Source of the DNA: Bactericera cockerelli
Lineage: Eukaryota > Arthropoda > Insecta > Hemiptera > Triozidae
Assembly: GCA_024516035.1 (NCBI GenBank)
Contig: CM044961.1
Location: forward strand, 37,599,112-37,663,111
Length of the DNA stretch: 64,000 bases
Direction of reading: 5' to 3'
The notes below the pieces were generated by a model. The model was not told the DNA's origin. It searched no databases and saw only the letters and a program-made list of their open reading frames with translations. Both the position numbers and the translations under genes were made by a program. This document shows positions 1 to 64,000 of this stretch, one piece after another (positions within the stretch are counted from its first letter, which is position 1; each line of letters opens with the position of its first letter).

Positions 1-1419
1 ATATAACGACGGGAAAGTTTGGTTCCTTGGGAGTCGTTATAAGTGAACTTCACTGCAATAATAGAAAATGTATTTAAGGTCAACACTGATTTTATCATCT
101 TTAATTTTTCCTACATTAATTTTACCTATCAAAAAATCTTTAATTTTATCTATCACTCTTTAGATTATGTTTCAGGTTTTTTCATTTCAGGATTTTTTTA
201 GGTGAAGAAATGTCGTCAGATAGGAAACAAGATCGAGCTAAACAGAAAACTAGTCGTTACTAACGAAAATCACATTACTAACATCGGACGTTACTGCCCT
301 GTGACACTGAAGAGGGAGAGATAGAGAGAGATGCAAACTGACGGAGCCCCCAAAAAGTTGTTCCCCTAGCGGTGACATTTGAAACCAACATTTTTCTTTT
401 TTTTTTAATTTTAAGGTTATGTTTACCAAATGGAAATTGAATTGAAATCTTCGGAAAACCGTGTTGAGATTGTTGGAAAATTTATTTTATGCGTACTTAA
501 ACAGATTCTATTGAATTATATTCCTAAAAGAGGATAATTTGTAGTTTAGCTTTATATTTTGAAGGTTGTTAGATAAACCCTGAAGTATATTCAGATTTTC
601 ACGAACTTTTGGTAAGTAATATGGATTGTGTCTCTTGAACTTCCCTAGCCTCTTTCCCAGGGCCTATCTGCCCCATGATAACAGTGGAGGCTCAGGGGTG
701 ATTGATAACAAATTTAAAACATCGATCTACTGGTATAAATGATCTTATAAATGAGCTCATCTGAATTAATTGTAAATAGCTTGACCATTTCTCTCTTATT
801 TAATTTTCCCCAGAGAAAACACAATTTATATACCAAAAGGTCATGGGTTCAAATCAGTTGGGTTCAGATTTTAAAAAGGCCTCAAATAGTATAACTTTAT
901 GATTGATTTCTTAATTTTGGTCATGTCTTGCTCTAACATTAAGCTCACTGGTTCAGAAAGATTTACATATTTATTGTAAAAACAAATTTTCATTTAACCT
1001 TCACTTACCAATTGCAGATGATGAAAGGAAAATATTGCAAATCCTAACATATTATAAATATCTTAGAGTCCAACTTTCTAAAATTATGCATAAAGCATTC
1101 CTCCTTTCAGTGATATTGAACCTGTTTGTATACAGTGAAATATTAAATGCATATTTCTAAGACTGATTTTGTTTATTGCATCATTGTCTTTTATTTTAAT
1201 ATTAAATACAAGAGCATGAAGAAATTTGACCACTTCTTGGCTGTAATGCTTAAGATTAGATGAGAGATGAGATGTACATGCTCTGATGTTGTATTAAGTT
1301 CTTCAAAACCACAATACTGGTTAGACATTTTTGGGTATTGTCAAGTCTGAGCAATACTCTACTTGGTTTCAAGATATAAGAGTACTTGAAAAACTTCTGA
1401 TTTTTGCTTCAGTCAGTGT
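1..1419. other. AT-rich intergenic DNA, no gene seen
   Basis: No open frame with protein-like composition and no splice-framed exon is visible. The sequence is AT-rich with short homopolymers. It may hold the promoter or 5' untranslated exons of the coiled-coil gene that starts near 4.1 kb, but nothing in the sequence proves that. Confidence 0.5.
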
Positions 1420-1557
1420 TTAAGGGCGGAATTAATAGACGTTTTTGTAATACCTCTGTGGTGCTAAGTCACCGATTGCGTACTGTGTAAGATAGGGAAA
1501 AACCGATACTTACCAACGACTTAAATTATTGATGTTGTCTATTAATTCTGCCCTTAA
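1420..1557. mobile_element. Short MITE (family M1), 138 bp
   Basis: The ends are inverted repeats: TTAAGGGCGGAATTAATAGA at the left and its near-complement, ending GCCCTTAA, at the right. The same inside text (TAATACCTCTGTGG, then a GGGAAAAACC-like stretch) recurs about seven times in the window, so this is a non-autonomous DNA transposon family. Confidence 0.8.
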
Positions 1558-4090
1558 AGTTAGGTAGCCAATATAATCTCACACATGTATGTCACATAAC
1601 ATGGTAACACCAAGTGTATGTCCTAAAATAAAAAAATAAAGTCAGTTTGATAAATAGATTTACTTGTATAATGCCAGCACTTAATCTCTCTTAGTCAAGA
1701 AATTACCTGTTTGTTGATCCCTCGCCTCCTGGAACAGAACTCTACACATTGATTTTAATAATAAGACTACCATCTTCTTTTAACTTGGTGTCCTTCAGAT
1801 CTATTTAAATTGATTGATTAAGGTCACACAAAATCCAATGAAATGTCTAAAATGTTTGGCCTCTGGCTTTTATTATTGCTCTGTGAGCTAGTACATACAT
1901 TTAAACTGCCAATCTCAAAAATATGTTTCGTATGTGACTTTGCTAAATCTAACTCACAATATTTCAAGATCTACATTCATTACCTACAAATTTTAGATTG
2001 CTCTCTGCACTTGTGTAGAGTACCTTACAGGTGGTAAACTGTAGTGAGGTACAGTTGTATAGTTGTAAATATGCCTCCACACACTAGTATGATTGAAATT
2101 TCCTCCTATGAAATGTTTGAATATCCTTCATAATAACTAGTGGTTATGTTTAAGGGTTAAGATTTCACTTAGATTTGTTTAATTAATTTAACTTTTAATT
2201 TTTAACAAGAATCATAAAAAAAATAAAAAAAGTTAATAGGAAGCATCAGAACAAGACTTTCCATTCAACATCCCAATCAAAGCATTAAATTTTTTTATAT
2301 TTATGAAGCTACTTTTTGACCACCAGACCAGCCCGCTTTACGTTTTATTCCTTGTGAGAACATAAAATATTCCATAAATTAACTTTATGAAATGAACCTT
2401 CTATCTATAGAGTAAATACAATAAATAGATACAACTACATATTATGCATATGTTAGTTTTCAACATGTTGAAAAATGAGGCTTTTTTCTAGTTTTTTTCC
2501 CAGGTACATAGACCAACATTAGGATTTTTAATTATGTTCCCTTTAGGTCACCGGTGGGTTTCATGACTGAGTATCATTGTGTGCTCTGAAAATTCTGAAT
2601 GAAACCCACGGGTGACTTTCACAGAGCACCATGAAACCCATGTGTTCAATGTATTAAGTACAAAATTAAATCATAATAGGTAATTATTAAAAATTAAATA
2701 TTATTCACATTTTTATTGGAAATAGGTATGAACAATATCAAATCTTTGAAACACACTGTAGTAAAGTAAAAACATGTAATGTTGAATTTTAATTTCAGAA
2801 CTTACTATGCACCTGATATATATTTAAAGTGACACTTATGGTAATGACTTGTCTCACATGGTAATGTTCTAATATGTATGTAGTATGACTATACCTCAAA
2901 CTTCTACCTACTTTATGTTCATCCATGTTACACTGTTACAGTGTTGTGATCTATTGTGATGGTTGATTTGTGTGTGAGCATGGTTTTAGTGTTCAAATAT
3001 TAGTCTTTTAATAACTCTGAAAAATTATACATGGTAGGTATTAATAGTTCAGTATAACTATAAGTTATATGTATAGTTATATTTTACTTGTACAAATGGA
3101 ATATGAATTTTTTAAAGTAAAGAAAGCCAGAGAAAGATAATCAGAGTCAAATTAAAGGTATTACATTTGTAATTAGAGTTTAGAGTACATTGATATTATG
3201 TACATATAATTGTAGTATATTTTTTTTTTTTTTTTTTTTTTACAATTAACAGGGTTTAGCCATGTTTACACATGTTTAGTGTATACCTTTTATGTGAGTA
3301 AGATTCAAGTAGTTTAATTATGTAATTGGTATAATTAAAAAAGAAAAATTATACATCCATTGTAGTGATGTGATCTATCACATGAAATATACCACATTTA
3401 GCCACATACTACATAATTATCCTAATATAAATATGTAATAATTTATTTGTAATTAATTGTTCATTATGTACTTATAATTGTAATTCTGCTAAATATAAAC
3501 TACCACTTTGGTGGTGAAAATTGTTTCATATAAAGTACCTAAAACAAATAAGTCCAAATGCTGTACACTCATTTTGGGCTGGATTATAAAACAGGATTAA
3601 GTTTATGATAATTGATTAATGATATATATTGTAAAATATATTTTACTGGCTATTTGGATTAAAGAAAAATTGTCTTGGTTTGCATTTAAATACCAAAAAG
3701 AGAGTGTGTGAATTTGGGAGTCAATTTGTCCAGTCCTTTTGGAGTTCTGTTGAATATGAATGAATAAATTTAAAAGGATTTTATATATTGTGATAGAAGT
3801 TTTGTGATTTATAAAGTTGTGTTGAAAATAGGTACTTAAGGAGTTTATCTCAAAAATCCAAAGTAGCTACAGTTGAACTTGGATACAAGCAAGGGACCAA
3901 AAAAATTCTTATGACGAGGTTATTTTCCTTTATAGAGTTGTAAATTGGACCTGGAAATTGAGAAAAACTATAGCCCTTGAGAAAAACTAAAAGTTCCTGC
4001 ACCATATAGGTATTTTTTTTTTACCATTTTCGGGGTGGTTGAAATAGTATTGACAGTTTGTTTTACTCTTATTATTATTTCCTTCTCCAG
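1558..4090. other. AT-rich intergenic DNA
   Basis: No coding signal is visible. It contains a T-run near 3220-3240 and an imperfect hairpin at about 2545-2608 (arms AGGTCACCGGTGGGTTTCAT and a near-complement). The region lies directly upstream of the first coding exon I can place. Confidence 0.5.
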
Positions 4091-4107
4091 GAAGCCCCGG
4101 GTGCACA

Positions 4108-4233
4108 ATGTCCCGTGACCAAGGCCCCGGAGTGAGTATGTTCCAGGGAGCGGAGAATCTGTCTCTGGAAATCAACGGAAAAAGTCCAGAAGAGGAAGAA
4201 GATATTGAGGATGATAACCGTCGCAAAGAAGAA
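4108..4233 (+). CDS. Coiled-coil gene, exon 1 (coding part)
   Basis: Follows a CTCCAG acceptor at 4090 and begins MSRDQGPGVSMFQG. It ends phase 0 at GAA before GTGAGT. The acceptor implies a 5' untranslated exon upstream. No stop precedes the ATG in frame within the exon, so an upstream coding exon cannot be excluded. Confidence 0.7.
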
Positions 4234-7200
4234 GTGAGTAATGTTTTTGTCGGTAAATACAACTCATCTTGAAGTATCTGGATATATTAAGGCGAAATGG
4301 ATAGTAATAATAAAAAGAAGTAATAAGGGCAACATGGATAGACATTTTTGTAATACCTCTGTGGAGCTATGTCTAGATTTTGGATATTGTCTTAGATGGG
4401 GAAAACTAATGCTAAGTACTGACTTATGTTCTCGATTTTGTGTGTTAATTTAGCCCTAAGTGTCTTTTTATTATGAGGAGAAAGTAATGTACAATATTCA
4501 CAGTATAAAATTAAAAAAGAAATAGAAATAAATAAATAATATAATAGATGAAAATATATAAATGGACAAAGTAATTTTTTTTTATTAATGTCCTAACTAA
4601 AGGGTGGGCTTATTTCCTGTGGCAATCTCTTTCACTCAACCCTATTGCTGTGTTATCTATTCCACAAGTCTATAATTTTATATGATTGCTGGACTTAGGG
4701 TTGTCTCCTACATAGTCAACATAATAAATTTATACATATTTACACCAACCCAATTAGCTTTATCAATAACGTGCCAGACTTGTAACCTGGAGGTTGGTAG
4801 TTCAAGTCCCAAGTTCAGCAAAAATTTAGTAAAACAAATTTGAGTCGTTGGAGACATCATGAAAGTGATCTACACAAAAATGATAAATTAAATGTGATTT
4901 AAAAAATGTAATAAAATTATCCTTGTAATTTTTAATCAATAATGCTTGAAATTGTAATTTAATTGTTTCAGCTGCATGAAATCCTCAAGTCAGCATTTGA
5001 TGATCTCAACACGGACGATGACAGTAGTGTTGCGGACAGTAGTCACTACTCTGGAGCCTCACATCCGCATGAAACGAGTGAGTTAACATTTGGTGAAGCG
5101 AGTTTTTTTTTTTTAAAGATTTACTATTCAATTTTTGTCCCATTTTTCTGAGTGCTCCCGTTTATCTTGTTTTTGTTGTAGCCAGCTTGGCTACAGCTGG
5201 GGTAAGAGTGATGGTCTCCAGGGAACTCAAAAAAAAAAATTAGTTTGTTCTGAACCACATGTTTTCATGTGTGATCAACCATTGTGAGACTTAGGCCATT
5301 AAACCCTTGAAAAACTGCAAGCTAGCTGGTTAGGGTTGGCTAGTCCATTCTCTGTTTATAGTCCTCTAACAAGACTCTGGTCTTCTCCCCCAGCTAGACA
5401 AGACTGAGAGCTTGTGGCTGTGTTGTGGTATTTCTCAAAAAGTTACGTATGTGAGGGTTAAATATCTGGTTGAATGTTGAATTGTTTTTTTTCCTATTAG
5501 AAACTTTAACCAAGTTGACAGGCATGCTTCCAGAAAAGAGTGTTGTTATTAATAAAGAAATGAAATGTTGAAATTAATTTCCTATATATGATTTCTAATG
5601 TTCCAGGCACGGCCTGTGAGAACATTCAGCCCAGCATTAGTCCCTGTGAGGTGCTGGTCGACTACAACAAGGTCATAGAGTTTGAGTCGGGACCTGGAGA
5701 CAGCAATACGAGTCACTTCTGTAGGAACACGAGTGACGACTCGCATCAAATCAGCTCAAGTAAGTTTTTTTCAACGTCACTTTTAACTGCATGGTCATAT
5801 CACAACTGGGGTTTTACCCTGCTTTTGCTAGAAACTCACAAACCAGCTACTCGAATTAACCTCACCCGACCGAGTGGGACTGGAAATAGCCAGCATCACT
5901 AGGATTTGAATTTGAATGGTCTCCCATCCAAGTCCTAGCCTCTCTGGGCGTTGCTTAACTTCCTTAACTGAATGAGAACTAGTTTATTCAGTGTGTATTC
6001 GACGCTGGCTTAAGTCAGTTTAAAAATAAACAAACGCACACCCATCTCTATTTCATGAGAATTCAAAATGAAAATGTTGATCTTATGCCGCCTCCCTTCT
6101 GTTGATCGCGAAGTGCCACAATACTTCCCATTTAGGTGCTGGGTCAACACGAGCGCACCGGAAGGGATCCCTTACAAACAACTGTAACCAAATATTAAAT
6201 ATATATTTTTTTTTTCGACTCGGAGGTTCGAACCCGGGTCCTTCATGCATGGCAAGCTAGTGCCCATGCCCAACCACTGAGCTAGTCGTGCGCTAATCAA
6301 AGTATTATTAAAATATGTTGTTAAGTCTGTCCCGGTAGCTCAGTGGTAAAGGCGGCGCTCTGTGAATCCAAAGATCCGAGAGGTCGTGGGTTCGAAACCC
6401 AGCCGGGACATGACAAGTTATCCTCCCATTTGGGATTTTTACCACATAATAATATGTCTTTGGCTTACTGCTGGGATAATGGGACTTTAGTAGTCGTAAT
6501 CGGGCAGTATAAATGAGGCGATGTTATTATTATATTATTATTAAGTGCAACATGACCGTGTCGTTGTTAAGTGCAGCATATCCATTTGTTCCCCCCCCAG
6601 CCTCCCTGGCCGACAAGTCTCTCCCCTCCTCCCCGCACACCTCCCTCCCCTCGCCCCCTCCTCCCCTCCTGAACCCACTCCTCCACCTCCACCTCCTCGA
6701 GTCGCAAGAAAGCGAAACAGCTCGCCAAGGCCATGCTGCAGCAACACACGCAGCAGCAACACAAGGAGCAACAACAGCTGTTGCTGCAGCAGCAACAGGA
6801 GCTCTACCTGCAGCGGCAACAGAAGGAACAGCTGGAAGAGGTGTACCAGCAAACGTTGAAGTTGCAGCAGGCGAATTTTCAGCAGCAGCAAAACCAGCAG
6901 CTCAATAATCTGCAGAATCATAGCCCAGGAGGTAATGTTTTTTTTTTTTTTTAAATTCGACTCTGAATGTTGCAGACCTCTCTTTAAATAAATATTCATT
7001 AACACATTGTGTGCCACGCCACTCATATTGAGAGACAGTTTGGTATTGTGAGAGGCCGCGTCTATTGAGCGACACTAGATCACACTTAGAAGAAATGTCT
7101 CTCAATAAAAGCAAAAATACCGTAACGAAAAAAGAAAAAAAAACGTAGGTGTCTCTCAATATGAGGGACGGGGCCCCCTATAAAAAACAAACTTTCTGGG

Positions 7201-9742
7201 GGCCACGTCTCTCATATTGAGAAAAAAAAAATTTATTGTGGCCCCTGGGTATAAACATGGTTCTGGGGCTTGGCACACAATGTGTTAAATAAAAAAAAAA
7301 TCCCAGTCAAGTCTAGTCTGGTAATCCAGGTAGCATAGGGATCCGTCGATTCGAATCCCACCCAGTGCATGAATTTTTCCTCATTAATTCGAGTTTGTGA
7401 CCGTATAATAATAAAATTTTGAGGGTTAGGTGATAGAAAATGGTTTAAGCATTAACCTCGCCTGTTGGTTACCTTCCACTGAAGAGTGTTATTACGTTAT
7501 TGTTATTAGTAACAAATCTTATTAAAAAATGAAAACGTAAATATGAATTTCCAGTCAAGTCTTATTTTCTCATTAAAAAGCATTTAGGGCGAAATTAATA
7601 GACAAATTCAAGTTGTTAAGTTATGACAACGCACTGGTTTTCCCTGTCTAAGACAGTAGGCTAATCGAGATTAACGCCACAGAGGTATTACAAAAACGTA
7701 TATTAATTTCCTCCTTATTTGACATTGGTACTAAAATAAATTAAGCCAAAACATATTATAAAATTAGAAATTTTCATGCAGGCTTGCACTCCAAGTGACC
7801 CGGGTTCTAATCCCGATGAGTTTTTTCTGCTCTGTACTTTGGATGTGAGGGCCTGCCCCTGCCATAGCCTCATCTGGACTCGTAATTTGGTGGTTGGTGG
7901 TTCAAGCCCCAAACATTGGGTAAATTAATAAGTTTTGGTTTGCGTAATTGTTACTTTCTTACCTATAAGGTAATAGAAAGTATTGTTGTTTCTTTTATTT
8001 TACTTAACATCCTTCAACTGAAGGTAATTAACAAGTTGAAAAATGCTGTCTAACTTTTTGTTTGTCTCATTCATTTACTGACAAAAAAAAAAAAATTACA
8101 CTATATTTTTGTTAATTTTTATATTGTAATTTTTCATGTTTGTTTTACGTACTTGTGACTTTGTAAAAGGATTCTTACCGTAAATAAATATTGTATGTGT
8201 ATTGTATGGTTTTATTTGTGGTGAAGCACAAGGCCTCTTCACAATTTTTTGTGGGTAGCGCAGCATTACTAAGAGCCTCCTGTACTTTTCGAATTATTCT
8301 ATTACAATAATTTCTTTTTACTCTGGTAATGCCGCCACTGGTCGTTACTCATACAAGTAACTACTCATTTTTCCTCACGAGGTATGAGTGGACCCCGAAC
8401 ACCCAAGAACAGAGCAGAAAAAATCCTGCCCCGCTGGGAATCGAACCCAGGTCACCGTGTGTGCAATGCCTAGCGCGCTAACTCACTCTGCCACGATGAC
8501 TTCTTACCGTAAATAAATATACCATACCATATAATAATAATTGAAACTCTTCTGCAGGTCCAGCCTGTGGCACCAGTCCTCAGCAGCACCTGGAACACTC
8601 ACAGATGCTCAAGTTCAAGCAGCTGGAGAAGCAATACGAGAAGCGAGTGAGAGAAATCGAAGGTACGAAAGAAACACGGTGCAAAAAAAACATGACCCAT
8701 TTTTACTATTGATCCTTGATAGGGATGATGACATATCAAATCCGATGACTTTCAGGTGCTGATTATGAATTTGACATTGATTTTTTGTTAACTGTTACCG
8801 GTGAATCACCAGTGGCGGAATTTGATATCTGTTCAACATATAAGGAAAGTTGTGTGGTATCACACTAGTTTATAAATTATTATAAATACATTAATAAAAA
8901 ATGAATAAAATATTTGATTGACAAAAAAAAATGCATTTGTGATAAGCTCAAAAACTACAAAATACCTCTAACTAACTTAAGTTATTGCACTGGTAGTCAA
9001 GTTGTTAACGCGCCAGTCTGGTAATCCAGGTAGCGTAGAGATCCGTTGGTTCAAATCCCACACAGTGCATGAATTTTCTGAGGGTTAGGTGGTAGAAAAT
9101 GCTTTTAGCATTCATCCTCGCCTGGTGGTCACCTTTCACTAAAGAGTGTTATTATTATTAAATAATTTCAGTATAAACAGAAAAGTGAGAAGTTGTACTA
9201 GATGTACATGAATATCAGAACATACCTGGACAGCTGTTTCGAGCTTATTTGCTCTCATCAGCAGGTAATAGTTCTGAATATCCATGTCATCAACTAACCT
9301 CTCTATTTTAATCAGTATAAACAGAAAATTTTGTAATTAAATTTCCAGACCTTCGCCTCTACATACAGCAAATGGACAGCAAGCTAGATCAGGAGAAGTC
9401 TCGCATGGATAAAGTGAGAGCGGAAGAGACGGTCAAGCAGCACACGAGTGAGGATGAGAAGAAGCGAGTTCAGGTAACTATCTTGCTTTACGCTTGTGTT
9501 TGAAAAAAGTAGATAGTAGTTTATGCACACAAAAAGAAAAGAAAATATCTGTGAAAAAAAAGAAAAGAAAACAGGGTGGTCCATGCGACAATATTAGTTA
9601 AAACACCATAACTTTTTAGTTTAACTAAAAATCAAAAAATTTCTTGCATATTTAGTCTTTATATTTAATTTTGTGTCTCTTTGACTGCCCAAGTGCCCAT
9701 ATACAGGGTGTTACAAAAAAATCATGTCTCACCCTGTACAAC

Positions 9743-9779
<37 letters not shown>

Positions 9780-12700
9780 TGAGGATAGGAAAATCTTCTA
9801 AAGACACCCAGCCACCTCACTCCCTGGGGTGTGGGATTTTTACCCACTAAAAACCTATCCTCCGAAGACGTAGGAGATCCCGGAACCGTGTGATACATTA
9901 CTTCGGGATCTCTACGCTTTGGGCTCTCAGCTATTTTGGGCCCTAAACCTATCTCCATCCTTCATTTTCACTCTTACTATTTCTCTGACCATTTTCTCTA
10001 CGCAATTCCATTTTTCTTTACTCTCAAGCATCTCCGAAATTATGTTTCCTTTTTCTACTCTTTTCTCTAAATAATTCTCACATTCTATCCTGACTTGGGC
10101 AAACCTAGGGCAAACAAAAATTGAGTGCTCAGGGCTGTCCTCTTGCTCACAATAATCACACTTATTCACTCTACACTTTCTCATTTCGATAATATTTTGT
10201 AACCGGTGGTACGGGTAACATGTAGTTTTTAAAGTGCTCTGTGTTAAAAATTATTAAAAGGTGTTCAAAGTGGATTAATCAAAATTCGACTTAGCTATTC
10301 TTGAAAAGGACATTTTTTCCTTTGAATCTGTATTTTTAAAATAATTCTATGTAAATAAATTAAAAAGTTATTAATGAAAGAGTTTTGAAGTTTTTAAAAA
10401 TAAATTAATTCATTACTCGGACATAGTTAGGCATCTCAAGGTAGAGAGCTTCAGCGTCGCCTACGTGACCTTGAACTTACCAATCAGTAATCAGTATTTC
10501 TATCTGTGGTGTCATCAGACTTATCAGTGATATCTATAATGTGTTGTACATAAATATACACTATCCGAGTTAAAAATTATTCTATACTCTCTTGATTAAC
10601 TGAACATGTAAATAAACAGTAATATTCTTGGTTTCGTATTCGGGCCCTGAACTAGGGAGTACTTAACACCTAGTTCCAACCAAACTTTTTGCAATTTTCA
10701 TTACGCCTAGTTATGAAGATATATTGTAAATCAAAATGGTGTCTGCTGCTGTAAATAAATATAATTAATTAAGTGATAAATTCAAGTGGTCTTGCTGTCT
10801 GCCCAGCTGTACTGCCGCGGCGGATCCTGTGTATCTTGGACGGCGGTTCTCATTGTTCTGGTATCGTTACTACTTTTTCTCCCCAAATTTTTGGAGAGTT
10901 GAAATATCAATTGGGATTATTCGTACCAACTGACATCCTACAGGAGGATTGCAGAGGGAGAGGAGGCTTCTGAAATATTTCTGCTACTATCTAGATATAA
11001 ATTAAAGCCCAAAAAAGAGGCCCAAGCCCAAAGTACATAAAAAGAGGCAACCAATAAATATTTTTTCCTTTTTTAGTGAGAAGTCCCAAAAAAGAGGCAT
11101 AAGCCCACTACTACTTACTTTGTTTTATTTTTTATATATATAATATTTAAAACATACGTTGTACTAAAAAAAGAGGGATTTAAAGTCATTTTTATTTTCT
11201 AGTGAAAGCCCAAAAAAGAGGCCTATGCCCATACCTGTTTTTTGGTTTATCTTGTTACAATTATTATTCTTTATTTATATGTAAAAGAGGCAATTTATTT
11301 TATTTTTCCATTATTGAGAAAAGCCCAAAAAAGAGGCCTATGCCCAATTTTTATTTATTTTCACTATATCTTGTGTATATTCTTCTGACTAAGATTAGAT
11401 AAAGAGGCATAAATATACTTAGTATTTTTGAGTGAGACTAAAAAGAGACACATATAATATGTCCATATTGAATTTCCTTTAAGTGTATATATATATTTTT
11501 TTTCTCTTAGTAGCCTTTGTTCCTTAAGGCGGTAATGGGGGATGAAAATCAAGGAGGGGGTCCCCCCGGTTTAGCTAGTAGCACGGGGGCGTAGGTACCC
11601 CAAATAACGATTTCGAGCTGTCTCGAAAAAAACGGAGAGCTGAGGGATCTCCAATAGTAAATGAATTGATGGTAGATGAGGTGAGAACTGAAATAGTGGA
11701 GGCCGTGCAAAAAGTAAGAGGGGCTATTTCTTCCCTGTCTAAATTAGTAAACCAGTCGAGTAAAACGAGAAGGGACATTAAAGAGGAGACAGAGATAGTG
11801 CAAAACATGAGTATTTCTCTTTTGCAGGGTATTGTTCTGAAGCATTTAAGTGCAATGCCGACCGACCAAGTGGAGGCAGGGAAGAAGGAGGAGGAGCCCA
11901 GGGACGGGTTTAGAAAGAAGTATTTCTGTGAAAAATGTTCAAAAGAAATGAAAGAAGAGGAGGAACAGAGGGAGATAATAACGGACCAACTGAGTGAGGC
12001 GCTGGATTTAAATAAGGAGGAGTTTTTGGAATTTATAGGAAAACCATGGCCCGAGTCAGTTTACGTCAAAACAAAGGAGGTAGTGGCTAACCCGTTGAAT
12101 GAAAAAGGAGAATTGGTTATTTTTATTAAAGATAAGAAGGAAAAGTCCAGGTTGATTGATATGGTAAAAAGTAGGTACCCAGATATAGAGGAAGTGATGT
12201 GCGATGAGTCAGAGGAAGATAAGCTTCAGTTTATAGAGAGCACAGTGAAAACAAGGAAAGGAGTAAATACAAAAAGGGTACATATAGTGGAGATCCAAGA
12301 AGAGAAAGATATTAGGGAGGTTTTAACTCGACTCAGAGATGAAAATCTTACTAAGGAGTGTACAAAGGTGGTGGTTGCAACGAGTGCTATGGAAACAAGA
12401 GAAGTCGTGAGAAAGTCTCTGGAAGTAATCTTTACAGGGAAAAAAGAGGAAATTAATTTATGTGTGCCTGGGAGAGAGAGTTTTAATATGAGAGATATGT
12501 CAGTCGATAGACAGAGAAGAGAAAGAAATACTGAAGCGGTGGTTATAAAAACAAATGTGAGTACCTATGCGGAAACTCTTAGAAATATCAGGGCAGTTGT
12601 GAACCCGGAGGATTTTGGAGTGGAAGTTAAGGCAGTGAGAAGAAATAAAGATGACAATGTGGTGATTGTGACAAATGTGGGTAAGGCTCAAGTTTTACAG

Positions 12701-15700
12701 AGGGAGATTGCGGCTAAGATCCAAGGAGTAGAGGCGAGAGTAACAGGAAATAATGTACCCGTCCTCATTTTTGACATCGACGCGTCCATCAAAGGGAATG
12801 AGATTGAGGAATATATCAGGAGGACCACAAAGGAGCACGATACGGTGGTAAGATCTCTTCGCCTGGCGAGAGCGGGAACCCAGATCGCTACTGTCACTAT
12901 GCCGGCTAAAGCAGCGGAGACACTGATTCAGGAAGGGGACATAAAGATAGGGTGGACAAGGTGCCGCGTGAAGCCGAAGATTGACATAGTCCGGTGCTAC
13001 AATTGCTTACATATGGGGCACCACTCTGATATATGTAGGGAAGAGAAAAAGGAGAGAAGGTGTCTGCATTGCGCAGAGCCAGGTCATACGGCTAAAGAAT
13101 GTACTGGAAGAGCTTTTTGTACAGGGTGTAATCACTCTGGTCATAGAAATGACTCAGTCTCATGTCCTCGGTTTAAAAAGATGTTACAGATTAGCAGATC
13201 GGAGGTGGAGAGAGAAAAGGAATTGTCTGATGAAAAAGAAAAAATAACAGAGGATAAAGAAACAGAGGAAATGAATGGGGAAGAAAATATGGAAACTAGT
13301 TGATGATTAAGTTTTTGCAAGTTAATTTAAATAGGTCACCAAGGGCACATGATCTCATGGAAAAAACATGTGAGGAAGAGAAAATTGATATTTTACTAGT
13401 AAGCGAGCCAAATAAAGGGAAAGTGAGTAAAGAGAGAGGGTGGTACACGGACAGTAACTGTGATGCAGTGATTGGAGTGAGGGGGAGGAGTATAAGTGGA
13501 AGTCAAAGCGGTAGCGGGCTAGGGTATACATGGATTGGTGTTAATAATGTAAAGATTTTCAGCGTCTATATTTCACCAAATGTGTCGAGAGCAACTGTTG
13601 TGAAAATTCTGGACGACTTGGGCAAGGAGGTTAGGAGATCCAAGTATAAAGATTTTCTTATAGGTGGGGACTTTAACGCGAAGTCATTCGCCTGGGGATC
13701 TAGAATAGAGGACGACAGAGGAACTCTTTTATCTGAGTGGTTAGGGGAAATGGGCCTGGAGGTTTTAAATGTAGGGGAAACACCAACTTTTATAAGGGGA
13801 AATTCAAATTCAATATTAGATATCACAGTTTGCTCTAGGGGTATTCTAAGAAAAATAAAGAGGTGGAGAGTGTCAGAAGAAGAGAATTTGAGTGATCACC
13901 AAACTATCTTCTTTGAGATGGGTGATATCGTTGAAAATACAGATGACGAAAGCGCTAATAGGGAGAACAGTGTGAAGTGGATGTATGAAGAAGGAAAGAG
14001 AGATATATTGAAAATGCTACTAGAAAGGGAATTTGACGGAAGTGACTGTGAGCCGGTAGAGTGCATAAAAAAACTACAAGAAGCGTGTGAGACCATTTTT
14101 GGGAGAAAAAATAGAAATGGAAATGGGACCAATAGAAAAGGTATGTACTGGTGGAATAAAGAAATTGCGAGCAAAAGGAAAATGTGTCATAGGCAAAGGA
14201 GAATACTAGTGAGAACAAATAAGAGGAATGATGTAATGGAGGCTGAGAAAAGAGTTGTGAGACAAGAGTACTATAGGCTAAAAGAGGAACTAAGAGAGGA
14301 AATTAACAAGTCGAAGAGAGAATCATGGAAGAAGTTGTGTAATGAGCTAAACAAAAATGTATGGGGGAATGGTTATAAAATAGTATGTAATAAGTTTAAA
14401 GTGGGACCAACAGTGAAATTAAATGTAAGACAGAAGAGAGAAATAGCAGAAGAGTTGTTCCCGAGACATGAGAAAGTGACATGGAGAGTAGAGGAAGTGA
14501 GTGAGATGAATATACCTAAGTTTACGATGGAAGAGGTAGGAGAGGCTTTCCTAAACACTCGGAACAAAAAAGCACCCGGACCTGATGGCATTGGGGGAGA
14601 GATTGTAAAGGTATTTTTTGAGGCTGCTCCGGAATACTGTGTAAATATTTTTAACAAACTTTTGGTGGAGGGAAAATTCCCAAAAATCTGGAAAAAAGGA
14701 AAGCTCGCGCTAATAGAAAAGGGAATAAAAGAGGGAAAGATGACCTACAGGCCTATTTGTCTTCTGGACACAATGGGGAAAGTTTATGAGAGATTGATAA
14801 GAGAGAGATTGAATGAGGAAATTAAGATGAAAGGAGATCTGAGCGAAAATCAATATGGCTTTAGAGAGGGGAGGTCAACTGTGGACGCGATGCTTAGTGT
14901 ATTAAATGTAGCAGAGGAAGCAAAAAGGAAAGGAGATTTATTCACTCTGTACAACACTTTAGTTTTGTTTTTCGATATGACTAACGAAAAATGTGTAAAA
15001 TTAGACGAGAATTATTAATCCTAAATAAAAAATTAAAAAACTCGGTTTTAAAAAAAAATCAAGTCATTATTTCACTTGTGAACCACCCTGTATGTAATAT
15101 TTTTGATTAAAAAATTACTCAGGAATCATTTAGAAGTAAAATTATCAAATAAAATTCAGGTCGATCCATTTAAAAATCGAAAGTTGACACCTCAATTTCT
15201 GACTTTTGAACCACCCTGTATAAAAAAAAAATTCATAACTGAAACCGCATAATTAGCACATGTACCCTAGATTATTTTATTTTTCAAAAACTCTTTCAGG
15301 GGTCGAGTAATTTGTGGTGTCCAAGTTTGGTGGGACACCCTGTATAAAGCAATTTTTTTTATATAATTATTGCAGGTTCTAGAGCGAGAGATCCAGGAGC
15401 TGCGCGGGAACGTCAACACTCTGGTTCGTGTGAAGGAAAACACCAGCAAGGAACTGGACGTGTCCAAGCTCACCATCTACGACCTGCAGCAGAAGATAGC
15501 GGCGCTCGAGCAGAAGAAGAACGTCTCCAAGAGCATGAAGTCCTACGAGAGGATCATCGAGCAGATGAAAGCCGACTACGCCAAGCAGGAGAAGTACTAC
15601 CAGAATGTGCAGACCAAAGTACTATCCGAGGTAAGAATAAGACTAAAGTACTATCCGAGGTAAGACTAAGACTAGAGTACTATCCGAGGTAAGACTAAAG

Positions 15701-18700
15701 TACTATCCGAGGTAAGACTAAAGTACTATCCGAGGTAAGACCAAAGTACTATCCGAGGTAAGACTAAAGTACTATCCGAGGTAAGACTAAAGTACTATCC
15801 GAGGTAAGACTAAAGTACTATCCGAGGTAAGAATAAAGTACTATCTGAGGTAAGAATAAGACTAAAGTACTATCCGAGGTAAGACTGAAGTACTATCCGA
15901 GGTAAGACTAGAGTACTATCTGAGGTAAGAATAAGACTAGAGTACTCTCCGAGGTAAGACTAAAGTACTATCCGAGGTAAGACTAAAGTAATATCCGAGG
16001 TAAGAATAAGACTAGAGTACTATCCGAGGTAAGACTAAGACTAGAGTACTATCCGAGGTAAGACTAAAGTACTATCCGAGGTAAGACTAAAATACTATCC
16101 GAGGTAAGACTAAGACTAGAGTACTATCCGAGGTAAGACTAAGACTAGAGTACTATCCGAGGTAAGACTAAAGTACTATCCGAGGTAAGAATAAGACTAG
16201 AGTACTATCTGAGGTAAGAATAAGACTAGAGTACTATCCGAGGTAAGACTAAGACTAGGGTACTATCTGAGGTAAGACTAAAGTACTATCCGAGGTAAGA
16301 ATAAGACTAGAGTACTATCTGAGGTAAGACTAAAGTACTATCCGAGGTAAGACTAAAGTATTATCCGAGGTAAGAATAAGACTTAAGTACTATCCGAGGT
16401 AAGAAAAAGACTAGAGTACTATCTGAGGTAAGAATAAGACTAAAGTACTATTCGAGGTAAGAATAATACTAAAGTACTATCCGAGGTAAGACTAAAGTAC
16501 TATCCGAGGTAAGACTAAGACTAAAGTACTGTCCGATGTAAGAATTTTTTTTTTTAAATAACAATGAGGTTTACCCTTCATTTGCTGAAAACTCACAAAT
16601 CAGCTAACCGAAATGCCAGTATCACGAAGTCTTCTCCGCGAATCAGGAAGTTGTTCTTCCAAATTTAGTAGGTACCTCATATTTCGCCTTCATAAATTTC
16701 TGCATTTGAATGATCACCGATTTGCGTACTATCTTAGATGGGAAAAACCAGTGCCTAAGCAATGACTTAAGAACTCGATTTTGTCTATTAATTTCGCCTA
16801 ACTCTAAGATTTCTTATTTCCACGATGATTTTACCCTATTTATCAAGATTTATTTATTTATGTCACATGATAAATAAATAAATAATCAAATTTCCTCTGT
16901 TCTCTCCCAAAAAGTTAAGTTTAGCTTAGGAGGTAATCCAAAATGTATATTTTCTTGATGTAAATAAATTTGCCACATTTTCAATTCAATTCAATTCAAT
17001 TCCCCCCCAGTTTGACCGTCTCAAGGGCGAGCTGGAGAAGATTCGCACCGAAAAGGACAAGATGGCCCGGGAGATCACCTCCTCCGTGGACTTCATCCGG
17101 ACCCGGCTGCTGGACGACCCCAGCTTCGACCTGTCCTCCCTGAGGGAGCTGGAGGCGGTGGAGGCGAGCGATGAGGAGTGCGGGTTCAGTGTGATGCGGA
17201 CGCTGCAGCAGTTCCTCCGCATGAAGCAATGTGATATTATTGTGAGTGTTTTTGTTTTGTATTTATATGTAATTATAATGCGTTTTCTTTGTGTTATTAT
17301 GTCACAATTTTAGTGGGTAGCGCAGAATGATGATAACGGGCTCGACGTTGCTTAACTTGACGTAACACAAAAATTATACATAAAATTCAAGTAAGTTATC
17401 ATATTTGTGTTAATCACTTTCGTGATATCACAACTACTGAAACTTGCTTTACTAAATCTGCGCTGAATCTGGAACTTGAACCACCAACCTCCAGGTTACA
17501 AGTCCGCCACCTTATTAATCAATTTACTGAGGTAGTAATAATAATAATAATAATAATGCTTTTCTTTGTGTTATTATGTCACAATTTTAGTGGGTAGCGC
17601 AGAATCATAGCACTTTACCACTTTAATTATTTTTTTGCCACTGATTCTGCCTCTGGTCGCTGCTTCACATCATAGCAGCTACTCATTTTTCCTCACCAAG
17701 TATGAGTGGATCCCGAACATCCAAGTACAGAGTAGAAAAAGCCAGGTCACCATGTGTGCAATGCTTAGCGCGCTAACTCACTCGGCCACGGCGACTTCTC
17801 AGTAACGTTAAAAAAAATGTCAAAAAATGCTATTGCATATGCAGTCAAGAATCATTGACTTTTAGACTAACTCACTTGGCCACAGTGACAGTATTTATAA
17901 TTATTTAATGTGTATTATTTCAGTTTTTTTTCACGTTACCAAAAAAACAATTCACGTCTTATTACAGAAAAGTCTGAAAACGTGTCGCACCTCCACGGGT
18001 AGTGGTGGCGGAGGCGGGGGCGGCAGCACGGAGCCCGGCAGCGGGGGGGCGACACGCTGCGCACCTCCACTCTGCCCAACCAAACCGACGCCCCCCCGCC
18101 CCCTGAGGACCCCTCCCTCCCCCTCCCCCTCCCGCCCGTTCCTCCCCCTCCCACACCTCCCCCCAGCATGGGCGGCGACCTGCCCTCTCCCCCCCCGCCC
18201 CCCTCGCCGGCACCCGCCTCGACGGAAAAGTGCGGCGACCGAAGTGGTGGGAAAAATTCTTCGACCGCCGAAAAAAATCCCTCGCGGGACAAAAGTCCGA
18301 GTGGGAAAAGTCCCGCGAGCAGCAAAAGTCCCGCGGCGGAACAGTCGGCGCGCAAGGCGAACAACAACAATTTGGCGGAGTTGAACTCGATTCTGCTCGA
18401 CCGGCTGAAGAAGCGAGAGAGTCAGCTGAAGTCCATGACGCTCGAGTGTCTGAACATGAGCGAGGTGCACTTCGACTCGATGAAAGATGTGATGAACGAC
18501 TTTGTGCGGTACCACTTCGCGGAGAGTCTGAGGAATGTGAGGTGAGAATAAGACTAGAGTACTATCCGAGGAAGTAGTATACTGAGGAATGTGAGGTAAG
18601 AATAACAATAAAGTACTGAGGAATGTGAGGTGAGAATAAGAATAAAATACTGAGGAATGTGAGGTGAGAATAAGAGTAAAGTACTGAGGAATGTGAGGTG

Positions 18701-21700
18701 AGAATAAGAATAAAGTACTGAGGAATGTGAGGTGAGAATAAGAATAAAATACTTAGGAATGTGAGGTGAGAATAAGAGTAAAGTACTGAGGAATGTGAGG
18801 TGAGAATAAGAATAAAGTACTATCCGAGGTAAGAATAAGAATAAAGTACTGAGGAATGTGAGGTGAGTGGGAGACCTAATGACTTATGTAAAAGTTAAAT
18901 GACGACTTCTTTTTATTTCATCTTTCGATCTAAAGAGAAATACAAAATTATTACCTGACAAACAGCAATGAGATTTAAATATCAATTGAAATAATATCAA
19001 CAACAAACAAAAATAAATAAGAGATAAAAAAAAGAAGAAAAATCAAAAAAATGGGAATGGGATCAAGTAGAAAAAGATGTCAGAAAAATAGGATTCACAG
19101 TAGAGGGAGCGCAGGATCGGAGAGCATGGANNNNNNNNNNNNNNNNNNNNNNNNNNNNNNNNNNNNNNNNNNNNNNNNNNNNNNNNNNNNNNNNNNNNNN
19201 NNNNNNNNNNNNNNNNNNNNNNNNNNNNNNTAAGATATTGTTGTGGACACTTCCTGAATTCTTCTTTTCTACCTACAGGTCCAAGATATTTTTTATTAGG
19301 TATTTATTTTGTTAGCGTGTTTTTTCTCTCCTTTTTTTATTGTAAATATATTATTCAAGTTTTAAATAATCCAAACATCAAGTTAGTTCAAAAAATAAAG
19401 AATTAAGATTAATTTTATATAATATCAAGAAACGTGTTTTCAATTAAGTCTCTTAGGTTCTTGTGTTCTCAGGAGGAAACAACAAGATAAACATGAGTTA
19501 ACCCTGTTGATTTGTTTAAAACATGAAAAAAATTTTTGCCAGTCCAGTTGATTCAGAGAATTTTTGACATTTTCATGTCTTTGCTCTGGCACATAACCAA
19601 AATTATGTAACGAAATTAAGTAACGAAATTATGTAACGAAATATTAAATTGACATTTTCATGTCTTTGCTCTGGCACATAACCAAAATTATGTAACGAAA
19701 TTATGTGACGAAATTATGTAACGAAACTTGAATAGTAAAGATGAAAATGTCCCAATGGTTGCAGACTCGTATGTAAGCGTTTTTTTCTAATCTTCGAGAA
19801 CACCTCGCCCGGAGACTGTCACTTCTCATGAAGGGAACAGGCTTCTGGACTTAGGTTTTTTCTCTTCTCTCTTTTTGACATTTTCATGTCTTTGCTCTGG
19901 CACATAACCAAAATTATGTGACGAAATTATGTAACGATATTATGTAACGAAATTATGTAACGATATTATGTAACGAAATTATGTAACGATATTATGTAAC
20001 GAAATATTGAATTGTAAAGGGAGAGAAGAGGGAAAGTGTGTGTCATGCGCACAATGGCGAAGTATTGAATTGTAGAGGGAGAGAAGAGAGAAGGTATGTG
20101 TCATGCGCACAATACGAAATTTGGTCAGTTGGGTTTTGGACTTTGAATAGTAAAGATGAAAATGTCCCAATGGTTGCAGACTCGTATGCAAGCGTTTTTG
20201 ACATTTTCATGTCTTTGCTCTGGCACATAACCAAAATTATGTGACGAAATTATGTAACGATATTTATTATTATTATCTGATCTGGTTGCAGGGTTTTCAG
20301 TGAAACCCTTACAATTAACACTGCGACCTAATTAGATCTATTGTGACCAGTTGATTCTATTCGGTTTTAACGTCCTGATTTGAGATAGTCAGGACGGTTT
20401 TACCCTCCATTCGCTGGGAATCGTACCAGCTACCCAAAGTAACCTCACCCAGCCTGGGTAGGGCCGGAAATGCCAGCCTCAGGTGTTTGGAAGGGACAGA
20501 ATTTTCTTTGAAAAGTTTGCCCCAACCGGGAGTCGAACTCGAGACCTCTGGACTACAGGCAGTAGTCACAACCATTACGCCACGGAGGCTGGTGATTCAG
20601 AGGATAGTGCGCCTATTTCTAAACCTATTAGTCGCGGGTTCGATTCAAGCCCAGCAAAACTTTTTTTGAGATAAATATGCAACAATAGCATAGCTGTAGA
20701 ACGTTTAAAGAGAACGGCAAATGTCTGTAATCCGATCAGGAAGTTGTAGAACGTTTTCCTCTCAAAAATAAAGGGAACGGCCAATGTCTGTAATCTGATC
20801 AGGAAGAACTACATACCCCTAGATTTGACGTTACAGAGTTAGGTATTACAAAACCTAGTATTAGGGTGTAATTAATATACGTTTCTGTGAGAAAAGGAAA
20901 ACAGACGACTAGCAATAACTTGAGTTATAGAATTTGTCTACTAATTTCGCCCTAAATCAAGGGTTATACTTTACCCTATTGCTAATTAACGATGTAGTTC
21001 TGTTAGTTGATGATTAGCCCTCAGCGTAGTTTTTTATAAGAGATATACCTACATATCTTACGTAGGAAAATTGATGTTCAGGAACTGAACTCTCAAAAGT
21101 ACCACATAATTTTCCGTTACTTTTGTTAAATTGTATAATTATACTACTGTGTGAAATAAGTAGTGGGACTACATCGATGGAAACGCACCCTTATATATTT
21201 TGATGTATTTTCTTCTTTAGAGGGTTGGCAACACTGTTTTCAATCTGTAACCATAGCGTGTAGATTAATAAGTGTGGAAACGAGCCCCAGTTTCGTGGAC
21301 ACGCCACATAGCGCGACACCATCGCCTCAGACTACATATTTCTCGTGGGCTGTCTCGGTAGCTTCATAACGTGTTATTAATTCATCACAATGGGATGATA
21401 CGATGGCTCGGTGGATAAGGCGGCACTCTCGACATCCCAGGATTCGCGATTCAGGCGGGACATGAATAGAATTTTTGTATTACGTTGGACTTATTGTTTG
21501 AATAATGGGACATGATAGTCCTAATCGAGCACTATAAACACGACAGTATTACTGTTTTTTTTTTTTTTTAGATGGGAATATCGTTTCCCTTATTTAGATA
21601 AATTAGAAAGTTCAAAACTCTGTTAACCTGAAATATAAATGGTTTATAAAGGAAATTTCAAAAACTTCTGTGTAATATTCCTCAATGAGAAATAAGTCAC

Positions 21701-22083
21701 ACAACTTAGGTAACTAATTAATTAATAGGCATCAGGTAAGTAGGTAACTGTTACCTACTCAATTATTTTATCTGAATGGTAACAAACGGTAGGGTTCAAA
21801 TCCCGATTGACACGTACATTTTTCCTCAATAAAAAATGCACAATTTAAACATGTTGTACATACATATACCCAATACCTCCTATTACAAAATACTAACAAT
21901 ATGATTTACAAGCGATACCAAGTAATAGTTTTCCTTTGTGTCTCATTAAAGTAATTAATTTATTATTTTATTAGGGTGTCTCGAGACAACATCCAACTTA
22001 TAAAGAAGTTGCTAAAGAGATTACTGCACTTCTTGATATCTATTATTCTATGGGAAGAATTAGTTGTAATCGTGGCTGAGTGA
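4108..22083 (+). CDS. Unidentified coiled-coil, Gln-rich protein with hydrophobic C-terminal tail (gene span, 10 exons)
   Basis: I join exons 4108-4233, 4972-5077, 5607-5759, 6601-6931, 8558-8662, 9349-9473, 15376-15630, 17011-17241, 17968-18541 and 21975-22083. All junctions are GT-AG and the phases agree throughout. The product is about 700 residues. It has an acidic N-terminus (EEEEDIEDD), a Ser/Asp-rich stretch, a Pro-rich then Gln-rich segment, a long charged coiled coil (about residues 250-500), a Gly/Pro-rich linker, another helical segment (LKKRESQLKSM) and a tail of hydrophobic residues (LLHFLISIILW) that could anchor it to a membrane. I do not recognise the family; scaffold or centrosome/cytoskeleton adaptor is only a guess from composition. 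Two exons carry one-base frameshifts in C-rich or G-rich runs. The start codon is the first ATG of the first exon I can place; untranslated upstream exons are possible. Confidence 0.7.
4331..4458. mobile_element. MITE family M1, intronic copy
   Basis: Matches the 1420-1557 element internally (TTTGTAATACCTCTGTGGAG) and ends with a TTAATTTAGCCCTAAG-like terminus. It lies in intron 1 of the coiled-coil gene. Confidence 0.65.
4748..4890 (+). mobile_element. tRNA-derived SINE, family C
   Basis: A tRNA-like head (CTTGTAACCTGGAGGT around the anticodon arm, GTTCAAGTCCC B box) is followed by the family-C body (TGAGT-GTTG, ATCACGAAAGTGAT, ACACAAA). The head resembles a tRNA-Thr type; the body recurs many times in the window. 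Confidence 0.75.
4972..5077 (+). CDS. Coiled-coil gene, exon 2
   Basis: The acceptor is TTTCAG and the first codons read LHEILKSAFDDLNTDDDSS. It ends with one base of a split codon before GTGAGT. Acidic and Ser-rich. Confidence 0.75.
5175..5420. repeat. Interspersed repeat family G
   Basis: Contains TTGTTGTAGCCAGCTTGGCT, a CTGAACCACATG-type block and a TATAGTCCTCTAACAAGACT block. These blocks also occur near 50.3-50.7, 56.3, 58.5-58.7 and 61.1 kb. No coding content and no clear ends; the class is unknown. Confidence 0.5.
5607..5759 (+). CDS. Coiled-coil gene, exon 3
   Basis: The acceptor is TTCCAG. The exon joins in phase to exon 2 and encodes TACENIQPSISPCEV onward, rich in Ser, Asp and Asn. 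It ends with one base of a split codon before GTAAGT. Confidence 0.75.
5771..6010 (-). mobile_element. 5S-rRNA-derived SINE (family E), minus strand
   Basis: Read on the minus strand, a 5S-like head (ACTTGGATGGGAGACC; GCAACG with a TTAAG just before it) is followed by the family body (GGTGAGGTTAATTCGAGTAG, GTAAAACCCC). It starts only a few bases after the exon 3 donor. Confidence 0.7.
6105..6295 (-). mobile_element. tRNA-Gly-like SINE, family H
   Basis: On the minus strand the head reads GAGCTCAGTGGTTGG-like with GCTTGCCATGCATGAAGG and GGGTTCGAACC. The body (GGGATCCCTTCCGGTGCGCT, GACCCAGCACC) matches the copy at 60728-61034. The loop triplet GCC suggests a tRNA-Gly origin. Confidence 0.65.
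6329..6525 (+). mobile_element. tRNA-derived SINE, family D
   Basis: The head starts GTCCCGGTAGCTCAGTGG and closes with CCGGGACA, so the acceptor stem still pairs perfectly. The body (CATTTGGGATTTTTACCACA, ACTGCTGGGATAATGGGAC) ends in TTATTATTATTAT. It lies in intron 3 of the coiled-coil gene. Confidence 0.8.
6601..6931 (+). CDS. Coiled-coil gene, exon 4, Pro/Gln-rich, with frameshift
   Basis: The exon begins after CCCCCCCCAG. The entry frame set by exon 3 reads SLADKSLPSSPHTSLPSPPP. The exit frame required by exon 5 reads RKKAKQLAKAMLQQHTQQQ, then a long Gln-rich helix ending NHSPG. The two frames differ by one base and the shift falls in the C-rich stretch at about 6650-6675. An indel in a homopolymer-rich assembly is more likely than a dead gene, because both sides stay open and well spliced. 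Confidence 0.65.
6999..7288. mobile_element. piggyBac-type MITE flanked by TTAA
   Basis: A 290-bp element with TTAA at both ends and 20-bp inverted termini: ACACATTGTGTGCCACGCC at the left, and its complement with one mismatch at the right. The inside has three CTCTCA(A/T)AT(A/T)GA-type blocks and no ORF. A TTAA target with such termini is typical of piggyBac derivatives. Confidence 0.8.
7312..7495 (+). mobile_element. tRNA-derived SINE, family B (5' truncated)
   Basis: Starts in the tRNA-like part (GTCTGGTAATCCAGGTAGC), then ATTCGAATCCCACCCAGTGC, the family-B body (GAGGGTTAGGTG, CATTAACCTCGCCTG) and a TTATTA tail. Confidence 0.75.
7587..7713. mobile_element. MITE family M1, inverted copy
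   Basis: Begins AGGGCGAAATTAATAGACAA and ends with CACAGAGGTATTACAAAAAC and a TTAATTTCC terminus, the reverse orientation of the copy at 1420-1557. Confidence 0.7.
8205..8502 (-). mobile_element. tRNA-derived SINE, family A, nearly full length
   Basis: Read on the minus strand: head GTCATCGTGGCAGAGTGAGT, TTAGCGCGCTAGGC, GGTTCGATTCCCAGCGGGGC. The body contains GAGGAAAAATGAGTAGTTAC and ends GCTTCACCACAAATAAAACC. It closely matches the copies at 35.3 and 57.7 kb. Confidence 0.85.
8558..8662 (+). CDS. Coiled-coil gene, exon 5
   Basis: The acceptor is TCTGCAG. In phase with exon 4 it reads PACGTSPQQHLEHSQM, then LKFKQLEKQYEKRVREIE, the start of the main coiled coil. It ends one base into a codon before GTACGA. 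Confidence 0.8.
8985..9155 (+). mobile_element. tRNA-derived SINE, family B
   Basis: Head GCACTGGTAGTCAAGTTGTT, ACGCGCCAGTCTGGTAATCC and GGTTCAAATCCCACACAGTG. The body carries GAGGGTTAGGTGGTAGAAAA and the tail is TTATTATTA. Confidence 0.8.
9349..9473 (+). CDS. Coiled-coil gene, exon 6
   Basis: The acceptor is TTTCCAG. The exon reads LRLYIQQMDSKLDQEKSRM and continues EEKSR/EDEKKRVQ-type charged helix. Phase 0 at the end, before GTAACT. Confidence 0.85.
9927..10190 (-). pseudogene. R1-clade ORF2 C-terminal fragment
   Basis: The minus-strand frame reads CRVNKCDYCEQEDSPEHSIF and CPRFAQVR. This is the Cys/His motif near the C-terminus of R1-clade reverse transcriptases, followed by the 3' UTR and tail. 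It belongs to the same insertion as the plus-strand ORFs to its right. Confidence 0.75.
10985..11420 (+). repeat. Tandem monomers in the retrotransposon 5' UTR
   Basis: A block reading CCCAAAAAAGAGGC followed by CTATGCCCA or a close variant recurs at about 11007, 11083, 11208 and 11322, with weaker AAAGAGGC copies between and after. The spacing is about 75-125 bp. It lies just upstream of ORF1 and looks like promoter monomers. Confidence 0.65.
11666..13303 (+). CDS. Retrotransposon ORF1 (gag-like, three CCHC zinc knuckles)
   Basis: 545 codons, rich in Glu, Lys and Arg. The N-terminal half is a likely coiled coil. The C-terminal part has three knuckles in a row: CYNCLHMGHHSDIC, CLHCAEPGHTAKEC and CTGCNHSGH followed by Cys, as in R1-clade ORF1 proteins, which bind the element's RNA. 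The frame has no stop or shift, so the insertion is fairly young. Its stop codon overlaps the ORF2 start as TGATG at 13301-13305. Confidence 0.9.
   Translation: MMVDEVRTEIVEAVQKVRGAISSLSKLVNQSSKTRRDIKEETEIVQNMSISLLQGIVLKHLSAMPTDQVEAGKKEEEPRDGFRKKYFCEKCSKEMKEEEEQREIITDQLSEALDLNKEEFLEFIGKPWPESVYVKTKEVVANPLNEKGELVIFIKDKKEKSRLIDMVKSRYPDIEEVMCDESEEDKLQFIESTVKTRKGVNTKRVHIVEIQEEKDIREVLTRLRDENLTKECTKVVVATSAMETREVVRKSLEVIFTGKKEEINLCVPGRESFNMRDMSVDRQRRERNTEAVVIKTNVSTYAETLRNIRAVVNPEDFGVEVKAVRRNKDDNVVIVTNVGKAQVLQREIAAKIQGVEARVTGNNVPVLIFDIDASIKGNEIEEYIRRTTKEHDTVVRSLRLARAGTQIATVTMPAKAAETLIQEGDIKIGWTRCRVKPKIDIVRCYNCLHMGHHSDICREEKKERRCLHCAEPGHTAKECTGRAFCTGCNHSGHRNDSVSCPRFKKMLQISRSEVEREKELSDEKEKITEDKETEEMNGEENMETS
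13303..15018 (+). pseudogene. Retrotransposon ORF2, truncated (endonuclease and start of reverse transcriptase)
   Basis: It starts at the ATG that overlaps the ORF1 stop. The N-terminal AP-endonuclease shows QVNLNRSPRAHDLM, LLVSEPNK, GGDFNAKSFAWGS and SDHQTI. The reverse transcriptase begins with NKKAPGPDGIGGEIVK, YRPICLLDTMGKVYERLI and YGFREGRSTVDAM. Element sequence ends at about 14942, before the catalytic YADD motif; the last 25 or so codons are read from flanking DNA. It cannot make active enzyme. Confidence 0.9.
15376..15630 (+). CDS. Coiled-coil gene, exon 7
   Basis: The acceptor is ATTGCAG and phase is 0 at both ends. 85 codons of classic coiled coil: VLEREIQELRGNVNTLVRV, LTIYDLQQKIAALEQKKNV, ending QTKVLSE before GTAAGA. 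Its last 15 bases plus the donor are the seed of the array that follows. GC content is much higher than in the flanking DNA. Confidence 0.9.
15616..16543 (+). repeat. Tandem array of an exon end plus 5' splice site, 36 copies
   Basis: The unit is AAAGTACTATCCGAG (the last 15 bases of exon 7) plus GTAAGACT or GTAAGAATAAGACT. Periods are 23 and 29 bp. Counting the true exon end there are 36 GAG/GTAAG-like junctions, most with a consensus donor. Neither period is a multiple of three, so use of a later donor would shift the frame. Confidence 0.95.
16566..16645 (-). mobile_element. 5S-derived SINE fragment (family E)
   Basis: TTTACCCTTCATTTGCTG, ACTCACAAATCAGCTA and TGCCAGTATCACGAAGTC match the family body on the minus strand. 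The 5S head is missing. Confidence 0.6.
16708..16805. mobile_element. MITE family M1, partial copy
   Basis: Matches the M1 right half: ACCGATTTGCGTACTATCTT, GGGAAAAACCAGTGC and TATTAATTTCGCC terminus. The left end is lost. Confidence 0.6.
17011..17241 (+). CDS. Coiled-coil gene, exon 8
   Basis: The acceptor is CCCCCCCAG and phase is 0 at both ends (77 codons). It reads FDRLKGELEKIRTEKDKM, then FIRTRLLDDPSFDLSSL, and ends MKQCDII before GTGAGT. It is GC-rich, unlike its introns. Confidence 0.9.
17390..17520 (-). mobile_element. tRNA-derived SINE, family C, minus strand
   Basis: Minus-strand head CTCAGTAAATTGATTAATAA, CTTGTAACCTGGAGGTTGGT and GGTTCAAGTTCC, then a body with ATCACGAAAGTGATTAACAC. 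Confidence 0.7.
17563..17796 (-). mobile_element. tRNA-derived SINE, family A with a variant tail
   Basis: The minus-strand head GTCGCCGTGGCCGAGTGAGT and TTAGCGCGCTAAGC fits family A. The 3' part (TGGGTAGC absent; AATTGTGACATAATAACACA instead) differs from the copy at 8.2 kb and matches the copies at 22.1 and 42.2 kb, so the family has two tail types. Confidence 0.75.
17968..18541 (+). CDS. Coiled-coil gene, exon 9, with a G-run frameshift
   Basis: It enters phase 0 as KSLKTCRTSTGSGGGGGGG. At the run of seven G near 18045-18051 the frame must change by one base to reach a Pro-rich stretch, MGGDLPSPPPPPSPAPAS, a Ser/Lys-rich stretch and then the helix LAELNSILLDRLKKRESQL, ending ESLRNV plus two bases. 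With one more G the length and exit phase fit exon 10 exactly. The shift looks like a homopolymer error. Confidence 0.75.
18527..18867 (+). repeat. Tandem array of exon 9 end plus 5' splice site, 9 copies
   Basis: The unit is about 34-36 bp, CTGAGGAATGTGAG (exon end) plus GTGAGAATAAGAATAAAGTA. Nine junctions are visible with the true one. Two inserted stretches (about 18549-18571 and 18816-18833) are of the exon 7 array type, ending TACTATCCGAGG, so the two arrays share sequence. Confidence 0.9.
18868..19550. other. Intronic AT-rich DNA around an assembly gap
   Basis: Non-coding, A-rich sequence on both sides of the gap. No repeat family or exon recognised. It lies in the last intron of the coiled-coil gene. 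Confidence 0.5.
19131..19230. other. Assembly gap (100 N)
   Basis: Exactly 100 N, the usual placeholder for a gap of unknown size. Confidence 0.99.
19560..20265. repeat. Complex repeat with ATTATGTAACGA satellite (family J)
   Basis: TTGACATTTTCATGTCTTTG followed by CTCTGGCACATAACCAAAAT occurs four times. Each is followed by runs of ATTATGTAACGA-like 10-13 bp units. Blocks CCCAATGGTTGCAGACTCGT and GTGTGTCATGCGCACAAT also repeat. An inverted copy is at 63086-63290. The class is unknown. Confidence 0.75.
20365..20592 (-). mobile_element. tRNA-headed SINE sharing the 5S-SINE body (family E')
   Basis: The minus-strand head is CCAGCCTCCGTGGCGTAATG, GACTACTGCCTGTAGTCCAG, GAGTTCGACTCCCGGTTGGG. After a linker comes the same body as in the 5S SINEs: CCAGGCTGGGTGAGGTTACT, GCGAATGGAGGGTAAAACC. 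The end carries CAGGACGTTAAAACCG. Confidence 0.8.
20862..20955. mobile_element. MITE family M1, partial
   Basis: Starts TTAGGGTGTAATTAATATAC and ends TCTACTAATTTCGCCCTAAA. The middle keeps AGGAAAACAGACGACTAGCA in place of the usual GGGAAAACC block. Confidence 0.6.
21396..21550 (+). mobile_element. tRNA-derived SINE, family D, diverged
   Basis: Head ATGGCTCGGTGGATAAGGCG and GCGGGACATGAATAG, with family-D body remnants: AATAATGGGACATGATAGTC, CTAATCGAGCACTATAAACA. Confidence 0.6.
21975..22083 (+). CDS. Coiled-coil gene, last exon; stop codon lies in a SINE
   Basis: The acceptor is TTATTTTATTAG. The single entry base completes the AG left by exon 9 (Arg). It reads VSRDNIQLIKKLLKRLLHFL, ISIILWEELVVIVAE and stops at TGA. 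The start of the family-A SINE head (CGTGGCTGAGTGAG) covers the last three or four codons and the stop, so the SINE supplies the C-terminus. The tail is strongly hydrophobic. Confidence 0.65.
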
Positions 22084-22325
22084 GTAGTATACTAGGCTTG
22101 CATACACAGTGACCTGCATTCGATACCCAGTGAGACAATAATTTTTCTCTCTATAATTGAATGCCTATAATTGAAAATAGATGCTTTGATGTGAGTACTG
22201 TGAGCAGACACCATTGGTGGAATTATGGTCAAATCAAGCTATTGTATATTAAAAGATAACTTGTGCAAGTTCTTTAGTTCCATGCTACCCACTGAAATAG
22301 TGATATAATAACACAAAGAAACTTA
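22068..22325 (+). mobile_element. tRNA-derived SINE, family A, diverged
   Basis: Head AATCGTGGCTGAGTGAGTAG, ACTAGGCTTGCATACACAGT, GACCTGCATTCGATACCCAG. The tail CTACCCACTGAAATAGTGAT and AATAACACAAAGAAAC is that of the variant form. Confidence 0.7.
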
Positions 22326-23120
22326 TTTACTATTCTACTAATATAATTATGTACTGTAGTGGAGGTAATTGCACTCTTATTGCTCTGGGGCCCACACAGC
22401 CCATATGAACCAAAGTAAATTTAATAATGATACTAACTATAATGTGCCTAAACCTTCCTGCAAACTTTATCAAATAGAAAAGATATAATTAATATTATCA
22501 TGTTTATACACAAATGTAACATACTTATATTTTCATTATTTTGTTGATCAACATAAAATAAGCAAAGTATAAGAAATTAGATACCAATATACATTCTCTA
22601 GCACAGACCAGGGAACACACGCAATTTTTTTTGTTTTGTATAAAATAAATTAGATTAAGGATTTACACTCAATACAGGAAAAAATATTACAACTTATGGA
22701 AACAAAAATGTAAACTTGCAAAACAAAATATTTAGAAAAAAAGTTTATAACATCCTTAATGTATTGTTTCTTAAGGCCAAAGTTAATATTTAAAAAAATT
22801 GTAATACCTCTTGAACACTAAGTCTAGATTTGCGTATTACTTAGCATAGGATAACCAATGCTGAAGTCATCAATGTCTATTAATTTCACCCTAAATATTT
22901 CCATTCTTTCCCTTGCTTCTTAAGTCTACAGACTTAGAAAGAACAAAAATCATGACTTAATTTTCATGACACTTTTCTTGAAAAAAGAAAGCCAGCTTTG
23001 GTGAGAGTTAGATCCTTCCAACCCAGTGGTTTCTCGTACAGAAAACACCCAGGTTGGAAGGAAAGAAAACTGATGTCCCACCAATCCTTTTGTATTATTA
23101 GTGTGTTTTATTAGAGTTTA
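22326..23120. other. AT-rich DNA, mostly unassigned
   Basis: Contains an M1 MITE remnant at about 22775-22893 (TTGTAATACCTCTTGAACAC, TATTAATTTCACCCTAAATA). I see nothing else that is recognisable and no exon. Confidence 0.5.
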
Positions 23121-23129
23121 ATGTCATAT

Positions 23130-23322
23130 TTCAACTTTATGGTCAGTTATGACAGAGGTTCGACCCTCCACTCGCAGGAAACTAACAAACCTGTTACCCA
23201 CATTAACCTCACCCAGCCTGGGTTGCACCGAGAATAGCCAGCATCCAAGTCCTAATCTCGCTGGACGTTGCCTAACTTTGGTGGTCTTAAGAGAACCGGT
23301 GTATTCAACAAGCCATCGATAG
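23130..23322 (-). mobile_element. 5S-derived SINE (family E), minus strand
   Basis: Minus-strand 5S head (ACCGGTTCTCTTAAGACCAC, CAACGTCCAGCGAGATTAGG, ACTTGGATG) plus body GGCTGGGTGAGGTTAATGTG and TTCCTGCGAGTGGAGGGTCG. Confidence 0.75.
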
Positions 23323-23342
23323 GTTTCAACTTGACGTTCTCC

Positions 23343-23725
23343 ACTTTACTCGATCATGATGGGCATTGGGCATCCTCCTTCAAATGTTCTTCCATTCAGC
23401 ATGTTTGTCAGCATTCCAAACCTTCTTCTTCCTCTTGATCTTCTTCCTTCCATGATGATTCTCTGCAGAAAATCTCTCCTCAGTATGAGACCCAGCCAGC
23501 TTCTTTTTCTGTTCATGGTTCTCAATATTTCTCTTTTCTCTCCAACTCTTCTAAATACTTCTTCATTTCTGGCTTTATCTGACCACTTGATTCCTTCTAG
23601 TCTTCTCCACGCCCACATCTCGCAGCTCTCCAGATATTTTTCCTCCTTCTTTCTCATCGTCCACGTCTCTGCTCCATACAGCACCACACGTAACACTTTG
23701 CAAATCTCTTCCTCGGTATCCTTTT
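23343..23725 (-). pseudogene. LINE reverse transcriptase C-terminal fragment (RTE-like)
   Basis: The minus-strand frame reads VVLYGAETWTMRKKEEKYLE, EMWAWRRLEGIKWSDKARNE and SWLGLILRRD. This LYG(A/S)ETW...WRR...W.D pattern is typical of the C-terminal part of endonuclease-reverse transcriptases of RTE-like LINEs. It is 5' truncated. Confidence 0.75.
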
Positions 23726-23739
23726 TGGGATTAAGCTTA

Positions 23740-25120
23740 ACAGTTACATAATAATATCAAACAGTTAAAAAGGTACTGACAACTAATTTAGAAAAGATTT
23801 TTATCATAAAACCGAGCTCAAAATGCTCAAATCACAAATACTTATTGTTATTTCAGCAAAAATGCCGAAACTATCTCGCTCTTGAAACAAATTGAACTTT
23901 TTATGTTTATGTTTACATTTGTACCGGGAAGAAATTTTGTGAGGGGCGAGGAGAGGATTAGTCTCAGGCGACACAAGCGCTGTCTAGTGCTGAGGACGCG
24001 AAGATGTAGGCCGGCGGGGGGTGGTTTCCACACTTCTTAATCTACACGTTATGCTGTAACTGAATTTTTGGCGCGTTGTAACGGTTTTTCCGCTTACAAT
24101 CGTCAGTCACGTGTCGCAAGTCAAAACCGTTTCACGATTTTTTTCTTTTGCAAAAATGGACAAAACTGTTGAACAACGCGTATGTTTGAAATTTTGTATT
24201 TTAAACGGAATTACTTGTTCTAATGCTTATGAAATGTTACTAAAACCATACGAAGATGACACATTGTCAAGAACTAGTGTTTTTCGTTGATATAAGGGCT
24301 TCAAAGATGGCAGAGAAGTGGTTGATGACCTACCCCGTCCTGGAAGACCTTCTTCTGTTTGTACAGACGATGCAGTCGAAAAAGTTAAAGAAATGGTTCT
24401 ATAAAACCGTAATACAGGTTTACGTGAAATTGCAGATACTCTAAACACAGTAAACACATCTCATGAGACCGCTCGTAACATTTTGACCCATAATTTGGGA
24501 ATGAAAAAAAAAGGCCCGGCTTGATCCGAAGGACCTGAATTTTCTCCAAAAAGATGCCCGGAAACAACTTGCCCGAGACATGGTTCAGAGAGTTAATTCT
24601 GATGAATCTTTTATCAAACGCATCATAACAGGTGGTGAGATATGGGTGTATGAGTTTAACATGCAAACAAGTCAGCAATCTTCTAACTTGCCCCTCTGTG
24701 GGCGTCGTTTTGAGTCCATAGAGGACATAAAACAAAATTCACGGAAAGAACTGATGGCTATCCCAAAAAGTGCCTATAAAGAGTGCTTTAATGGGTGGAT
24801 TATTAGATGGCGCAAGTGTATTCAGGTCCAGGGAGAATACTTCGAAGGTGACAAAATCGTTTGGACAATTAGGCATGTACTTTTTGAATTACAGACGCAG
24901 TCCCACTACTTATTTGACAGAATGTATATTCTTATTTTGTACATACCTATAGTAAAATTAAATTATACTGCATATTATGGACACAATATCTTCGTGAATG
25001 GTAATCAAATTTTTCAACTTATATTATCTCTAGAATCAGAGATTTTTTACTGAAAAAGAAAAATTGCCATCAAAACGGCTGAGGGTGAAGGCCAGAAAAT
25101 TGTAACGGCATAGATTTAAA
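23740..25120 (+). pseudogene. Degraded mariner transposon
   Basis: Pieces of transposase occur in order on the plus strand in shifting frames between about 24250 and 24870: GREVVDDLPRPGRPSSVCTD, VEKVKEM, GLREIADTLNTVNTSHETAR, NFLQKDARKQLARDMVQRVN, FIKRIITGGEIWVYEF, then directly AIPKSAYKECFNGWIIRW and EYFEGDKIVW. The catalytic middle, which should lie between CGRRFE and the C-terminus, is deleted, and the first acidic position appears as GG(E) instead of GDE. Stops and shifts make it dead. Confidence 0.85.
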
Positions 25121-25214
25121 ATATAATTATTTAGGTATATTTTCTATTTCCAGCTGGTCTCGAACCTACGACAGGCAGCCAGGTATAAATTAGTGAAATT
25201 TTAAAATGTTCGCT

Positions 25215-25405
25215 TTCAACTGCATGGTCATATCACAACGGGAGTGTCTCCATTCGAAGGAAACTCACAAACCTGCTACCCACGTTAACCTCACCCAGCC
25301 TGGGTTGTTCCGGATGCCAGCATCACGAAAGTGTTCACCTCGCTGGAATTTGCTTAATTTCGGTGATTATACGAGAACCAGAGCATACAACGCGCCATCG
25401 ATGGC
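25215..25405 (-). mobile_element. 5S-derived SINE (family E), minus strand
   Basis: Minus-strand head GGCGCGTTGTATGCTCTGGT, AAATTCCAGCGAGGTGAACA, then body CCAGGCTGGGTGAGGTTAAC and GTGGGTAGCAGGTTTGTGAG. Confidence 0.75.
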
Positions 25406-25725
25406 GACGCTGGTGATTGGACTTTGCGAACGTTATAAGCGATGGGATTTTTTTTTCACACCTCGCCTTGTCGTGAATAATTTTTTTTTACCATGACTTG
25501 AGCAGGAGGCGCGAAGGTCAATGAACTTTTAAATTTGAGCGCGAATTTTTTTTGTAAACAACCGAAACAAAACTCAAAAATCCGAGTTGAAAAAAGTTAA
25601 AAAAGTGAAACTCTCTTATTTTTCTGTGATATTTTATTTATTTGTTCTCAGGTTTAAGTTTCTTATTTTTGTTTAATTTGTGAGAAAAGACAGTGTCTTT
25701 CCTTGTTCATTTGTGTAAAATTAAT

Positions 25726-25776
25726 ATGTCTAAAATGTTCTACGAACCGAATACTGAAAAAATGGGAAAGATTCAG
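25726..25776 (+). CDS. Possible isolated first coding exon
   Basis: ATG opens 17 codons, MSKMFYEPNTEKMGKIQ, ending phase 0 right at GTAAGAG, a good donor. The upstream 200 bases look like a 5' untranslated leader. I cannot find its second exon. It may start a plus-strand gene whose later exons are beyond ANKRD27, or be chance. Confidence 0.3.
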
Positions 25777-26126
25777 GTAAGAGTACACCAATATCTTGTC
25801 TGACGTGTTTCATTCTGGGAGTGACTTTATTAGGTACGAGACACATTATTGTGAAAAGTCGTCTTTTCAAGGTCCTTGTGATCTTACTAACATAATTTGT
25901 CACCAAATTCCTACACTTTGCCCAGGGCAGTCACTGATTTTACATAATTTGTAGTTGAATTAGCCATAACCTAAAAATAGATCAAAGAGTTCTTAAAACC
26001 CAATCAATCTTTTGTATAGATTTCCACGTCCAAAATTCCAAAACACCACTTTCACCGGGGACACAGCGATCGTTCATTTGCTGAGTTTTTTTATCGCTGG
26101 ATTTTAAAAATGTATTCTCTTGTAGG

Positions 26127-26712
26127 AAGTGTCTAGAAGCCCGCCGATTGAAACTGAGGTTGACCGCTACGCAGCGTTCGTGTAGCATCGAATTTTGCTC
26201 AGGCTTATGTAATACTTATTTTGACACTCGTTCTCAACTGTTGGGTAGCGATGCGGTATAAGCATGTCGCTTACGACGCGCGTGTTGAGGCTATGTCTTT
26301 TATTATTATTATAATTTTTAAACTAAAATAATAATTATTTTTATGAGACTTAATGGGCAAAGGTAGGGTTAGGTAAAGTTAACGAGGTGAAATTGCACGA
26401 TAGATCACTGACTTCAGTTTGTTGGGTAGGATGGTTGGGTGAGGGGCTTAGGTTAGGTTGAAATTAGTGCAGGTGGTTAGGCCGGGTCGCGCAGCGACCC
26501 GGTCTAACCCTGCACTAATTTCAACCTAACCTAAGCCCCTCACCCAAGCTATCCTAGCTGGCTAACGAAACACAACATTTAGACTGAAAAATTAATAGTA
26601 ATTCCGCGAATAATGGAACTGTTCGGCTGACATCCAAAAAAATAAAAGCAACCGTGTTCGGCTTTGGAAGCGTTGCTAGAAGCCCGCCGTTTCAATCGGC
26701 GGGCTTCTAGCC
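26127..26712. mobile_element. Foldback-type element with a large central palindrome
   Basis: The outer ends are inverted: CTAGAAGCCCGCCGATTGAA at the left and its exact complement at the right. The right end is itself a hairpin of CTAGAAGCCCGCCG. The centre, 26434-26547, is a near-perfect palindrome with arms of about 55 bp (TGGGTGAGGGGCTTAGGTTA onward). No ORF. Confidence 0.65.
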
Positions 26713-27382
26713 ACGGCCATTCTTGTATGGTCCATCAGTTCGACCACTGGAATAATTGACGGTTATTGAAACTCGTCCATCCAAGCGGTGAGAAACCGCT
26801 GCAGGAAAAATCGCAAAACTGTCTTGGAGAACTTGACCCTTTTGATAAAAAGATGTAAACAAAAAAACATTTCTCTAGCAATTTTTTAGTTATGTAATGG
26901 AAAATCAATCTTATCAATATTTTTTAAAGAGTTAAATTACCTATTTAAATGATCAATTTATTACCTTTGTGAGACATTAATCATCAGACGGAGAGACGCT
27001 CTCTAACATTAAAGTTGCTAGTTTATTGTGTTTTTGATTTTAGAAAGAAATTCATTGTGATAGATCTCTCATCTGGTTCTAACAATATAATAATTCTGAA
27101 CTTGTTTTTATCAGTGCTCTAAACTTGATTATCTTAAATATCAGATATCAGTCTAATATAGATATTTGATAGAGTAGTTTAAAGTGATTCAGTCCTTCCT
27201 GTATTATGTTCTGCTTTCATACAATAGAAAACACTGAAGCTCATTGATTTCTCCAGTCTGTGTACTGGATTGGTCTAGGAAGTTTCCAACTCAAGAATAA
27301 ACTCTTTCTTCATGTGACAATTATTAGCTTATTTTTAGTGTATTTTACTATTTTTTATTAAAAACACTATTTTAGTGTCACA

Positions 27383-29060
27383 ATGGAATCTACATACGAT
27401 GAAGATTTAAGTGAAAACATTTTTTTCAAAGCACTGAAGGTAGAACATGGAGAATTGTTTGAGAAAGCTACTCAAGAAGGATGGATCATATGTATTCCCC
27501 GGGTTTGCTCACTACCAAAGTATGCACTAACATATGAAGATTTCTTCAATCACATATTAATCCCAAGTGAGGAATTACCGGAGACACATTTCAGAACCCT
27601 GGATGATCAGGAGATCAGGATTTGTAACCGAGTGATAAGTATTGAGGCTGATGGTGGCTCCACATTCAGTACTCAAATATTATTTGAAGAAACTTACTAC
27701 ACAGATGAAATGCTCAAATACAAAGTCTTGTGTATTGATAGTCCTTTAGATATTAACTTGGAGAACACTAATGATACATCCATATCTAATGTTCAAACTC
27801 TGCGGGATTGCATAGATCTCTTGTGGACAGAGAGTAAAGGCAAAGAAATCTTTGAGAAAATGGACGAATCAATCAAAATGTTTCTTCTAACCAATAGCCA
27901 ATTTGAATACAATTCTTTTGATAAACAAAAATATCTAGTTCAAAAACTTTATCAGAATTGTTTAAATATTTGTTTGAAAGATAATCAGCTGAGACAAAGC
28001 ATTGCTTGCAACAGATATCTGATTGATAGTATCAAACTTGCTGTTGAAACCTACATGCATCACGGAATCTACAAAACTCTGATCAAAGGAATTACAGCCT
28101 GTACAGCTGTAGAAGATGCTCAGTTTAATAAAATGATAAGGAACTTGTCTGATATTCAGTTGAAAGATTTAGATATCCGGGAAGACCTGTATGATACTGT
28201 TCCTCGTGCTAGAAGTGAGATGTCTCACATAGACTGCTACAGCACAATCCTAGGCAAAATTGGGTGTGTACGGAGATGTATTTCAGCAATCAGCAAGGAA
28301 GACTGTAGGGAAAAATTACAAGGAAATATAATTACAGTGGATGATCTTCTACCCATGATTGTGTTTCTTGTTGTGAAATGTGCATTACCAAACTGGATAG
28401 CTCATCTAACATTTATGAAACAGTTTCACTTCTCTCAATCATCAGATGTGTACATGGACCAAGACAGCTTCCTTATCACATCCCTGGAAGCTTCTATTGA
28501 ACATATCAAGTCAGGACTTCTGATTGGACCTTCAGAACCTGAAGCTCTCATGAGCTATGATGATCAAGAAGCTGCTAGTGCTAAGTTTAAACCCACTGTT
28601 GAAATGTCAGACTTGACCAATCAGCTTAAAGTTTATAACAAGTACAATAATTACAAGAAGATTTCATCTCTCACAAAACTGTTCGAGAATACTCGGTTAG
28701 GAGATGTGGATAAGGTGAGATCTATTTTACAAGAGGAAACTAGCAAGGCAGAGTTGGAATGTTTGCCTCTGTGCCACCCTCTCTGTTCCTGTGATGATTG
28801 TGAGGAAACAATAAACTTGAAGCTTCAAACCAAGCCCACCACTCAGAGTACTGATGACCGAGGCTTCACTGTGTTGCATGTGGCTGCACTCTATGGCCGA
28901 ATCAAGGTAGTGGATCTTGTGCTGGAGCTGGGTGCTGATACAAATGCTCAAGACTTGTGTGGTTGTTCTCCTTTGCATTATGCAGCCACAAGAGGTCACC
29001 AGAATGTTCTGCTGCTTCTACTTCACTCAGGATCTTCTATCAATTTGCCCGATAATGAAG
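27383..29060 (+). CDS. ANKRD27: ANKRD27 exon 1
   Basis: An unusually long first coding exon. It holds the N-terminal region, VPS9 domain, first Cys knob and first two ankyrin repeats. It ends one base into a Gly codon (PDNEG) before GTAATT. Failure to splice would add about 36 residues and stop at 29168-29170. Confidence 0.95.
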
Positions 29061-31999
29061 GTAATTACATTTTATTTTTTTTATATATTCATGTCATCAT
29101 AAAGCTAACTAATAAATTTATTTTTGAGATTCATGTACACAACATTTTCTTGAGTTTCATAGAAGAATGAATGGTTTTTGTTGATAAAATCATTTGATCT
29201 CATGCTTGAGTAGTTGAATACCTAAGACTAAAGAAAATTAAATGAGTAAATTTATTTTTTTTGAAATTTATTTAAGTACGTCAACATTTTATTATAATGT
29301 TATATACACTCAAAAATAAAAAATATTACATAGTTAATCGAGTTTTAGTCATACAATCCAAGATTGCACTTTCATTTTCTGTGAGGCAAGACAGTAAATC
29401 ATTTGGACTTCTTAATGCATGGTTAGTTTCCTGAAGGTTAGAAGAGGACAGTGGTCTGTAAGGATCTTCTGTATTTAGGGGGGACAGCTTTAAAAGCCTT
29501 TTACATTCCAGAGTAAATTATTACTGGTAATTTTAATTATTATTTGCTTTTGTAATCAAGACATTTGGTTTAAATAATCTTTTTGGAAAGTAAGTAGGGG
29601 AAGGTTTGCTAAAACCGGGTAGTCTGCTAATACCGGGTACCACTGTTTCCGACGATACCGTTAATGCCATCAATGAACTGATTACAGAAACTAAAATCTC
29701 TTCCTAGCAGAGCGTAAATTTTGTAAACAAACCAATTTCATTTCGAGTCATTTCGCTCTGATTTGAGGTTCAAGTTTTGCTCGTTTTATTTCCTTATTTT
29801 CGAACCCACAGTTATCGAGTGACTTTTAACAGCTATTTGTGCTGAAAATTCATGGTAAGTGTGTAAAGCTGTTACTTAAGAAGTGTTATTTCATATCATA
29901 ATTAAATCTTTTTAATATCGTTTTGCATGTCTTGGTTATTCAATATTTTTTACAGAAAGTCATGAGTCTGTTCATACCGGGTACTTTGGGGTTGATAAAA
30001 CCGGGTACCTACAGATCAGTACAGATTTTCAGGTACCCGATTTGAGCAGCCTATTTTTTCCTTATTGTTGTGTGTTTTTTAAGTACTTACATTTTTTTAA
30101 GTTGTCTTTGATATGTCTCTGGAGATTTTTTCAGGGAAGGTATTGAAGTTAAGTAGGTGAGCAAGTTGGGACCTGCTACATATTATTTTGTAATGTCATT
30201 CAATTATTTTTTATATTTTAATGTAACTCAAGATGATCAATATTCTTTAAGTGTGTGAAATCACTATTATTTCTCCTTTTTTATTACCTACCTATTGTTT
30301 TTTTTAAACAAATATTCTAATATTTTAGTACAATTCCTATTCTAGTTAATTTTTACAATGTCAAGAAAGATAGTTGTAAGTTTTCCTTTATGAATACCTA
30401 GAAGTATGTTTCCTATTTTATTTTTCTAAAATTTAGGTTCAAAATTTGTTTGCCATTCGAAAAATAATTATATTTTACATTGAAATTACTTGTGCTCATA
30501 AATAAAAATAAAAAATGTTAAAGTTCGTTTCAATAAACATCATTGAACTTTTTATCAATGTCTTTCATAGGAAATATAGGGGTACCCGGTTCTGTCATAC
30601 CCAGTACCCGGTTCTGAAAGACCGGGTTGACAGAACCGGGTACTTTGACTTTTTTTGAAAAAAATAAATTTAACAAAAAATGGCAATACATAGTGACGTA
30701 TCGTTTTCAAATTTAGATAGCCAACAAAGTTGTGAATGTTTTTCAGTTTAATTTGCTTAGCTGATGATAATGGCTTTTCCGCTGGATGGCCTAGAAAACT
30801 AAGTACCCGGTTTTGGCAGACCTTCCCCTAGGTACCTTCCTACTGAATTTTTTCTACAGTAATTTTCAACACTTTGACCTTCATCTTTTTAAAACTGTTT
30901 CTCATATGAGTTCATTTGCTTTTCAGGCAATACAGCACTCCATCTCTCCACAAACAATGGTCATGAGACGTGTGTCAAAGCTCTCATTTACTTCAATGAA
31001 CAAGAACTCCTCAGTCTCAATGTAAATGCTGTCAACAACCAGGGAGATAGCCCTCTTCACTCAGCAGCACGATGGGGCTACATCTCCATCGTGCAACTGC
31101 TGCTGGACCATGGTGCAAACCCACTCCTGGAAAACAAACGCAAAGTTACCCCCCTACAGAATGCTAACAACCTTCATGTTGCCAAGCTACTCAACTCATA
31201 TGTACACAAACCCACAAAACCCTTGTTCAACTATTTGATTCCCAAAGAGAAGTCATCATCCAGTCCCCCGTCACCTCCACCTAACAAGTACCTTGACTAT
31301 ACTGACGTGAATGAGTCTCATGCATCCAATGTGAACACACGTGAAGGTGTACGACCCAAGAATATCACAGAAATCAAGAAGGTTGAACAATTATTTGCCC
31401 TAATTGAAAATAATGATATCAAAAGGATTAAAATATACTTTGGGATAAGTAATGAAGAACAAGTACCAGACAATGCATGTCACCCACTGTGTCAGTGTTC
31501 CAAATGTAAAGAAGAGACGGAGGAAGGGGTCGACGTCCTGGACAGCAATAGTTCTAGTCAAGCCATGTTGAATGACTGTCTCAACATTAATATCTGCAAC
31601 AGTGATGGCTACACCGCATTGCATATTGCTACGTCATTAGGGCACTATGACCTGGTACTACTCCTGATTAATTACCGTGCAGATATCAACATTGTGACTC
31701 GGGTGAAGCAGCTGACACCACTCCACATTGCATGTGAGAATAGCAACCTATCTATTGTAAGACTTCTCCTAGCAGCTAAGCATTGCAACTTGAATGCACA
31801 GGATCACCGAGGCAACACAGCACTGCACTATGCGGCTATCAATAATCACACCAACCTAGCAGCCCTACTACTGAAAGCAGGGGCCAGGACAAATATCAAG
31901 AACCACCACGGACTAACCTGCCTCCACATTGCTCAGCAGATGACATCTCTGTCCCTTGTGAGACTCCTGACTCACGAGTCACCACTTATGTTACAATAG
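27383..31999 (+). CDS. ANKRD27: ANKRD27 / Varp homologue (gene span, two coding exons)
   Basis: Join 27383-29060 and 30927-31999 gives 916 codons and a stop; the human protein is about 1,050 residues. In mammals Varp is a GEF for Rab21 through its VPS9 domain and binds VAMP7, Rab32/38 and retromer on endosomes. Here the start MESTYDEDLSENIFFKAL fits the family start. The VPS9 domain spans about residues 210-376, with its hallmark VDDLLPMIVFLVVKCALPNW and SLEASIEHI. Two Cys-rich knobs, CHPLCSCDDC (about 465) and CHPLCQCSKC (about 742), match the zinc fingernails that bind VPS29. Ankyrin repeats lie at about 490-630 and 784-910 (e.g. GFTVLHVAALYGR, GNTALHYAAINNH). All motifs look intact, so it is probably functional. 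It sits between repeats, not in an operon-like group. Confidence 0.95.
29597..30828. mobile_element. TA-flanked DNA transposon in the ANKRD27 intron, non-autonomous
   Basis: The inverted ends GGGGAAGGTTTGCTAAAACC and the complement of GGGGAAGGTCTGCCAAAACC are flanked by TA on both sides (29595-29596 and 30829-30830). ACCGGGTAC blocks recur inside near both ends (29630, 29975-30005, 30585-30645). No transposase ORF in 1,232 bp. It fills most of the 1,866-bp intron and ends about 100 bp before the acceptor. Confidence 0.8.
30927..31999 (+). CDS. ANKRD27: ANKRD27 exon 2
   Basis: The acceptor is TGCTTTTCAG. It completes the Gly codon and continues NTALHLSTNNGHETCVKAL. It carries the remaining ankyrin repeats, a Ser/Pro-rich linker (SSSSPPSPPPNKYL) and the second Cys knob. 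It ends THESPLMLQ and TAG. Confidence 0.95.
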
Positions 32000-32064
32000 G
32001 ATTTATATCTCTGTCCCTTGTGAGACTCCTGACTCACGAGTCACCACTTATGTTACAATAGGAT
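31945..32064 (+). repeat. Tandem duplication of the ANKRD27 CDS end, 2 copies
   Basis: The 58 bases from ATCTCTGTCCCTTGTGAGAC through the stop codon to AATAGGAT occur again at 32007-32064, in the 3' UTR, with no difference I can see. The period is 62 bp. Confidence 0.95.
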
Positions 32065-33030
32065 AAAAGCACCACTTTAATATAATGGAATATAGATAGA
32101 TAGATATCTCTGTCTACGCATACATAGGTGTCACAAGAAAAGCAGTTCCATTAAGAGTCTTCTTATAAATTATTACAACATTCCCTATGAAACCCCATAA
32201 AATAAAATAATAACTATTTTTGTATTATTATACTTTAGTCTTAAGTACCTTTAAGAAAAGCAAGTGAGTCGAGAATATTAGTATTTTTTCCTTGATGTAA
32301 CATATGAAAGTTCTCTGTTAAATTTTTCCTATATAAAATACTACATTTTATTGCTGATAAATTCCTTGATAAATTAGGTAATCATCAACAAGTTATATCA
32401 AGGAAAAAATATACCGTAAAGCCACAAGAGTGAAGCATAGGAAACACTTTGTTTCAATTCTTTTTCTTATTTAATTAGGTATATATTATGTGGGAATTTC
32501 GTAATTTAGACTTTTAAAATTAGGTTTTTTATCAGAATAAATTCAATTCTTCTTTTTCTTTAAATTTTCCATGAAAATATGCCTTACATTGGGGTCTTGC
32601 AAAATTATTTTCTATGAAAATAGAGCCAAACCCTTGTTTGTCCTCACCTGGACAAACATAGATTTTAATTATTATAGTTGTTATTTAGTTATTAATTTTA
32701 TAGAGATAAGTCTGAGTCTATTAATAATGATGAACACCAGTTGATATAGTTATGTATAGCAATTATTTGTACCTATTTACACAATTATTTGTAACCTGTT
32801 TACAGAAACTGACTGATTCTGTTTCTGTTTATACCCTGTGATAATTTCCTCTCTAACATTTTTTGAAAAATAGAACCCTAGTTGTCTAGCTATTTTGTAT
32901 GAAAAAAATAATCATTCCATCTTTATTTATTAACTACTATCAAATGATGTTGGAAGTTTATTATTATTATCATTTTTTGATCCAGTGTTTTATTTGAGAA
33001 AATTTTACATCAGTATGTGTAGAAATATAA
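32065..33030. other. AT-rich DNA downstream of ANKRD27
   Basis: Likely 3' UTR followed by intergenic sequence. Several AATAAA-like strings occur (for example near 32205 and 32335). No repeat or exon recognised. Confidence 0.5.
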
Positions 33031-33180
33031 CCGACCTCAGTAGCTTGATCGATAAGGCGGCGGACTTGTAACCTGGAGGTCGGTGGTTCAAGTCCCGGTT
33101 TCAGCGTAGATTGAGTAAAGCGAGTTTGAGTAGTTGTGATATCACGAAAGTGATTAACACAAATATGATAACTTCATAGA
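33031..33180 (+). mobile_element. tRNA-derived SINE, family C, well preserved
   Basis: Head CCGACCTCAGTAGCTTGATC, GGCGGACTTGTAACCTGGAG, GTTCAAGTCCCGGTTTCAGC, and body TTTGAGTAGTTGTGATATCA with the tail AACACAAATATGATAACTT. Confidence 0.85.
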
Positions 33181-33408
33181 AATATAAATGAAACTGTAAG
33201 AATAATTATGATGAGTTTTGTACGAGTATAATCTGATACTATATGATGAGATCATTCCACAATCCACATGACTTGATTTTTATAACAATTTGTGTGTGAG
33301 GCTATTTACAAGGCAATTTTATCACTGGAGTGTAATTTGCCTGATTATTTTATTTACAAGACAAGAACAAGAAAAACCATGCATTGTCAAAACAAGAAAA
33401 ACCATGCA

Positions 33409-33565
33409 TTGTTAGTCAAGTGGTTAACGCGCTAGTCTGGTAATGCAGGTAGCGTAGGGATCCGTAGGTTTGAGTCCCACCCAATGCATGAATTTTTCCT
33501 CATTAATTTTAGTTTGTGTCCACATAATAATATGACTCTGAGGGTTAGGTGGTGGAAAATGCTTT
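33409..33565 (+). mobile_element. tRNA-derived SINE, family B
   Basis: Head TTGTTAGTCAAGTGGTTAAC, GCGCTAGTCTGGTAATGCAG, then GGTTTGAGTCCCACCCAATG and the body GAGGGTTAGGTGGTGGAAAA. Its 3' end runs into the T-run of the neighbouring LINE. Confidence 0.75.
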
Positions 33566-33568
33566 GAA

Positions 33569-34317
33569 TTTTTTTTTTTTTTTTTTTTTTACACTGCGTT
33601 TACACTTGTTAAGCGGTTAAGCATTAACAAGCAATAACTAACGCAGTCATTTTCTCGTTCATTCATTCATATTATAAGATACATACATTCATTCATAAAT
33701 CATGATAGAAAAGGTCTGGTTGGTGGTCTAAGTCATTGTATGTTTTCATGGCTGAAATAATTGGTGACTTTAATAAGGGATGTAAGTTGTATGTTGGACA
33801 GCTGAAAAGTTTGTTTGGGTCCATTCTGAGTCTGGGGTCAGGTATTTTGAAGTCTATTTTTGATGTAATGTGGACTGTCGATTTTGTTAAGTAGGGTGTT
33901 TTGGAGTAATTTGATGTGATTATCTGTAAATCTACTTTCAATTGATTCTATAGGTAGATGTTCAAGCAAAGTCTTGTATCCTATGTTTTGTGGGTATTTG
34001 GGGTAGAACCCGTTGATCTTTTGAAATAGATAACGGACAAAATTTGCTTGAACATCTTCAATTGATTTTATGTCCTTCTTTGATTTTGGTGTCCATAATA
34101 CTGAACCATATTCCAATGTGGACCTGACTATTGCCCTGTATAGAGTAAGAATTGCGTCGATATCCTGAACTGGCTTACAATATCTTATTATCATACCTAG
34201 TTTTCGAAATGATTTGTTTCTAGTGTTTTCAATATGAGTGTCCCATGATAAGTTGTTTTTGAATGTAATGCCAAGATCTGTACAGGTACACGTTTCTTTT
34301 GTTGGGATGCTGTTTAT
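33569..34317 (-). pseudogene. 5'-truncated LINE (Jockey/CR1-like reverse transcriptase end)
   Basis: The T-run at about 33569-33590 is the poly-A tail. The minus-strand frame reads TDLGITFKNNLSWDTHIENT, then ILTLYRAIVRSTLEYGSVLW, DIKSIEDVQANFVRYLFQKI and later LLEHLPIESIESRF, the usual C-terminal part of non-LTR polymerases. Upstream sequence ends abruptly at the foldback element at 34320. Confidence 0.8.
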
Positions 34318-34319
34318 TA

Positions 34320-36377
34320 TACAGGGTGTAACAGACTAAATGTAAAATCTCTTAAGAGGTGGTGGTATAGATCATTTCCAACCATTAATGTTCTATAACA
34401 CTTTTGATTTAACTCAGTGGTTCTCGAGATATTATTTTTTTGAATTATTTTTACAAGTCCCCTGCCGCTCGACAAAGAATGGCATCTAACTCCGTAAATA
34501 CAGTAGATGAAGCAATAGATTTAACTTTTTCCATAAGATAACAATATTTCACTATTATTTAGACTAGATTTATTCTTAAAAAGTGCACACGTACTGAAAA
34601 AAATCGGCAGCAGCGGAAAATTTATCGCGAACATGAAATCCACCTGAAACTTTAGCCGCCATTTTCTCAAAATACTGCCCTCATAAAGTATTGGTTTCAT
34701 TTATGTAAAAACTTGCTTGAAGTCTTATCTTTCAGAAAATATGACACACTTGATATAAAACTTTCATTTTTTATTGAAACCAAGAGAAACTAAAAAAAAA
34801 GTCAGTCAGTACTACTAACTGTACCCACTAGGCTACCATCCTACTTTTACCTAGGGAACTAATTTTTTTCTTCAATTTGACAAATTATGGTTGCCATTTA
34901 TTTTCCAACGGCCCAAAAGTTTGCCTCAGTAGACTCTTAACTTGGAGGTCACTGGTTCGAGTCTCAAGTGTGGCAAATTAGTATGTACGTTGGCATAATG
35001 GGACTACCTGTCTTGCGCTGACAGTCTAAATAAAGCACTACTTATACTTATACGTATCCATGTATGATACTTTTAGCTGTGGTGCTTCAGAAATCAATAT
35101 TAATCGTAATTGTTCATTTGTTCATAAGAGGAAAGGGTCTCAATGATAAAATGGTTTGAATGAAATGAAACATAACAATGTACCTACATAGTTAACACCC
35201 ACAGGTAAAGGTGGTACGATAAATACTGAACATTCATAGGTTGGTACATAGAGGTACAAATTATTATGTTAGTAGGTACCGAATTTTAATAAAACACATG
35301 GAATACTAAAATATTAAGGTCAATTAGTAGTCACCGTGGCAGAGTGAGTTAGCGTGCTAGGCGTTGCACGCATGGTGACCTGGGTTCGATCCCCAGCGGG
35401 ACAGGAGTTTTTCTGCTCTGTACTTGGATGTTCGGGGTCCACTCATACCTCGTGAGGAAAAATGAGTAGTTACTTGTATGAGTAACGACCAGTGGCGGCA
35501 TTACCAGAGTAAAAAGAAATTAATGTAATAGAATAATTCGAAAAGTAAAGGAGGCTCTTAGTAATGCTGCGCTATCCACAAAAAATGTGAATAGGCCTAG
35601 TGCTTCACCACAAATAAAACCATACATACATACTAAAATATTAAGGTCAATTAATCACGATCGTGGTGTCACAATAGCTCAAACTCGTCTTACTAAATAT
35701 TTGCCATACTTGAGACTCGAACCAGTGACCTCCAAGTTAAGAGTCCGCAGCCTTATCAATGAATCAACTGAGGCTAACTTTTTGGGCCGTTGGAAAGTAA
35801 ATGACAACCATAATTTGTCAAACTGAAGAAAAAAATTAGTTCCCTAGGTAAAAGTAGGATGGTAGCCTAGTAGGTACAGTTAGTAGTACTGACTGACTTT
35901 TTTTTTAGTTTCTCTTGGTTTCAATAAAAAATGAAAGTTTTATATCAAGTGGGTCATATTTTCTGAAAGATAAGACTTCAAGCAAGTTTTTACATAAATG
36001 AAACCAATACTTTATGAGGGCAGTATTTTGAGAAAATGGCGGCTGAAGTTTCAGGTGGATTTCATGTTCGCGATAAATTTTCCGCTGCTGCCGATTTTTT
36101 TCAGTACGTGTGCACTTTTTAAGAATAAATCTAGTCTAAAAATAGTGAAATATTGTTATCTTATGGAAAAAGTTAAATCTATTGCTTCATCTACTGTATT
36201 TACGGAGTTAGATGCCATTCTTTGTCGAGCGGCAGGGGACTTGTAAAAATAATTCAAAAAAATAATATCTCGAGAACCACTGAGTTAAATCAAAAGTGTT
36301 ATAGAACATTAATGGTTGGAAATGATCTATACTACCACCTCTTAAGAGATTTTACATTTAGTCTGTTACACCCTGTA
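34320..36377. mobile_element. Foldback element with arms of about 650 bp
   Basis: The left end TACAGGGTGTAACAGACTAA and the right end with its exact complement are flanked by TA. The two arms, 34320-34985 and 35690-36377, are complementary along their length with few differences. Both contain a family-C SINE piece; the left one lacks 22 bp. The loop of about 700 bp carries a family-A SINE at 35329-35625. No ORF. The ends resemble the ACAGGGTG element at 9574. Confidence 0.9.
35329..35625 (+). mobile_element. tRNA-derived SINE, family A, full length
   Basis: Head GTCACCGTGGCAGAGTGAGT, TAGCGTGCTAGGCGTTGCAC, GGTTCGATCCCCAGCGGGAC; body GAGGAAAAATGAGTAGTTAC; end CTTCACCACAAATAAAACC. It lies in the loop of the foldback element. 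Confidence 0.85.
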
Positions 36378-36479
36378 TAGGTATACTGTAATTTAAAAAC
36401 ATTCCTTATGTTCTAAGAATTATTTACTTTTAAAATATATCCCGTGTTGTACTGTGGAACATCTAGCCATATCAATATT

Positions 36480-36620
36480 GAACCAATCTCAATAGCTTCA
36501 TTGATAAGGGGGCGGACTTGTAACCTGGAGGTCGATGGTTCAAGTCCCAAGTTCAGCAAAGATTTGGTAAAACAAGTTTGAGTAGTTCTGACATCACGAT
36601 AATGATCAACACAGATATAA
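36480..36620 (+). mobile_element. tRNA-derived SINE, family C
   Basis: ACCAATCTCAATAGCTTCAT, GGACTTGTAACCTGGAGGTC, GTTCAAGTCCCAAGTTCAGC and the body TGAGTAGTTCTGACATCACG. Confidence 0.75.
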
Positions 36621-36890
36621 GAAATTTAAATAATTTTTTTTTTACTTTTAAAATATTTTCCCATACTTGTAGACTTTGTTATTTGGTGTTTATTTTTGTA
36701 CTGTGAATAATCTAGCCATGTCAATCAATATTTTTTTTTTTACATAATACTTTAGGTTGTACTTCTATTTCCGCTCTGTAAATCCAACAATATATTTTCT
36801 AGAGTGATATTTTCAATACCAAAAATTGTGTCACCTTCTTTAGTTTTATTATTTTTAGAAAATCATTTATGTTTTGTTAGAAAATTATGA

Positions 36891-36962
36891 CCAACCGGGG
36901 GATCGAACTCACGTCCCCTGTACGACGAGCAGTAGTCACAACCGTTACATCACGGAGGCTGG
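36891..36962 (-). mobile_element. tRNA-like head of a family E' SINE
   Basis: The minus strand reads CCAGCCTCCGTGATGTAACG, GTTGTGACTACTGCTCGTCG and GTGAGTTCGATCCCCCGGTT. Only the head is present. Confidence 0.65.
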
Positions 36963-36985
36963 CTCACAATTCTCAGAACAGACTC

Positions 36986-37108
36986 TGAGGGCGAAATAAT
37001 AATTCGAAAGAAATCGAGATCTCAAGTCATGACTCAAGCATTTTCCCATTTAAAACAGTACCCAAAATCTAGACTTAGCTCCACAGCGGTATATCAAAAT
37101 TAATTACT
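36986..37108. mobile_element. MITE family M1, inverted copy
   Basis: TGAGGGCGAAATAATAATTC at one end and CTAGACTTAGCTCCACAGCG, GTATATCAAAATTAA at the other match the family in reverse. Confidence 0.6.
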
Positions 37109-37313
37109 ATTAAATACTATCAATTCCAGCCTTACTCTCTCCTAACCCAACAGGAGTAGGTCAAACGTGAGCTTTTGACCTTTTACGATAGGGAGAACGA
37201 TAAGGTTGTGACTTGGTCAGATAAAATCTCTTTCGCTTCCCAGGTTATCAAAGTGTACACTATCACTACCTTGGTTCAGTGTACACTATCACTACCTTGG
37301 TTGAGGTGCTAAT

Positions 37314-37571
37314 CAGGCGCGGCTGGTGGGAAAATGTTTTGAAGGTGCTGCCACATAAACCAGACTAAAATGGGATTTATAGAGTCTCTATTTCAGTATC
37401 TAAAGAGTTTGAGTTTGTTTACCATGTCTATCATAATATGTAATTATGCATTAATTATTCTAGAAATGTGTGATGGTTTTCATTGTGAATGTACGTGCTA
37501 AGACTTGAGCCTCTCTTTTATTCGTATGGGGGTTCTGCAGTTCCGCAGCTCCTTAGCACCGGCCGCGCCTG
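37314..37571. mobile_element. hAT-type MITE with 8-bp target duplication
   Basis: It starts CAGGCGCGGCTGGTG and ends CACCGGCCGCGCCTG. The 8-bp GTGCTAAT is repeated exactly on both sides (37306-37313 and 37572-37579), as expected for hAT elements. Its reverse copy is at 55418-55677. Confidence 0.9.
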
Positions 37572-37791
37572 GTGCTAATACTACTGAGATTCGTTTTTTT
37601 TTCGCAAAGGTCAATGCTTCCATTAAGTGATTGGCAAATGTGTTTCTAGGTAATCTAATCTCACGTGATAAATTCTCAGTAACGCTCCTCCCTGCCCCAT
37701 TTCTTGACCTAATCTCTGGAGGTATGCGAGGCTTATCATAGCTTCTGGTCAAGCTTGACCTCTTCTATTGTGAAAAGTATAGACCGACCTC

Positions 37792-37925
37792 AGTAGCTTG
37801 ATTGATAAGGCGGACACTTGTAACCTGGAGGTCGGTGCTTCAAGTCCTGGTTTCAGCGTAGATTTAGTAAAGCTAGTTTGAGTAGTTGTGATATCACGAA
37901 AGTGATTAACACAAAATAATATGAT
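37792..37925 (+). mobile_element. tRNA-derived SINE, family C
   Basis: CCGACCTCAGTAGCTTGATT, CTTGTAACCTGGAGGTCGGT, TCAAGTCCTGGTTTCAGCGT and the body GTTTGAGTAGTTGTGATATC. Confidence 0.8.
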
Positions 37926-38059
37926 GACGTTATTTTACAATTAAGTATAGCACTTAGAAGAGTTATTGAGAGGAGTTCAAATTTAATAAATTTTAATTGT
38001 TACGTGATCATAAAGCCATTATTATTATTATTACTTTACTATTATTTTTATCAAACTCA

Positions 38060-38275
38060 TTCGAAAAAAAGCGCTAGTCTGATGATCCAGGTAGCTTAGG
38101 GATCCGTTGGTTCGAATTCCACCCAATGCATATTTTTTTCTTCATAATTATATTTTTTGGAACTTTGACCACACAATAATGGCACTATTACAAGTACTAG
38201 AATAAGGAGACTCTTTAGTCCTGATCGGGTAGCATAAATGGGTATAAATAATAATTATTAGCAGCCTCGGCTTCT
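38060..38275 (+). mobile_element. SINE pieces: family B head followed by a family D tail
   Basis: AGTCTGATGATCCAGGTAGC and GTTCGAATTCCACCCAATGC are family B. After about 50 bases the text changes to ACTCTTTAGTCCTGATCGGG and GCATAAATGGGTATAAATAA, which is the family D end. This may be a mosaic or two adjacent fragments. Confidence 0.55.
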
Positions 38276-38492
38276 AATAAAGACTAACAAATAATTATTA
38301 TTAGCCGAGTGGTGTAGCGCGCCAAGCTTATTATTATTATATTATGCTTTATTAGGTAAGATAAAAATATATACAGTAAAATACAATGAAATTATAAATA
38401 AAAAATAAATGGATTGAACAAAGAAACAAGAACAAAAAAGAGAATGAAACTAATGTACTACCGAAAGGGCGGGGTAATCTCTTCCACCCAAC

Positions 38493-38592
38493 NNNNNNNN
38501 NNNNNNNNNNNNNNNNNNNNNNNNNNNNNNNNNNNNNNNNNNNNNNNNNNNNNNNNNNNNNNNNNNNNNNNNNNNNNNNNNNNNNNNNNNNN
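38493..38592. other. Assembly gap (100 N)
   Basis: Exactly 100 N, following a CTTCCACCCAAC repeat block that also occurs near 4635 and 53315. Confidence 0.99.
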
Positions 38593-38950
38593 TTATTCTT
38601 TAATGCATTTTTCGTCTAGAAATTGCGGCAACTCCAAGCTATTTCTACAAGCTTAGTCACAATAGATCTAATTAGGTCGCAGTGTTAATTGTAAGGGTTT
38701 TTACTGAAAACCCTGCTACCACGTCAGATAAAAGCTATTTCTTCACTGGCTAAGTGACTATCATCAGTCTCGTTCACGATGGCGCTGTCGTGATGGTGAT
38801 TATTGCAAACGGCTGTGTACAAACTCCGCCGTGCCGAAATACATAGACTCCATACAACCCTCGTCTGTGTATTACGGCATGGAGTTTGTACACAGCCTTG
38901 CAAACAAAGAGTAAATTACTCCTTTGTCACATGGAATTCAAAGGAAAAAA

Positions 38951-39130
38951 GTCAGCGTCGATGACGCGTTGAATGCACCGGTTCTCGTAGGATCACCGAA
39001 GTAACGTCCAGCGAGGTGAAGACTTGGTGATGCTGGCATTCCGGCCCAAACCAGGCTGGGTAAGGTTAATGTGGGTAGCAGGTTTGTGAGTTTCCTGTGA
39101 ATGGAGGGTAACACCCCCGTCGTGATATGT
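38951..39130 (+). mobile_element. 5S-derived SINE (family E), plus strand
   Basis: The 5S-like head shows ACCGGTTCTCGTAGGATCAC, CGAAGTAACGTCCAGCGAGG and TGAAGACTTGG. The body follows: CCAGGCTGGGTAAGGTTAAT, GTGGGTAGCAGGTTTGTGAG, CCCCCGTCGTGATATG. Confidence 0.85.
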
Positions 39131-39136
39131 CTTTTC

Positions 39137-39305
39137 ACCGACCTCAGTGTTAGCTTGATCGATAAGGCGGCGGACTTGTAACCTGGAGGTCCCTTGTTCA
39201 AGTCCCAAAGTAAACAAATATTTAACATCTATAAAAATTGTTTAAAAAAAACGAGTTTCAGTGGTTGTGATATCACGCTTGTGATTAACACAAAAATATG
39301 ATAAC
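39137..39305 (+). mobile_element. tRNA-derived SINE, family C
   Basis: CCGACCTCAGTGTTAGCTTG, GGCGGACTTGTAACCTGGAG, GTTCAAGTCCC and body GTGGTTGTGATATCACGCTT. It directly follows the 5S SINE. Confidence 0.8.
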
Positions 39306-40795
39306 TTACAAAAAATCCATTATGTCGTTTGTCGTCACACTAATAACGAATGTAATAAAATGTTGAATAAGGGCTAACATTCATCTCGTCTTCTGTTACA
39401 AAGTACGTCAAGCATTTCATTAATCATGAGAACACGGTCTCGGAAGTTTCGGAACATGGCTTTTACCCAATGATAAAAAAAAAACCATTGGTAATTTTGA
39501 TAACAACATGAAAACAAAATTCTGGGACCCACTGATAAAAAACTCATTGATAATTTGATAACAACATTGAAACAAAATGTAAGGTCCAACCAGCCATTCG
39601 GTTGATTGGAAGTGGGTTAACGGGGGAACCTAATTAATATACAAAGGCCTTTTATTGATTCCGAAAGTAGCGTGCGTATTTTTAATCCGTATAAAGGATA
39701 TCACTCGTATGTTGCTCAGATATGTATGAGTATTATGTTTCGGTAACCAAAAAAGTTATGGAATTTTACGCAATAAATATTCAGTTCTTTTCTGTTACGT
39801 TTTTTTCTGTAACACTCAGCCTCTCATGTATCTACATTAGGTACCTGCTGTCATTACTAAACTCGTTTTTAATGATTTTGTTTAGGGCCCTTATTTGTTC
39901 CCTACCCTATTCTTGGTGTGTTGATAGAATGGCAGAAATTTAACAGGGAATCGGAAAATGGGACTTCTTTTCATCTCCTTCGAACCTCTTTTTACCCTCC
40001 CCCCCCTTCCCGAAAACTAACCTCAAAAAAAGATTTGTACTAGACACGTCTAGCAATCTAGATATGCAATAGACTCAATATAATATATCACAGTTATCTG
40101 TCTTAGGCGTTGCAAAACTATCTTTTTTCTTTAGTAATGGGTTGAAATACAACTAATGAACTAATTTCTCACAATGTTTCATACTTATTCGCCTCGTGCT
40201 GATTTCACAGCTAAGAAGAAATAGGTACCCACCCAATTCTAAGAATGGAATTAACCAACAAATTTTTGACCTCGGTGCCACGTGATATTTGCTCGAATTA
40301 TGGTACCTACATTACATTCATAAATATACATATTATAGTTTTCCTCAATATATTATCATCATCATAGGGTGGCGTCATCGTGAACGATGGTAGCCAGACA
40401 GTGGAGGAATGACTCAGCACTTCTACCACTGTCTTTACAAGGAGGCTAATAATTGACAAGGGCCCCCAGAACCAAGCCAATGCTGGTCTACTCCCTATTT
40501 TAAGTCCCCCAGGTAGACTTCTGGTCTGTGGGACTTAAATATTATAATAATCCTAAATATAATAGAGAAAAGCTCAAATGTCTATCTCCTTATCAGGGAT
40601 TGTCTGTTGGATCTATTTTTTTTTTTTTTTGATAGTAATCGACCACCCAAAAAAAACGCCTCTCTTCTTTTTCTACTTTGTATTACCTAAAAGTAATAGA
40701 AAGTATTGTTTTCGGTCGGTTTTTTTCTAAATTGAGCTGATAAAATTTCTGGACGAATTAGACTCTCCTGATATTAAAAAAGTATCTTTTTAAAA
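39306..40795. other. Unassigned AT-rich DNA
   Basis: Contains a short direct repeat around 39475-39590 (CATTGGTAATTTTGATAACA and CATTGATAATTTGATAACAA). No exon or known repeat class recognised. Confidence 0.45.
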
Positions 40796-40801
40796 TTTAG
40801 G

Positions 40802-41035
40802 TTTTAAACTGCATGGTCATATTACGACAGAGGTTTTACCCTCAATTCGATAGAATGTCACAAACCAGCCTCTCAAAGTAACCTCACCCAGTCCGAGTGG
40901 TGCTGGGAATAGACATGACCACGAGGGTTCGTATTTGAATGGTCACCCATCCAAGTCCTCACCTTGCTGGACGTTACTTACCTTTAGTGACAGAACGAGA
41001 ACTGGAAAAAAAGTGTCATCTACGCTGGCTCGATT
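40802..41035 (-). mobile_element. 5S-derived SINE (family E), minus strand
   Basis: The minus strand carries GAGCCAGCGTAGATGACAC, a 5S-like segment with CAGCAAGGTGAGGACTTGGA, TGGGTGACCATTC, then the body GGGTGAGGTTACTTTGAGAG and GAGGGTAAAACCTCTGTCGT. Confidence 0.75.
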
Positions 41036-41240
41036 CTCTGCCTGACAAACTTGTAAAAAGAACAAATTGGTATTCACCAGTGCCCCCATGCCTCGTCTAA
41101 CTTTAAAACTTCATGTACTTAGTTATAAGAATTCGTTATATGAAAATTATTATCCTATTGTATCGATTAATGAAACCTATATGTATATTTTATGCTAGTA
41201 TTGTTACATTTAATCCCTTTATTATTTGTAATGTTGCATA

Positions 41241-41271
<31 letters not shown>

Positions 41272-41341
41272 CGGTAACAGATAGCAAAATATTTATCAGA
41301 CCTCTAATTTATCACACACTACTTGGACGATAGTAAAAAGT

Positions 41342-41568
41342 AAGCCAGCGTCGATGGCGCCGCGTTCAATGCACCGGTAGGATCACCGAAGTTAAGCAAT
41401 GTCCAGCGAGGTGAAGACTTCGTGAGGCTGACATTCCGGCCCAACACAGATTGGGTGAGGTTAATGTGGGTAGCAAGTTTGTGAGTTTCCTGCGAATGAA
41501 GAGTAAAACCCCCGTCGTAATATGACCATGCAGTTGAAAGCAACGACGTTAAGTCCAAATTAAAAAAA
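41342..41568 (+). mobile_element. 5S-derived SINE (family E), plus strand
   Basis: AGCCAGCGTCGATGGCGCCG, GTAGGATCACCGAAGTTAAG, CAATGTCCAGCGAGGTGAAG, then TTGGGTGAGGTTAATGTGGG, the end CAGTTGAAAGCAACGACGTT and an A-run. Confidence 0.85.
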
Positions 41569-42012
41569 AATATACCTACCTATAAAAAGTACAGAAAGGC
41601 ATGGCCGTACACACCCATATGGTCATGCCTTATAATTTAGTCCTTCTGAGAAGTACGAGCGAACGGCTAGTTCATTATAAAATACACGTTTCCTACTTAC
41701 ATAGTATTTTATGTACCAGGTATTGACTTACTAATCAAGTACTCATTGGTTAGATCTAATTTATCAATTGTGTTGCATTTGGTACACACGACACTATTTC
41801 ATGGGTTGGAATACACAAACAATTAAACATACATGAAACGCTTTAATTATCTATATCTCCACTAATTACTATCCATCTCACTTATTCTAAAATAGGACAC
41901 AGTTCATAATATATAGTATACAGAACAGTTTTTGTAGAGAATGCCATAGGCATTATCGCCCCTTGATCAAACTTTGCAGCAGATTCCGGCTAACTCAAAA
42001 TTCAAGGGACAG

Positions 42013-42175
42013 AAACGTCATTTCGAGTTATCGAGAGTTTCCAGATATCGAGAGTTTCCAGTTATCGAGAGTTTTGAGTTATCGAGAGGTTCCAGATATC
42101 GAGAGTTTTGAGTTATCGGAAGTTTCGAGTTATCGAGAGTTTTGAGTTATCGAGAGGTTCGAGTTATCAAAATTT
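42013..42175 (+). repeat. Minisatellite of 17-18 bp, about 9 copies
   Basis: The unit is GAGTTATCGAGAGTTTC with variants CCAGATATCGAGAG. No link to an exon is visible. Confidence 0.85.
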
Positions 42176-42214
42176 CGAATACGAAGCGAAGTTCGCCAAC
42201 GGGTAAGTTCCGAA

Positions 42215-42455
42215 GAATTTCACGCACGGTGACCTGGGTTCGAATCAAGGCGGAGTCAGAACTTTTCGTCTCCTATACTTTGGATGTTGGGGGTCCACTC
42301 ATACCTCGTGAGGAAAAATGAGTTCCTGCTTTGATCTGAGCAGCGACCAGTGGCTGTATTATGGGCAAATGATTCACGAAATTTTAAAATAATAGGAGAG
42401 GTCTTGTAAATCTACGCTACCCACTAGAATTGTGATGTAATAACATAAACATGCG
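42215..42455 (+). mobile_element. tRNA-derived SINE, family A, 5' truncated
   Basis: Starts inside the tRNA-like head (CACGGTGACCTGGGTTCGAA). The body has CATACCTCGTGAGGAAAAAT. The tail ACTAGAATTGTGATGTAATA is of the variant type. Confidence 0.7.
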
Positions 42456-42661
42456 TTTATTTGGTTTCCCCTCCTCAGCTATCCTCTAATGCAGCGGTGC
42501 TCAACCTAGGGGTAGCGACCCCCAGGGGGATCGCGAGAAAGCTTCAACCACTGAACTGGGGTCGCGGAAAAAACCGCTAAAAAAAAATACTTTTTTTTAT
42601 GGGTAAAATTTATTGGTAGATAAGTAACGGAAACATTTAAACTTCCAATAAAAAAACTTCT

Positions 42662-42743
42662 ACTTCGTGGGATTCGAACCAACGGATCCCTACGCTACCT
42701 TAATTACCAGACTAGCACGGTAACCACTTGACTACCAGTGCAC
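42662..42743 (-). mobile_element. Family B SINE head, minus strand
   Basis: The minus strand reads GCACTGGTAGTCAAGTGGTT, then CTAGTCTGGTAATTAAGGTA and GTTGGTTCGAATCCCACG. Confidence 0.75.
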
Positions 42744-42904
42744 AAATAATAATAGTTTTTGAAGTAATGATATTTTTCGGTTCCAAATGCGGTTAGCTTC
42801 TAGAAAAGGTGGGTCTTTAGTGGGTGGAAATCCCAGGATGGATCTGGGTGTCTTTAAAGATTTTTTCCTTCCTTCCATTAAAAAAAATATAAATAAATAA
42901 TAAT

Positions 42905-43101
42905 AATATCGCCTTATTTATACTGCCCGATTAGGACTATTAAGTCCCATTATTCCAGCAGTAAGCCCAAGACGTGTTATTATGTGGTAAAAATCCCAAA
43001 TGGGAGGATAACTTGTCATGTCCCAGCTGGGTTTCGAACCCGCGAGCTCTGGAATCTCTGGATTCAGAGAGTGCCGCCTTTATCACTGAGCTACCGGGAC
43101 A
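42905..43101 (-). mobile_element. tRNA-derived SINE, family D, minus strand
   Basis: The minus strand starts TGTCCCGGTAGCTCAGTGAT, has GGTTCGAAACCCAGCTGGGA and ends GGGCAGTATAAATAAGGCGA with a TATTATTATT tail. Confidence 0.85.
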
Positions 43102-43176
43102 GAAAGTGGGTTATTATTGGGTGAAAATCACACACCCACGTTAGGATGGTCTTTGAAAGATTTTTTCCTGCCTTCC

Positions 43177-43210
<34 letters not shown>

Positions 43211-43253
43211 GTTTTCATTTGGTTTCACCTCCCCAGCTAGTCTCACAATGCAG

Positions 43254-43424
43254 AGGCATGGATCATGAGCCGGGCTGATGGGGACACTACCGGCGTTGAC
43301 ATAGTAGAAGAAGAAGTCGAGGACTACGAGAATCGAACCCGGGACTACCGGAATGCCATCTACACCATCCAGTACAACGATGTGCTCTACGATAACCACA
43401 CAGACGAAGCCGGCGATAAGCAAG
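43254..43424 (+). CDS. Penultimate (or first) coding exon of a small Cys-tailed protein
   Basis: After a CACAATGCAG acceptor the frame reads AWIMSRADGDTTGVDIVEEE, then VEDYENRTRDYRNAIYTIQY, NDVLYDNHTDEAGDKQ, ending one base into a codon before GTAAAG. The in-frame ATG at 43265 could be the start, giving a protein of 116 residues; otherwise upstream exons are missing. Acidic and Tyr/Asn-rich. I do not recognise the family. Confidence 0.6.
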
Positions 43425-43460
43425 GTAAAGTTAAACTTAACCAAAGTAAAGTTAAACTTA

Positions 43461-43716
43461 GCCAGCGTCGATGGCATGTTGAATACACCGGTTCCCTTCA
43501 GAACACCGAAGATAAGCGACATCCAGCGAGGTTAAGACTTGGATGGGTGACCATTCAAATTCTAATTCTCGTGACGCTGGCTTTTCCCGGCCCCACTCAG
43601 GCTGGGTGAGGTCAATGTGAGTAGCAGGTTTGTGAGTTTCCTGCGAATGGAGGGTAAAACCCCCGTCGTGATATGACCATGGCAGTTGAAAGCGACGTTA
43701 AACCCCACTTAAAAAA
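43461..43716 (+). mobile_element. Full-length 5S-derived SINE with target duplication
   Basis: The 5S head includes CACCGGTTCCCTTCAGAACA, CCGAAGATAAGCGACATCCA, AAGACTTGGATGGGTGACCA. The body is CAGGCTGGGTGAGGTCAATG, GTAGCAGGTTTGTGAGTTTC, ending GACGTTAAACCCCACTT and an A-run. AAAGTTAAACTTA flanks it on both sides (43448-43460 and 43717-43729). The insertion lies 37 bp into the intron. Confidence 0.9.
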
Positions 43717-44679
43717 AAAGTTAAACTTAACTTTACTTTGGCATTGTTTATACCGAATTGGAATTTGCCTTACAGCCAGCGTAGTATTCACTGCCATTTA
43801 TGGACACTATACTTCCTCGGGATTGTTTCACATTGTACAGTTGTACACACGTGCCAATTTTGAGATTTTATACTAAATCACTTGTATCTCCAAAACCGCT
43901 TAACCGATTTTCTGCAAACTTGTTTTATATGGTAAAATACCATTTTTCTACATTCTAAATTCTACAAAAAGTTCTGTATCGGCAAGTGTGGTCCTTATTT
44001 TTTGATTTTTTTGTCCAAAATTTCGGATTTTCTTAAATATCAGAGTCAAATTATAATTAATTAAAAAATAAATATAAATAACCTATGTAAAACAATAATA
44101 CCTATATATATATACACAATTTCATCAAAATCGGGTGTACCGTTCACGAGATAGAAGCGTTTAAGTAAAAAGTTAGTGGTCAGGCGCATGGTCTCTTTCA
44201 CCCAGAACTGCTAGTACGAATTTGATTAATAAAATGGTCCCATCTACAGAACGTTTCCTATAATATAGGAATGCACACATATTATGTGTGCAAAATTTCA
44301 TCAAAATCCGTCGAGTAGTTTCCGAGATTTGCGAGTTACAAGGAATATTTTTACAGACCGACAGACGGACACAAAACCAAAGTTGCTCAGGAGGTTATGA
44401 AACGTCCAGAAATATGAAGAAAAAAAAATTGAAATCGGAGCAAAAAAATGTTTTTTTTTTTTTTACAAAAATGAACACAATACTTCCGATTTCTAATATT
44501 AGAAATTTCTCGGAATTAACACATACTAATTTATCCTATAAAATATTTAAGACCTGTTTGACTGCTGGAGTAAAGGGACTTTTCAGTCTTAACTCGGCAG
44601 TATAAACAAGGTATATTCTATTCTATTGTAATTTTATTATGTACATTCAAACAATCTGCCCCCCCCCCCCCCCCCCCAG

Positions 44680-44870
44680 ATGGCACATCCCGGGCGTCCT
44701 CCCACTCTGAGGGGCCCGAGGTAGAGGGGCGCCGACGAGTCCGGTTCTCCGACGCCGGTGTGTCTGTGCATGAGGTGCCCGGGCGGCCCCGGCCCAAGAA
44801 GTGCTGGCGGAACACCAAGCGGTGTCTGGACTACTTCTGCTGCTGTGGCTGCCTCTTCCCCAGGATATGA
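44680..44870 (+). CDS. Last coding exon, Cys-rich C-terminus
   Basis: The acceptor follows a C-run. In phase with 43254-43424 it reads DGTSRASSHSEGPEVEGRRR, VRFSDAGVSVHEVPGRPRPK and ends KCWRNTKRCLDYFCCCGCLF plus PRI and TGA. Seven Cys in the last 23 residues suggest S-acylation at a membrane or metal binding. The family is not recognised. The last part of this exon is repeated 13 more times downstream. Confidence 0.65.
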
Positions 44871-45955
44871 AGTGCGTCCCTGTAGCTCAGTGAAGTGCGT
44901 CCCTGTATCTCCAAGCGGTGTCTGGACTACTTCTGCTGCTGTGGCTGCCTCTTCCCTAGGATATGAAGTGCGTCCCTGTAGCTCAGTGAAGTGCGTCCCT
45001 GTATCTCCAAGCGGTGTCTGGACTACTTCTGTTGCTGTGGCTGCCTCTTCCCCAGGATATGAAATGCGTCCCTGTAGCTCAGTGAAGTGCGTCCCTGTAT
45101 CTCCAAGCGGTGTCTGGACTACTTCTGCTGCTGTGGCTGCCTCTTCCCCAGGATATGAAATGCGTCCCTGTAGCTCAGTGAAGTGCGTCCCTGTAACTCC
45201 AAGCGGTGTCTGGACTACTTCTGCTGCTGTGGCTGCCTCTTCCCCAGGATATGAATCTCCGTCCCGGTAGCTCCAAGCGGTGTCTGGACTACTTCTGCTG
45301 CTGTGGCTGCCTCTTCTCCAGGATATGAAGTGCGTCCCGGTAGCTCCAAGCGGTGTCTGGACTACTTCTGCTGCTGAGGCTTCCTCTTCCCCAGGATATG
45401 AATCTCCGTCCCGGTAGCTCCAAGCGGTGTCTGGACTACTTCTGCTGCTGTGGCTGCCTCTTCCCCAGGATATGAAGTGCGTCCCGGTAGCTCCAAGCGG
45501 TGTCTGGACTACTTCTGCTGCTGTGGCTGCCTCTTCCCCAGGATATGAAGTGCGTCCCTGTAGCTCAGTGGATTGCTGGCGGAACACCAAGCGGTGTTTG
45601 GACTACCTCTGCTGCTGTGGCTGCCTCTTCCCCAGGATATGAATCTCCGTCCCGGTAGCTCCAAGCGGTGTCTGGACTACTTCTGCTGCTGTGGCTGCCT
45701 CTTCCCCAGGATATGAATCTCCGTCCCTGTAACTCCAAGCGGTGTCTGGACTACTTCCGCTGCTGTGGCTGCCTCTTCCCCAGGATATGAATCTCCGTCC
45801 CTGTAACTCAAAGCGGTGTCTGGACTACTTCTGCTGCTGTGGCTGCCTCTTCCCCAGGATATGAATCTCCGTCCCGCTAGCTCCAAGCGGTGTCTGGACT
45901 ACTTCTGCTGCTGTGGCTGCCTCTTCCCCAGGATATGAATCTCCGTCCCGGTAGC
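44815..45955 (+). repeat. Tandem array of CDS end, stop codon and SINE head, 14 copies
   Basis: The unit is about 72-98 bp: AAGCGGTGTCTGGACTACTT, CTGCTGCTGTGGCTGCCTCT, TCCCCAGGATATGA (the stop), then AGTGCGTCCCGGTAGCTC or ATCTCCGTCCCGGTAGCTC. The last bases are the start of the family-D SINE that follows in full at 45945. One copy (about 45570) includes more exon (GATTGCTGGCGGAACACCAA). So the SINE landed next to the stop first, and the joint was then amplified. Confidence 0.9.
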
Positions 45956-46385
45956 TCAGTGGTCGAGGCGTTGGTCTGGTAATCCAGAGGTCGCGGGTTT
46001 GAAACACAGGCGGGGCACAGCAAATTATCCTTCCATTTTGGAAATTTGACCACATAATAATGTCTTGAGCTTACTGCTGGAATAATGGGACACATTAGTC
46101 CTAATTGCGCAGTATCTATACTTATAAAAGAGAGTTTCACTCACTGACTGACTGACTCACTGATTCATCACTGTTTCTCCGAACTGGTAAGTCCTAGGAA
46201 GCTGAAATTTGGTAAGTAGCTTTGTCTTATAGTCTCAATGTGCAATAAGACGGAATTTTTCGAAATTTCCACTACAACACCTGCCATTGGCGAAAAAGGA
46301 TTTTTTGCTTTCACGGCCATGTCTCGGACCGCAAAGCGGGCGACAGGCCGCTAGTAAATATATAAATAAGGCGATATTATAATTA
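45945..46385 (+). mobile_element. Family D SINE split by a Helitron
   Basis: The head GTCCCGGTAGCTCAGTGGTC begins at about 45945. The body runs to TTGCGCAGTA at 46114. After the 240-bp Helitron it resumes TAAATATATAAATAAGGCGA and ends in TTATTATT. Removing the Helitron restores the family's GCAGTATAAAT text. Confidence 0.85.
46115..46354 (+). mobile_element. Non-autonomous Helitron, 240 bp
   Basis: It starts TCTATACTTATAAAAGAGAG and ends CGACAGGCCGCTAG, with a short hairpin (CCGCAAAGCGGG) before the end. It sits between A and T, the Helitron target. Relatives are at 52513 and 54309. Confidence 0.9.
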
Positions 46386-46412
46386 TTATTCATTATGAAT
46401 CAGCCAGATGTC

Positions 46413-46520
46413 AGTCCCGGTATCTCAGTGGTCGGTCTGGTTATACAGAGGTCGCGGGTTCGAAACGCAGCCGGGACATGACATCTTATCATTTGGATTT
46501 CTTGACCACATAATAAGTAA
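46413..46520 (+). mobile_element. Family D SINE, truncated
   Basis: GTCCCGGTATCTCAGTGGTC, GGTTCGAAACGCAGCCGGGA and the body GACATCTTATCATTTGG; the tail is missing. Confidence 0.75.
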
Positions 46521-46849
46521 AAAAACAAAACAAAATTTGGAGCACAATATCCGCTGTACTTTATTAAAAATACTTTTTAATTTACAAAACTAGAGCACTG
46601 GGTTTATCATACTGCAAGTTAAAAAGGTGAAACCCTGCTGGTCTGTTTGTAATTTTGGAAAGCATCGTGTTGCTGTTGAAGCTATAAGAATTTTGCGTCA
46701 CACATTTCTTCTCCGAAATCAAATCAAATTAATCAAGCTCGCCGGCAGTTGAGCGCTCGTCAAGTGGCACTCGCCACGGGCCTATATTAACACGAAACAG
46801 AATTTATATGTTTTTCTAAACACCTTTTAAGCCATTATACTTGGGCGAA

Positions 46850-47002
46850 TTACAGTCGTGATATCACAATTACTCAAACTCACTTTATTTTAGACTTTTT
46901 TATCCTGCTTTTTTTGATATACACTAAATTTTAGCTTAGGATTCGAACTCCCGACCGCCGGGTTACGAAACCACCGCCTTGTAAATCGAGCTACTGAGGT
47001 CT
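46850..47002 (-). mobile_element. tRNA-derived SINE, family C, diverged
   Basis: The minus strand has ACCTCAGTAGCTCGATTTAC, AAGGCGGTGGTTTCGTAACC, CGGGAGTTCGAATCC and body TGAGTAATTGTGATATCACG. Confidence 0.65.
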
Positions 47003-47304
47003 AAACACTAAGGGCCCAATTATGAAACAGGATTAAATATCTAGGTGTTGTTGATCTAAGCCACTATCATTTAACAGGTGATATAAATGCGCTGTGACTG
47101 GTTAAAATTCCCACCAGAGGGAGTGTTAAGTGCAACACAGATTAGATTAATCCTGTGTTGGATTAGATAAACTAATCCTTATTCATAATTCGGGCCTTAT
47201 GATTATCTGACCTGGTTGCAGGGTTTTCGGTGAAACCCTTACAGTTAAAACTGCGACCTAATTCCAATGTCTAGGCTCCTTTCATGTTCATTCATACTAT
47301 TTGT

Positions 47305-47526
47305 TTTTCACGTCCTGATTGAGATATATAGTCAGAACGGGGGTTTTACCCTCCATTCGCTGGGAATCGCACCAGCTACCCACATTAACCTCACCGAGCC
47401 TGGGAAGGTCCGGAAATGCCTTTGGAGGGAACAGAATTTTCTTCGAAAAGTCTGTCCCAACCAGGGATCGAACTCGGGATTTCCAGACTACAGGCTGTGG
47501 TCTGAACCGTTACACCACGGAGGCTG
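47305..47526 (-). mobile_element. tRNA-headed family E' SINE, minus strand
   Basis: Minus-strand head CCAGCCTCCGTGGTGTAACG, GACCACAGCCTGTAGTCTGG, CGAGTTCGATCCCTGGTTGG; body CCAGGCTCGGTGAGGTTAAT, GTGGGTAGCTGGTGCGATTC, end CGTTCTGACTATATATCTC. Confidence 0.8.
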
Positions 47527-48445
47527 GCTATTTTTGAAGCAAGAAATTAAGCCGATAGGAGAACCCACCGAATTTCAAGTGTATATCTCAAAAACAGGAT
47601 TGACAGGTACAAAGGTACATAATTATAAGTAAAGGTATCTAATCTAACCAACCGCCCAGGACTAGATATCTTGTTTTTTTTTACGTTTAAGAAAATGATC
47701 CAGGCTCTGTCTGAATCTATAAAAAAAATGTATCCAAATTATTTCATAGGTCTAGACATCGGATCTGGGCGTCCATATAATCCTCTCACCACCGTGATAT
47801 CGGTGCCTGGCTCACAGACACGGAAGTTTTATCATAGCGCATTTTTGACATACAGAAAATTATGACCCTCAGACACATGGAATAATTTAAGGTCTTATTT
47901 AAGGTCTTTTTTTTTGCTGAAACCTTATTTAAGGTTTCTTATGTTGGTCATTTTCTTGGACGCGTTAAAAAGGTGATATATCAGGAGATGTCTTTTTGCT
48001 GAGGTTCTCCCATTGCTTTCAAGTCAGGTGACTTTTCATTTCTCCACACGATATTTTTATCTGAAAAAATAAATAAAAAATAAATATATACATATTGTAC
48101 AGAAGTAGATTTTTAGATCCTTATCTTTTGATCTGAAGATTGTTTAATATTTAAAGAATTCGTACTTTAAAAGTGGACGTACATTATAATAATTATAATA
48201 CTCGTTCATTATTCTCAAACATTAATCTCGAACATAATTATAAAATAGTCATTATTAGTTAGGATGTTCAAAATTTGTTATAATATCAATAAAAAATAGA
48301 CAATATACTGAAATTACGTAAATATTATGATCGTGTTTTTAATTTAGAGTCATCTTGGATCGACCTAGTGTTATACGTACATATATCTAATTTGTATATC
48401 CTCTCAGTCTTATCAGATCTATACTCCTCATCCTTTGTATTGGTT
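47527..48445. other. AT-rich DNA, no exon recognised
   Basis: Mostly unassigned. Short direct repeats of TTATTTAAGGTCTT occur at about 47895-47935. Confidence 0.45.
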
Positions 48446-48448
48446 TAA

Positions 48449-48610
48449 CGTTCTTTTCAACGATATGGTCATATCACGACGGGGGTTCTACCCTCCATTC
48501 GTTGGAAACTCACAGAACAGCTACTCAAATTAACGTCACCCAGCCTGAGTGGGGGCGGAAATAGCCAGCATCACGAGGGTTCGAATTTGAATGGTCACCC
48601 ATTCAGTCCT
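48449..48610 (-). mobile_element. 5S-derived SINE (family E), partial
   Basis: The minus strand has TGGGTGACCATTCAAATTCG, AACCCTCGTGATGCTGGCTA, CAGGCTGGGTGACGTTAATT, TAGAACCCCCGTCGTGATAT. The 5' part of the 5S head is missing. Confidence 0.75.
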
Positions 48611-48649
48611 AGAGAGAAATAGCCGACCTCCGTGACTCAGTGGCACATC

Positions 48650-48822
48650 TGCACTGATAGTCAGGTGGTTAATGGTTAATGCCCTAGTCTGGTAATCCAG
48701 GTAGCGTGGGGGTGTATGCATTTTTCCTCATTGATTTGAGTTTCTGAACACGGTGGTAGAGAATGCATTAAGCATTAACCTCGCCAGGTGGTTACCTTCC
48801 ACTAAAGAGTGTTATTATTATG
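48650..48822 (+). mobile_element. tRNA-derived SINE, family B
   Basis: GCACTGATAGTCAGGTGGTT, GCCCTAGTCTGGTAATCCAG, the body GGTAGAGAATGCATTAAGCA and AACCTCGCCAGGTGGTTACC, tail TTATTATTA. Confidence 0.75.
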
Positions 48823-49161
48823 GTTACTGATGCCCTCTCATGTCTATCAGTCCAATCACATGATAAAATTCGAACTATGTGGTCGCATACCCAAATAACC
48901 GAGGAAAAAATCAAACAATTGAGTTGGATCCGATCCACAGATCACGGATCCACGAACAAGAGATTAGGGTTAGGTGGAAGAGATTGTCATAGGCAATAAC
49001 CCTGCCATTTAGTTAGGACATCTGTATAATATTTTATCTATGTTGTTTATCTTCTAGAATCTAGATTATATTGTTCTAAATTTTGTATATTAATTTTTAT
49101 CATTACTTGTTTGTACATATATGTCCTGTTAATAATAATAACAAGATACTTACAGAGTGGT

Positions 49162-49275
49162 TCACATGCGATAGTTAGCGTAGTCATTGATCACCTCGGC
49201 TGTTGTCTTGTGCTCTAGAAGCTGGAAGTAGGAAGATGTTTCTGACACTTTCAGTATGAGCTCGCCACTGTGGTA
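49162..49275 (-). CDS. FAS-like gene, last exon
   Basis: The acceptor is CTCCCCACAG. It enters phase 0 and reads YHSGELILKVSETSSYFQLL, EHKTTAEVINDYANYRM and TGA. In fatty acid synthase the thioesterase His lies in this stretch (EGDH-like); no His is seen at that point. Confidence 0.8.
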   Translation of the reverse strand, partial: YHSGELILKVSETSSYFQLLEHKTTAEVINDYANYRM

Positions 49276-52200
49276 CTGTGGGGAGAAGGGAGATCCTTGT
49301 GAATTAATTCAGAGATAGGCTCATTAGAATTAATTCAGAGATAGATCCATTAAAATTTATTTGGAGATATACCCTTGAGATTTTTAGTGATAGACACACT
49401 AAGGCTTTGAAGTAACAAGATGTTTCTGACACTTTCAGTAACTTAGGGCGCCCCATTAATATAGGTGTGAAAAAGATTGGAATTAAAAAGGACTCTTATT
49501 CTACAGAACAAGGGGTCTTAAGAAATATTTTTTTTTTTTTTTTGGTTTAACGTCGCTTTCAACTGCATGGTCATTTCATGACGGAGGTTTTATCCTCCAT
49601 TCGCTGGAAACTCACAAATCACTTTAAACCACATATTATTTCAGGCGGAACAACATACCTAGATTACCTCGTCAGCAATAATAAGATCTCAACAACACAG
49701 ATTGCCTATTATTTTTTGTAAGATATTAGGTATTTTAGAATATTCTAAAAATACCATTTGTCAAAATTTAAATTTTACTGTAATTACTTATATCAATATT
49801 TATGTAGCGATTGTTGTGTCTATGTGCTAAAGTAATTTGTCAACAAGCATGTAAACTGAATCTGTTTTTCTATCATGTCTATAATAGGTTGTGTATAGGA
49901 TGTGTATGTGTATATATGTATGAGTAATTTTGTGTATATACTGTCATATGCAATATAAATAGGCTGTGTATACATAATTATGTATGAGTAATTTTGTGTA
50001 TATACTGTCATATGCAATATAAATAGGCTGTGTATGGGACATTGTGTTCCAATTGTTTAGACTGGAGACAGGTCAAGTTAGCCGGAGCTAGCTTGCATAA
50101 ATAGTAGGGCTTCCCTTATACAGGGTGGCTCTTTCGCATTTCTGTACTGTCGTATACTCTCTGTATTTCTTGGAAAAAATCACGAGTTGTAAAGAAAAGT
50201 TACGTAGTTCATATGAAAAAATAATAGATTAACTTATAATGGTCGTCCAAAATGAAATAATTGTTTGGTTTTACTTCCTACAACCTGAAAGGTAGAGCAT
50301 TGTTCTTGCTTAATGTGTTATAAAATCTAGGTAAATGTTTAGCTGGGGAATGTTAAACAGGGAGAAGACCAGTGGCTAGGGGACTATAAAACAGACTAGT
50401 CAACCGTAACAAGCCAGGCTAGCTTACAATTCCCTGTCTGGGGAATCTTAAACAGTGAGAAGACCAGTGTCTCGCTAGAGGACTATAAACAGAGAAGTGA
50501 CAAGCAGACCCTAAGAACCCAGGCTAGTTTGCAGTTCGCAAGGGTTTAACAGCTTATAAAGAAAAGTCCAAGTCCTCACGATGGTTGATCGCACAGACGC
50601 ACATAGAAGTATGTGGTTCAGAACCAGCCAACTTTTCTCTTGAGTTGGCTGAAGACCAACATTCCCCCATACAGTTTTAGCCAAGCTGGCTACAACAACA
50701 ACTTCTGAGTTAATCGAGACGGGAACTTTATACACTCCATTCGCTGGAAACTCACAAAGCAGCTACCTATATTCACCTCGTCCTGCCTGAGTTGGGGTGG
50801 AAATGCAAACATCTTTTTTTTTATCAACCGACCTCAGTAGCTTGATCGATAAGGTGGCGGAATTGTAACCTGGAGGTCGGTGGTTCAAATTCCGGTTTCA
50901 GCGTAGATTTACCTAGTTTTTAAAAAAATATTTATACTATTATTTATGTTTATATTGTTTATTGTTTGTGATTAATTTTGTAAATACTTCAATAAAAAAA
51001 TATATTCAAAAGTACTTTGAGAAGAAAAAAAGTGAGTTTGATAATACAATATGATAACTTTTTGAAAGATTTTTGTTATAAATCTAAACTATCTGATTCG
51101 CACAGTAAATAAGTGTGACGTGCAATTACGTTAAGTGCGGAATACTATTAGTGAAATGTGTAAATTGTAGCCACAAATGTGTTTCATTGATCAACGACAT
51201 TGGTGCAAAGTATTGTATTTCACAAAGAACAGAATGTTTACTCGTTCAACGGATACTGATGACACAGTTCACATACGCCAATGTAAACTTTACAAACATA
51301 GAGGTAAGGTTTCTTATGCAAATAATTTGTATCTATCTAGTAGGTGATAATAATTATACTCTTTAGTGGAAGGTAACCACCAGGTGAGGTTAATGCTCAA
51401 AGCGTTTTCTACCACCTAACCCTCAGAGTCTTATTATTATGTGGTCACAAACTCAAATTAATGTAGAAAAATTCGTGCACTGGGTGGGATTCGAACCAAC
51501 GGATCCCTGCGCTACCTGGATTACCAAGACTAGATCGTTAACCACTTGACTACCAGTAGATCAGTTTCTTACAAATACAAGGGCTATTTTTTTTTTAATT
51601 TGGGTTTAACGTCGTTATCAACTGCATGGTCATATCACGACGGGGGTGTTACCCTCCATTCACAGGAAACTCACTGCTACCCACAATAACCTCACCAGCC
51701 TGGGTTGAGCCGGAATGCCCTTAAGTCGGAGTTTCAACTGGCACTGTAACCCGAGTTGAGGGACAGTCTGGCTTATTTTAACTTTAATTTGTTTAGTATA
51801 AACAGTATCCTGTTCTATAATTCGGAATTTAGGTCCGACTTATGAAACAGGATTAGATTTTCCCTTTGCAAACCCTCTGGTGGGAATTTCAAACTATCAC
51901 AGCGCATTTATATCAGCTGTTAAATGATAATGGCTTGGACTAACGAATCCTGGATATTTGAATCCTATAATTATGAAACAGGATATTTAATCCTGTTTTA
52001 TAATTCGGCCCTTGGTCTCTTTCTTGTAGGTAAAACAGAGTATTGTATTGAATAATTTACCTTTTCAAAAATATTTTATGTACAATATTTAAATTCCCAA
52101 TTTATCATTGTTGGATGGGAACTTTCGGGATTTTTTTTGTAATAAAATTTAATGATTCAAGTGATCTGCAATCTGCTCAGATCCATTGTACGGTTTATAG

Positions 52201-55200
52201 TACTCGTATAGTATTGAATTGTATCGTATCGTATATAATTTTAATAATAATACGAGTCTTTATTTGACATCAAAATAAGAAATTACAATAAATGTAAGAA
52301 GTGCGTGATTATTGGCAATCTCTGCCATCCAACCCTTGTATTTTTTTTATTTTTTAAAGATGAGTGTTTCACAGCCTTTTTTTATTTCGTAGCCATAAAA
52401 CAGGAGCTACTGTAGACGCTTGTGGTCTGTGTTGTAGCCTGCCCATCCCGTATTGTATTTATCGTATTGCATCGTATTGTATCGTATTGTATTATTATTA
52501 TTTTACACTTTATCTCTATATATAAATGTCAAAGACACTCACTGACCACTGACCACTGACCACTGACTGATCATCGCTCTACAGCCCAAACCGTAAGTCC
52601 TAGGAAGCTGAAATTTGGTAGGTAGCTTTGTCTTATAGTCTAGATGTGCAATAAGACGGGATTTTTCGAAACTCCCACTACAACACCTGCCATTGACGAA
52701 AAAGGATTTTTTGCTTTCACGGCCATGCCTCGGCCCGCAAAGCGGGCGACAGCCCGCTAGTTAGATATAAATGGACATAATGTACAAAACAAATAATTAT
52801 TTTAACAATGAAAAAAATGGAAACAATATGTACAATAAACATGAAAAAGAATAGAAAAATATTTAAAAAGATATCGCCTCTGACAACACAAAGAGGCGTA
52901 AACCACAAATTTTTGAAATCGGTTTTATCGCTTTAATTGATTCTACTTGTGCTACATATATTTTGTTCTCATAAATAGACGTAATCCAATTAGGTATAAT
53001 CCAAAGAAAAGATACAACAAAAATTGAAGTCAGGCGTATCCCTCATTTTCTTTTTTTCAGACAGATCAAATAGGCGTAAATCGATAGTCACAGTTAAATA
53101 ATCAAATTTGGCAACAGAAAAAGTTCGTATGGTCATTCACGGGTACAGGGAAGTGATGATTTTCCTACCGTGAACAGAAAATTTATGCACAAGAAAACTC
53201 ATTTTGGCTCTCGTGTAAAATTTCGAAAATGTTGTTTACGCCTCTTTGTGTTGTCAGAGGCGATATGTCCTAACTAAAGGGCGGGGTTATTGCCTATGGC
53301 AATCTGTTCCACCCAACTCTTGTATTGTATCGTATTGTATATTTTACCTTCTCAAAAGCGTTGTAGGTGAACAGGATAGGCGTGTGGGAGAAGCAGATGT
53401 AGACGATGGGAGACTTGACCTTCTCCTGCAGCGCTTGTGGCGAGCGGCAGTACTGGGAGCTCAGCAGGATGAGGCTGGTCAGGGAGTCTAGCGTGGTTCT
53501 ACAAGCCGTGATGGACGGCTCGGGGAGAGAGCTGAGGATCTGAGAGATGTTCTCGTCCAGAGATTTGTTGAAACACACCTAGGGATTATATTATTATTAT
53601 TATTACTATAGTAAGTTTTATTAGGTAGAACAAAAATATATACAGTAAAATACAATGACATTATAAAGAAAAAACAAAAAGATTGAGCAAAGATACCCAG
53701 CCTGGGTTGGGCCGGAAACTTCTGAACCACACAAGCACTTACATTGTTCTCCACCTGCACAAGGTCTGTCAGTAGTTCCAGCTCCAGGGTCGGACTCTTG
53801 AGGTTCACAATATCTTGCATGGATGATTCCACGGTGTCTGGAAGACCTTCCAGTAGAATGACCGTCACCGTGTCTCCTCCTGAGAATTAAGAAATAGTCA
53901 TTATTATTAAAAAAAAACTCTTTATTAGAAGGACCTAATAATAATAATAACCACCAGGCGAGGTTAATGCTCAAAGCATTTTCTACCACCCAACCCTCAG
54001 AGTCTTATTACTATGAGGTCACAAACTCAAATTAACGAGGAAAAATTAATTCACTGGGTGGGATTCGAACCAACGGATCCTGACGCGCGTTAACCTTGAG
54101 TTGACTATACTTTCTCTATAAAAAAAAAAATACTTTCACCATGTTATTGTAAAGGATAGTAATAATAATTAACACAAACTAGAACAAGGCTGCATCCCAC
54201 GACACAAGTACCATCCTTCATAGGTGTGGCCCTTAGTGTGAGATGACGAGAGCCAAAAGAAACTAGCATAAGTTCAGTTAAAAATATTATGAATTATGTA
54301 AACTGTCATCTTAATATATAAATGTCAAAGTCACTGACTGACTGACTGACTCATCATCGCTCTACAGCCCAAACCGTAATACCTAGCGAGCTGAAATTTG
54401 GTAGGTAGCTTTGTCTTATAGTCTAGATAAGGGATTTTTCGAAATTCCCACTACAACACCTGCCATTGGCGAAAAAGGATTTTTTGCTTTCACGGCCATG
54501 CCTCGGCCCGCAAAGCGGCGACAGCCCGCTAGTTGTTATATATATTTGAACCATTTACTTGTCATGTATTTATTTAAATAGGTAAATAAAATAAATTACC
54601 TTTCTCGAGTAGCTTCATATATATTTGAACCATTTAATTGTCATGTATTAAACATATAAATAAAATAAATTACCTTTCTCAAGTAGCTTCGTCATCTCGA
54701 GCACAACACAGCTCGCCCATATCTCGCCCACCAGAGTGTAGGGGCCCTCTTTCTGCACGCCCTTCAAGCTACGGGCCAGGCCCCGGGCGAAGTCCGCTAT
54801 GGATCCTATCTGCGCGGGCAGGCTCGACACTATAATAATAATAATGTTTTTTTTTATTGTTGAATGATACCTTTCGGTGTTAACAATGTTGTGCTTAAAA
54901 CTAAATTAAAACTAAATTCTTAAGACTATAAAGATAATGATGTTAAGGAAAGAGTTATATGTATAGGTAAGTAAATAATAAGAATAACAAATTAACTAAA
55001 ACTAATCTCTGTATCATAGTAAAGTATGTGAAGAGGGAGAGAATTATTTAAACAAGGTAAGAAACTGATAATGTAGTAGAGTTGTAGAGAGAAGGAGAGA
55101 AAATAGGAGCGAATTGAGAAGAAGAGAAAATAGGAGCGAGAGAATATTAAAGGGCTCACCAGGTCAGCTGGTCATCAAATGAGTAAGGAACCAAGTCCAG

Positions 55201-56201
55201 CAGTCGTTCTTTAAGTCTGTCCTTAAAAGTCGTAGACTCAAGTAGCCTTACTTCCTCAGGGACTTTATTATATGTTTGAATACCCAATTTCAAAAATGAC
55301 TTCTCCATGATTTTGTTCTTGCTTATTATTATTTTATTTTTATTTCGCGTATTGTGCTCATGGACTTTACTATGCTTAGTCAGGTTGGGAGAAAGCTTAT
55401 ATTAGGATACATGAATCCAGGCGCGGCCGGTGCTAAGGAGCTGAGGAACTGCAGCACCCCCAGACGAAAAAAAAAAGAGAGGATTTTCTCAAGTCCTAGC
55501 TCGAACACAATGAAAATCATCACACATTTCTAGAATAATATTAATGTATAATTATTATGATGGGCATGGTAAACAAACTCAAACTCTTTAGATACTGAAA
55601 GAGCGACTCTATAAATATCATTTTAGTCCGGTTTATGTGGCAGCACCCCCAAAATATTTTCTCACTGGCCGCGCCTGCATGAATCTAGTATTACCTAAGG
55701 CGGGGTAGAGGAGGTGCGACAGCAGAGGCCCGAGGTAGGCCGCGCCCAGGCAGGACACGAAGAAGAGAGGCAAGGTCTCGGCCGAGTGGCCGCACCCCGG
55801 GGATCGGGTGAGCACCGGCCGGAAGGCCGGCGAGTCGGGGGGAGTGAGATGGGAGATGTGCACCAGCTCGTCCAGAGAGAGAGGGAAGATGTCTTGGAAC
55901 ACGTTCGGCCGAATGTAGGATTCTGTGGAGGGAGCAAGAAAGATTTCTTATTTTCTGTGGAGGGACAAGAAAGAATTCTTATTCTGTGGAGTGACAAGAA
56001 AGTCGGGATGGTAATTTATTTTTATAAATAAATTATCTGGCGTGGAGGCTACCTTGATCAAGAAGGAGGTTCCTCCAGGGTGAGGCCCTTCCATTGCACT
56101 TCGGTTGGGTTGACCCCTGCGAGTATTCCAAATGTGAATACCATGAATTATTTCATTTCTTATTAGGCATATGTGTATGTATATATTCAGTGGCGTAGCC
56201 A

Positions 56202-56242
<41 letters not shown>

Positions 56243-59200
56243 GGGGTTTTGTGTACATGTAGTTCAGGACGAGCCAACTTTGAAATAAAGTTGGCTGGAG
56301 ACCATGACCCCATGCTGTAGACAAGCTGGCTACAACAACAGGTCTCTAAATTAGGAGTTTATCATCTCGTACCCTGAAGTAATGTTATGCAACAGTTCCA
56401 GGGTACTGAGATTAGAAAGAGAGGAGGATGTTTAGTGGGTATGGCACATCGTTTTCAGTGCCTAAACCTCACACTGTCCACCAGAGCCAGAGATGGTCCT
56501 GGTGTCCGTCTTGAATTGCAAGAAGATTGACCTCCTCTCTAGAAGAAGAAGAAAAAAAAAAATACCTTGTTGCTCCTTGGTGTGTACAATCACCAGAGGG
56601 GAGGTAGACTATACCTTGTTGCTCCTTGGTGTGTACAATCACCAGAGGGGAGGTAGACTATACCTTGTTGCTCCTTGGTGTGTACAATCACTAGAGGGGA
56701 GGTAGACTATACCTTGTTGCTCCTTGGTGTGTACAATCACCAGAGGGGAGGTAGACTATACCTTGTTGCTCCTTGGTGTGTACAATCACCAGAGGGGAGG
56801 TAGACTATACCTTGTTGCTCCTTGGTGTGTACAATCACCAGGGGGGAGGTAGACTATACCTTGTTGCTCCTTGGTGTGTACAATCACCAGAGGGGAGGTA
56901 GACTATACCTTGTTGCTCTTTGGTGTGTACAATCACCAGAGGGGAGGTAGACTATACCTTGTTGCCCTTGGTGTGTACAATCCCAGGGGGATGTAGACTA
57001 TACCTTGTTGCTCCTTGGTGTGTACAATCACCAGAGGGGAGGTAGACTATACCTTGTTGCTCCTTGGTGTGTACAATCACCAGAGGGGAGGTAGACTATA
57101 CTTGTTGCTCCTTGGTGTGTACAATCACTAGGGGAGGTAGACTATACCTTGTTGCTCCTTGGTGTGTACAATCACTAGAGGGGAGGTAGACATGGCGTTG
57201 CATTCCAGGCTGAGGGTGTCGAGATGGGTGATGAGGTCGCGGGTGGACGCACACTGGACGCAGAGAGAGGGCATGTGGGCGGCGCGTCTGGCTTCACACA
57301 GGACCTCGGCGGAGGACTGCAGACAGAGGAGCACGGGGAGGGAGGGGGCCAGGACGCGCAGGGCGAGGTCCAGGTTTGGAGTCTCTTCTCGTCCTGGCAA
57401 GGGGGAAATAATGATAATAATAATTAATATCGCCTTATTTATACTGCCCCATTAAGACAATTAAAGTCCCATTATTCCAGCAGTAAGCTCAAGACATATT
57501 ATTATGTGGTAAAAATCCCAATTGGGAGGATAACATGTCATGTCCCGGCTGGGTTTCGAACCCACGACCTCTGGAGTCTTTGGATTCACAGAGTGCTGCC
57601 TTTACCACTGAGCTACCGGGACAGACTTGTTTTGTCTGTCCCGGTAGCTATAATTATGTATGTATTGTAATTATGTATGTATTATTTTATTTGTGGTGAA
57701 GCACAAGGCCTCTTCACAATTTTTCTGGGTAGCGCAGCATTACTAAAAGCCTCCTTCACATTTCGAATTATTCTATTACATTAATGTCTTTTTACTCTGG
57801 TAGGTAATGCCGCCACTGGTCGTAACTCATACAAGTAACTACTCATTTTTCCTCACGAGGTATGAGTGGACCCCGAACATCCAAGTAGAGAGCAGAAAAA
57901 TTCCTGCCCCGCTGGGGATCGAACCCAGGTCACCGTGTGTGCAATGCCTAGCGCGCTAACTCACTCTGCCACGGTGACTACTATAATGATTGTAATTATA
58001 TTGTCTTATTTATACAGTCCAGCCTGGATATAAGAGAACTCAAGGAACCGTAATAATATCGTCTTAATAATAATAATAATAAGTATATCACTCTTTTTTT
58101 TAATGATATTTATTTACAGAGGAGACTTAACAATCAGAGTCCTTGCTCCTAAATATCACTCTTTAATGGAAGATAACCACCAGGCGAGGTTAATGCTTAA
58201 CGCATTTTCTACCACCTAAGCCTAAGAGTCTTATTATAATGTCGTCACAAACTTAAATTAATGAGGAACACTTCACGCACTGAGTGGGATTTGAACCAAC
58301 GGATTCCTACAAGGTAGCGCGTTAACCACTTGACTACCAGTGCATAATATTAGTAATTATATCATGTTATTTATACACTCGAACCTAGATATAAGAGAAA
58401 TCAAAGGTTATTACTTCCGAGAATATCTGATATTAGCTATCGGAAGTTTTGTGTTTTTCCTTAGAGATGTAAAATGGACTTGGAAATTGTTCTCTTATAT
58501 GTATACAGGTTGTTGTTGTAGACAACAACAACAACAGCCAACAAAGTTGTCTCGTTCTGAATCACATACTTCTATGTGCAATCAAACATCGTGACAGCTT
58601 GGACTTTTTCTTCATAAGCCATTAGAACCTATGGAAATTGCAAGACAGCCTGGTTTGTTAGGATTGACTGCTTGTAGTCCTCTAACGAGACACTGGTCTT
58701 TTCCCTGTTCAACGTCCACCAGCTAGACACTCTTATATCCAGGTAACGAATATATATCGGCTTATTTATATTGGCCGACAACCCGTACACTAACCAGCAT
58801 GCACCTTGTTGTGCACGCAATGGTGCATGACAACTCACCAGCTTCACAGTGAACACAGCGTCCAATGCATGCACCTTGTTGTGCACACAATGGTGCATGA
58901 CAACTCACCAGCTTCACAGTGAACACAGCGTCCAATGCATGCACCTTGTTATGCACAACTTCGCTCCGGCTGGTGTAAAGACCTGCAAAGCTACAAGTCC
59001 AGAATAGATCCAGCAATACAAGACCTTTGCCCGCTATGCAGGAACCAACACATGATGTGCCTCACCTCTTTGAATGTACGGCAAATCCAACAAGCCTGGA
59101 CCCCACCTCCTTATGGACAGACCCAAGAGCAGCAGCGACATAGAAACTGATAGAATGAAGTTGAATAGCGTTACAACAACACCAACAACAACAACTTACC

Positions 59201-61968
59201 ACTTCACAGTGAACACAGCGTCCAACGCATGCACCTTGTTGTGCACGCAATGGTGCATGACAACTTACCAGCTTCACGTGAACACAGCGTCCAACGCATG
59301 CACCTTGTTGTGCACGCAATGGTGCATGACAACTTACCAGCTTCACAGTGAACACAGCGTCCAATGCATGCACCTTGTTGTAACTTACCAGCTTCACAGT
59401 GAACACATGCGTCCAATGCATGCACCTTGTTGTAACTTACCAGCTTCACAGTGAACACAGCGTCCAACGCATGCACCTTGTTGTGCACGCAATGGTGCAT
59501 GACAACTTACCAGCTTCACAGTGAACACAGCGTCCAAGCATGCACCTTGTTGTAACTTACCAGCTTCACAGTGAACACAGCGTCCAGTGCATGCACCTTG
59601 TTGTAACTTACCAGCTTCACAGTGAACACAGCGTCCAACACATGCACCTTGTTGTGCACGCAATGGTGCATGACAACTTACCAGCTTCACAGTGAACACA
59701 GCGTCCAATGCATGCACCTTGTTGTAACTTACCAGCTTCACAGTGAACACAGCGTCCAACGCATGCACCTTGTTGTAACTTACCAGCTTCACAGTGAACA
59801 CAGCGTCCAATGCTTGCACTTTGTTCTGCACGTAGTGGTGCATGACAACTCATCAGCTGGTGCATGACAACTTATCAGCTGGTGCATGACAACTTATCAG
59901 CTGGTGCATGACAACTTACCAGCTTCACAGTGAACACAGCGTCCAATGCATGCACCTTGTTGTAACTTACCAGCTTCACAGTGAACACAGCGTCCAACGC
60001 ATGCACCTTGTTGTAACTTACCAGCTTCACAGTGAACACAGCGTCCAATGCATGCACTTTGTTCTGCACGTAGTGGTGCATGACAACTCATCAGCTGGTG
60101 CATGACAACTTATCAGCTGGTGCATGACAACTTATCAGCTGGTGCATGACAACTTACCAGCTTCACAGTGAACACAGCGTCCAGTGCATGCACCTTGTTG
60201 TGCACGCAATGGTGCATGACAACTTACCAGCTTCACAGTGAACACAGCGTCCAGTGCATGCACCTTGTTGTGCACGCAATGGTGCATGGCCTGCCGAATC
60301 CCCTGCTCGGAGTTGAAGCTGCTCAGCGGCAGGAAGATAAACAGGCTGTCGCTGTAGCGGGCCAGGAGAGAGTTGATCCGGCGGTCCACATAGTCGTTGT
60401 GGGCGGACGCTTCGAAAGCGAGAATGATGCGGCGGGCAGACCGCTTCAGCAGCCACTTGACGATGTTGAGCCACTTGTGAGACCGGACGGTGGAGTTCAC
60501 TGGAAGTCGAACAGAGAGTCAAATATAGACATTAATTTATCAAATATAACATCAAAGGCCCCACACGTCCATTACGCCCATGCCCCACGTGTGTATCACA
60601 TGGGTGATCCATTTACTGATAAGAGTGATAAGAAATGTGGGACACGTGTGTTTTAGTAACCAAATCAGGCTTAACAGTTCCTTATTCTGGTGGATTTTGA
60701 AAAGGTTCAAACAGTTAGGTTGCACTGAGCGCACGATTAGCTCAGTGGTTAAGCACTCGCTTGCCATGCGGAAGGTCCCGGGTTCGATCCCCCGTGCCGG
60801 CAGAAAATTGTATTCTTAATTTGGTTACAATTGTTTGTAAGGGATACCTTCCGGTGCACTCGTGTTGACCCAGCACCTAAATGGGAAGTATTGTGTCACT
60901 TCTCGCCCATCAGAAGGGAGCCATACTACGGGATGGGCAGGCTACAACACAGACCACAAGCGTCTACAGTAGCTCCTGTTTCATGGCTACGAAATAAAAA
61001 AGGCTGTGAAACACTCATCTTTAAAAAAAAAAAAATTGTCTATCTATTACTAGTGTCTAGCTGGGGGACTATAAACAGGGAGTACATCAGCAGTCTGGCT
61101 GGGGGACTTTAAACAGGGAGTAGACCAGCAGTCTCGCAGGATACTCACAAACTAGCTACTCAAATTAACCTCACCCAGCCTGACTAGGGCCGGAAACATA
61201 ACTCACCCACTACCAGGTAGGTTCTGTTGGAGAGACAGGTGAAGATGGAGTCACAGTGAGGGTTGCGGGTGAGGGAGAGGACTACCTTGGTCTCCTGGGA
61301 CTCCGTCTTGAGAGCTCTGAAACAATGAGAGAAACGATAGTTATTATTTTTTATTCACAAAATATGGATCTGCTCGTAAATAAATGAACTGGTACACCAG
61401 GGGCCTATTACATAAAGAACTTTACACTTCATACTTGACGAGTTCACACTTCAAGATTCAAATTCTGTTTGATAAAGAAACTTTGCGAACACATTTTTAC
61501 TAGTATGAATTGTAAAGTTTTTTATGTAACGAGCCCCTGGTATTATTATTATTATTAATATTATTATTATTATTTGGATCCCTACCTGGATTACCAGATC
61601 CCTACCTGGTTTACCAGACTAGCGCTTTAACCACTTGACTACCAGTGCACAATAGAGGGTGTTGGGGTGATAATTGGTGCTTCTCTTCTAAAACTCCAAC
61701 TAGTCTTTAAAAATCATAAAAAATGCATTGATAAACGCTCCCTAAGAAACTTACTTAAGGGCAACTTACGCTCCCTAAGAAACTTACTTGAGTGCATCGT
61801 GTGTCTCCGTAGTGTCGAAGATACATCTCTTGAGTGGCTGAATGATCCCACTCTCCACATCTCTCTCTATCAGTTTCTTGATGTGCCTCTTGGTCTCCGG
61901 ACTACTCGAGTAGACATTCATGTCGGCCACACACGAGAGCTGAGTAGACCGGATGAATAGATTGAGAC
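49162..61968 (-). CDS. Fatty-acid-synthase-like protein, C-terminal half (gene span; continues off the right side)
   Basis: Exons in order: 61968-61788, 61316-61207, 60499-60228, 57393-57148, 55922-55695, 54829-54674, 53879-53743, 53578-53348, 49275-49162. They resemble animal fatty acid synthase from the end of the enoyl reductase (VESGIIQPLKRCIFDTTETH) through the ketoreductase to the thioesterase. Active-site features are absent. Where the KR should have its glycine-rich nucleotide motif it reads YLVVVNSTVRSHKW. The Tyr-containing KR segment is missing between LQSSAEVL and CEARRAAHMPSL. No ACP with its DSL serine lies between KR and thioesterase. The thioesterase elbow GxSxG is GEIWA, and the expected Asp and His sites read LLEGLPDTV and KVSETSSYFQLL. 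One small exon is missing or unseen between 60228 and 57393, since the phases disagree there (0 against 1). Open frames and good splice sites suggest an expressed pseudo-enzyme and not a dead gene. Confidence 0.8.
49543..49625 (-). mobile_element. 3' part of a 5S-type SINE
   Basis: GGTTTAACGTCGCTTTCAAC, TGCATGGTCATTTCATGACG, GAGGTTTTATCCTCCATTCG on the plus strand is the reverse of the family E end. Within an intron of the FAS-like gene. Confidence 0.65.
49820..50040. repeat. Short local direct repeats in the intron
   Basis: TATGTATGAGTAATTTTGTG followed by TATATACTGTCATATGCAAT and ATAAATAGGCTGTGTAT occurs twice with a 69-bp offset (from about 49915 and 49980). Confidence 0.7.
50340..50705. 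repeat. Interspersed repeat family G, large copy
   Basis: AAACAGGGAGAAGACCAGTG and ACTATAAA-type blocks occur twice. They are followed by TAACAGCTTATAAAGAAAAG and AGTATGTGGTTCAGAACCAG, and it ends TTTTAGCCAAGCTGGCTACA and ACAACAAC. Confidence 0.5.
50725..50815 (-). mobile_element. 5S-type SINE body fragment
   Basis: CACTCCATTCGCTGGAAACT, CACAAAGCAGCTACCTATAT and CACCTCGTCCTGCCTGAGTT match the reverse of the family E body. Confidence 0.6.
50826..50910 (+). mobile_element. tRNA-derived SINE family C, head
   Basis: CCGACCTCAGTAGCTTGATC, GGCGGAATTGTAACCTGGAG, TCAAATTCCGGTTTCAGCGT. The body is cut short. Confidence 0.8.
51362..51562 (-). mobile_element. tRNA-derived SINE, family B, minus strand, full length
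   Basis: The minus strand has TACTGGTAGTCAAGTGGTTA, TAGTCTTGGTAATCCAGGTA, GTTGGTTCGAATCCCACCCA, GAGGGTTAGGTGGTAGAAAA and CACCTGGTGGTTACCTTCCA. Confidence 0.85.
51596..51722 (-). mobile_element. 5S-type SINE body, minus strand
   Basis: GGGTTTAACGTCGTTATCAA, GCATGGTCATATCACGACGG, CACAATAACCTCACCAGCCT and GGGTTGAGCCGGAATGCC match the reverse of the family body. The head is missing. Confidence 0.75.
51723..52512. other. AT-rich intron sequence with repeat pieces
   Basis: Holds the AATCCTGTTTTATAATTCGG block that is also at 47150-47200, and a 3' piece of the family H SINE at about 52355-52445 (minus strand; AGGAGCTACTGTAGACGCTT). No exon seen. Confidence 0.5.
52513..52760 (+). mobile_element. 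Non-autonomous Helitron
   Basis: Starts TCTCTATATATAAATGTCAA and ends GGGCGACAGCCCGCTAG with the CCCGCAAAGCGGGC hairpin. A lies before and T after. It shares GGTAGGTAGCTTTGTCTTAT and GGATTTTTTGCTTTCACGGC with the other two copies. Confidence 0.9.
53348..53578 (-). CDS. FAS-like gene, thioesterase exon
   Basis: The acceptor is ATCCCTAG. Phase 0 at both ends, VCFNKSLDENISQILSSLPE to FTYNAFEK, donor GTAAAA. It corresponds to the helical lid region of the thioesterase. Confidence 0.8.
53743..53879 (-). CDS. FAS-like gene, thioesterase exon
   Basis: Acceptor TAATTCTCAG. It reads GDTVTVILLEGLPDTVESSM and ends LLTDLVQVENN before GTAAGT. In active enzymes the catalytic Asp lies in a LFDGSP-like stretch; here that place is LLEGLP. 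Confidence 0.85.
53948..54090 (-). mobile_element. tRNA-derived SINE, family B, minus strand
   Basis: GTTGGTTCGAATCCCACCCA, GAGGGTTGGGTGGTAGAAAA and ATTAACCTCGCCTGGTGGTT on the minus strand; the 5' end of the head is lost. Confidence 0.75.
54309..54532 (+). mobile_element. Non-autonomous Helitron
   Basis: Starts TCTTAATATATAAATGTCAA and ends GGCGACAGCCCGCTAG. A before, T after. One base is lost in the terminal hairpin compared with 52513-52760. Confidence 0.9.
54536..54690 (-). repeat. Two-copy duplication of an exon end with its 5' splice site
   Basis: The segment reading (plus strand) TATATATTTGAACCATTTA, AAATAAAATAAATTACCTTT, CTC(G/A)AGTAGCTTC occurs at about 54541-54620 and 54621-54690. 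Each copy carries the last 16 bases of the exon and the GTAAT donor; the one at 54674 is used by the open frame. Confidence 0.9.
54674..54829 (-). CDS. FAS-like gene, thioesterase exon with the lost nucleophile elbow
   Basis: Acceptor TTATTATAG. SSLPAQIGSIADFARGLARS, then LKGVQKEGPYTLVGEIWASC, VVLEMTKLLEKG. The context EGPYxLxGxSxGxxVAFEM is typical of the thioesterase nucleophile; here it reads GEIWASCVVLEM, with Ile in place of Ser. Confidence 0.9.
54840..55400. other. Intron sequence, A-rich, no feature recognised
   Basis: Purine-rich repeats GAGAAAATAGGAGCGA occur twice near 55095-55140. The rest is unassigned. Confidence 0.5.
55418..55677. mobile_element. hAT-type MITE next to a splice donor
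   Basis: Starts CAGGCGCGGCCGGTGC and ends ACTGGCCGCGCCTG. The 8-bp CATGAATC is exact on both sides (55410-55417 and 55678-55685). It is the inverse of the 37314-37571 copy. The target duplication lies at intron positions +10 to +17 of the FAS-like gene. Confidence 0.92.
55695..55922 (-). CDS. FAS-like gene, linker and start of thioesterase
   Basis: Acceptor CTCCACAG. SYIRPNVFQDIFPLSLDELV, then HISHLTPPDSPAFRPV, LPLFFVSCLGAAYLGPLL. In fatty acid synthase an ACP lies before this; none is seen. The exon is GC-rich. Ends one base into a Val codon before GTAATA. Confidence 0.8.
   Translation of the reverse strand, partial: NPTFGRTCSKTSSLSLWTSWCTSPISLPPTRRPSGRCSPDPRGAATRPRPCLSSSCPAWARPTSGLCCRTSSTPP
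56202..56245. repeat. G-homopolymer of about 40 bases
   Basis: An uninterrupted run of about 40 G after CAGTGGCGTAGCC, then T and four G. Such length is likely to be unstable or wrongly measured. Confidence 0.95.
56560..57185 (-). repeat. Tandem array of an exon end plus 5' splice site, about 13 copies
   Basis: The 49-bp unit on the minus strand is CTACCTCCCCTCTGGTGATT, GTACACACCAAGGAGCAACA and AG (42 exonic bases), plus GTATAGT. The true exon end is at 57148. Copies differ by a few substitutions (CTAG against CTGG) and two have short deletions. Confidence 0.95.
57148..57393 (-). CDS. FAS-like gene, end of the ketoreductase region
   Basis: Acceptor CCTTGCCAG. REETPNLDLALRVLAPSLPV, LLCLQSSAEVLCEARRAAHM, PSLCVQCAST to VIVHTKEQQ. 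It resembles the KR end (ICExRR..GLPGLAVQ), but the segment with the catalytic Tyr is lacking. Entry phase 1 does not fit exon 60228, so about 65-70 bases of an exon are missing or unseen between them. Confidence 0.75.
57425..57627 (-). mobile_element. tRNA-derived SINE, family D, full length
   Basis: The minus strand begins TGTCCCGGTAGCTCAGTGGT, has GTGGGTTCGAAACCCAGCCG, TCCTCCCAATTGGGATTTTT and ends GCAGTATAAATAAGGCGATA. The acceptor stem is intact. Confidence 0.9.
57693..57980 (-). mobile_element. tRNA-derived SINE, family A, full length
   Basis: The minus strand starts GTCACCGTGGCAGAGTGAGT, TTAGCGCGCTAGGCATTGCA, and ends CTTGTGCTTCACCACAAATA. Near-identical to 8205-8502. Confidence 0.9.
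58158..58343 (-). mobile_element. tRNA-derived SINE, family B
   Basis: The minus strand has GCACTGGTAGTCAAGTGGTT, CCGTTGGTTCAAATCCCACT, TTAGGTGGTAGAAAATGCGT and AACCTCGCCTGGTGGTTATC. Confidence 0.8.
58505..58735. repeat. Interspersed repeat family G
   Basis: GGTTGTTGTTGTAGACAACA, AACATCGTGACAGCTTGGAC, CAGCCTGGTTTGTTAGG and TAACGAGACACTGGTCTTTT match the copies at 5.2 and 50.4 kb. Confidence 0.55.
58795..60290 (-). repeat. Tandem array of an exon end plus 5' splice site, 18 copies
   Basis: On the minus strand each unit holds the exon end GGTGCATGCATTGGACGCTG, TGTTCACTGTGAAGCTG and the donor GTAAGTT. Short units have a period of 51 bp and long ones about 70 bp, with CATGCACCATTGCGTGCACA added. 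A 22-bp subrepeat (CAGCTGGTGCATGACAACTT on plus) occurs in two clusters. A LINE fragment interrupts it at 58953-59197. The true exon end is at 60228. Confidence 0.95.
58953..59197 (+). pseudogene. LINE 3' fragment inserted in the array
   Basis: The plus frame reads KLRSGWCKDLQSYKSRIDPA, IQDLCPLCRNQH. Farther on, in another frame, comes a sequence consistent with the C-terminus of Jockey-like polymerases. It ends with an ACAACAACACC-type tail. Array units stand on both sides. Confidence 0.75.
60228..60499 (-). CDS. FAS-like gene, ketoreductase exon
   Basis: Acceptor GACTTCCAG. VNSTVRSHKWLNIVKWLLKR, SARRIILAFEASAHNDYVDR, then LFIFLPLSSFNSEQGIRQAM and HHCVHNKVHALDAVFTVKL. The layout matches the KR fold (glycine motif, WLxxR, xxILxSR), but the GGxGGxG bases are replaced. 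Its last part is the seed of the array at 58795-60290. Confidence 0.85.
60728..61034 (+). mobile_element. tRNA-Gly-like SINE, family H, full length
   Basis: Head GCGCACGATTAGCTCAGTGG, ACTCGCTTGCCATGCGGAAG, GTCCCGGGTTCGATCCCCCG. The body holds GGTGCACTCGTGTTGACCCA, GGGATGGGCAGGCTACAACA, AAACACTCATCTTT and an A-run. Confidence 0.8.
61136..61200 (-). mobile_element. 5S-type SINE body fragment
   Basis: ATACTCACAAACTAGCTACT, CAAATTAACCTCACCCAGCC match the reverse of the body. It ends next to the FAS-like exon at 61207. Confidence 0.65.
61207..61316 (-). CDS. FAS-like gene, ER-KR linker exon
   Basis: Acceptor ATTGTTTCAG. ALKTESQETKVVLSLTRNPH, CDSIFTCLSNRTYLVV. It corresponds to the end of the enoyl reductase and the first KR strand. 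It joins in phase with both neighbours. Confidence 0.85.
61575..61650 (-). mobile_element. Family B SINE head, minus strand, with a local duplication
   Basis: GCACTGGTAGTCAAGTGGTT, AAAGCGCTAGTCTGGTAAAC on the minus strand. GGTAGGGATC-CTGGTAATCC-type text occurs twice within 30 bp. Confidence 0.7.
61788..61968 (-). CDS. FAS-like gene, enoyl-reductase end exon (first in window)
   Basis: Acceptor TTCTACTCCAG. GLNLFIRSTQLSCVADMNVY, SSSPETKRHIKKLIERDVES, GIIQPLKRCIFDTTETHDAL. It resembles the C-terminal part of the FAS enoyl reductase. Entry phase 1; upstream exons are outside the window. Its first part is repeated nine more times to the right. Confidence 0.85.
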
Positions 61969-62960
61969 CTGGAGTAGAATAGAATAAAATAGAGCGGAAT
62001 TGTCTCAGAAACACGAGAGCTGAGTAGACCGGATGAATAGATTGAGACCTGTAGTAGAATAGAATAAAATAGAGCGGAATTGTCTCAGAAACACGAGAGC
62101 TGAGTAGACCGGATGAATAGATTGAGACCTGTAGTAGAATAGAATAAAATAGAGCGGAATTGTCTCAGAAACACGAGAGCTAAGTAGACCGGATGAATAG
62201 ATTGAGACCTGTAGTAGAATAGAATAAAATAGAGCGGAATTGTCTCAGAAACACGAGAGCTAAGTAGACCGGATGAATAGATTGAGAACTGAAGTAGAAT
62301 AGAATAAAATAGAGCGGAATGGTCTTAGGACTACTCAAGTAGACATTCATGTCGGCCATACACGAGAGCTGAGTAGACCGGATGAATAGATTGAGACCTG
62401 AAGTAGAATAGAATGAAATAATAAAAATAATATCATCTTATTTATACTGCCCGATTAGGACTATCAAGTCCCATTATTCCAGCAGTAAGCCCGAGACATA
62501 TTACTTGTCATGTCCTTCGTCCCTCGAAATAGAACAGAATTGTCTCAGGACTACTCGAGTAGACATTCATTTCGGCCACACACGAGAGCTGAGTAGACCG
62601 GATGAATAGATTGAGACCTGGAGTAGAATACAATAAAATAGAGCGAAATTGTCTCAGGACTACTTGAGTAGACATTCATGTCGGCCAAACACGCGAGCTG
62701 AGTAGACCAGATGAATAGATTGAGACTTGGAGTAGAATAGAATAAAATAGAGCGGAATTGTCTCAGGACTACTCGAGTAGACATTCATGTCGGCCACACA
62801 CGAGAGCTGAGTAGACCGGATGAATAGATTGAGACCTCTAGTAGAATAGAATAAAATAGAGTGGAATGGTCTCAGGACTACTCGAGTAGACATTCATGTC
62901 GGCCACACACGTGAGCTGAGTAGACCGGATGAATAGATTGAGACCTGTAGTAGAATAGAA
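61890..62960 (-). repeat. Tandem array of a 3' splice site plus exon start, 10 copies
   Basis: On the minus strand each unit has ATTCTATTCTACTCCAG (acceptor), then GTCTCAATCTATTCATCCGG, TCTACTCAGCTCTCGTG of the exon. The period is 80 bp for the first five copies and about 109 bp for later ones, which carry more exon (up to GACATGAATGTCTACTCGAG). A family-D SINE piece interrupts at about 62420-62515. Confidence 0.95.
62438..62515 (-). mobile_element. Family D SINE fragment in the array
   Basis: TATTTATACTGCCCGATTAG, TCCCATTATTCCAGCAGTAA, GCCCGAGACATATTA match the reverse of the family D 3' half. Confidence 0.75.
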
Positions 62961-63002
62961 TAACACGACTCAGAACAGCCCGCTCAGAAAAAAAAAGAAA
63001 AA

Positions 63003-63081
63003 TCCTCCCCCGCTGGGAATCGAACCCAGGTCACCATGTGTGCAATGCCTAGCGCGCTAACTCACTCTGCCACAGTGACTA
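63003..63081 (-). mobile_element. Family A SINE head, minus strand
   Basis: GTCACTGTGGCAGAGTGAGT, TTAGCGCGCTAGGCATTGCA, GGTTCGATTCCCAGCGGGG on the minus strand; the body is missing. Confidence 0.8.
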
Positions 63082-63085
63082 CTAC

Positions 63086-63290
63086 GCAAAAACGCTTGCA
63101 TACGAGTCTGCAACCATTGGGACATTTTCATCTTTACTATTCAAGGTCTAAAACTTAACTGACCAAATTTCGTATTGTGCGCATGACACATACTTTTTCT
63201 CTTCTCTCTTTTTATAATTTAATATTTCGTTACATAATTTCGTTACATAATTTTGGTTATGTGCCAGAGCAAAGACATGAAAATGTCAAA
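63086..63290. repeat. Family J repeat, inverted copy
   Basis: AAACGCTTGCATACGAGTCT, GCAACCATTGGGACATTTTC, TTTTGGTTATGTGCCAGAGC and AAAGACATGAAAATGTC are the reverse of the 19560-20265 repeat. Confidence 0.75.
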
Positions 63291-63419
63291 ATTCAGGATC
63301 TTGCCAACATTATCGGCAGTGCAGGGATCGATTTCTTCAATTGCACTATTCAGGAGCTAATAGACAGGTGTCTTTCATTAGAATAAACATGCTTAGTTTT
63401 AAGACTTTTATTTTTTACA

Positions 63420-63520
63420 CAACTACTGAAACTAGCTTTACTAAAATTTAAGCTTAACTTGGGACTTGAACCACCAACCTCCAGGTTACAAGTACGCCGG
63501 CTTATCGATGAAGCTACGGA
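63420..63520 (-). mobile_element. tRNA-derived SINE, family C, minus strand
   Basis: TACTTGTAACCTGGAGGTTG, GTGGTTCAAGTCCCAAGTTA on the minus strand, with the body TTTCAGTAGTTGTG. A second small family-C piece is near 63660-63715. Confidence 0.7.
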
Positions 63521-63751
63521 AAGTGCTGAGGTTGGTGGACTACCTGGTGAATTATGCGGTAGATTTACAGATCAAAGGTTTACATATTTTTACTTTACTT
63601 ATCATGTAATAAGGAAAGTATTTTTTTTATTGATAATTTGGGTTCTCCTGTAGGTTCATCCAAATTACAAGTAAACCACTTTATCGATCAAGCTACTAAC
63701 TTCAGTCTTATTTACATATTATCATATTGACCTTTCCCTGGGATTCATAAT

Positions 63752-64000
63752 GTCCGTTCACTCATAAGAAAAGTCCGTTCACTCTTAAGAAAAGTCCATT
63801 CACTCTTGAGAAAAGTCCGTTCACTCATAAGAAAAGTCCGTTCACTCATAAGAAAAGTCCGTTCACTCATGAGAAAAGTCCGTTCACTCATAAGAAAACT
63901 CCGTTCACTCATAAGCAAAAGTCCGTTCACTCATAAGAAAAGTCCGTTCCCACATTAGAAAAGTCCGTTCACTCATAAGAAAAATCCGTTCACTCATAAA
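63752..64000. repeat. 21-bp minisatellite, at least 11 copies, cut by the window edge
   Basis: The unit is GTCCGTTCACTCATAAGAAAA with small changes. 21 bp is seven codons, so one minus-strand frame stays open (a SERTFLM-type repeat), but I see no sign that it is coding. Its link to an exon cannot be judged because the window ends. Confidence 0.9.

What the first reader, a model, noticed from the sequence alone, without database searches (positions are those of the whole stretch)
15616..62960. Most tandem arrays in this window are amplified exon boundaries
Nine separate places repeat the edge of a coding exon together with its splice site or stop: 5' splice sites at 15.6, 18.5, 54.6, 56.6-57.1 and 58.8-60.3 kb; 3' splice sites at 61.9-63.0 and probably 42.5/43.2 kb; stop-codon ends at 31.9 and 44.8-45.9 kb. 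They fall in four transcription units, on both strands, with unrelated unit sequences and periods (23 to 109 bp). Coding exons are a small part of the window, yet only three minisatellites (42.0, 19.6 and 63.8 kb) show no exon link. That is hard to explain by chance. Possible causes are repeated template switching at exon edges, gene conversion with spliced or partly spliced transcripts, or selection that removes arrays everywhere but the first intron bases. I know of no named system of this kind.
Basis: partly seen in the sequence, partly recalled or inferred. Interest (0 to 1): 0.95.

Follow-up and report, generated by a model that had tools for sequence, protein, structure and literature searches.

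The report
Tandemly repeated exon ends in psyllids
In this psyllid (plant-sap insect) genome the ends of many exons, with their splice sites or stop codons, are repeated in tandem beside the gene, a kind of array so far described from single genes of amphioxus under the name 'mirage'.

Summary
The window is from a psyllid (ANKRD27 exon 91% identical to Diaphorina citri). TRF gives 26 merged arrays; 11 rows at 10 places, 5,690 of 7,108 array bases, belong to an exon end (nine flagged by script, two added by me). Random placement gives 0.91 on average, 7 at most in 100,000 trials. Two arrays sit at true stop codons.

In exons picked without regard to arrays, 22 of 192 ends (19 after dropping three unclear rows) carry an array, against 1.6% of intron positions; a further family gave 5 of 32 raw, 3 after dropping AT microsatellites. 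Near-identical gene copies show one unit where another shows two or more.

The kind has a name: 'mirages' in amphioxus (PMC3087553, passages). Best reading: short end-joining duplications arise mostly around exons; those leaving a working splice site or stop next to the exon survive; some expand. Why exons are favoured is open. New here: an insect, roughly one exon end in ten, stop-codon ends.

The parts
15376..15630 (+). gene A exon (coiled coil), ends at the first donor of the array
   Evidence: acceptor ttgcag, donor GAG|GTAAGA, open frame in phase with the next exon (by eye)
15611..16543 (+). donor array, units 23 and 29 bp, about 35 copies
17010..17240 (+). gene A next exon, no array
18528..18867 (+). 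donor array after the gene A exon ending 18541; 34-bp unit, 9 copies; first and last stretches contain pieces of the 15.6 kb unit (TATCCGAG)
31945..32064 (+). two copies of the CDS end and stop of ANKRD27 (58-bp copy, 4 filler bases)
43417..43464 (+). weak duplication over the first donor of gene C
   Evidence: the unit split failed
44815..45957 (+). array of gene C exon end + stop + head of a tRNA-type SINE; units 73-96 bp
54538..54690 (-). two copies of the donor of gene D exon 6 (74 bp)
   Evidence: unit split by eye
56562..57191 (-). donor array of gene D exon 4 (49 bp, 13 copies)
58797..60288 (-). donor array of gene D exon 3 (51 and 70 bp units, interrupted)
61931..62963 (-). acceptor array of gene D exon 1 (80 and 109 bp units), interrupted

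Best explanation
These are mirage-type minisatellites. Step 1 (inferred): in the germ line, breaks in or near exons are repaired by fill-in and end joining, giving a short tandem duplication of roughly 15-150 bp. Step 2 (supported by unit geometry): duplications that leave a complete splice signal or stop codon next to the intact exon do no harm, because the extra copies fall in the intron or 3' UTR; those inside coding sequence or cutting the signal are removed by selection. Step 3 (shown as outcome, mechanism inferred): some duplications grow to tens of copies by unequal exchange or conversion and vary between gene copies. Why exon-containing DNA is favoured over plain intron is not shown; breaks tied to transcription, chromatin or recombination at exons are the likeliest cause.
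For: Genome-wide and independent of the window: 22 of 192 raw exon ends (19 after dropping L028, L107, L015) carry an array at the end, against 1,853 of 116,788 intron positions in the first unit of another array, P = 8e-13; SNF replicate 5 of 32 raw, 3 after dropping two AT microsatellites. Donor word AGGTRAG three times in a row 19,631 hits against 4,266 for the word read backwards and 3,329 / 4,563 for a scrambled word and its reverse. Real stop-codon ends are hit too, so splice sites are not required. Filter: intron part under 25 bases in 10 of 19 donor units and 0 of 7 acceptor units by the raw measure, P = 0.017; with the values I corrected by hand 13 of 19 and 0 of 8, P = 0.001. 6 of 27 periods divisible by three, so no frame preference. 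Pairs L022/L023, L010/L009, L013/L012: two or more units against one; 34 against 23 and 9 against 2 units in the two copies of gene A. Of ten duplications that I judged simple, eight have no microhomology and up to 7 unmatched bases, as for break-repair duplications (PMC8355091, abstract and introduction); only two of the ten (L010, 31.9 kb) are exon-end ones. Sample arrays with five or more copies: 10 of 22 at exon ends, 7 of 50 elsewhere, P = 0.006.
Against: Array coverage by base is flat along introns (0.12-0.23), so the excess shows only in where arrays begin. The criterion accepts arrays starting up to 35 bases past the profile match; L071 (acceptor) and L081 hold zero and one exon base. 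Some junctions do have homology (L022/L023 CGTCT; L075 and L017). The acceptor word TTTCAGG shows little excess, 696 against 569. Median copy number does not differ clearly (3.7 against 2.9, P = 0.14). Polarity from the exon outward is 7 against 4. Arrays flagged inside a profile match: two (L011, 21 bp, in frame; L015, 27 bp, in a match with stop codons that probably runs into intron), too few to test an exon-wide hot zone. No RNA, reads or second species.
Confidence: 0.5

Rival explanations
1. The splice junction itself is the hot spot: something at the exon-intron border (polymerase pausing, R-loops, spliceosome on nascent RNA) breaks or copies the DNA there, and no exon-wide process is needed.
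For: The measured donor and acceptor units span a splice site with breakpoints a few to about 100 bases on either side. The sample, however, looked almost only at splice ends.
Against: Two arrays in the window sit at stop codons without a splice site. The signal-length rule fits a survival filter.
Confidence: 0.22
2. Survival by anchoring: duplications arise evenly, but in introns they are wiped out by large deletions and transposon turnover, while arrays fixed to an exon cannot be deleted from the exon side.
For: Introns turn over fast: introns of near-identical gene pairs differ by insertions close to the exon (two pairs of three).
Against: Anchoring should leave short remnants, yet arrays with five or more copies are commoner at exon ends (10 of 22 against 7 of 50); the extra copies are ordinary intron and deletable.
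Confidence: 0.13
3. Repeated splice sites are kept because they help, for example as spare donors or by holding U1 along AT-rich introns.
For: GT/AG in the copies of 12 arrays mismatches slightly less than other positions, 26 of 550 against 750 of 10,454 (P = 0.03, arrays pooled).
Against: The difference is small and uneven between arrays; stop-codon arrays are not explained; 21 of 27 periods would shift the frame.
Confidence: 0.06
4. Assembly artefact: repeat stutter or misjoined reads.
For: The assembly holds a 100-base N run (window 19131-19230) and many local double gene copies that may be uncollapsed haplotypes.
Against: Copies differ by point changes, and both copies of gene A carry the same arrays with different numbers. 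For amphioxus, trace data and re-sequencing are cited in support.
Confidence: 0.04
5. Composition: GC-rich DNA in an AT-rich genome duplicates easily, and exons are simply the GC-rich pieces.
For: Exon ends with arrays have higher exon GC, 0.56 (n = 20) against 0.51 (n = 172), P = 0.02.
Against: GC-rich SINE heads (0.55-0.64) rarely carry arrays: 4 of 52 hits, at two places, both exon-end arrays. No array of their own in 50 places against 22 of 224 exon ends gives P = 0.02, but counting the two shared places P = 0.27, so this control is weak.
Confidence: 0.08

Closest known systems
Mirages: minisatellites over intron-exon boundaries in amphioxus Adh3, globins, troponin C, PGBD5 (PMC3087553 and PMC3902484, passages read; Canestro 2002 known only through them)
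   Same: Tandem repeats of 10-160 bp that span donor or acceptor boundaries, differ in number between haplotypes, and carry splice signals in many copies
   Different: There reported gene by gene in a chordate; here an insect, about one exon end in ten in the sample, stop-codon ends, units fused with SINE heads. RT-PCR and somatic evidence is reported there, none here
IFI6 (6-16) minisatellite giving multiple splice donors in man (Turri 1995, seen only as a reference title)
   Same: Tandem copies of a splice donor, by its title
   Different: A single human gene
Small tandem duplications from break repair (PMC8355091, abstract and introduction)
   Same: Short tandem copies made at breaks and sealed by end joining
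   Different: Nothing in what I read ties them to exon ends or to long arrays
Intron gain by tandem genomic duplication (PMC4974935, search listing only)
   Same: Tandem duplication of gene sequence with splice signals
   Different: There the duplication makes a new intron; here copies lie within an existing intron or 3' UTR

Membership tests
Mirage minisatellites | Tandem unit spans an exon-intron boundary | tested here: met
   Window edges, units split into exon and intron parts, sample exons
Mirage minisatellites | Both 5' and 3' splice boundaries can be repeated | tested here: met
   14 donor and 8 acceptor ends of 96 each before manual dropping; 13 and 6 after
Mirage minisatellites | Copy number differs between haplotypes or alleles | tested here: inconclusive
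   Differs between near-identical gene copies, but whether these are haplotypes or local duplicates is not settled
Mirage minisatellites | Normal mRNA is still made from the exon-next site | not testable with these tools
   No RNA data of this species
Mirage minisatellites | Somatic instability | not testable with these tools
   Needs PCR or reads from single individuals
Intron gain by tandem duplication | A new intron interrupts the coding sequence, bounded by the two copies | not tested
   No ortholog intron positions compared; the window copies lie in introns or 3' UTR
Transposon-borne minisatellite | The same unit recurs at many unrelated places | tested here: not met
   In the loci and window held here most edge units hit none or one other locus, while one transposon unit hits 19; edge units that include SINE or AT-rich parts hit 3-8, and the dropped AT row L028 hits 15

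The most novel reading that the evidence does not exclude
A germ-line process in this psyllid is directed at exons, by nascent RNA, splicing or exon chromatin, and repeatedly breaks and copies exon ends throughout the genome, so that exon borders rather than transposons or satellites are the main source of its genic minisatellites and a continuing supply of raw material for new introns and exons.
Probability: 0.2. Interest if true: 0.85.

Novelty: new member of a known kind. Interest (0 to 1): 0.62.

Why it matters
If it holds in the raw reads, a curiosity of a few amphioxus genes becomes a genome-wide feature of an insect, in two distant animal lineages. It would give many natural tests of how the spliceosome picks one of several intact neighbouring sites, supply a possible intermediate stage of intron gain by tandem duplication, and point to exon-focused germ-line breakage. 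It also warns gene predictors and read mappers for psyllids, which include crop-disease vectors.

Tried and rejected
Base coverage of arrays against distance from the exon edge: flat, not informative, replaced by the first-unit test. Acceptor word search: little excess. Polarity of divergence from the exon: not significant. Two-copy junction scan: 51 hits, most inside larger arrays; ten were judged simple by eye; an unmatched single base may also be a point mutation. Copy-number comparison from hand-picked lists (14 of 28 against 4 of 30; L029 and rows that I took for transposon, AT-rich or unlabelled exon ends were left out) is replaced by the unpicked one. Transposon target duplication as source: not supported for L009/L010, where the insertion lacks the second copy (by eye). 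Gene A: no clear family. Of three pattern loci read on C1, two follow an exon-like frame and one (L039) does not. Papers: ten searches; no psyllid or insect case seen in the rows listed; rows below the listing and papers outside the library are not covered.

Full report
What the window is. It is G000:C7:37,599,112-37,663,111 of a 565 Mb genome in 1,032 contigs. The ANKRD27 exon is 91% identical to Diaphorina citri and 88% to Cacopsylla, so the organism is a psyllid; Bactericera cockerelli (567 Mb in PMC12203342, passages and one section read) fits in size, but that is inference. Genes: A, a coiled-coil gene (+); B, ANKRD27 (+); C, a short conserved psyllid protein (+); D, a fatty-acid-synthase-like gene (-).

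Check of the observation. TRF merged to 26 arrays (period 9 or more, score 50 or more), 7,108 bases; 11 rows at 10 places, 5,690 bases, belong to an exon end (nine rows flagged by the script, 18580 and 58797 added by me). Three further places are 55.9 (acceptor), 61.7 and 43.4 kb (donors). Random placement of units puts 0.91 arrays on one of 30 edges on average and never more than 7 in 100,000 trials. The stop-codon cases are real CDS ends: the ANKRD27 C-terminus lines up with Diaphorina, and the hand-spliced gene C product matches a 118-aa Diaphorina protein over 100%.

Genome-wide test. Myosin-head exons were fetched by family search without regard to arrays (the 30 best of 77 matches became loci), then chaperonin and tRNA-synthetase exons: 96 exon matches (41, 46 and 9). 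Fourteen donor and eight acceptor ends of 96 each carry an array that starts in or within 35 bases of the exon match and runs into the intron; three rows (L028, L107, L015) are AT-rich or unclear, leaving 19 of 192. Of intron positions in the same loci 1,853 of 116,788 (1.6%) lie in the first unit of another array; some of those arrays look like unlabelled exon ends themselves (L016), so the null is conservative (P = 8e-13; the exon set contains near-identical gene pairs). A stricter version with scored splice sites gives 10 of 77 donors and 5 of 80 acceptors. Sixteen SNF-family exons fetched later give 5 of 32 raw, 3 after dropping two AT microsatellites. Three spaced copies of AGGTRAG occur 19,631 times against 4,266 for the reversed word and 3,329 and 4,563 for a scrambled word and its reverse; these count overlapping matches, so large arrays weigh heavily. 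TTTCAGG gives 696 against 569, so the acceptor side is not supported by that test. Of three pattern loci on C1 that I read, two follow a 75-base exon-like frame with its own acceptor; they are near-identical copies of one another; the third does not.

Anatomy. The repeated units join intron bases to a piece of exon. By the raw measure the intron part is 0 to 93 bases in 19 donor units and 25 to 76 in 7 acceptor units; under 25 in 10 of 19 and 0 of 7, P = 0.017. With five donor values corrected by hand to the regular unit and one acceptor read by eye it is 13 of 19 and 0 of 8, P = 0.001. This is what is expected if the copy next to the exon must keep a working signal (a donor needs about five bases, an acceptor its pyrimidine tract; general knowledge). 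Six of 27 periods are divisible by three. GT/AG is intact in most copies of 12 arrays (26 mismatches of 550 positions). Two units include the head of a tRNA-type SINE (window 44.8 kb; L071 6.7 kb). The 18.5 kb array contains pieces of the 15.6 kb unit, so the two arrays have exchanged sequence.

Dynamics. Near-identical copies of the same genes elsewhere show one unit where the other shows two or more: L023/L022, L009/L010, L012/L013. The second copy of gene A, 285 kb away and inverted, has 23 against 34 and 2 against 9 units. Of ten duplications judged simple, eight show no microhomology and up to 7 unmatched bases, which fits end joining of breaks with overhangs (PMC8355091), though only two of the ten are exon-end ones and L022/L023 shows a CGTCT homology. 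Arrays with five or more copies are commoner at exon ends (10 of 22 against 7 of 50, P = 0.006), while median copy number does not differ clearly (3.7 against 2.9, P = 0.14).

What it is. [quoted passage not shown] PMC3902484 adds PGBD5 and troponin C. The psyllid arrays meet the structural features; splicing and somatic instability could not be tested. New here, as far as the listed papers go, are the insect host, the density, stop-codon ends, SINE-fused units and the signal-length rule.

How it probably works. Formation around exons by break repair (inferred), survival only where a signal or stop stays next to the exon (supported), expansion (outcome shown). GC content alone is a less likely cause, but the SINE control is small. 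Whether the hot spot is the exon, the junction, or only better survival is open; stop-codon ends favour the first.

Noticed in passing
G000:C7:37328108-37334270 (L002-L008) against window 15.0-19.1 kb: Second, inverted copy of gene A about 285 kb away, two flank stretches 93 and 96% identical, own array sizes and an extra SINE-like insertion; many other genes also come in two near copies on one contig, as in uncollapsed haplotypes or local duplications
   Followed up: partly
window 18528-18867: The second donor array of gene A holds units of the first one 3 kb upstream, a sign of exchange between arrays of one gene
   Followed up: partly
L013 near position 1512 (minus-oriented): The acceptor next to the exon reads CAAG|AG instead of CAG|G while upstream copies keep CAG, so a distal acceptor may be in use
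   Followed up: no
L011 1-561: A 77-bp unit repeated 7 times that seems to hold a donor and an acceptor with an exon piece between
   Followed up: no
G000:C9:26352049-26352836 and C12:14125826-14127214: Arrays with weak similarity to the 18.5 kb donor array, period about 124 on C9
   Followed up: no
window 11582-15018: Two long open frames of a non-LTR retrotransposon (the second with endonuclease and reverse transcriptase domains); TRF lists no array inside
   Followed up: no
window 19564-20120 and 63224-63253: AAATTATGTAACG minisatellite of what looks like a transposon family, also found in other loci
   Followed up: partly
window 19131-19230: Run of 100 N, probably a scaffold gap
   Followed up: no
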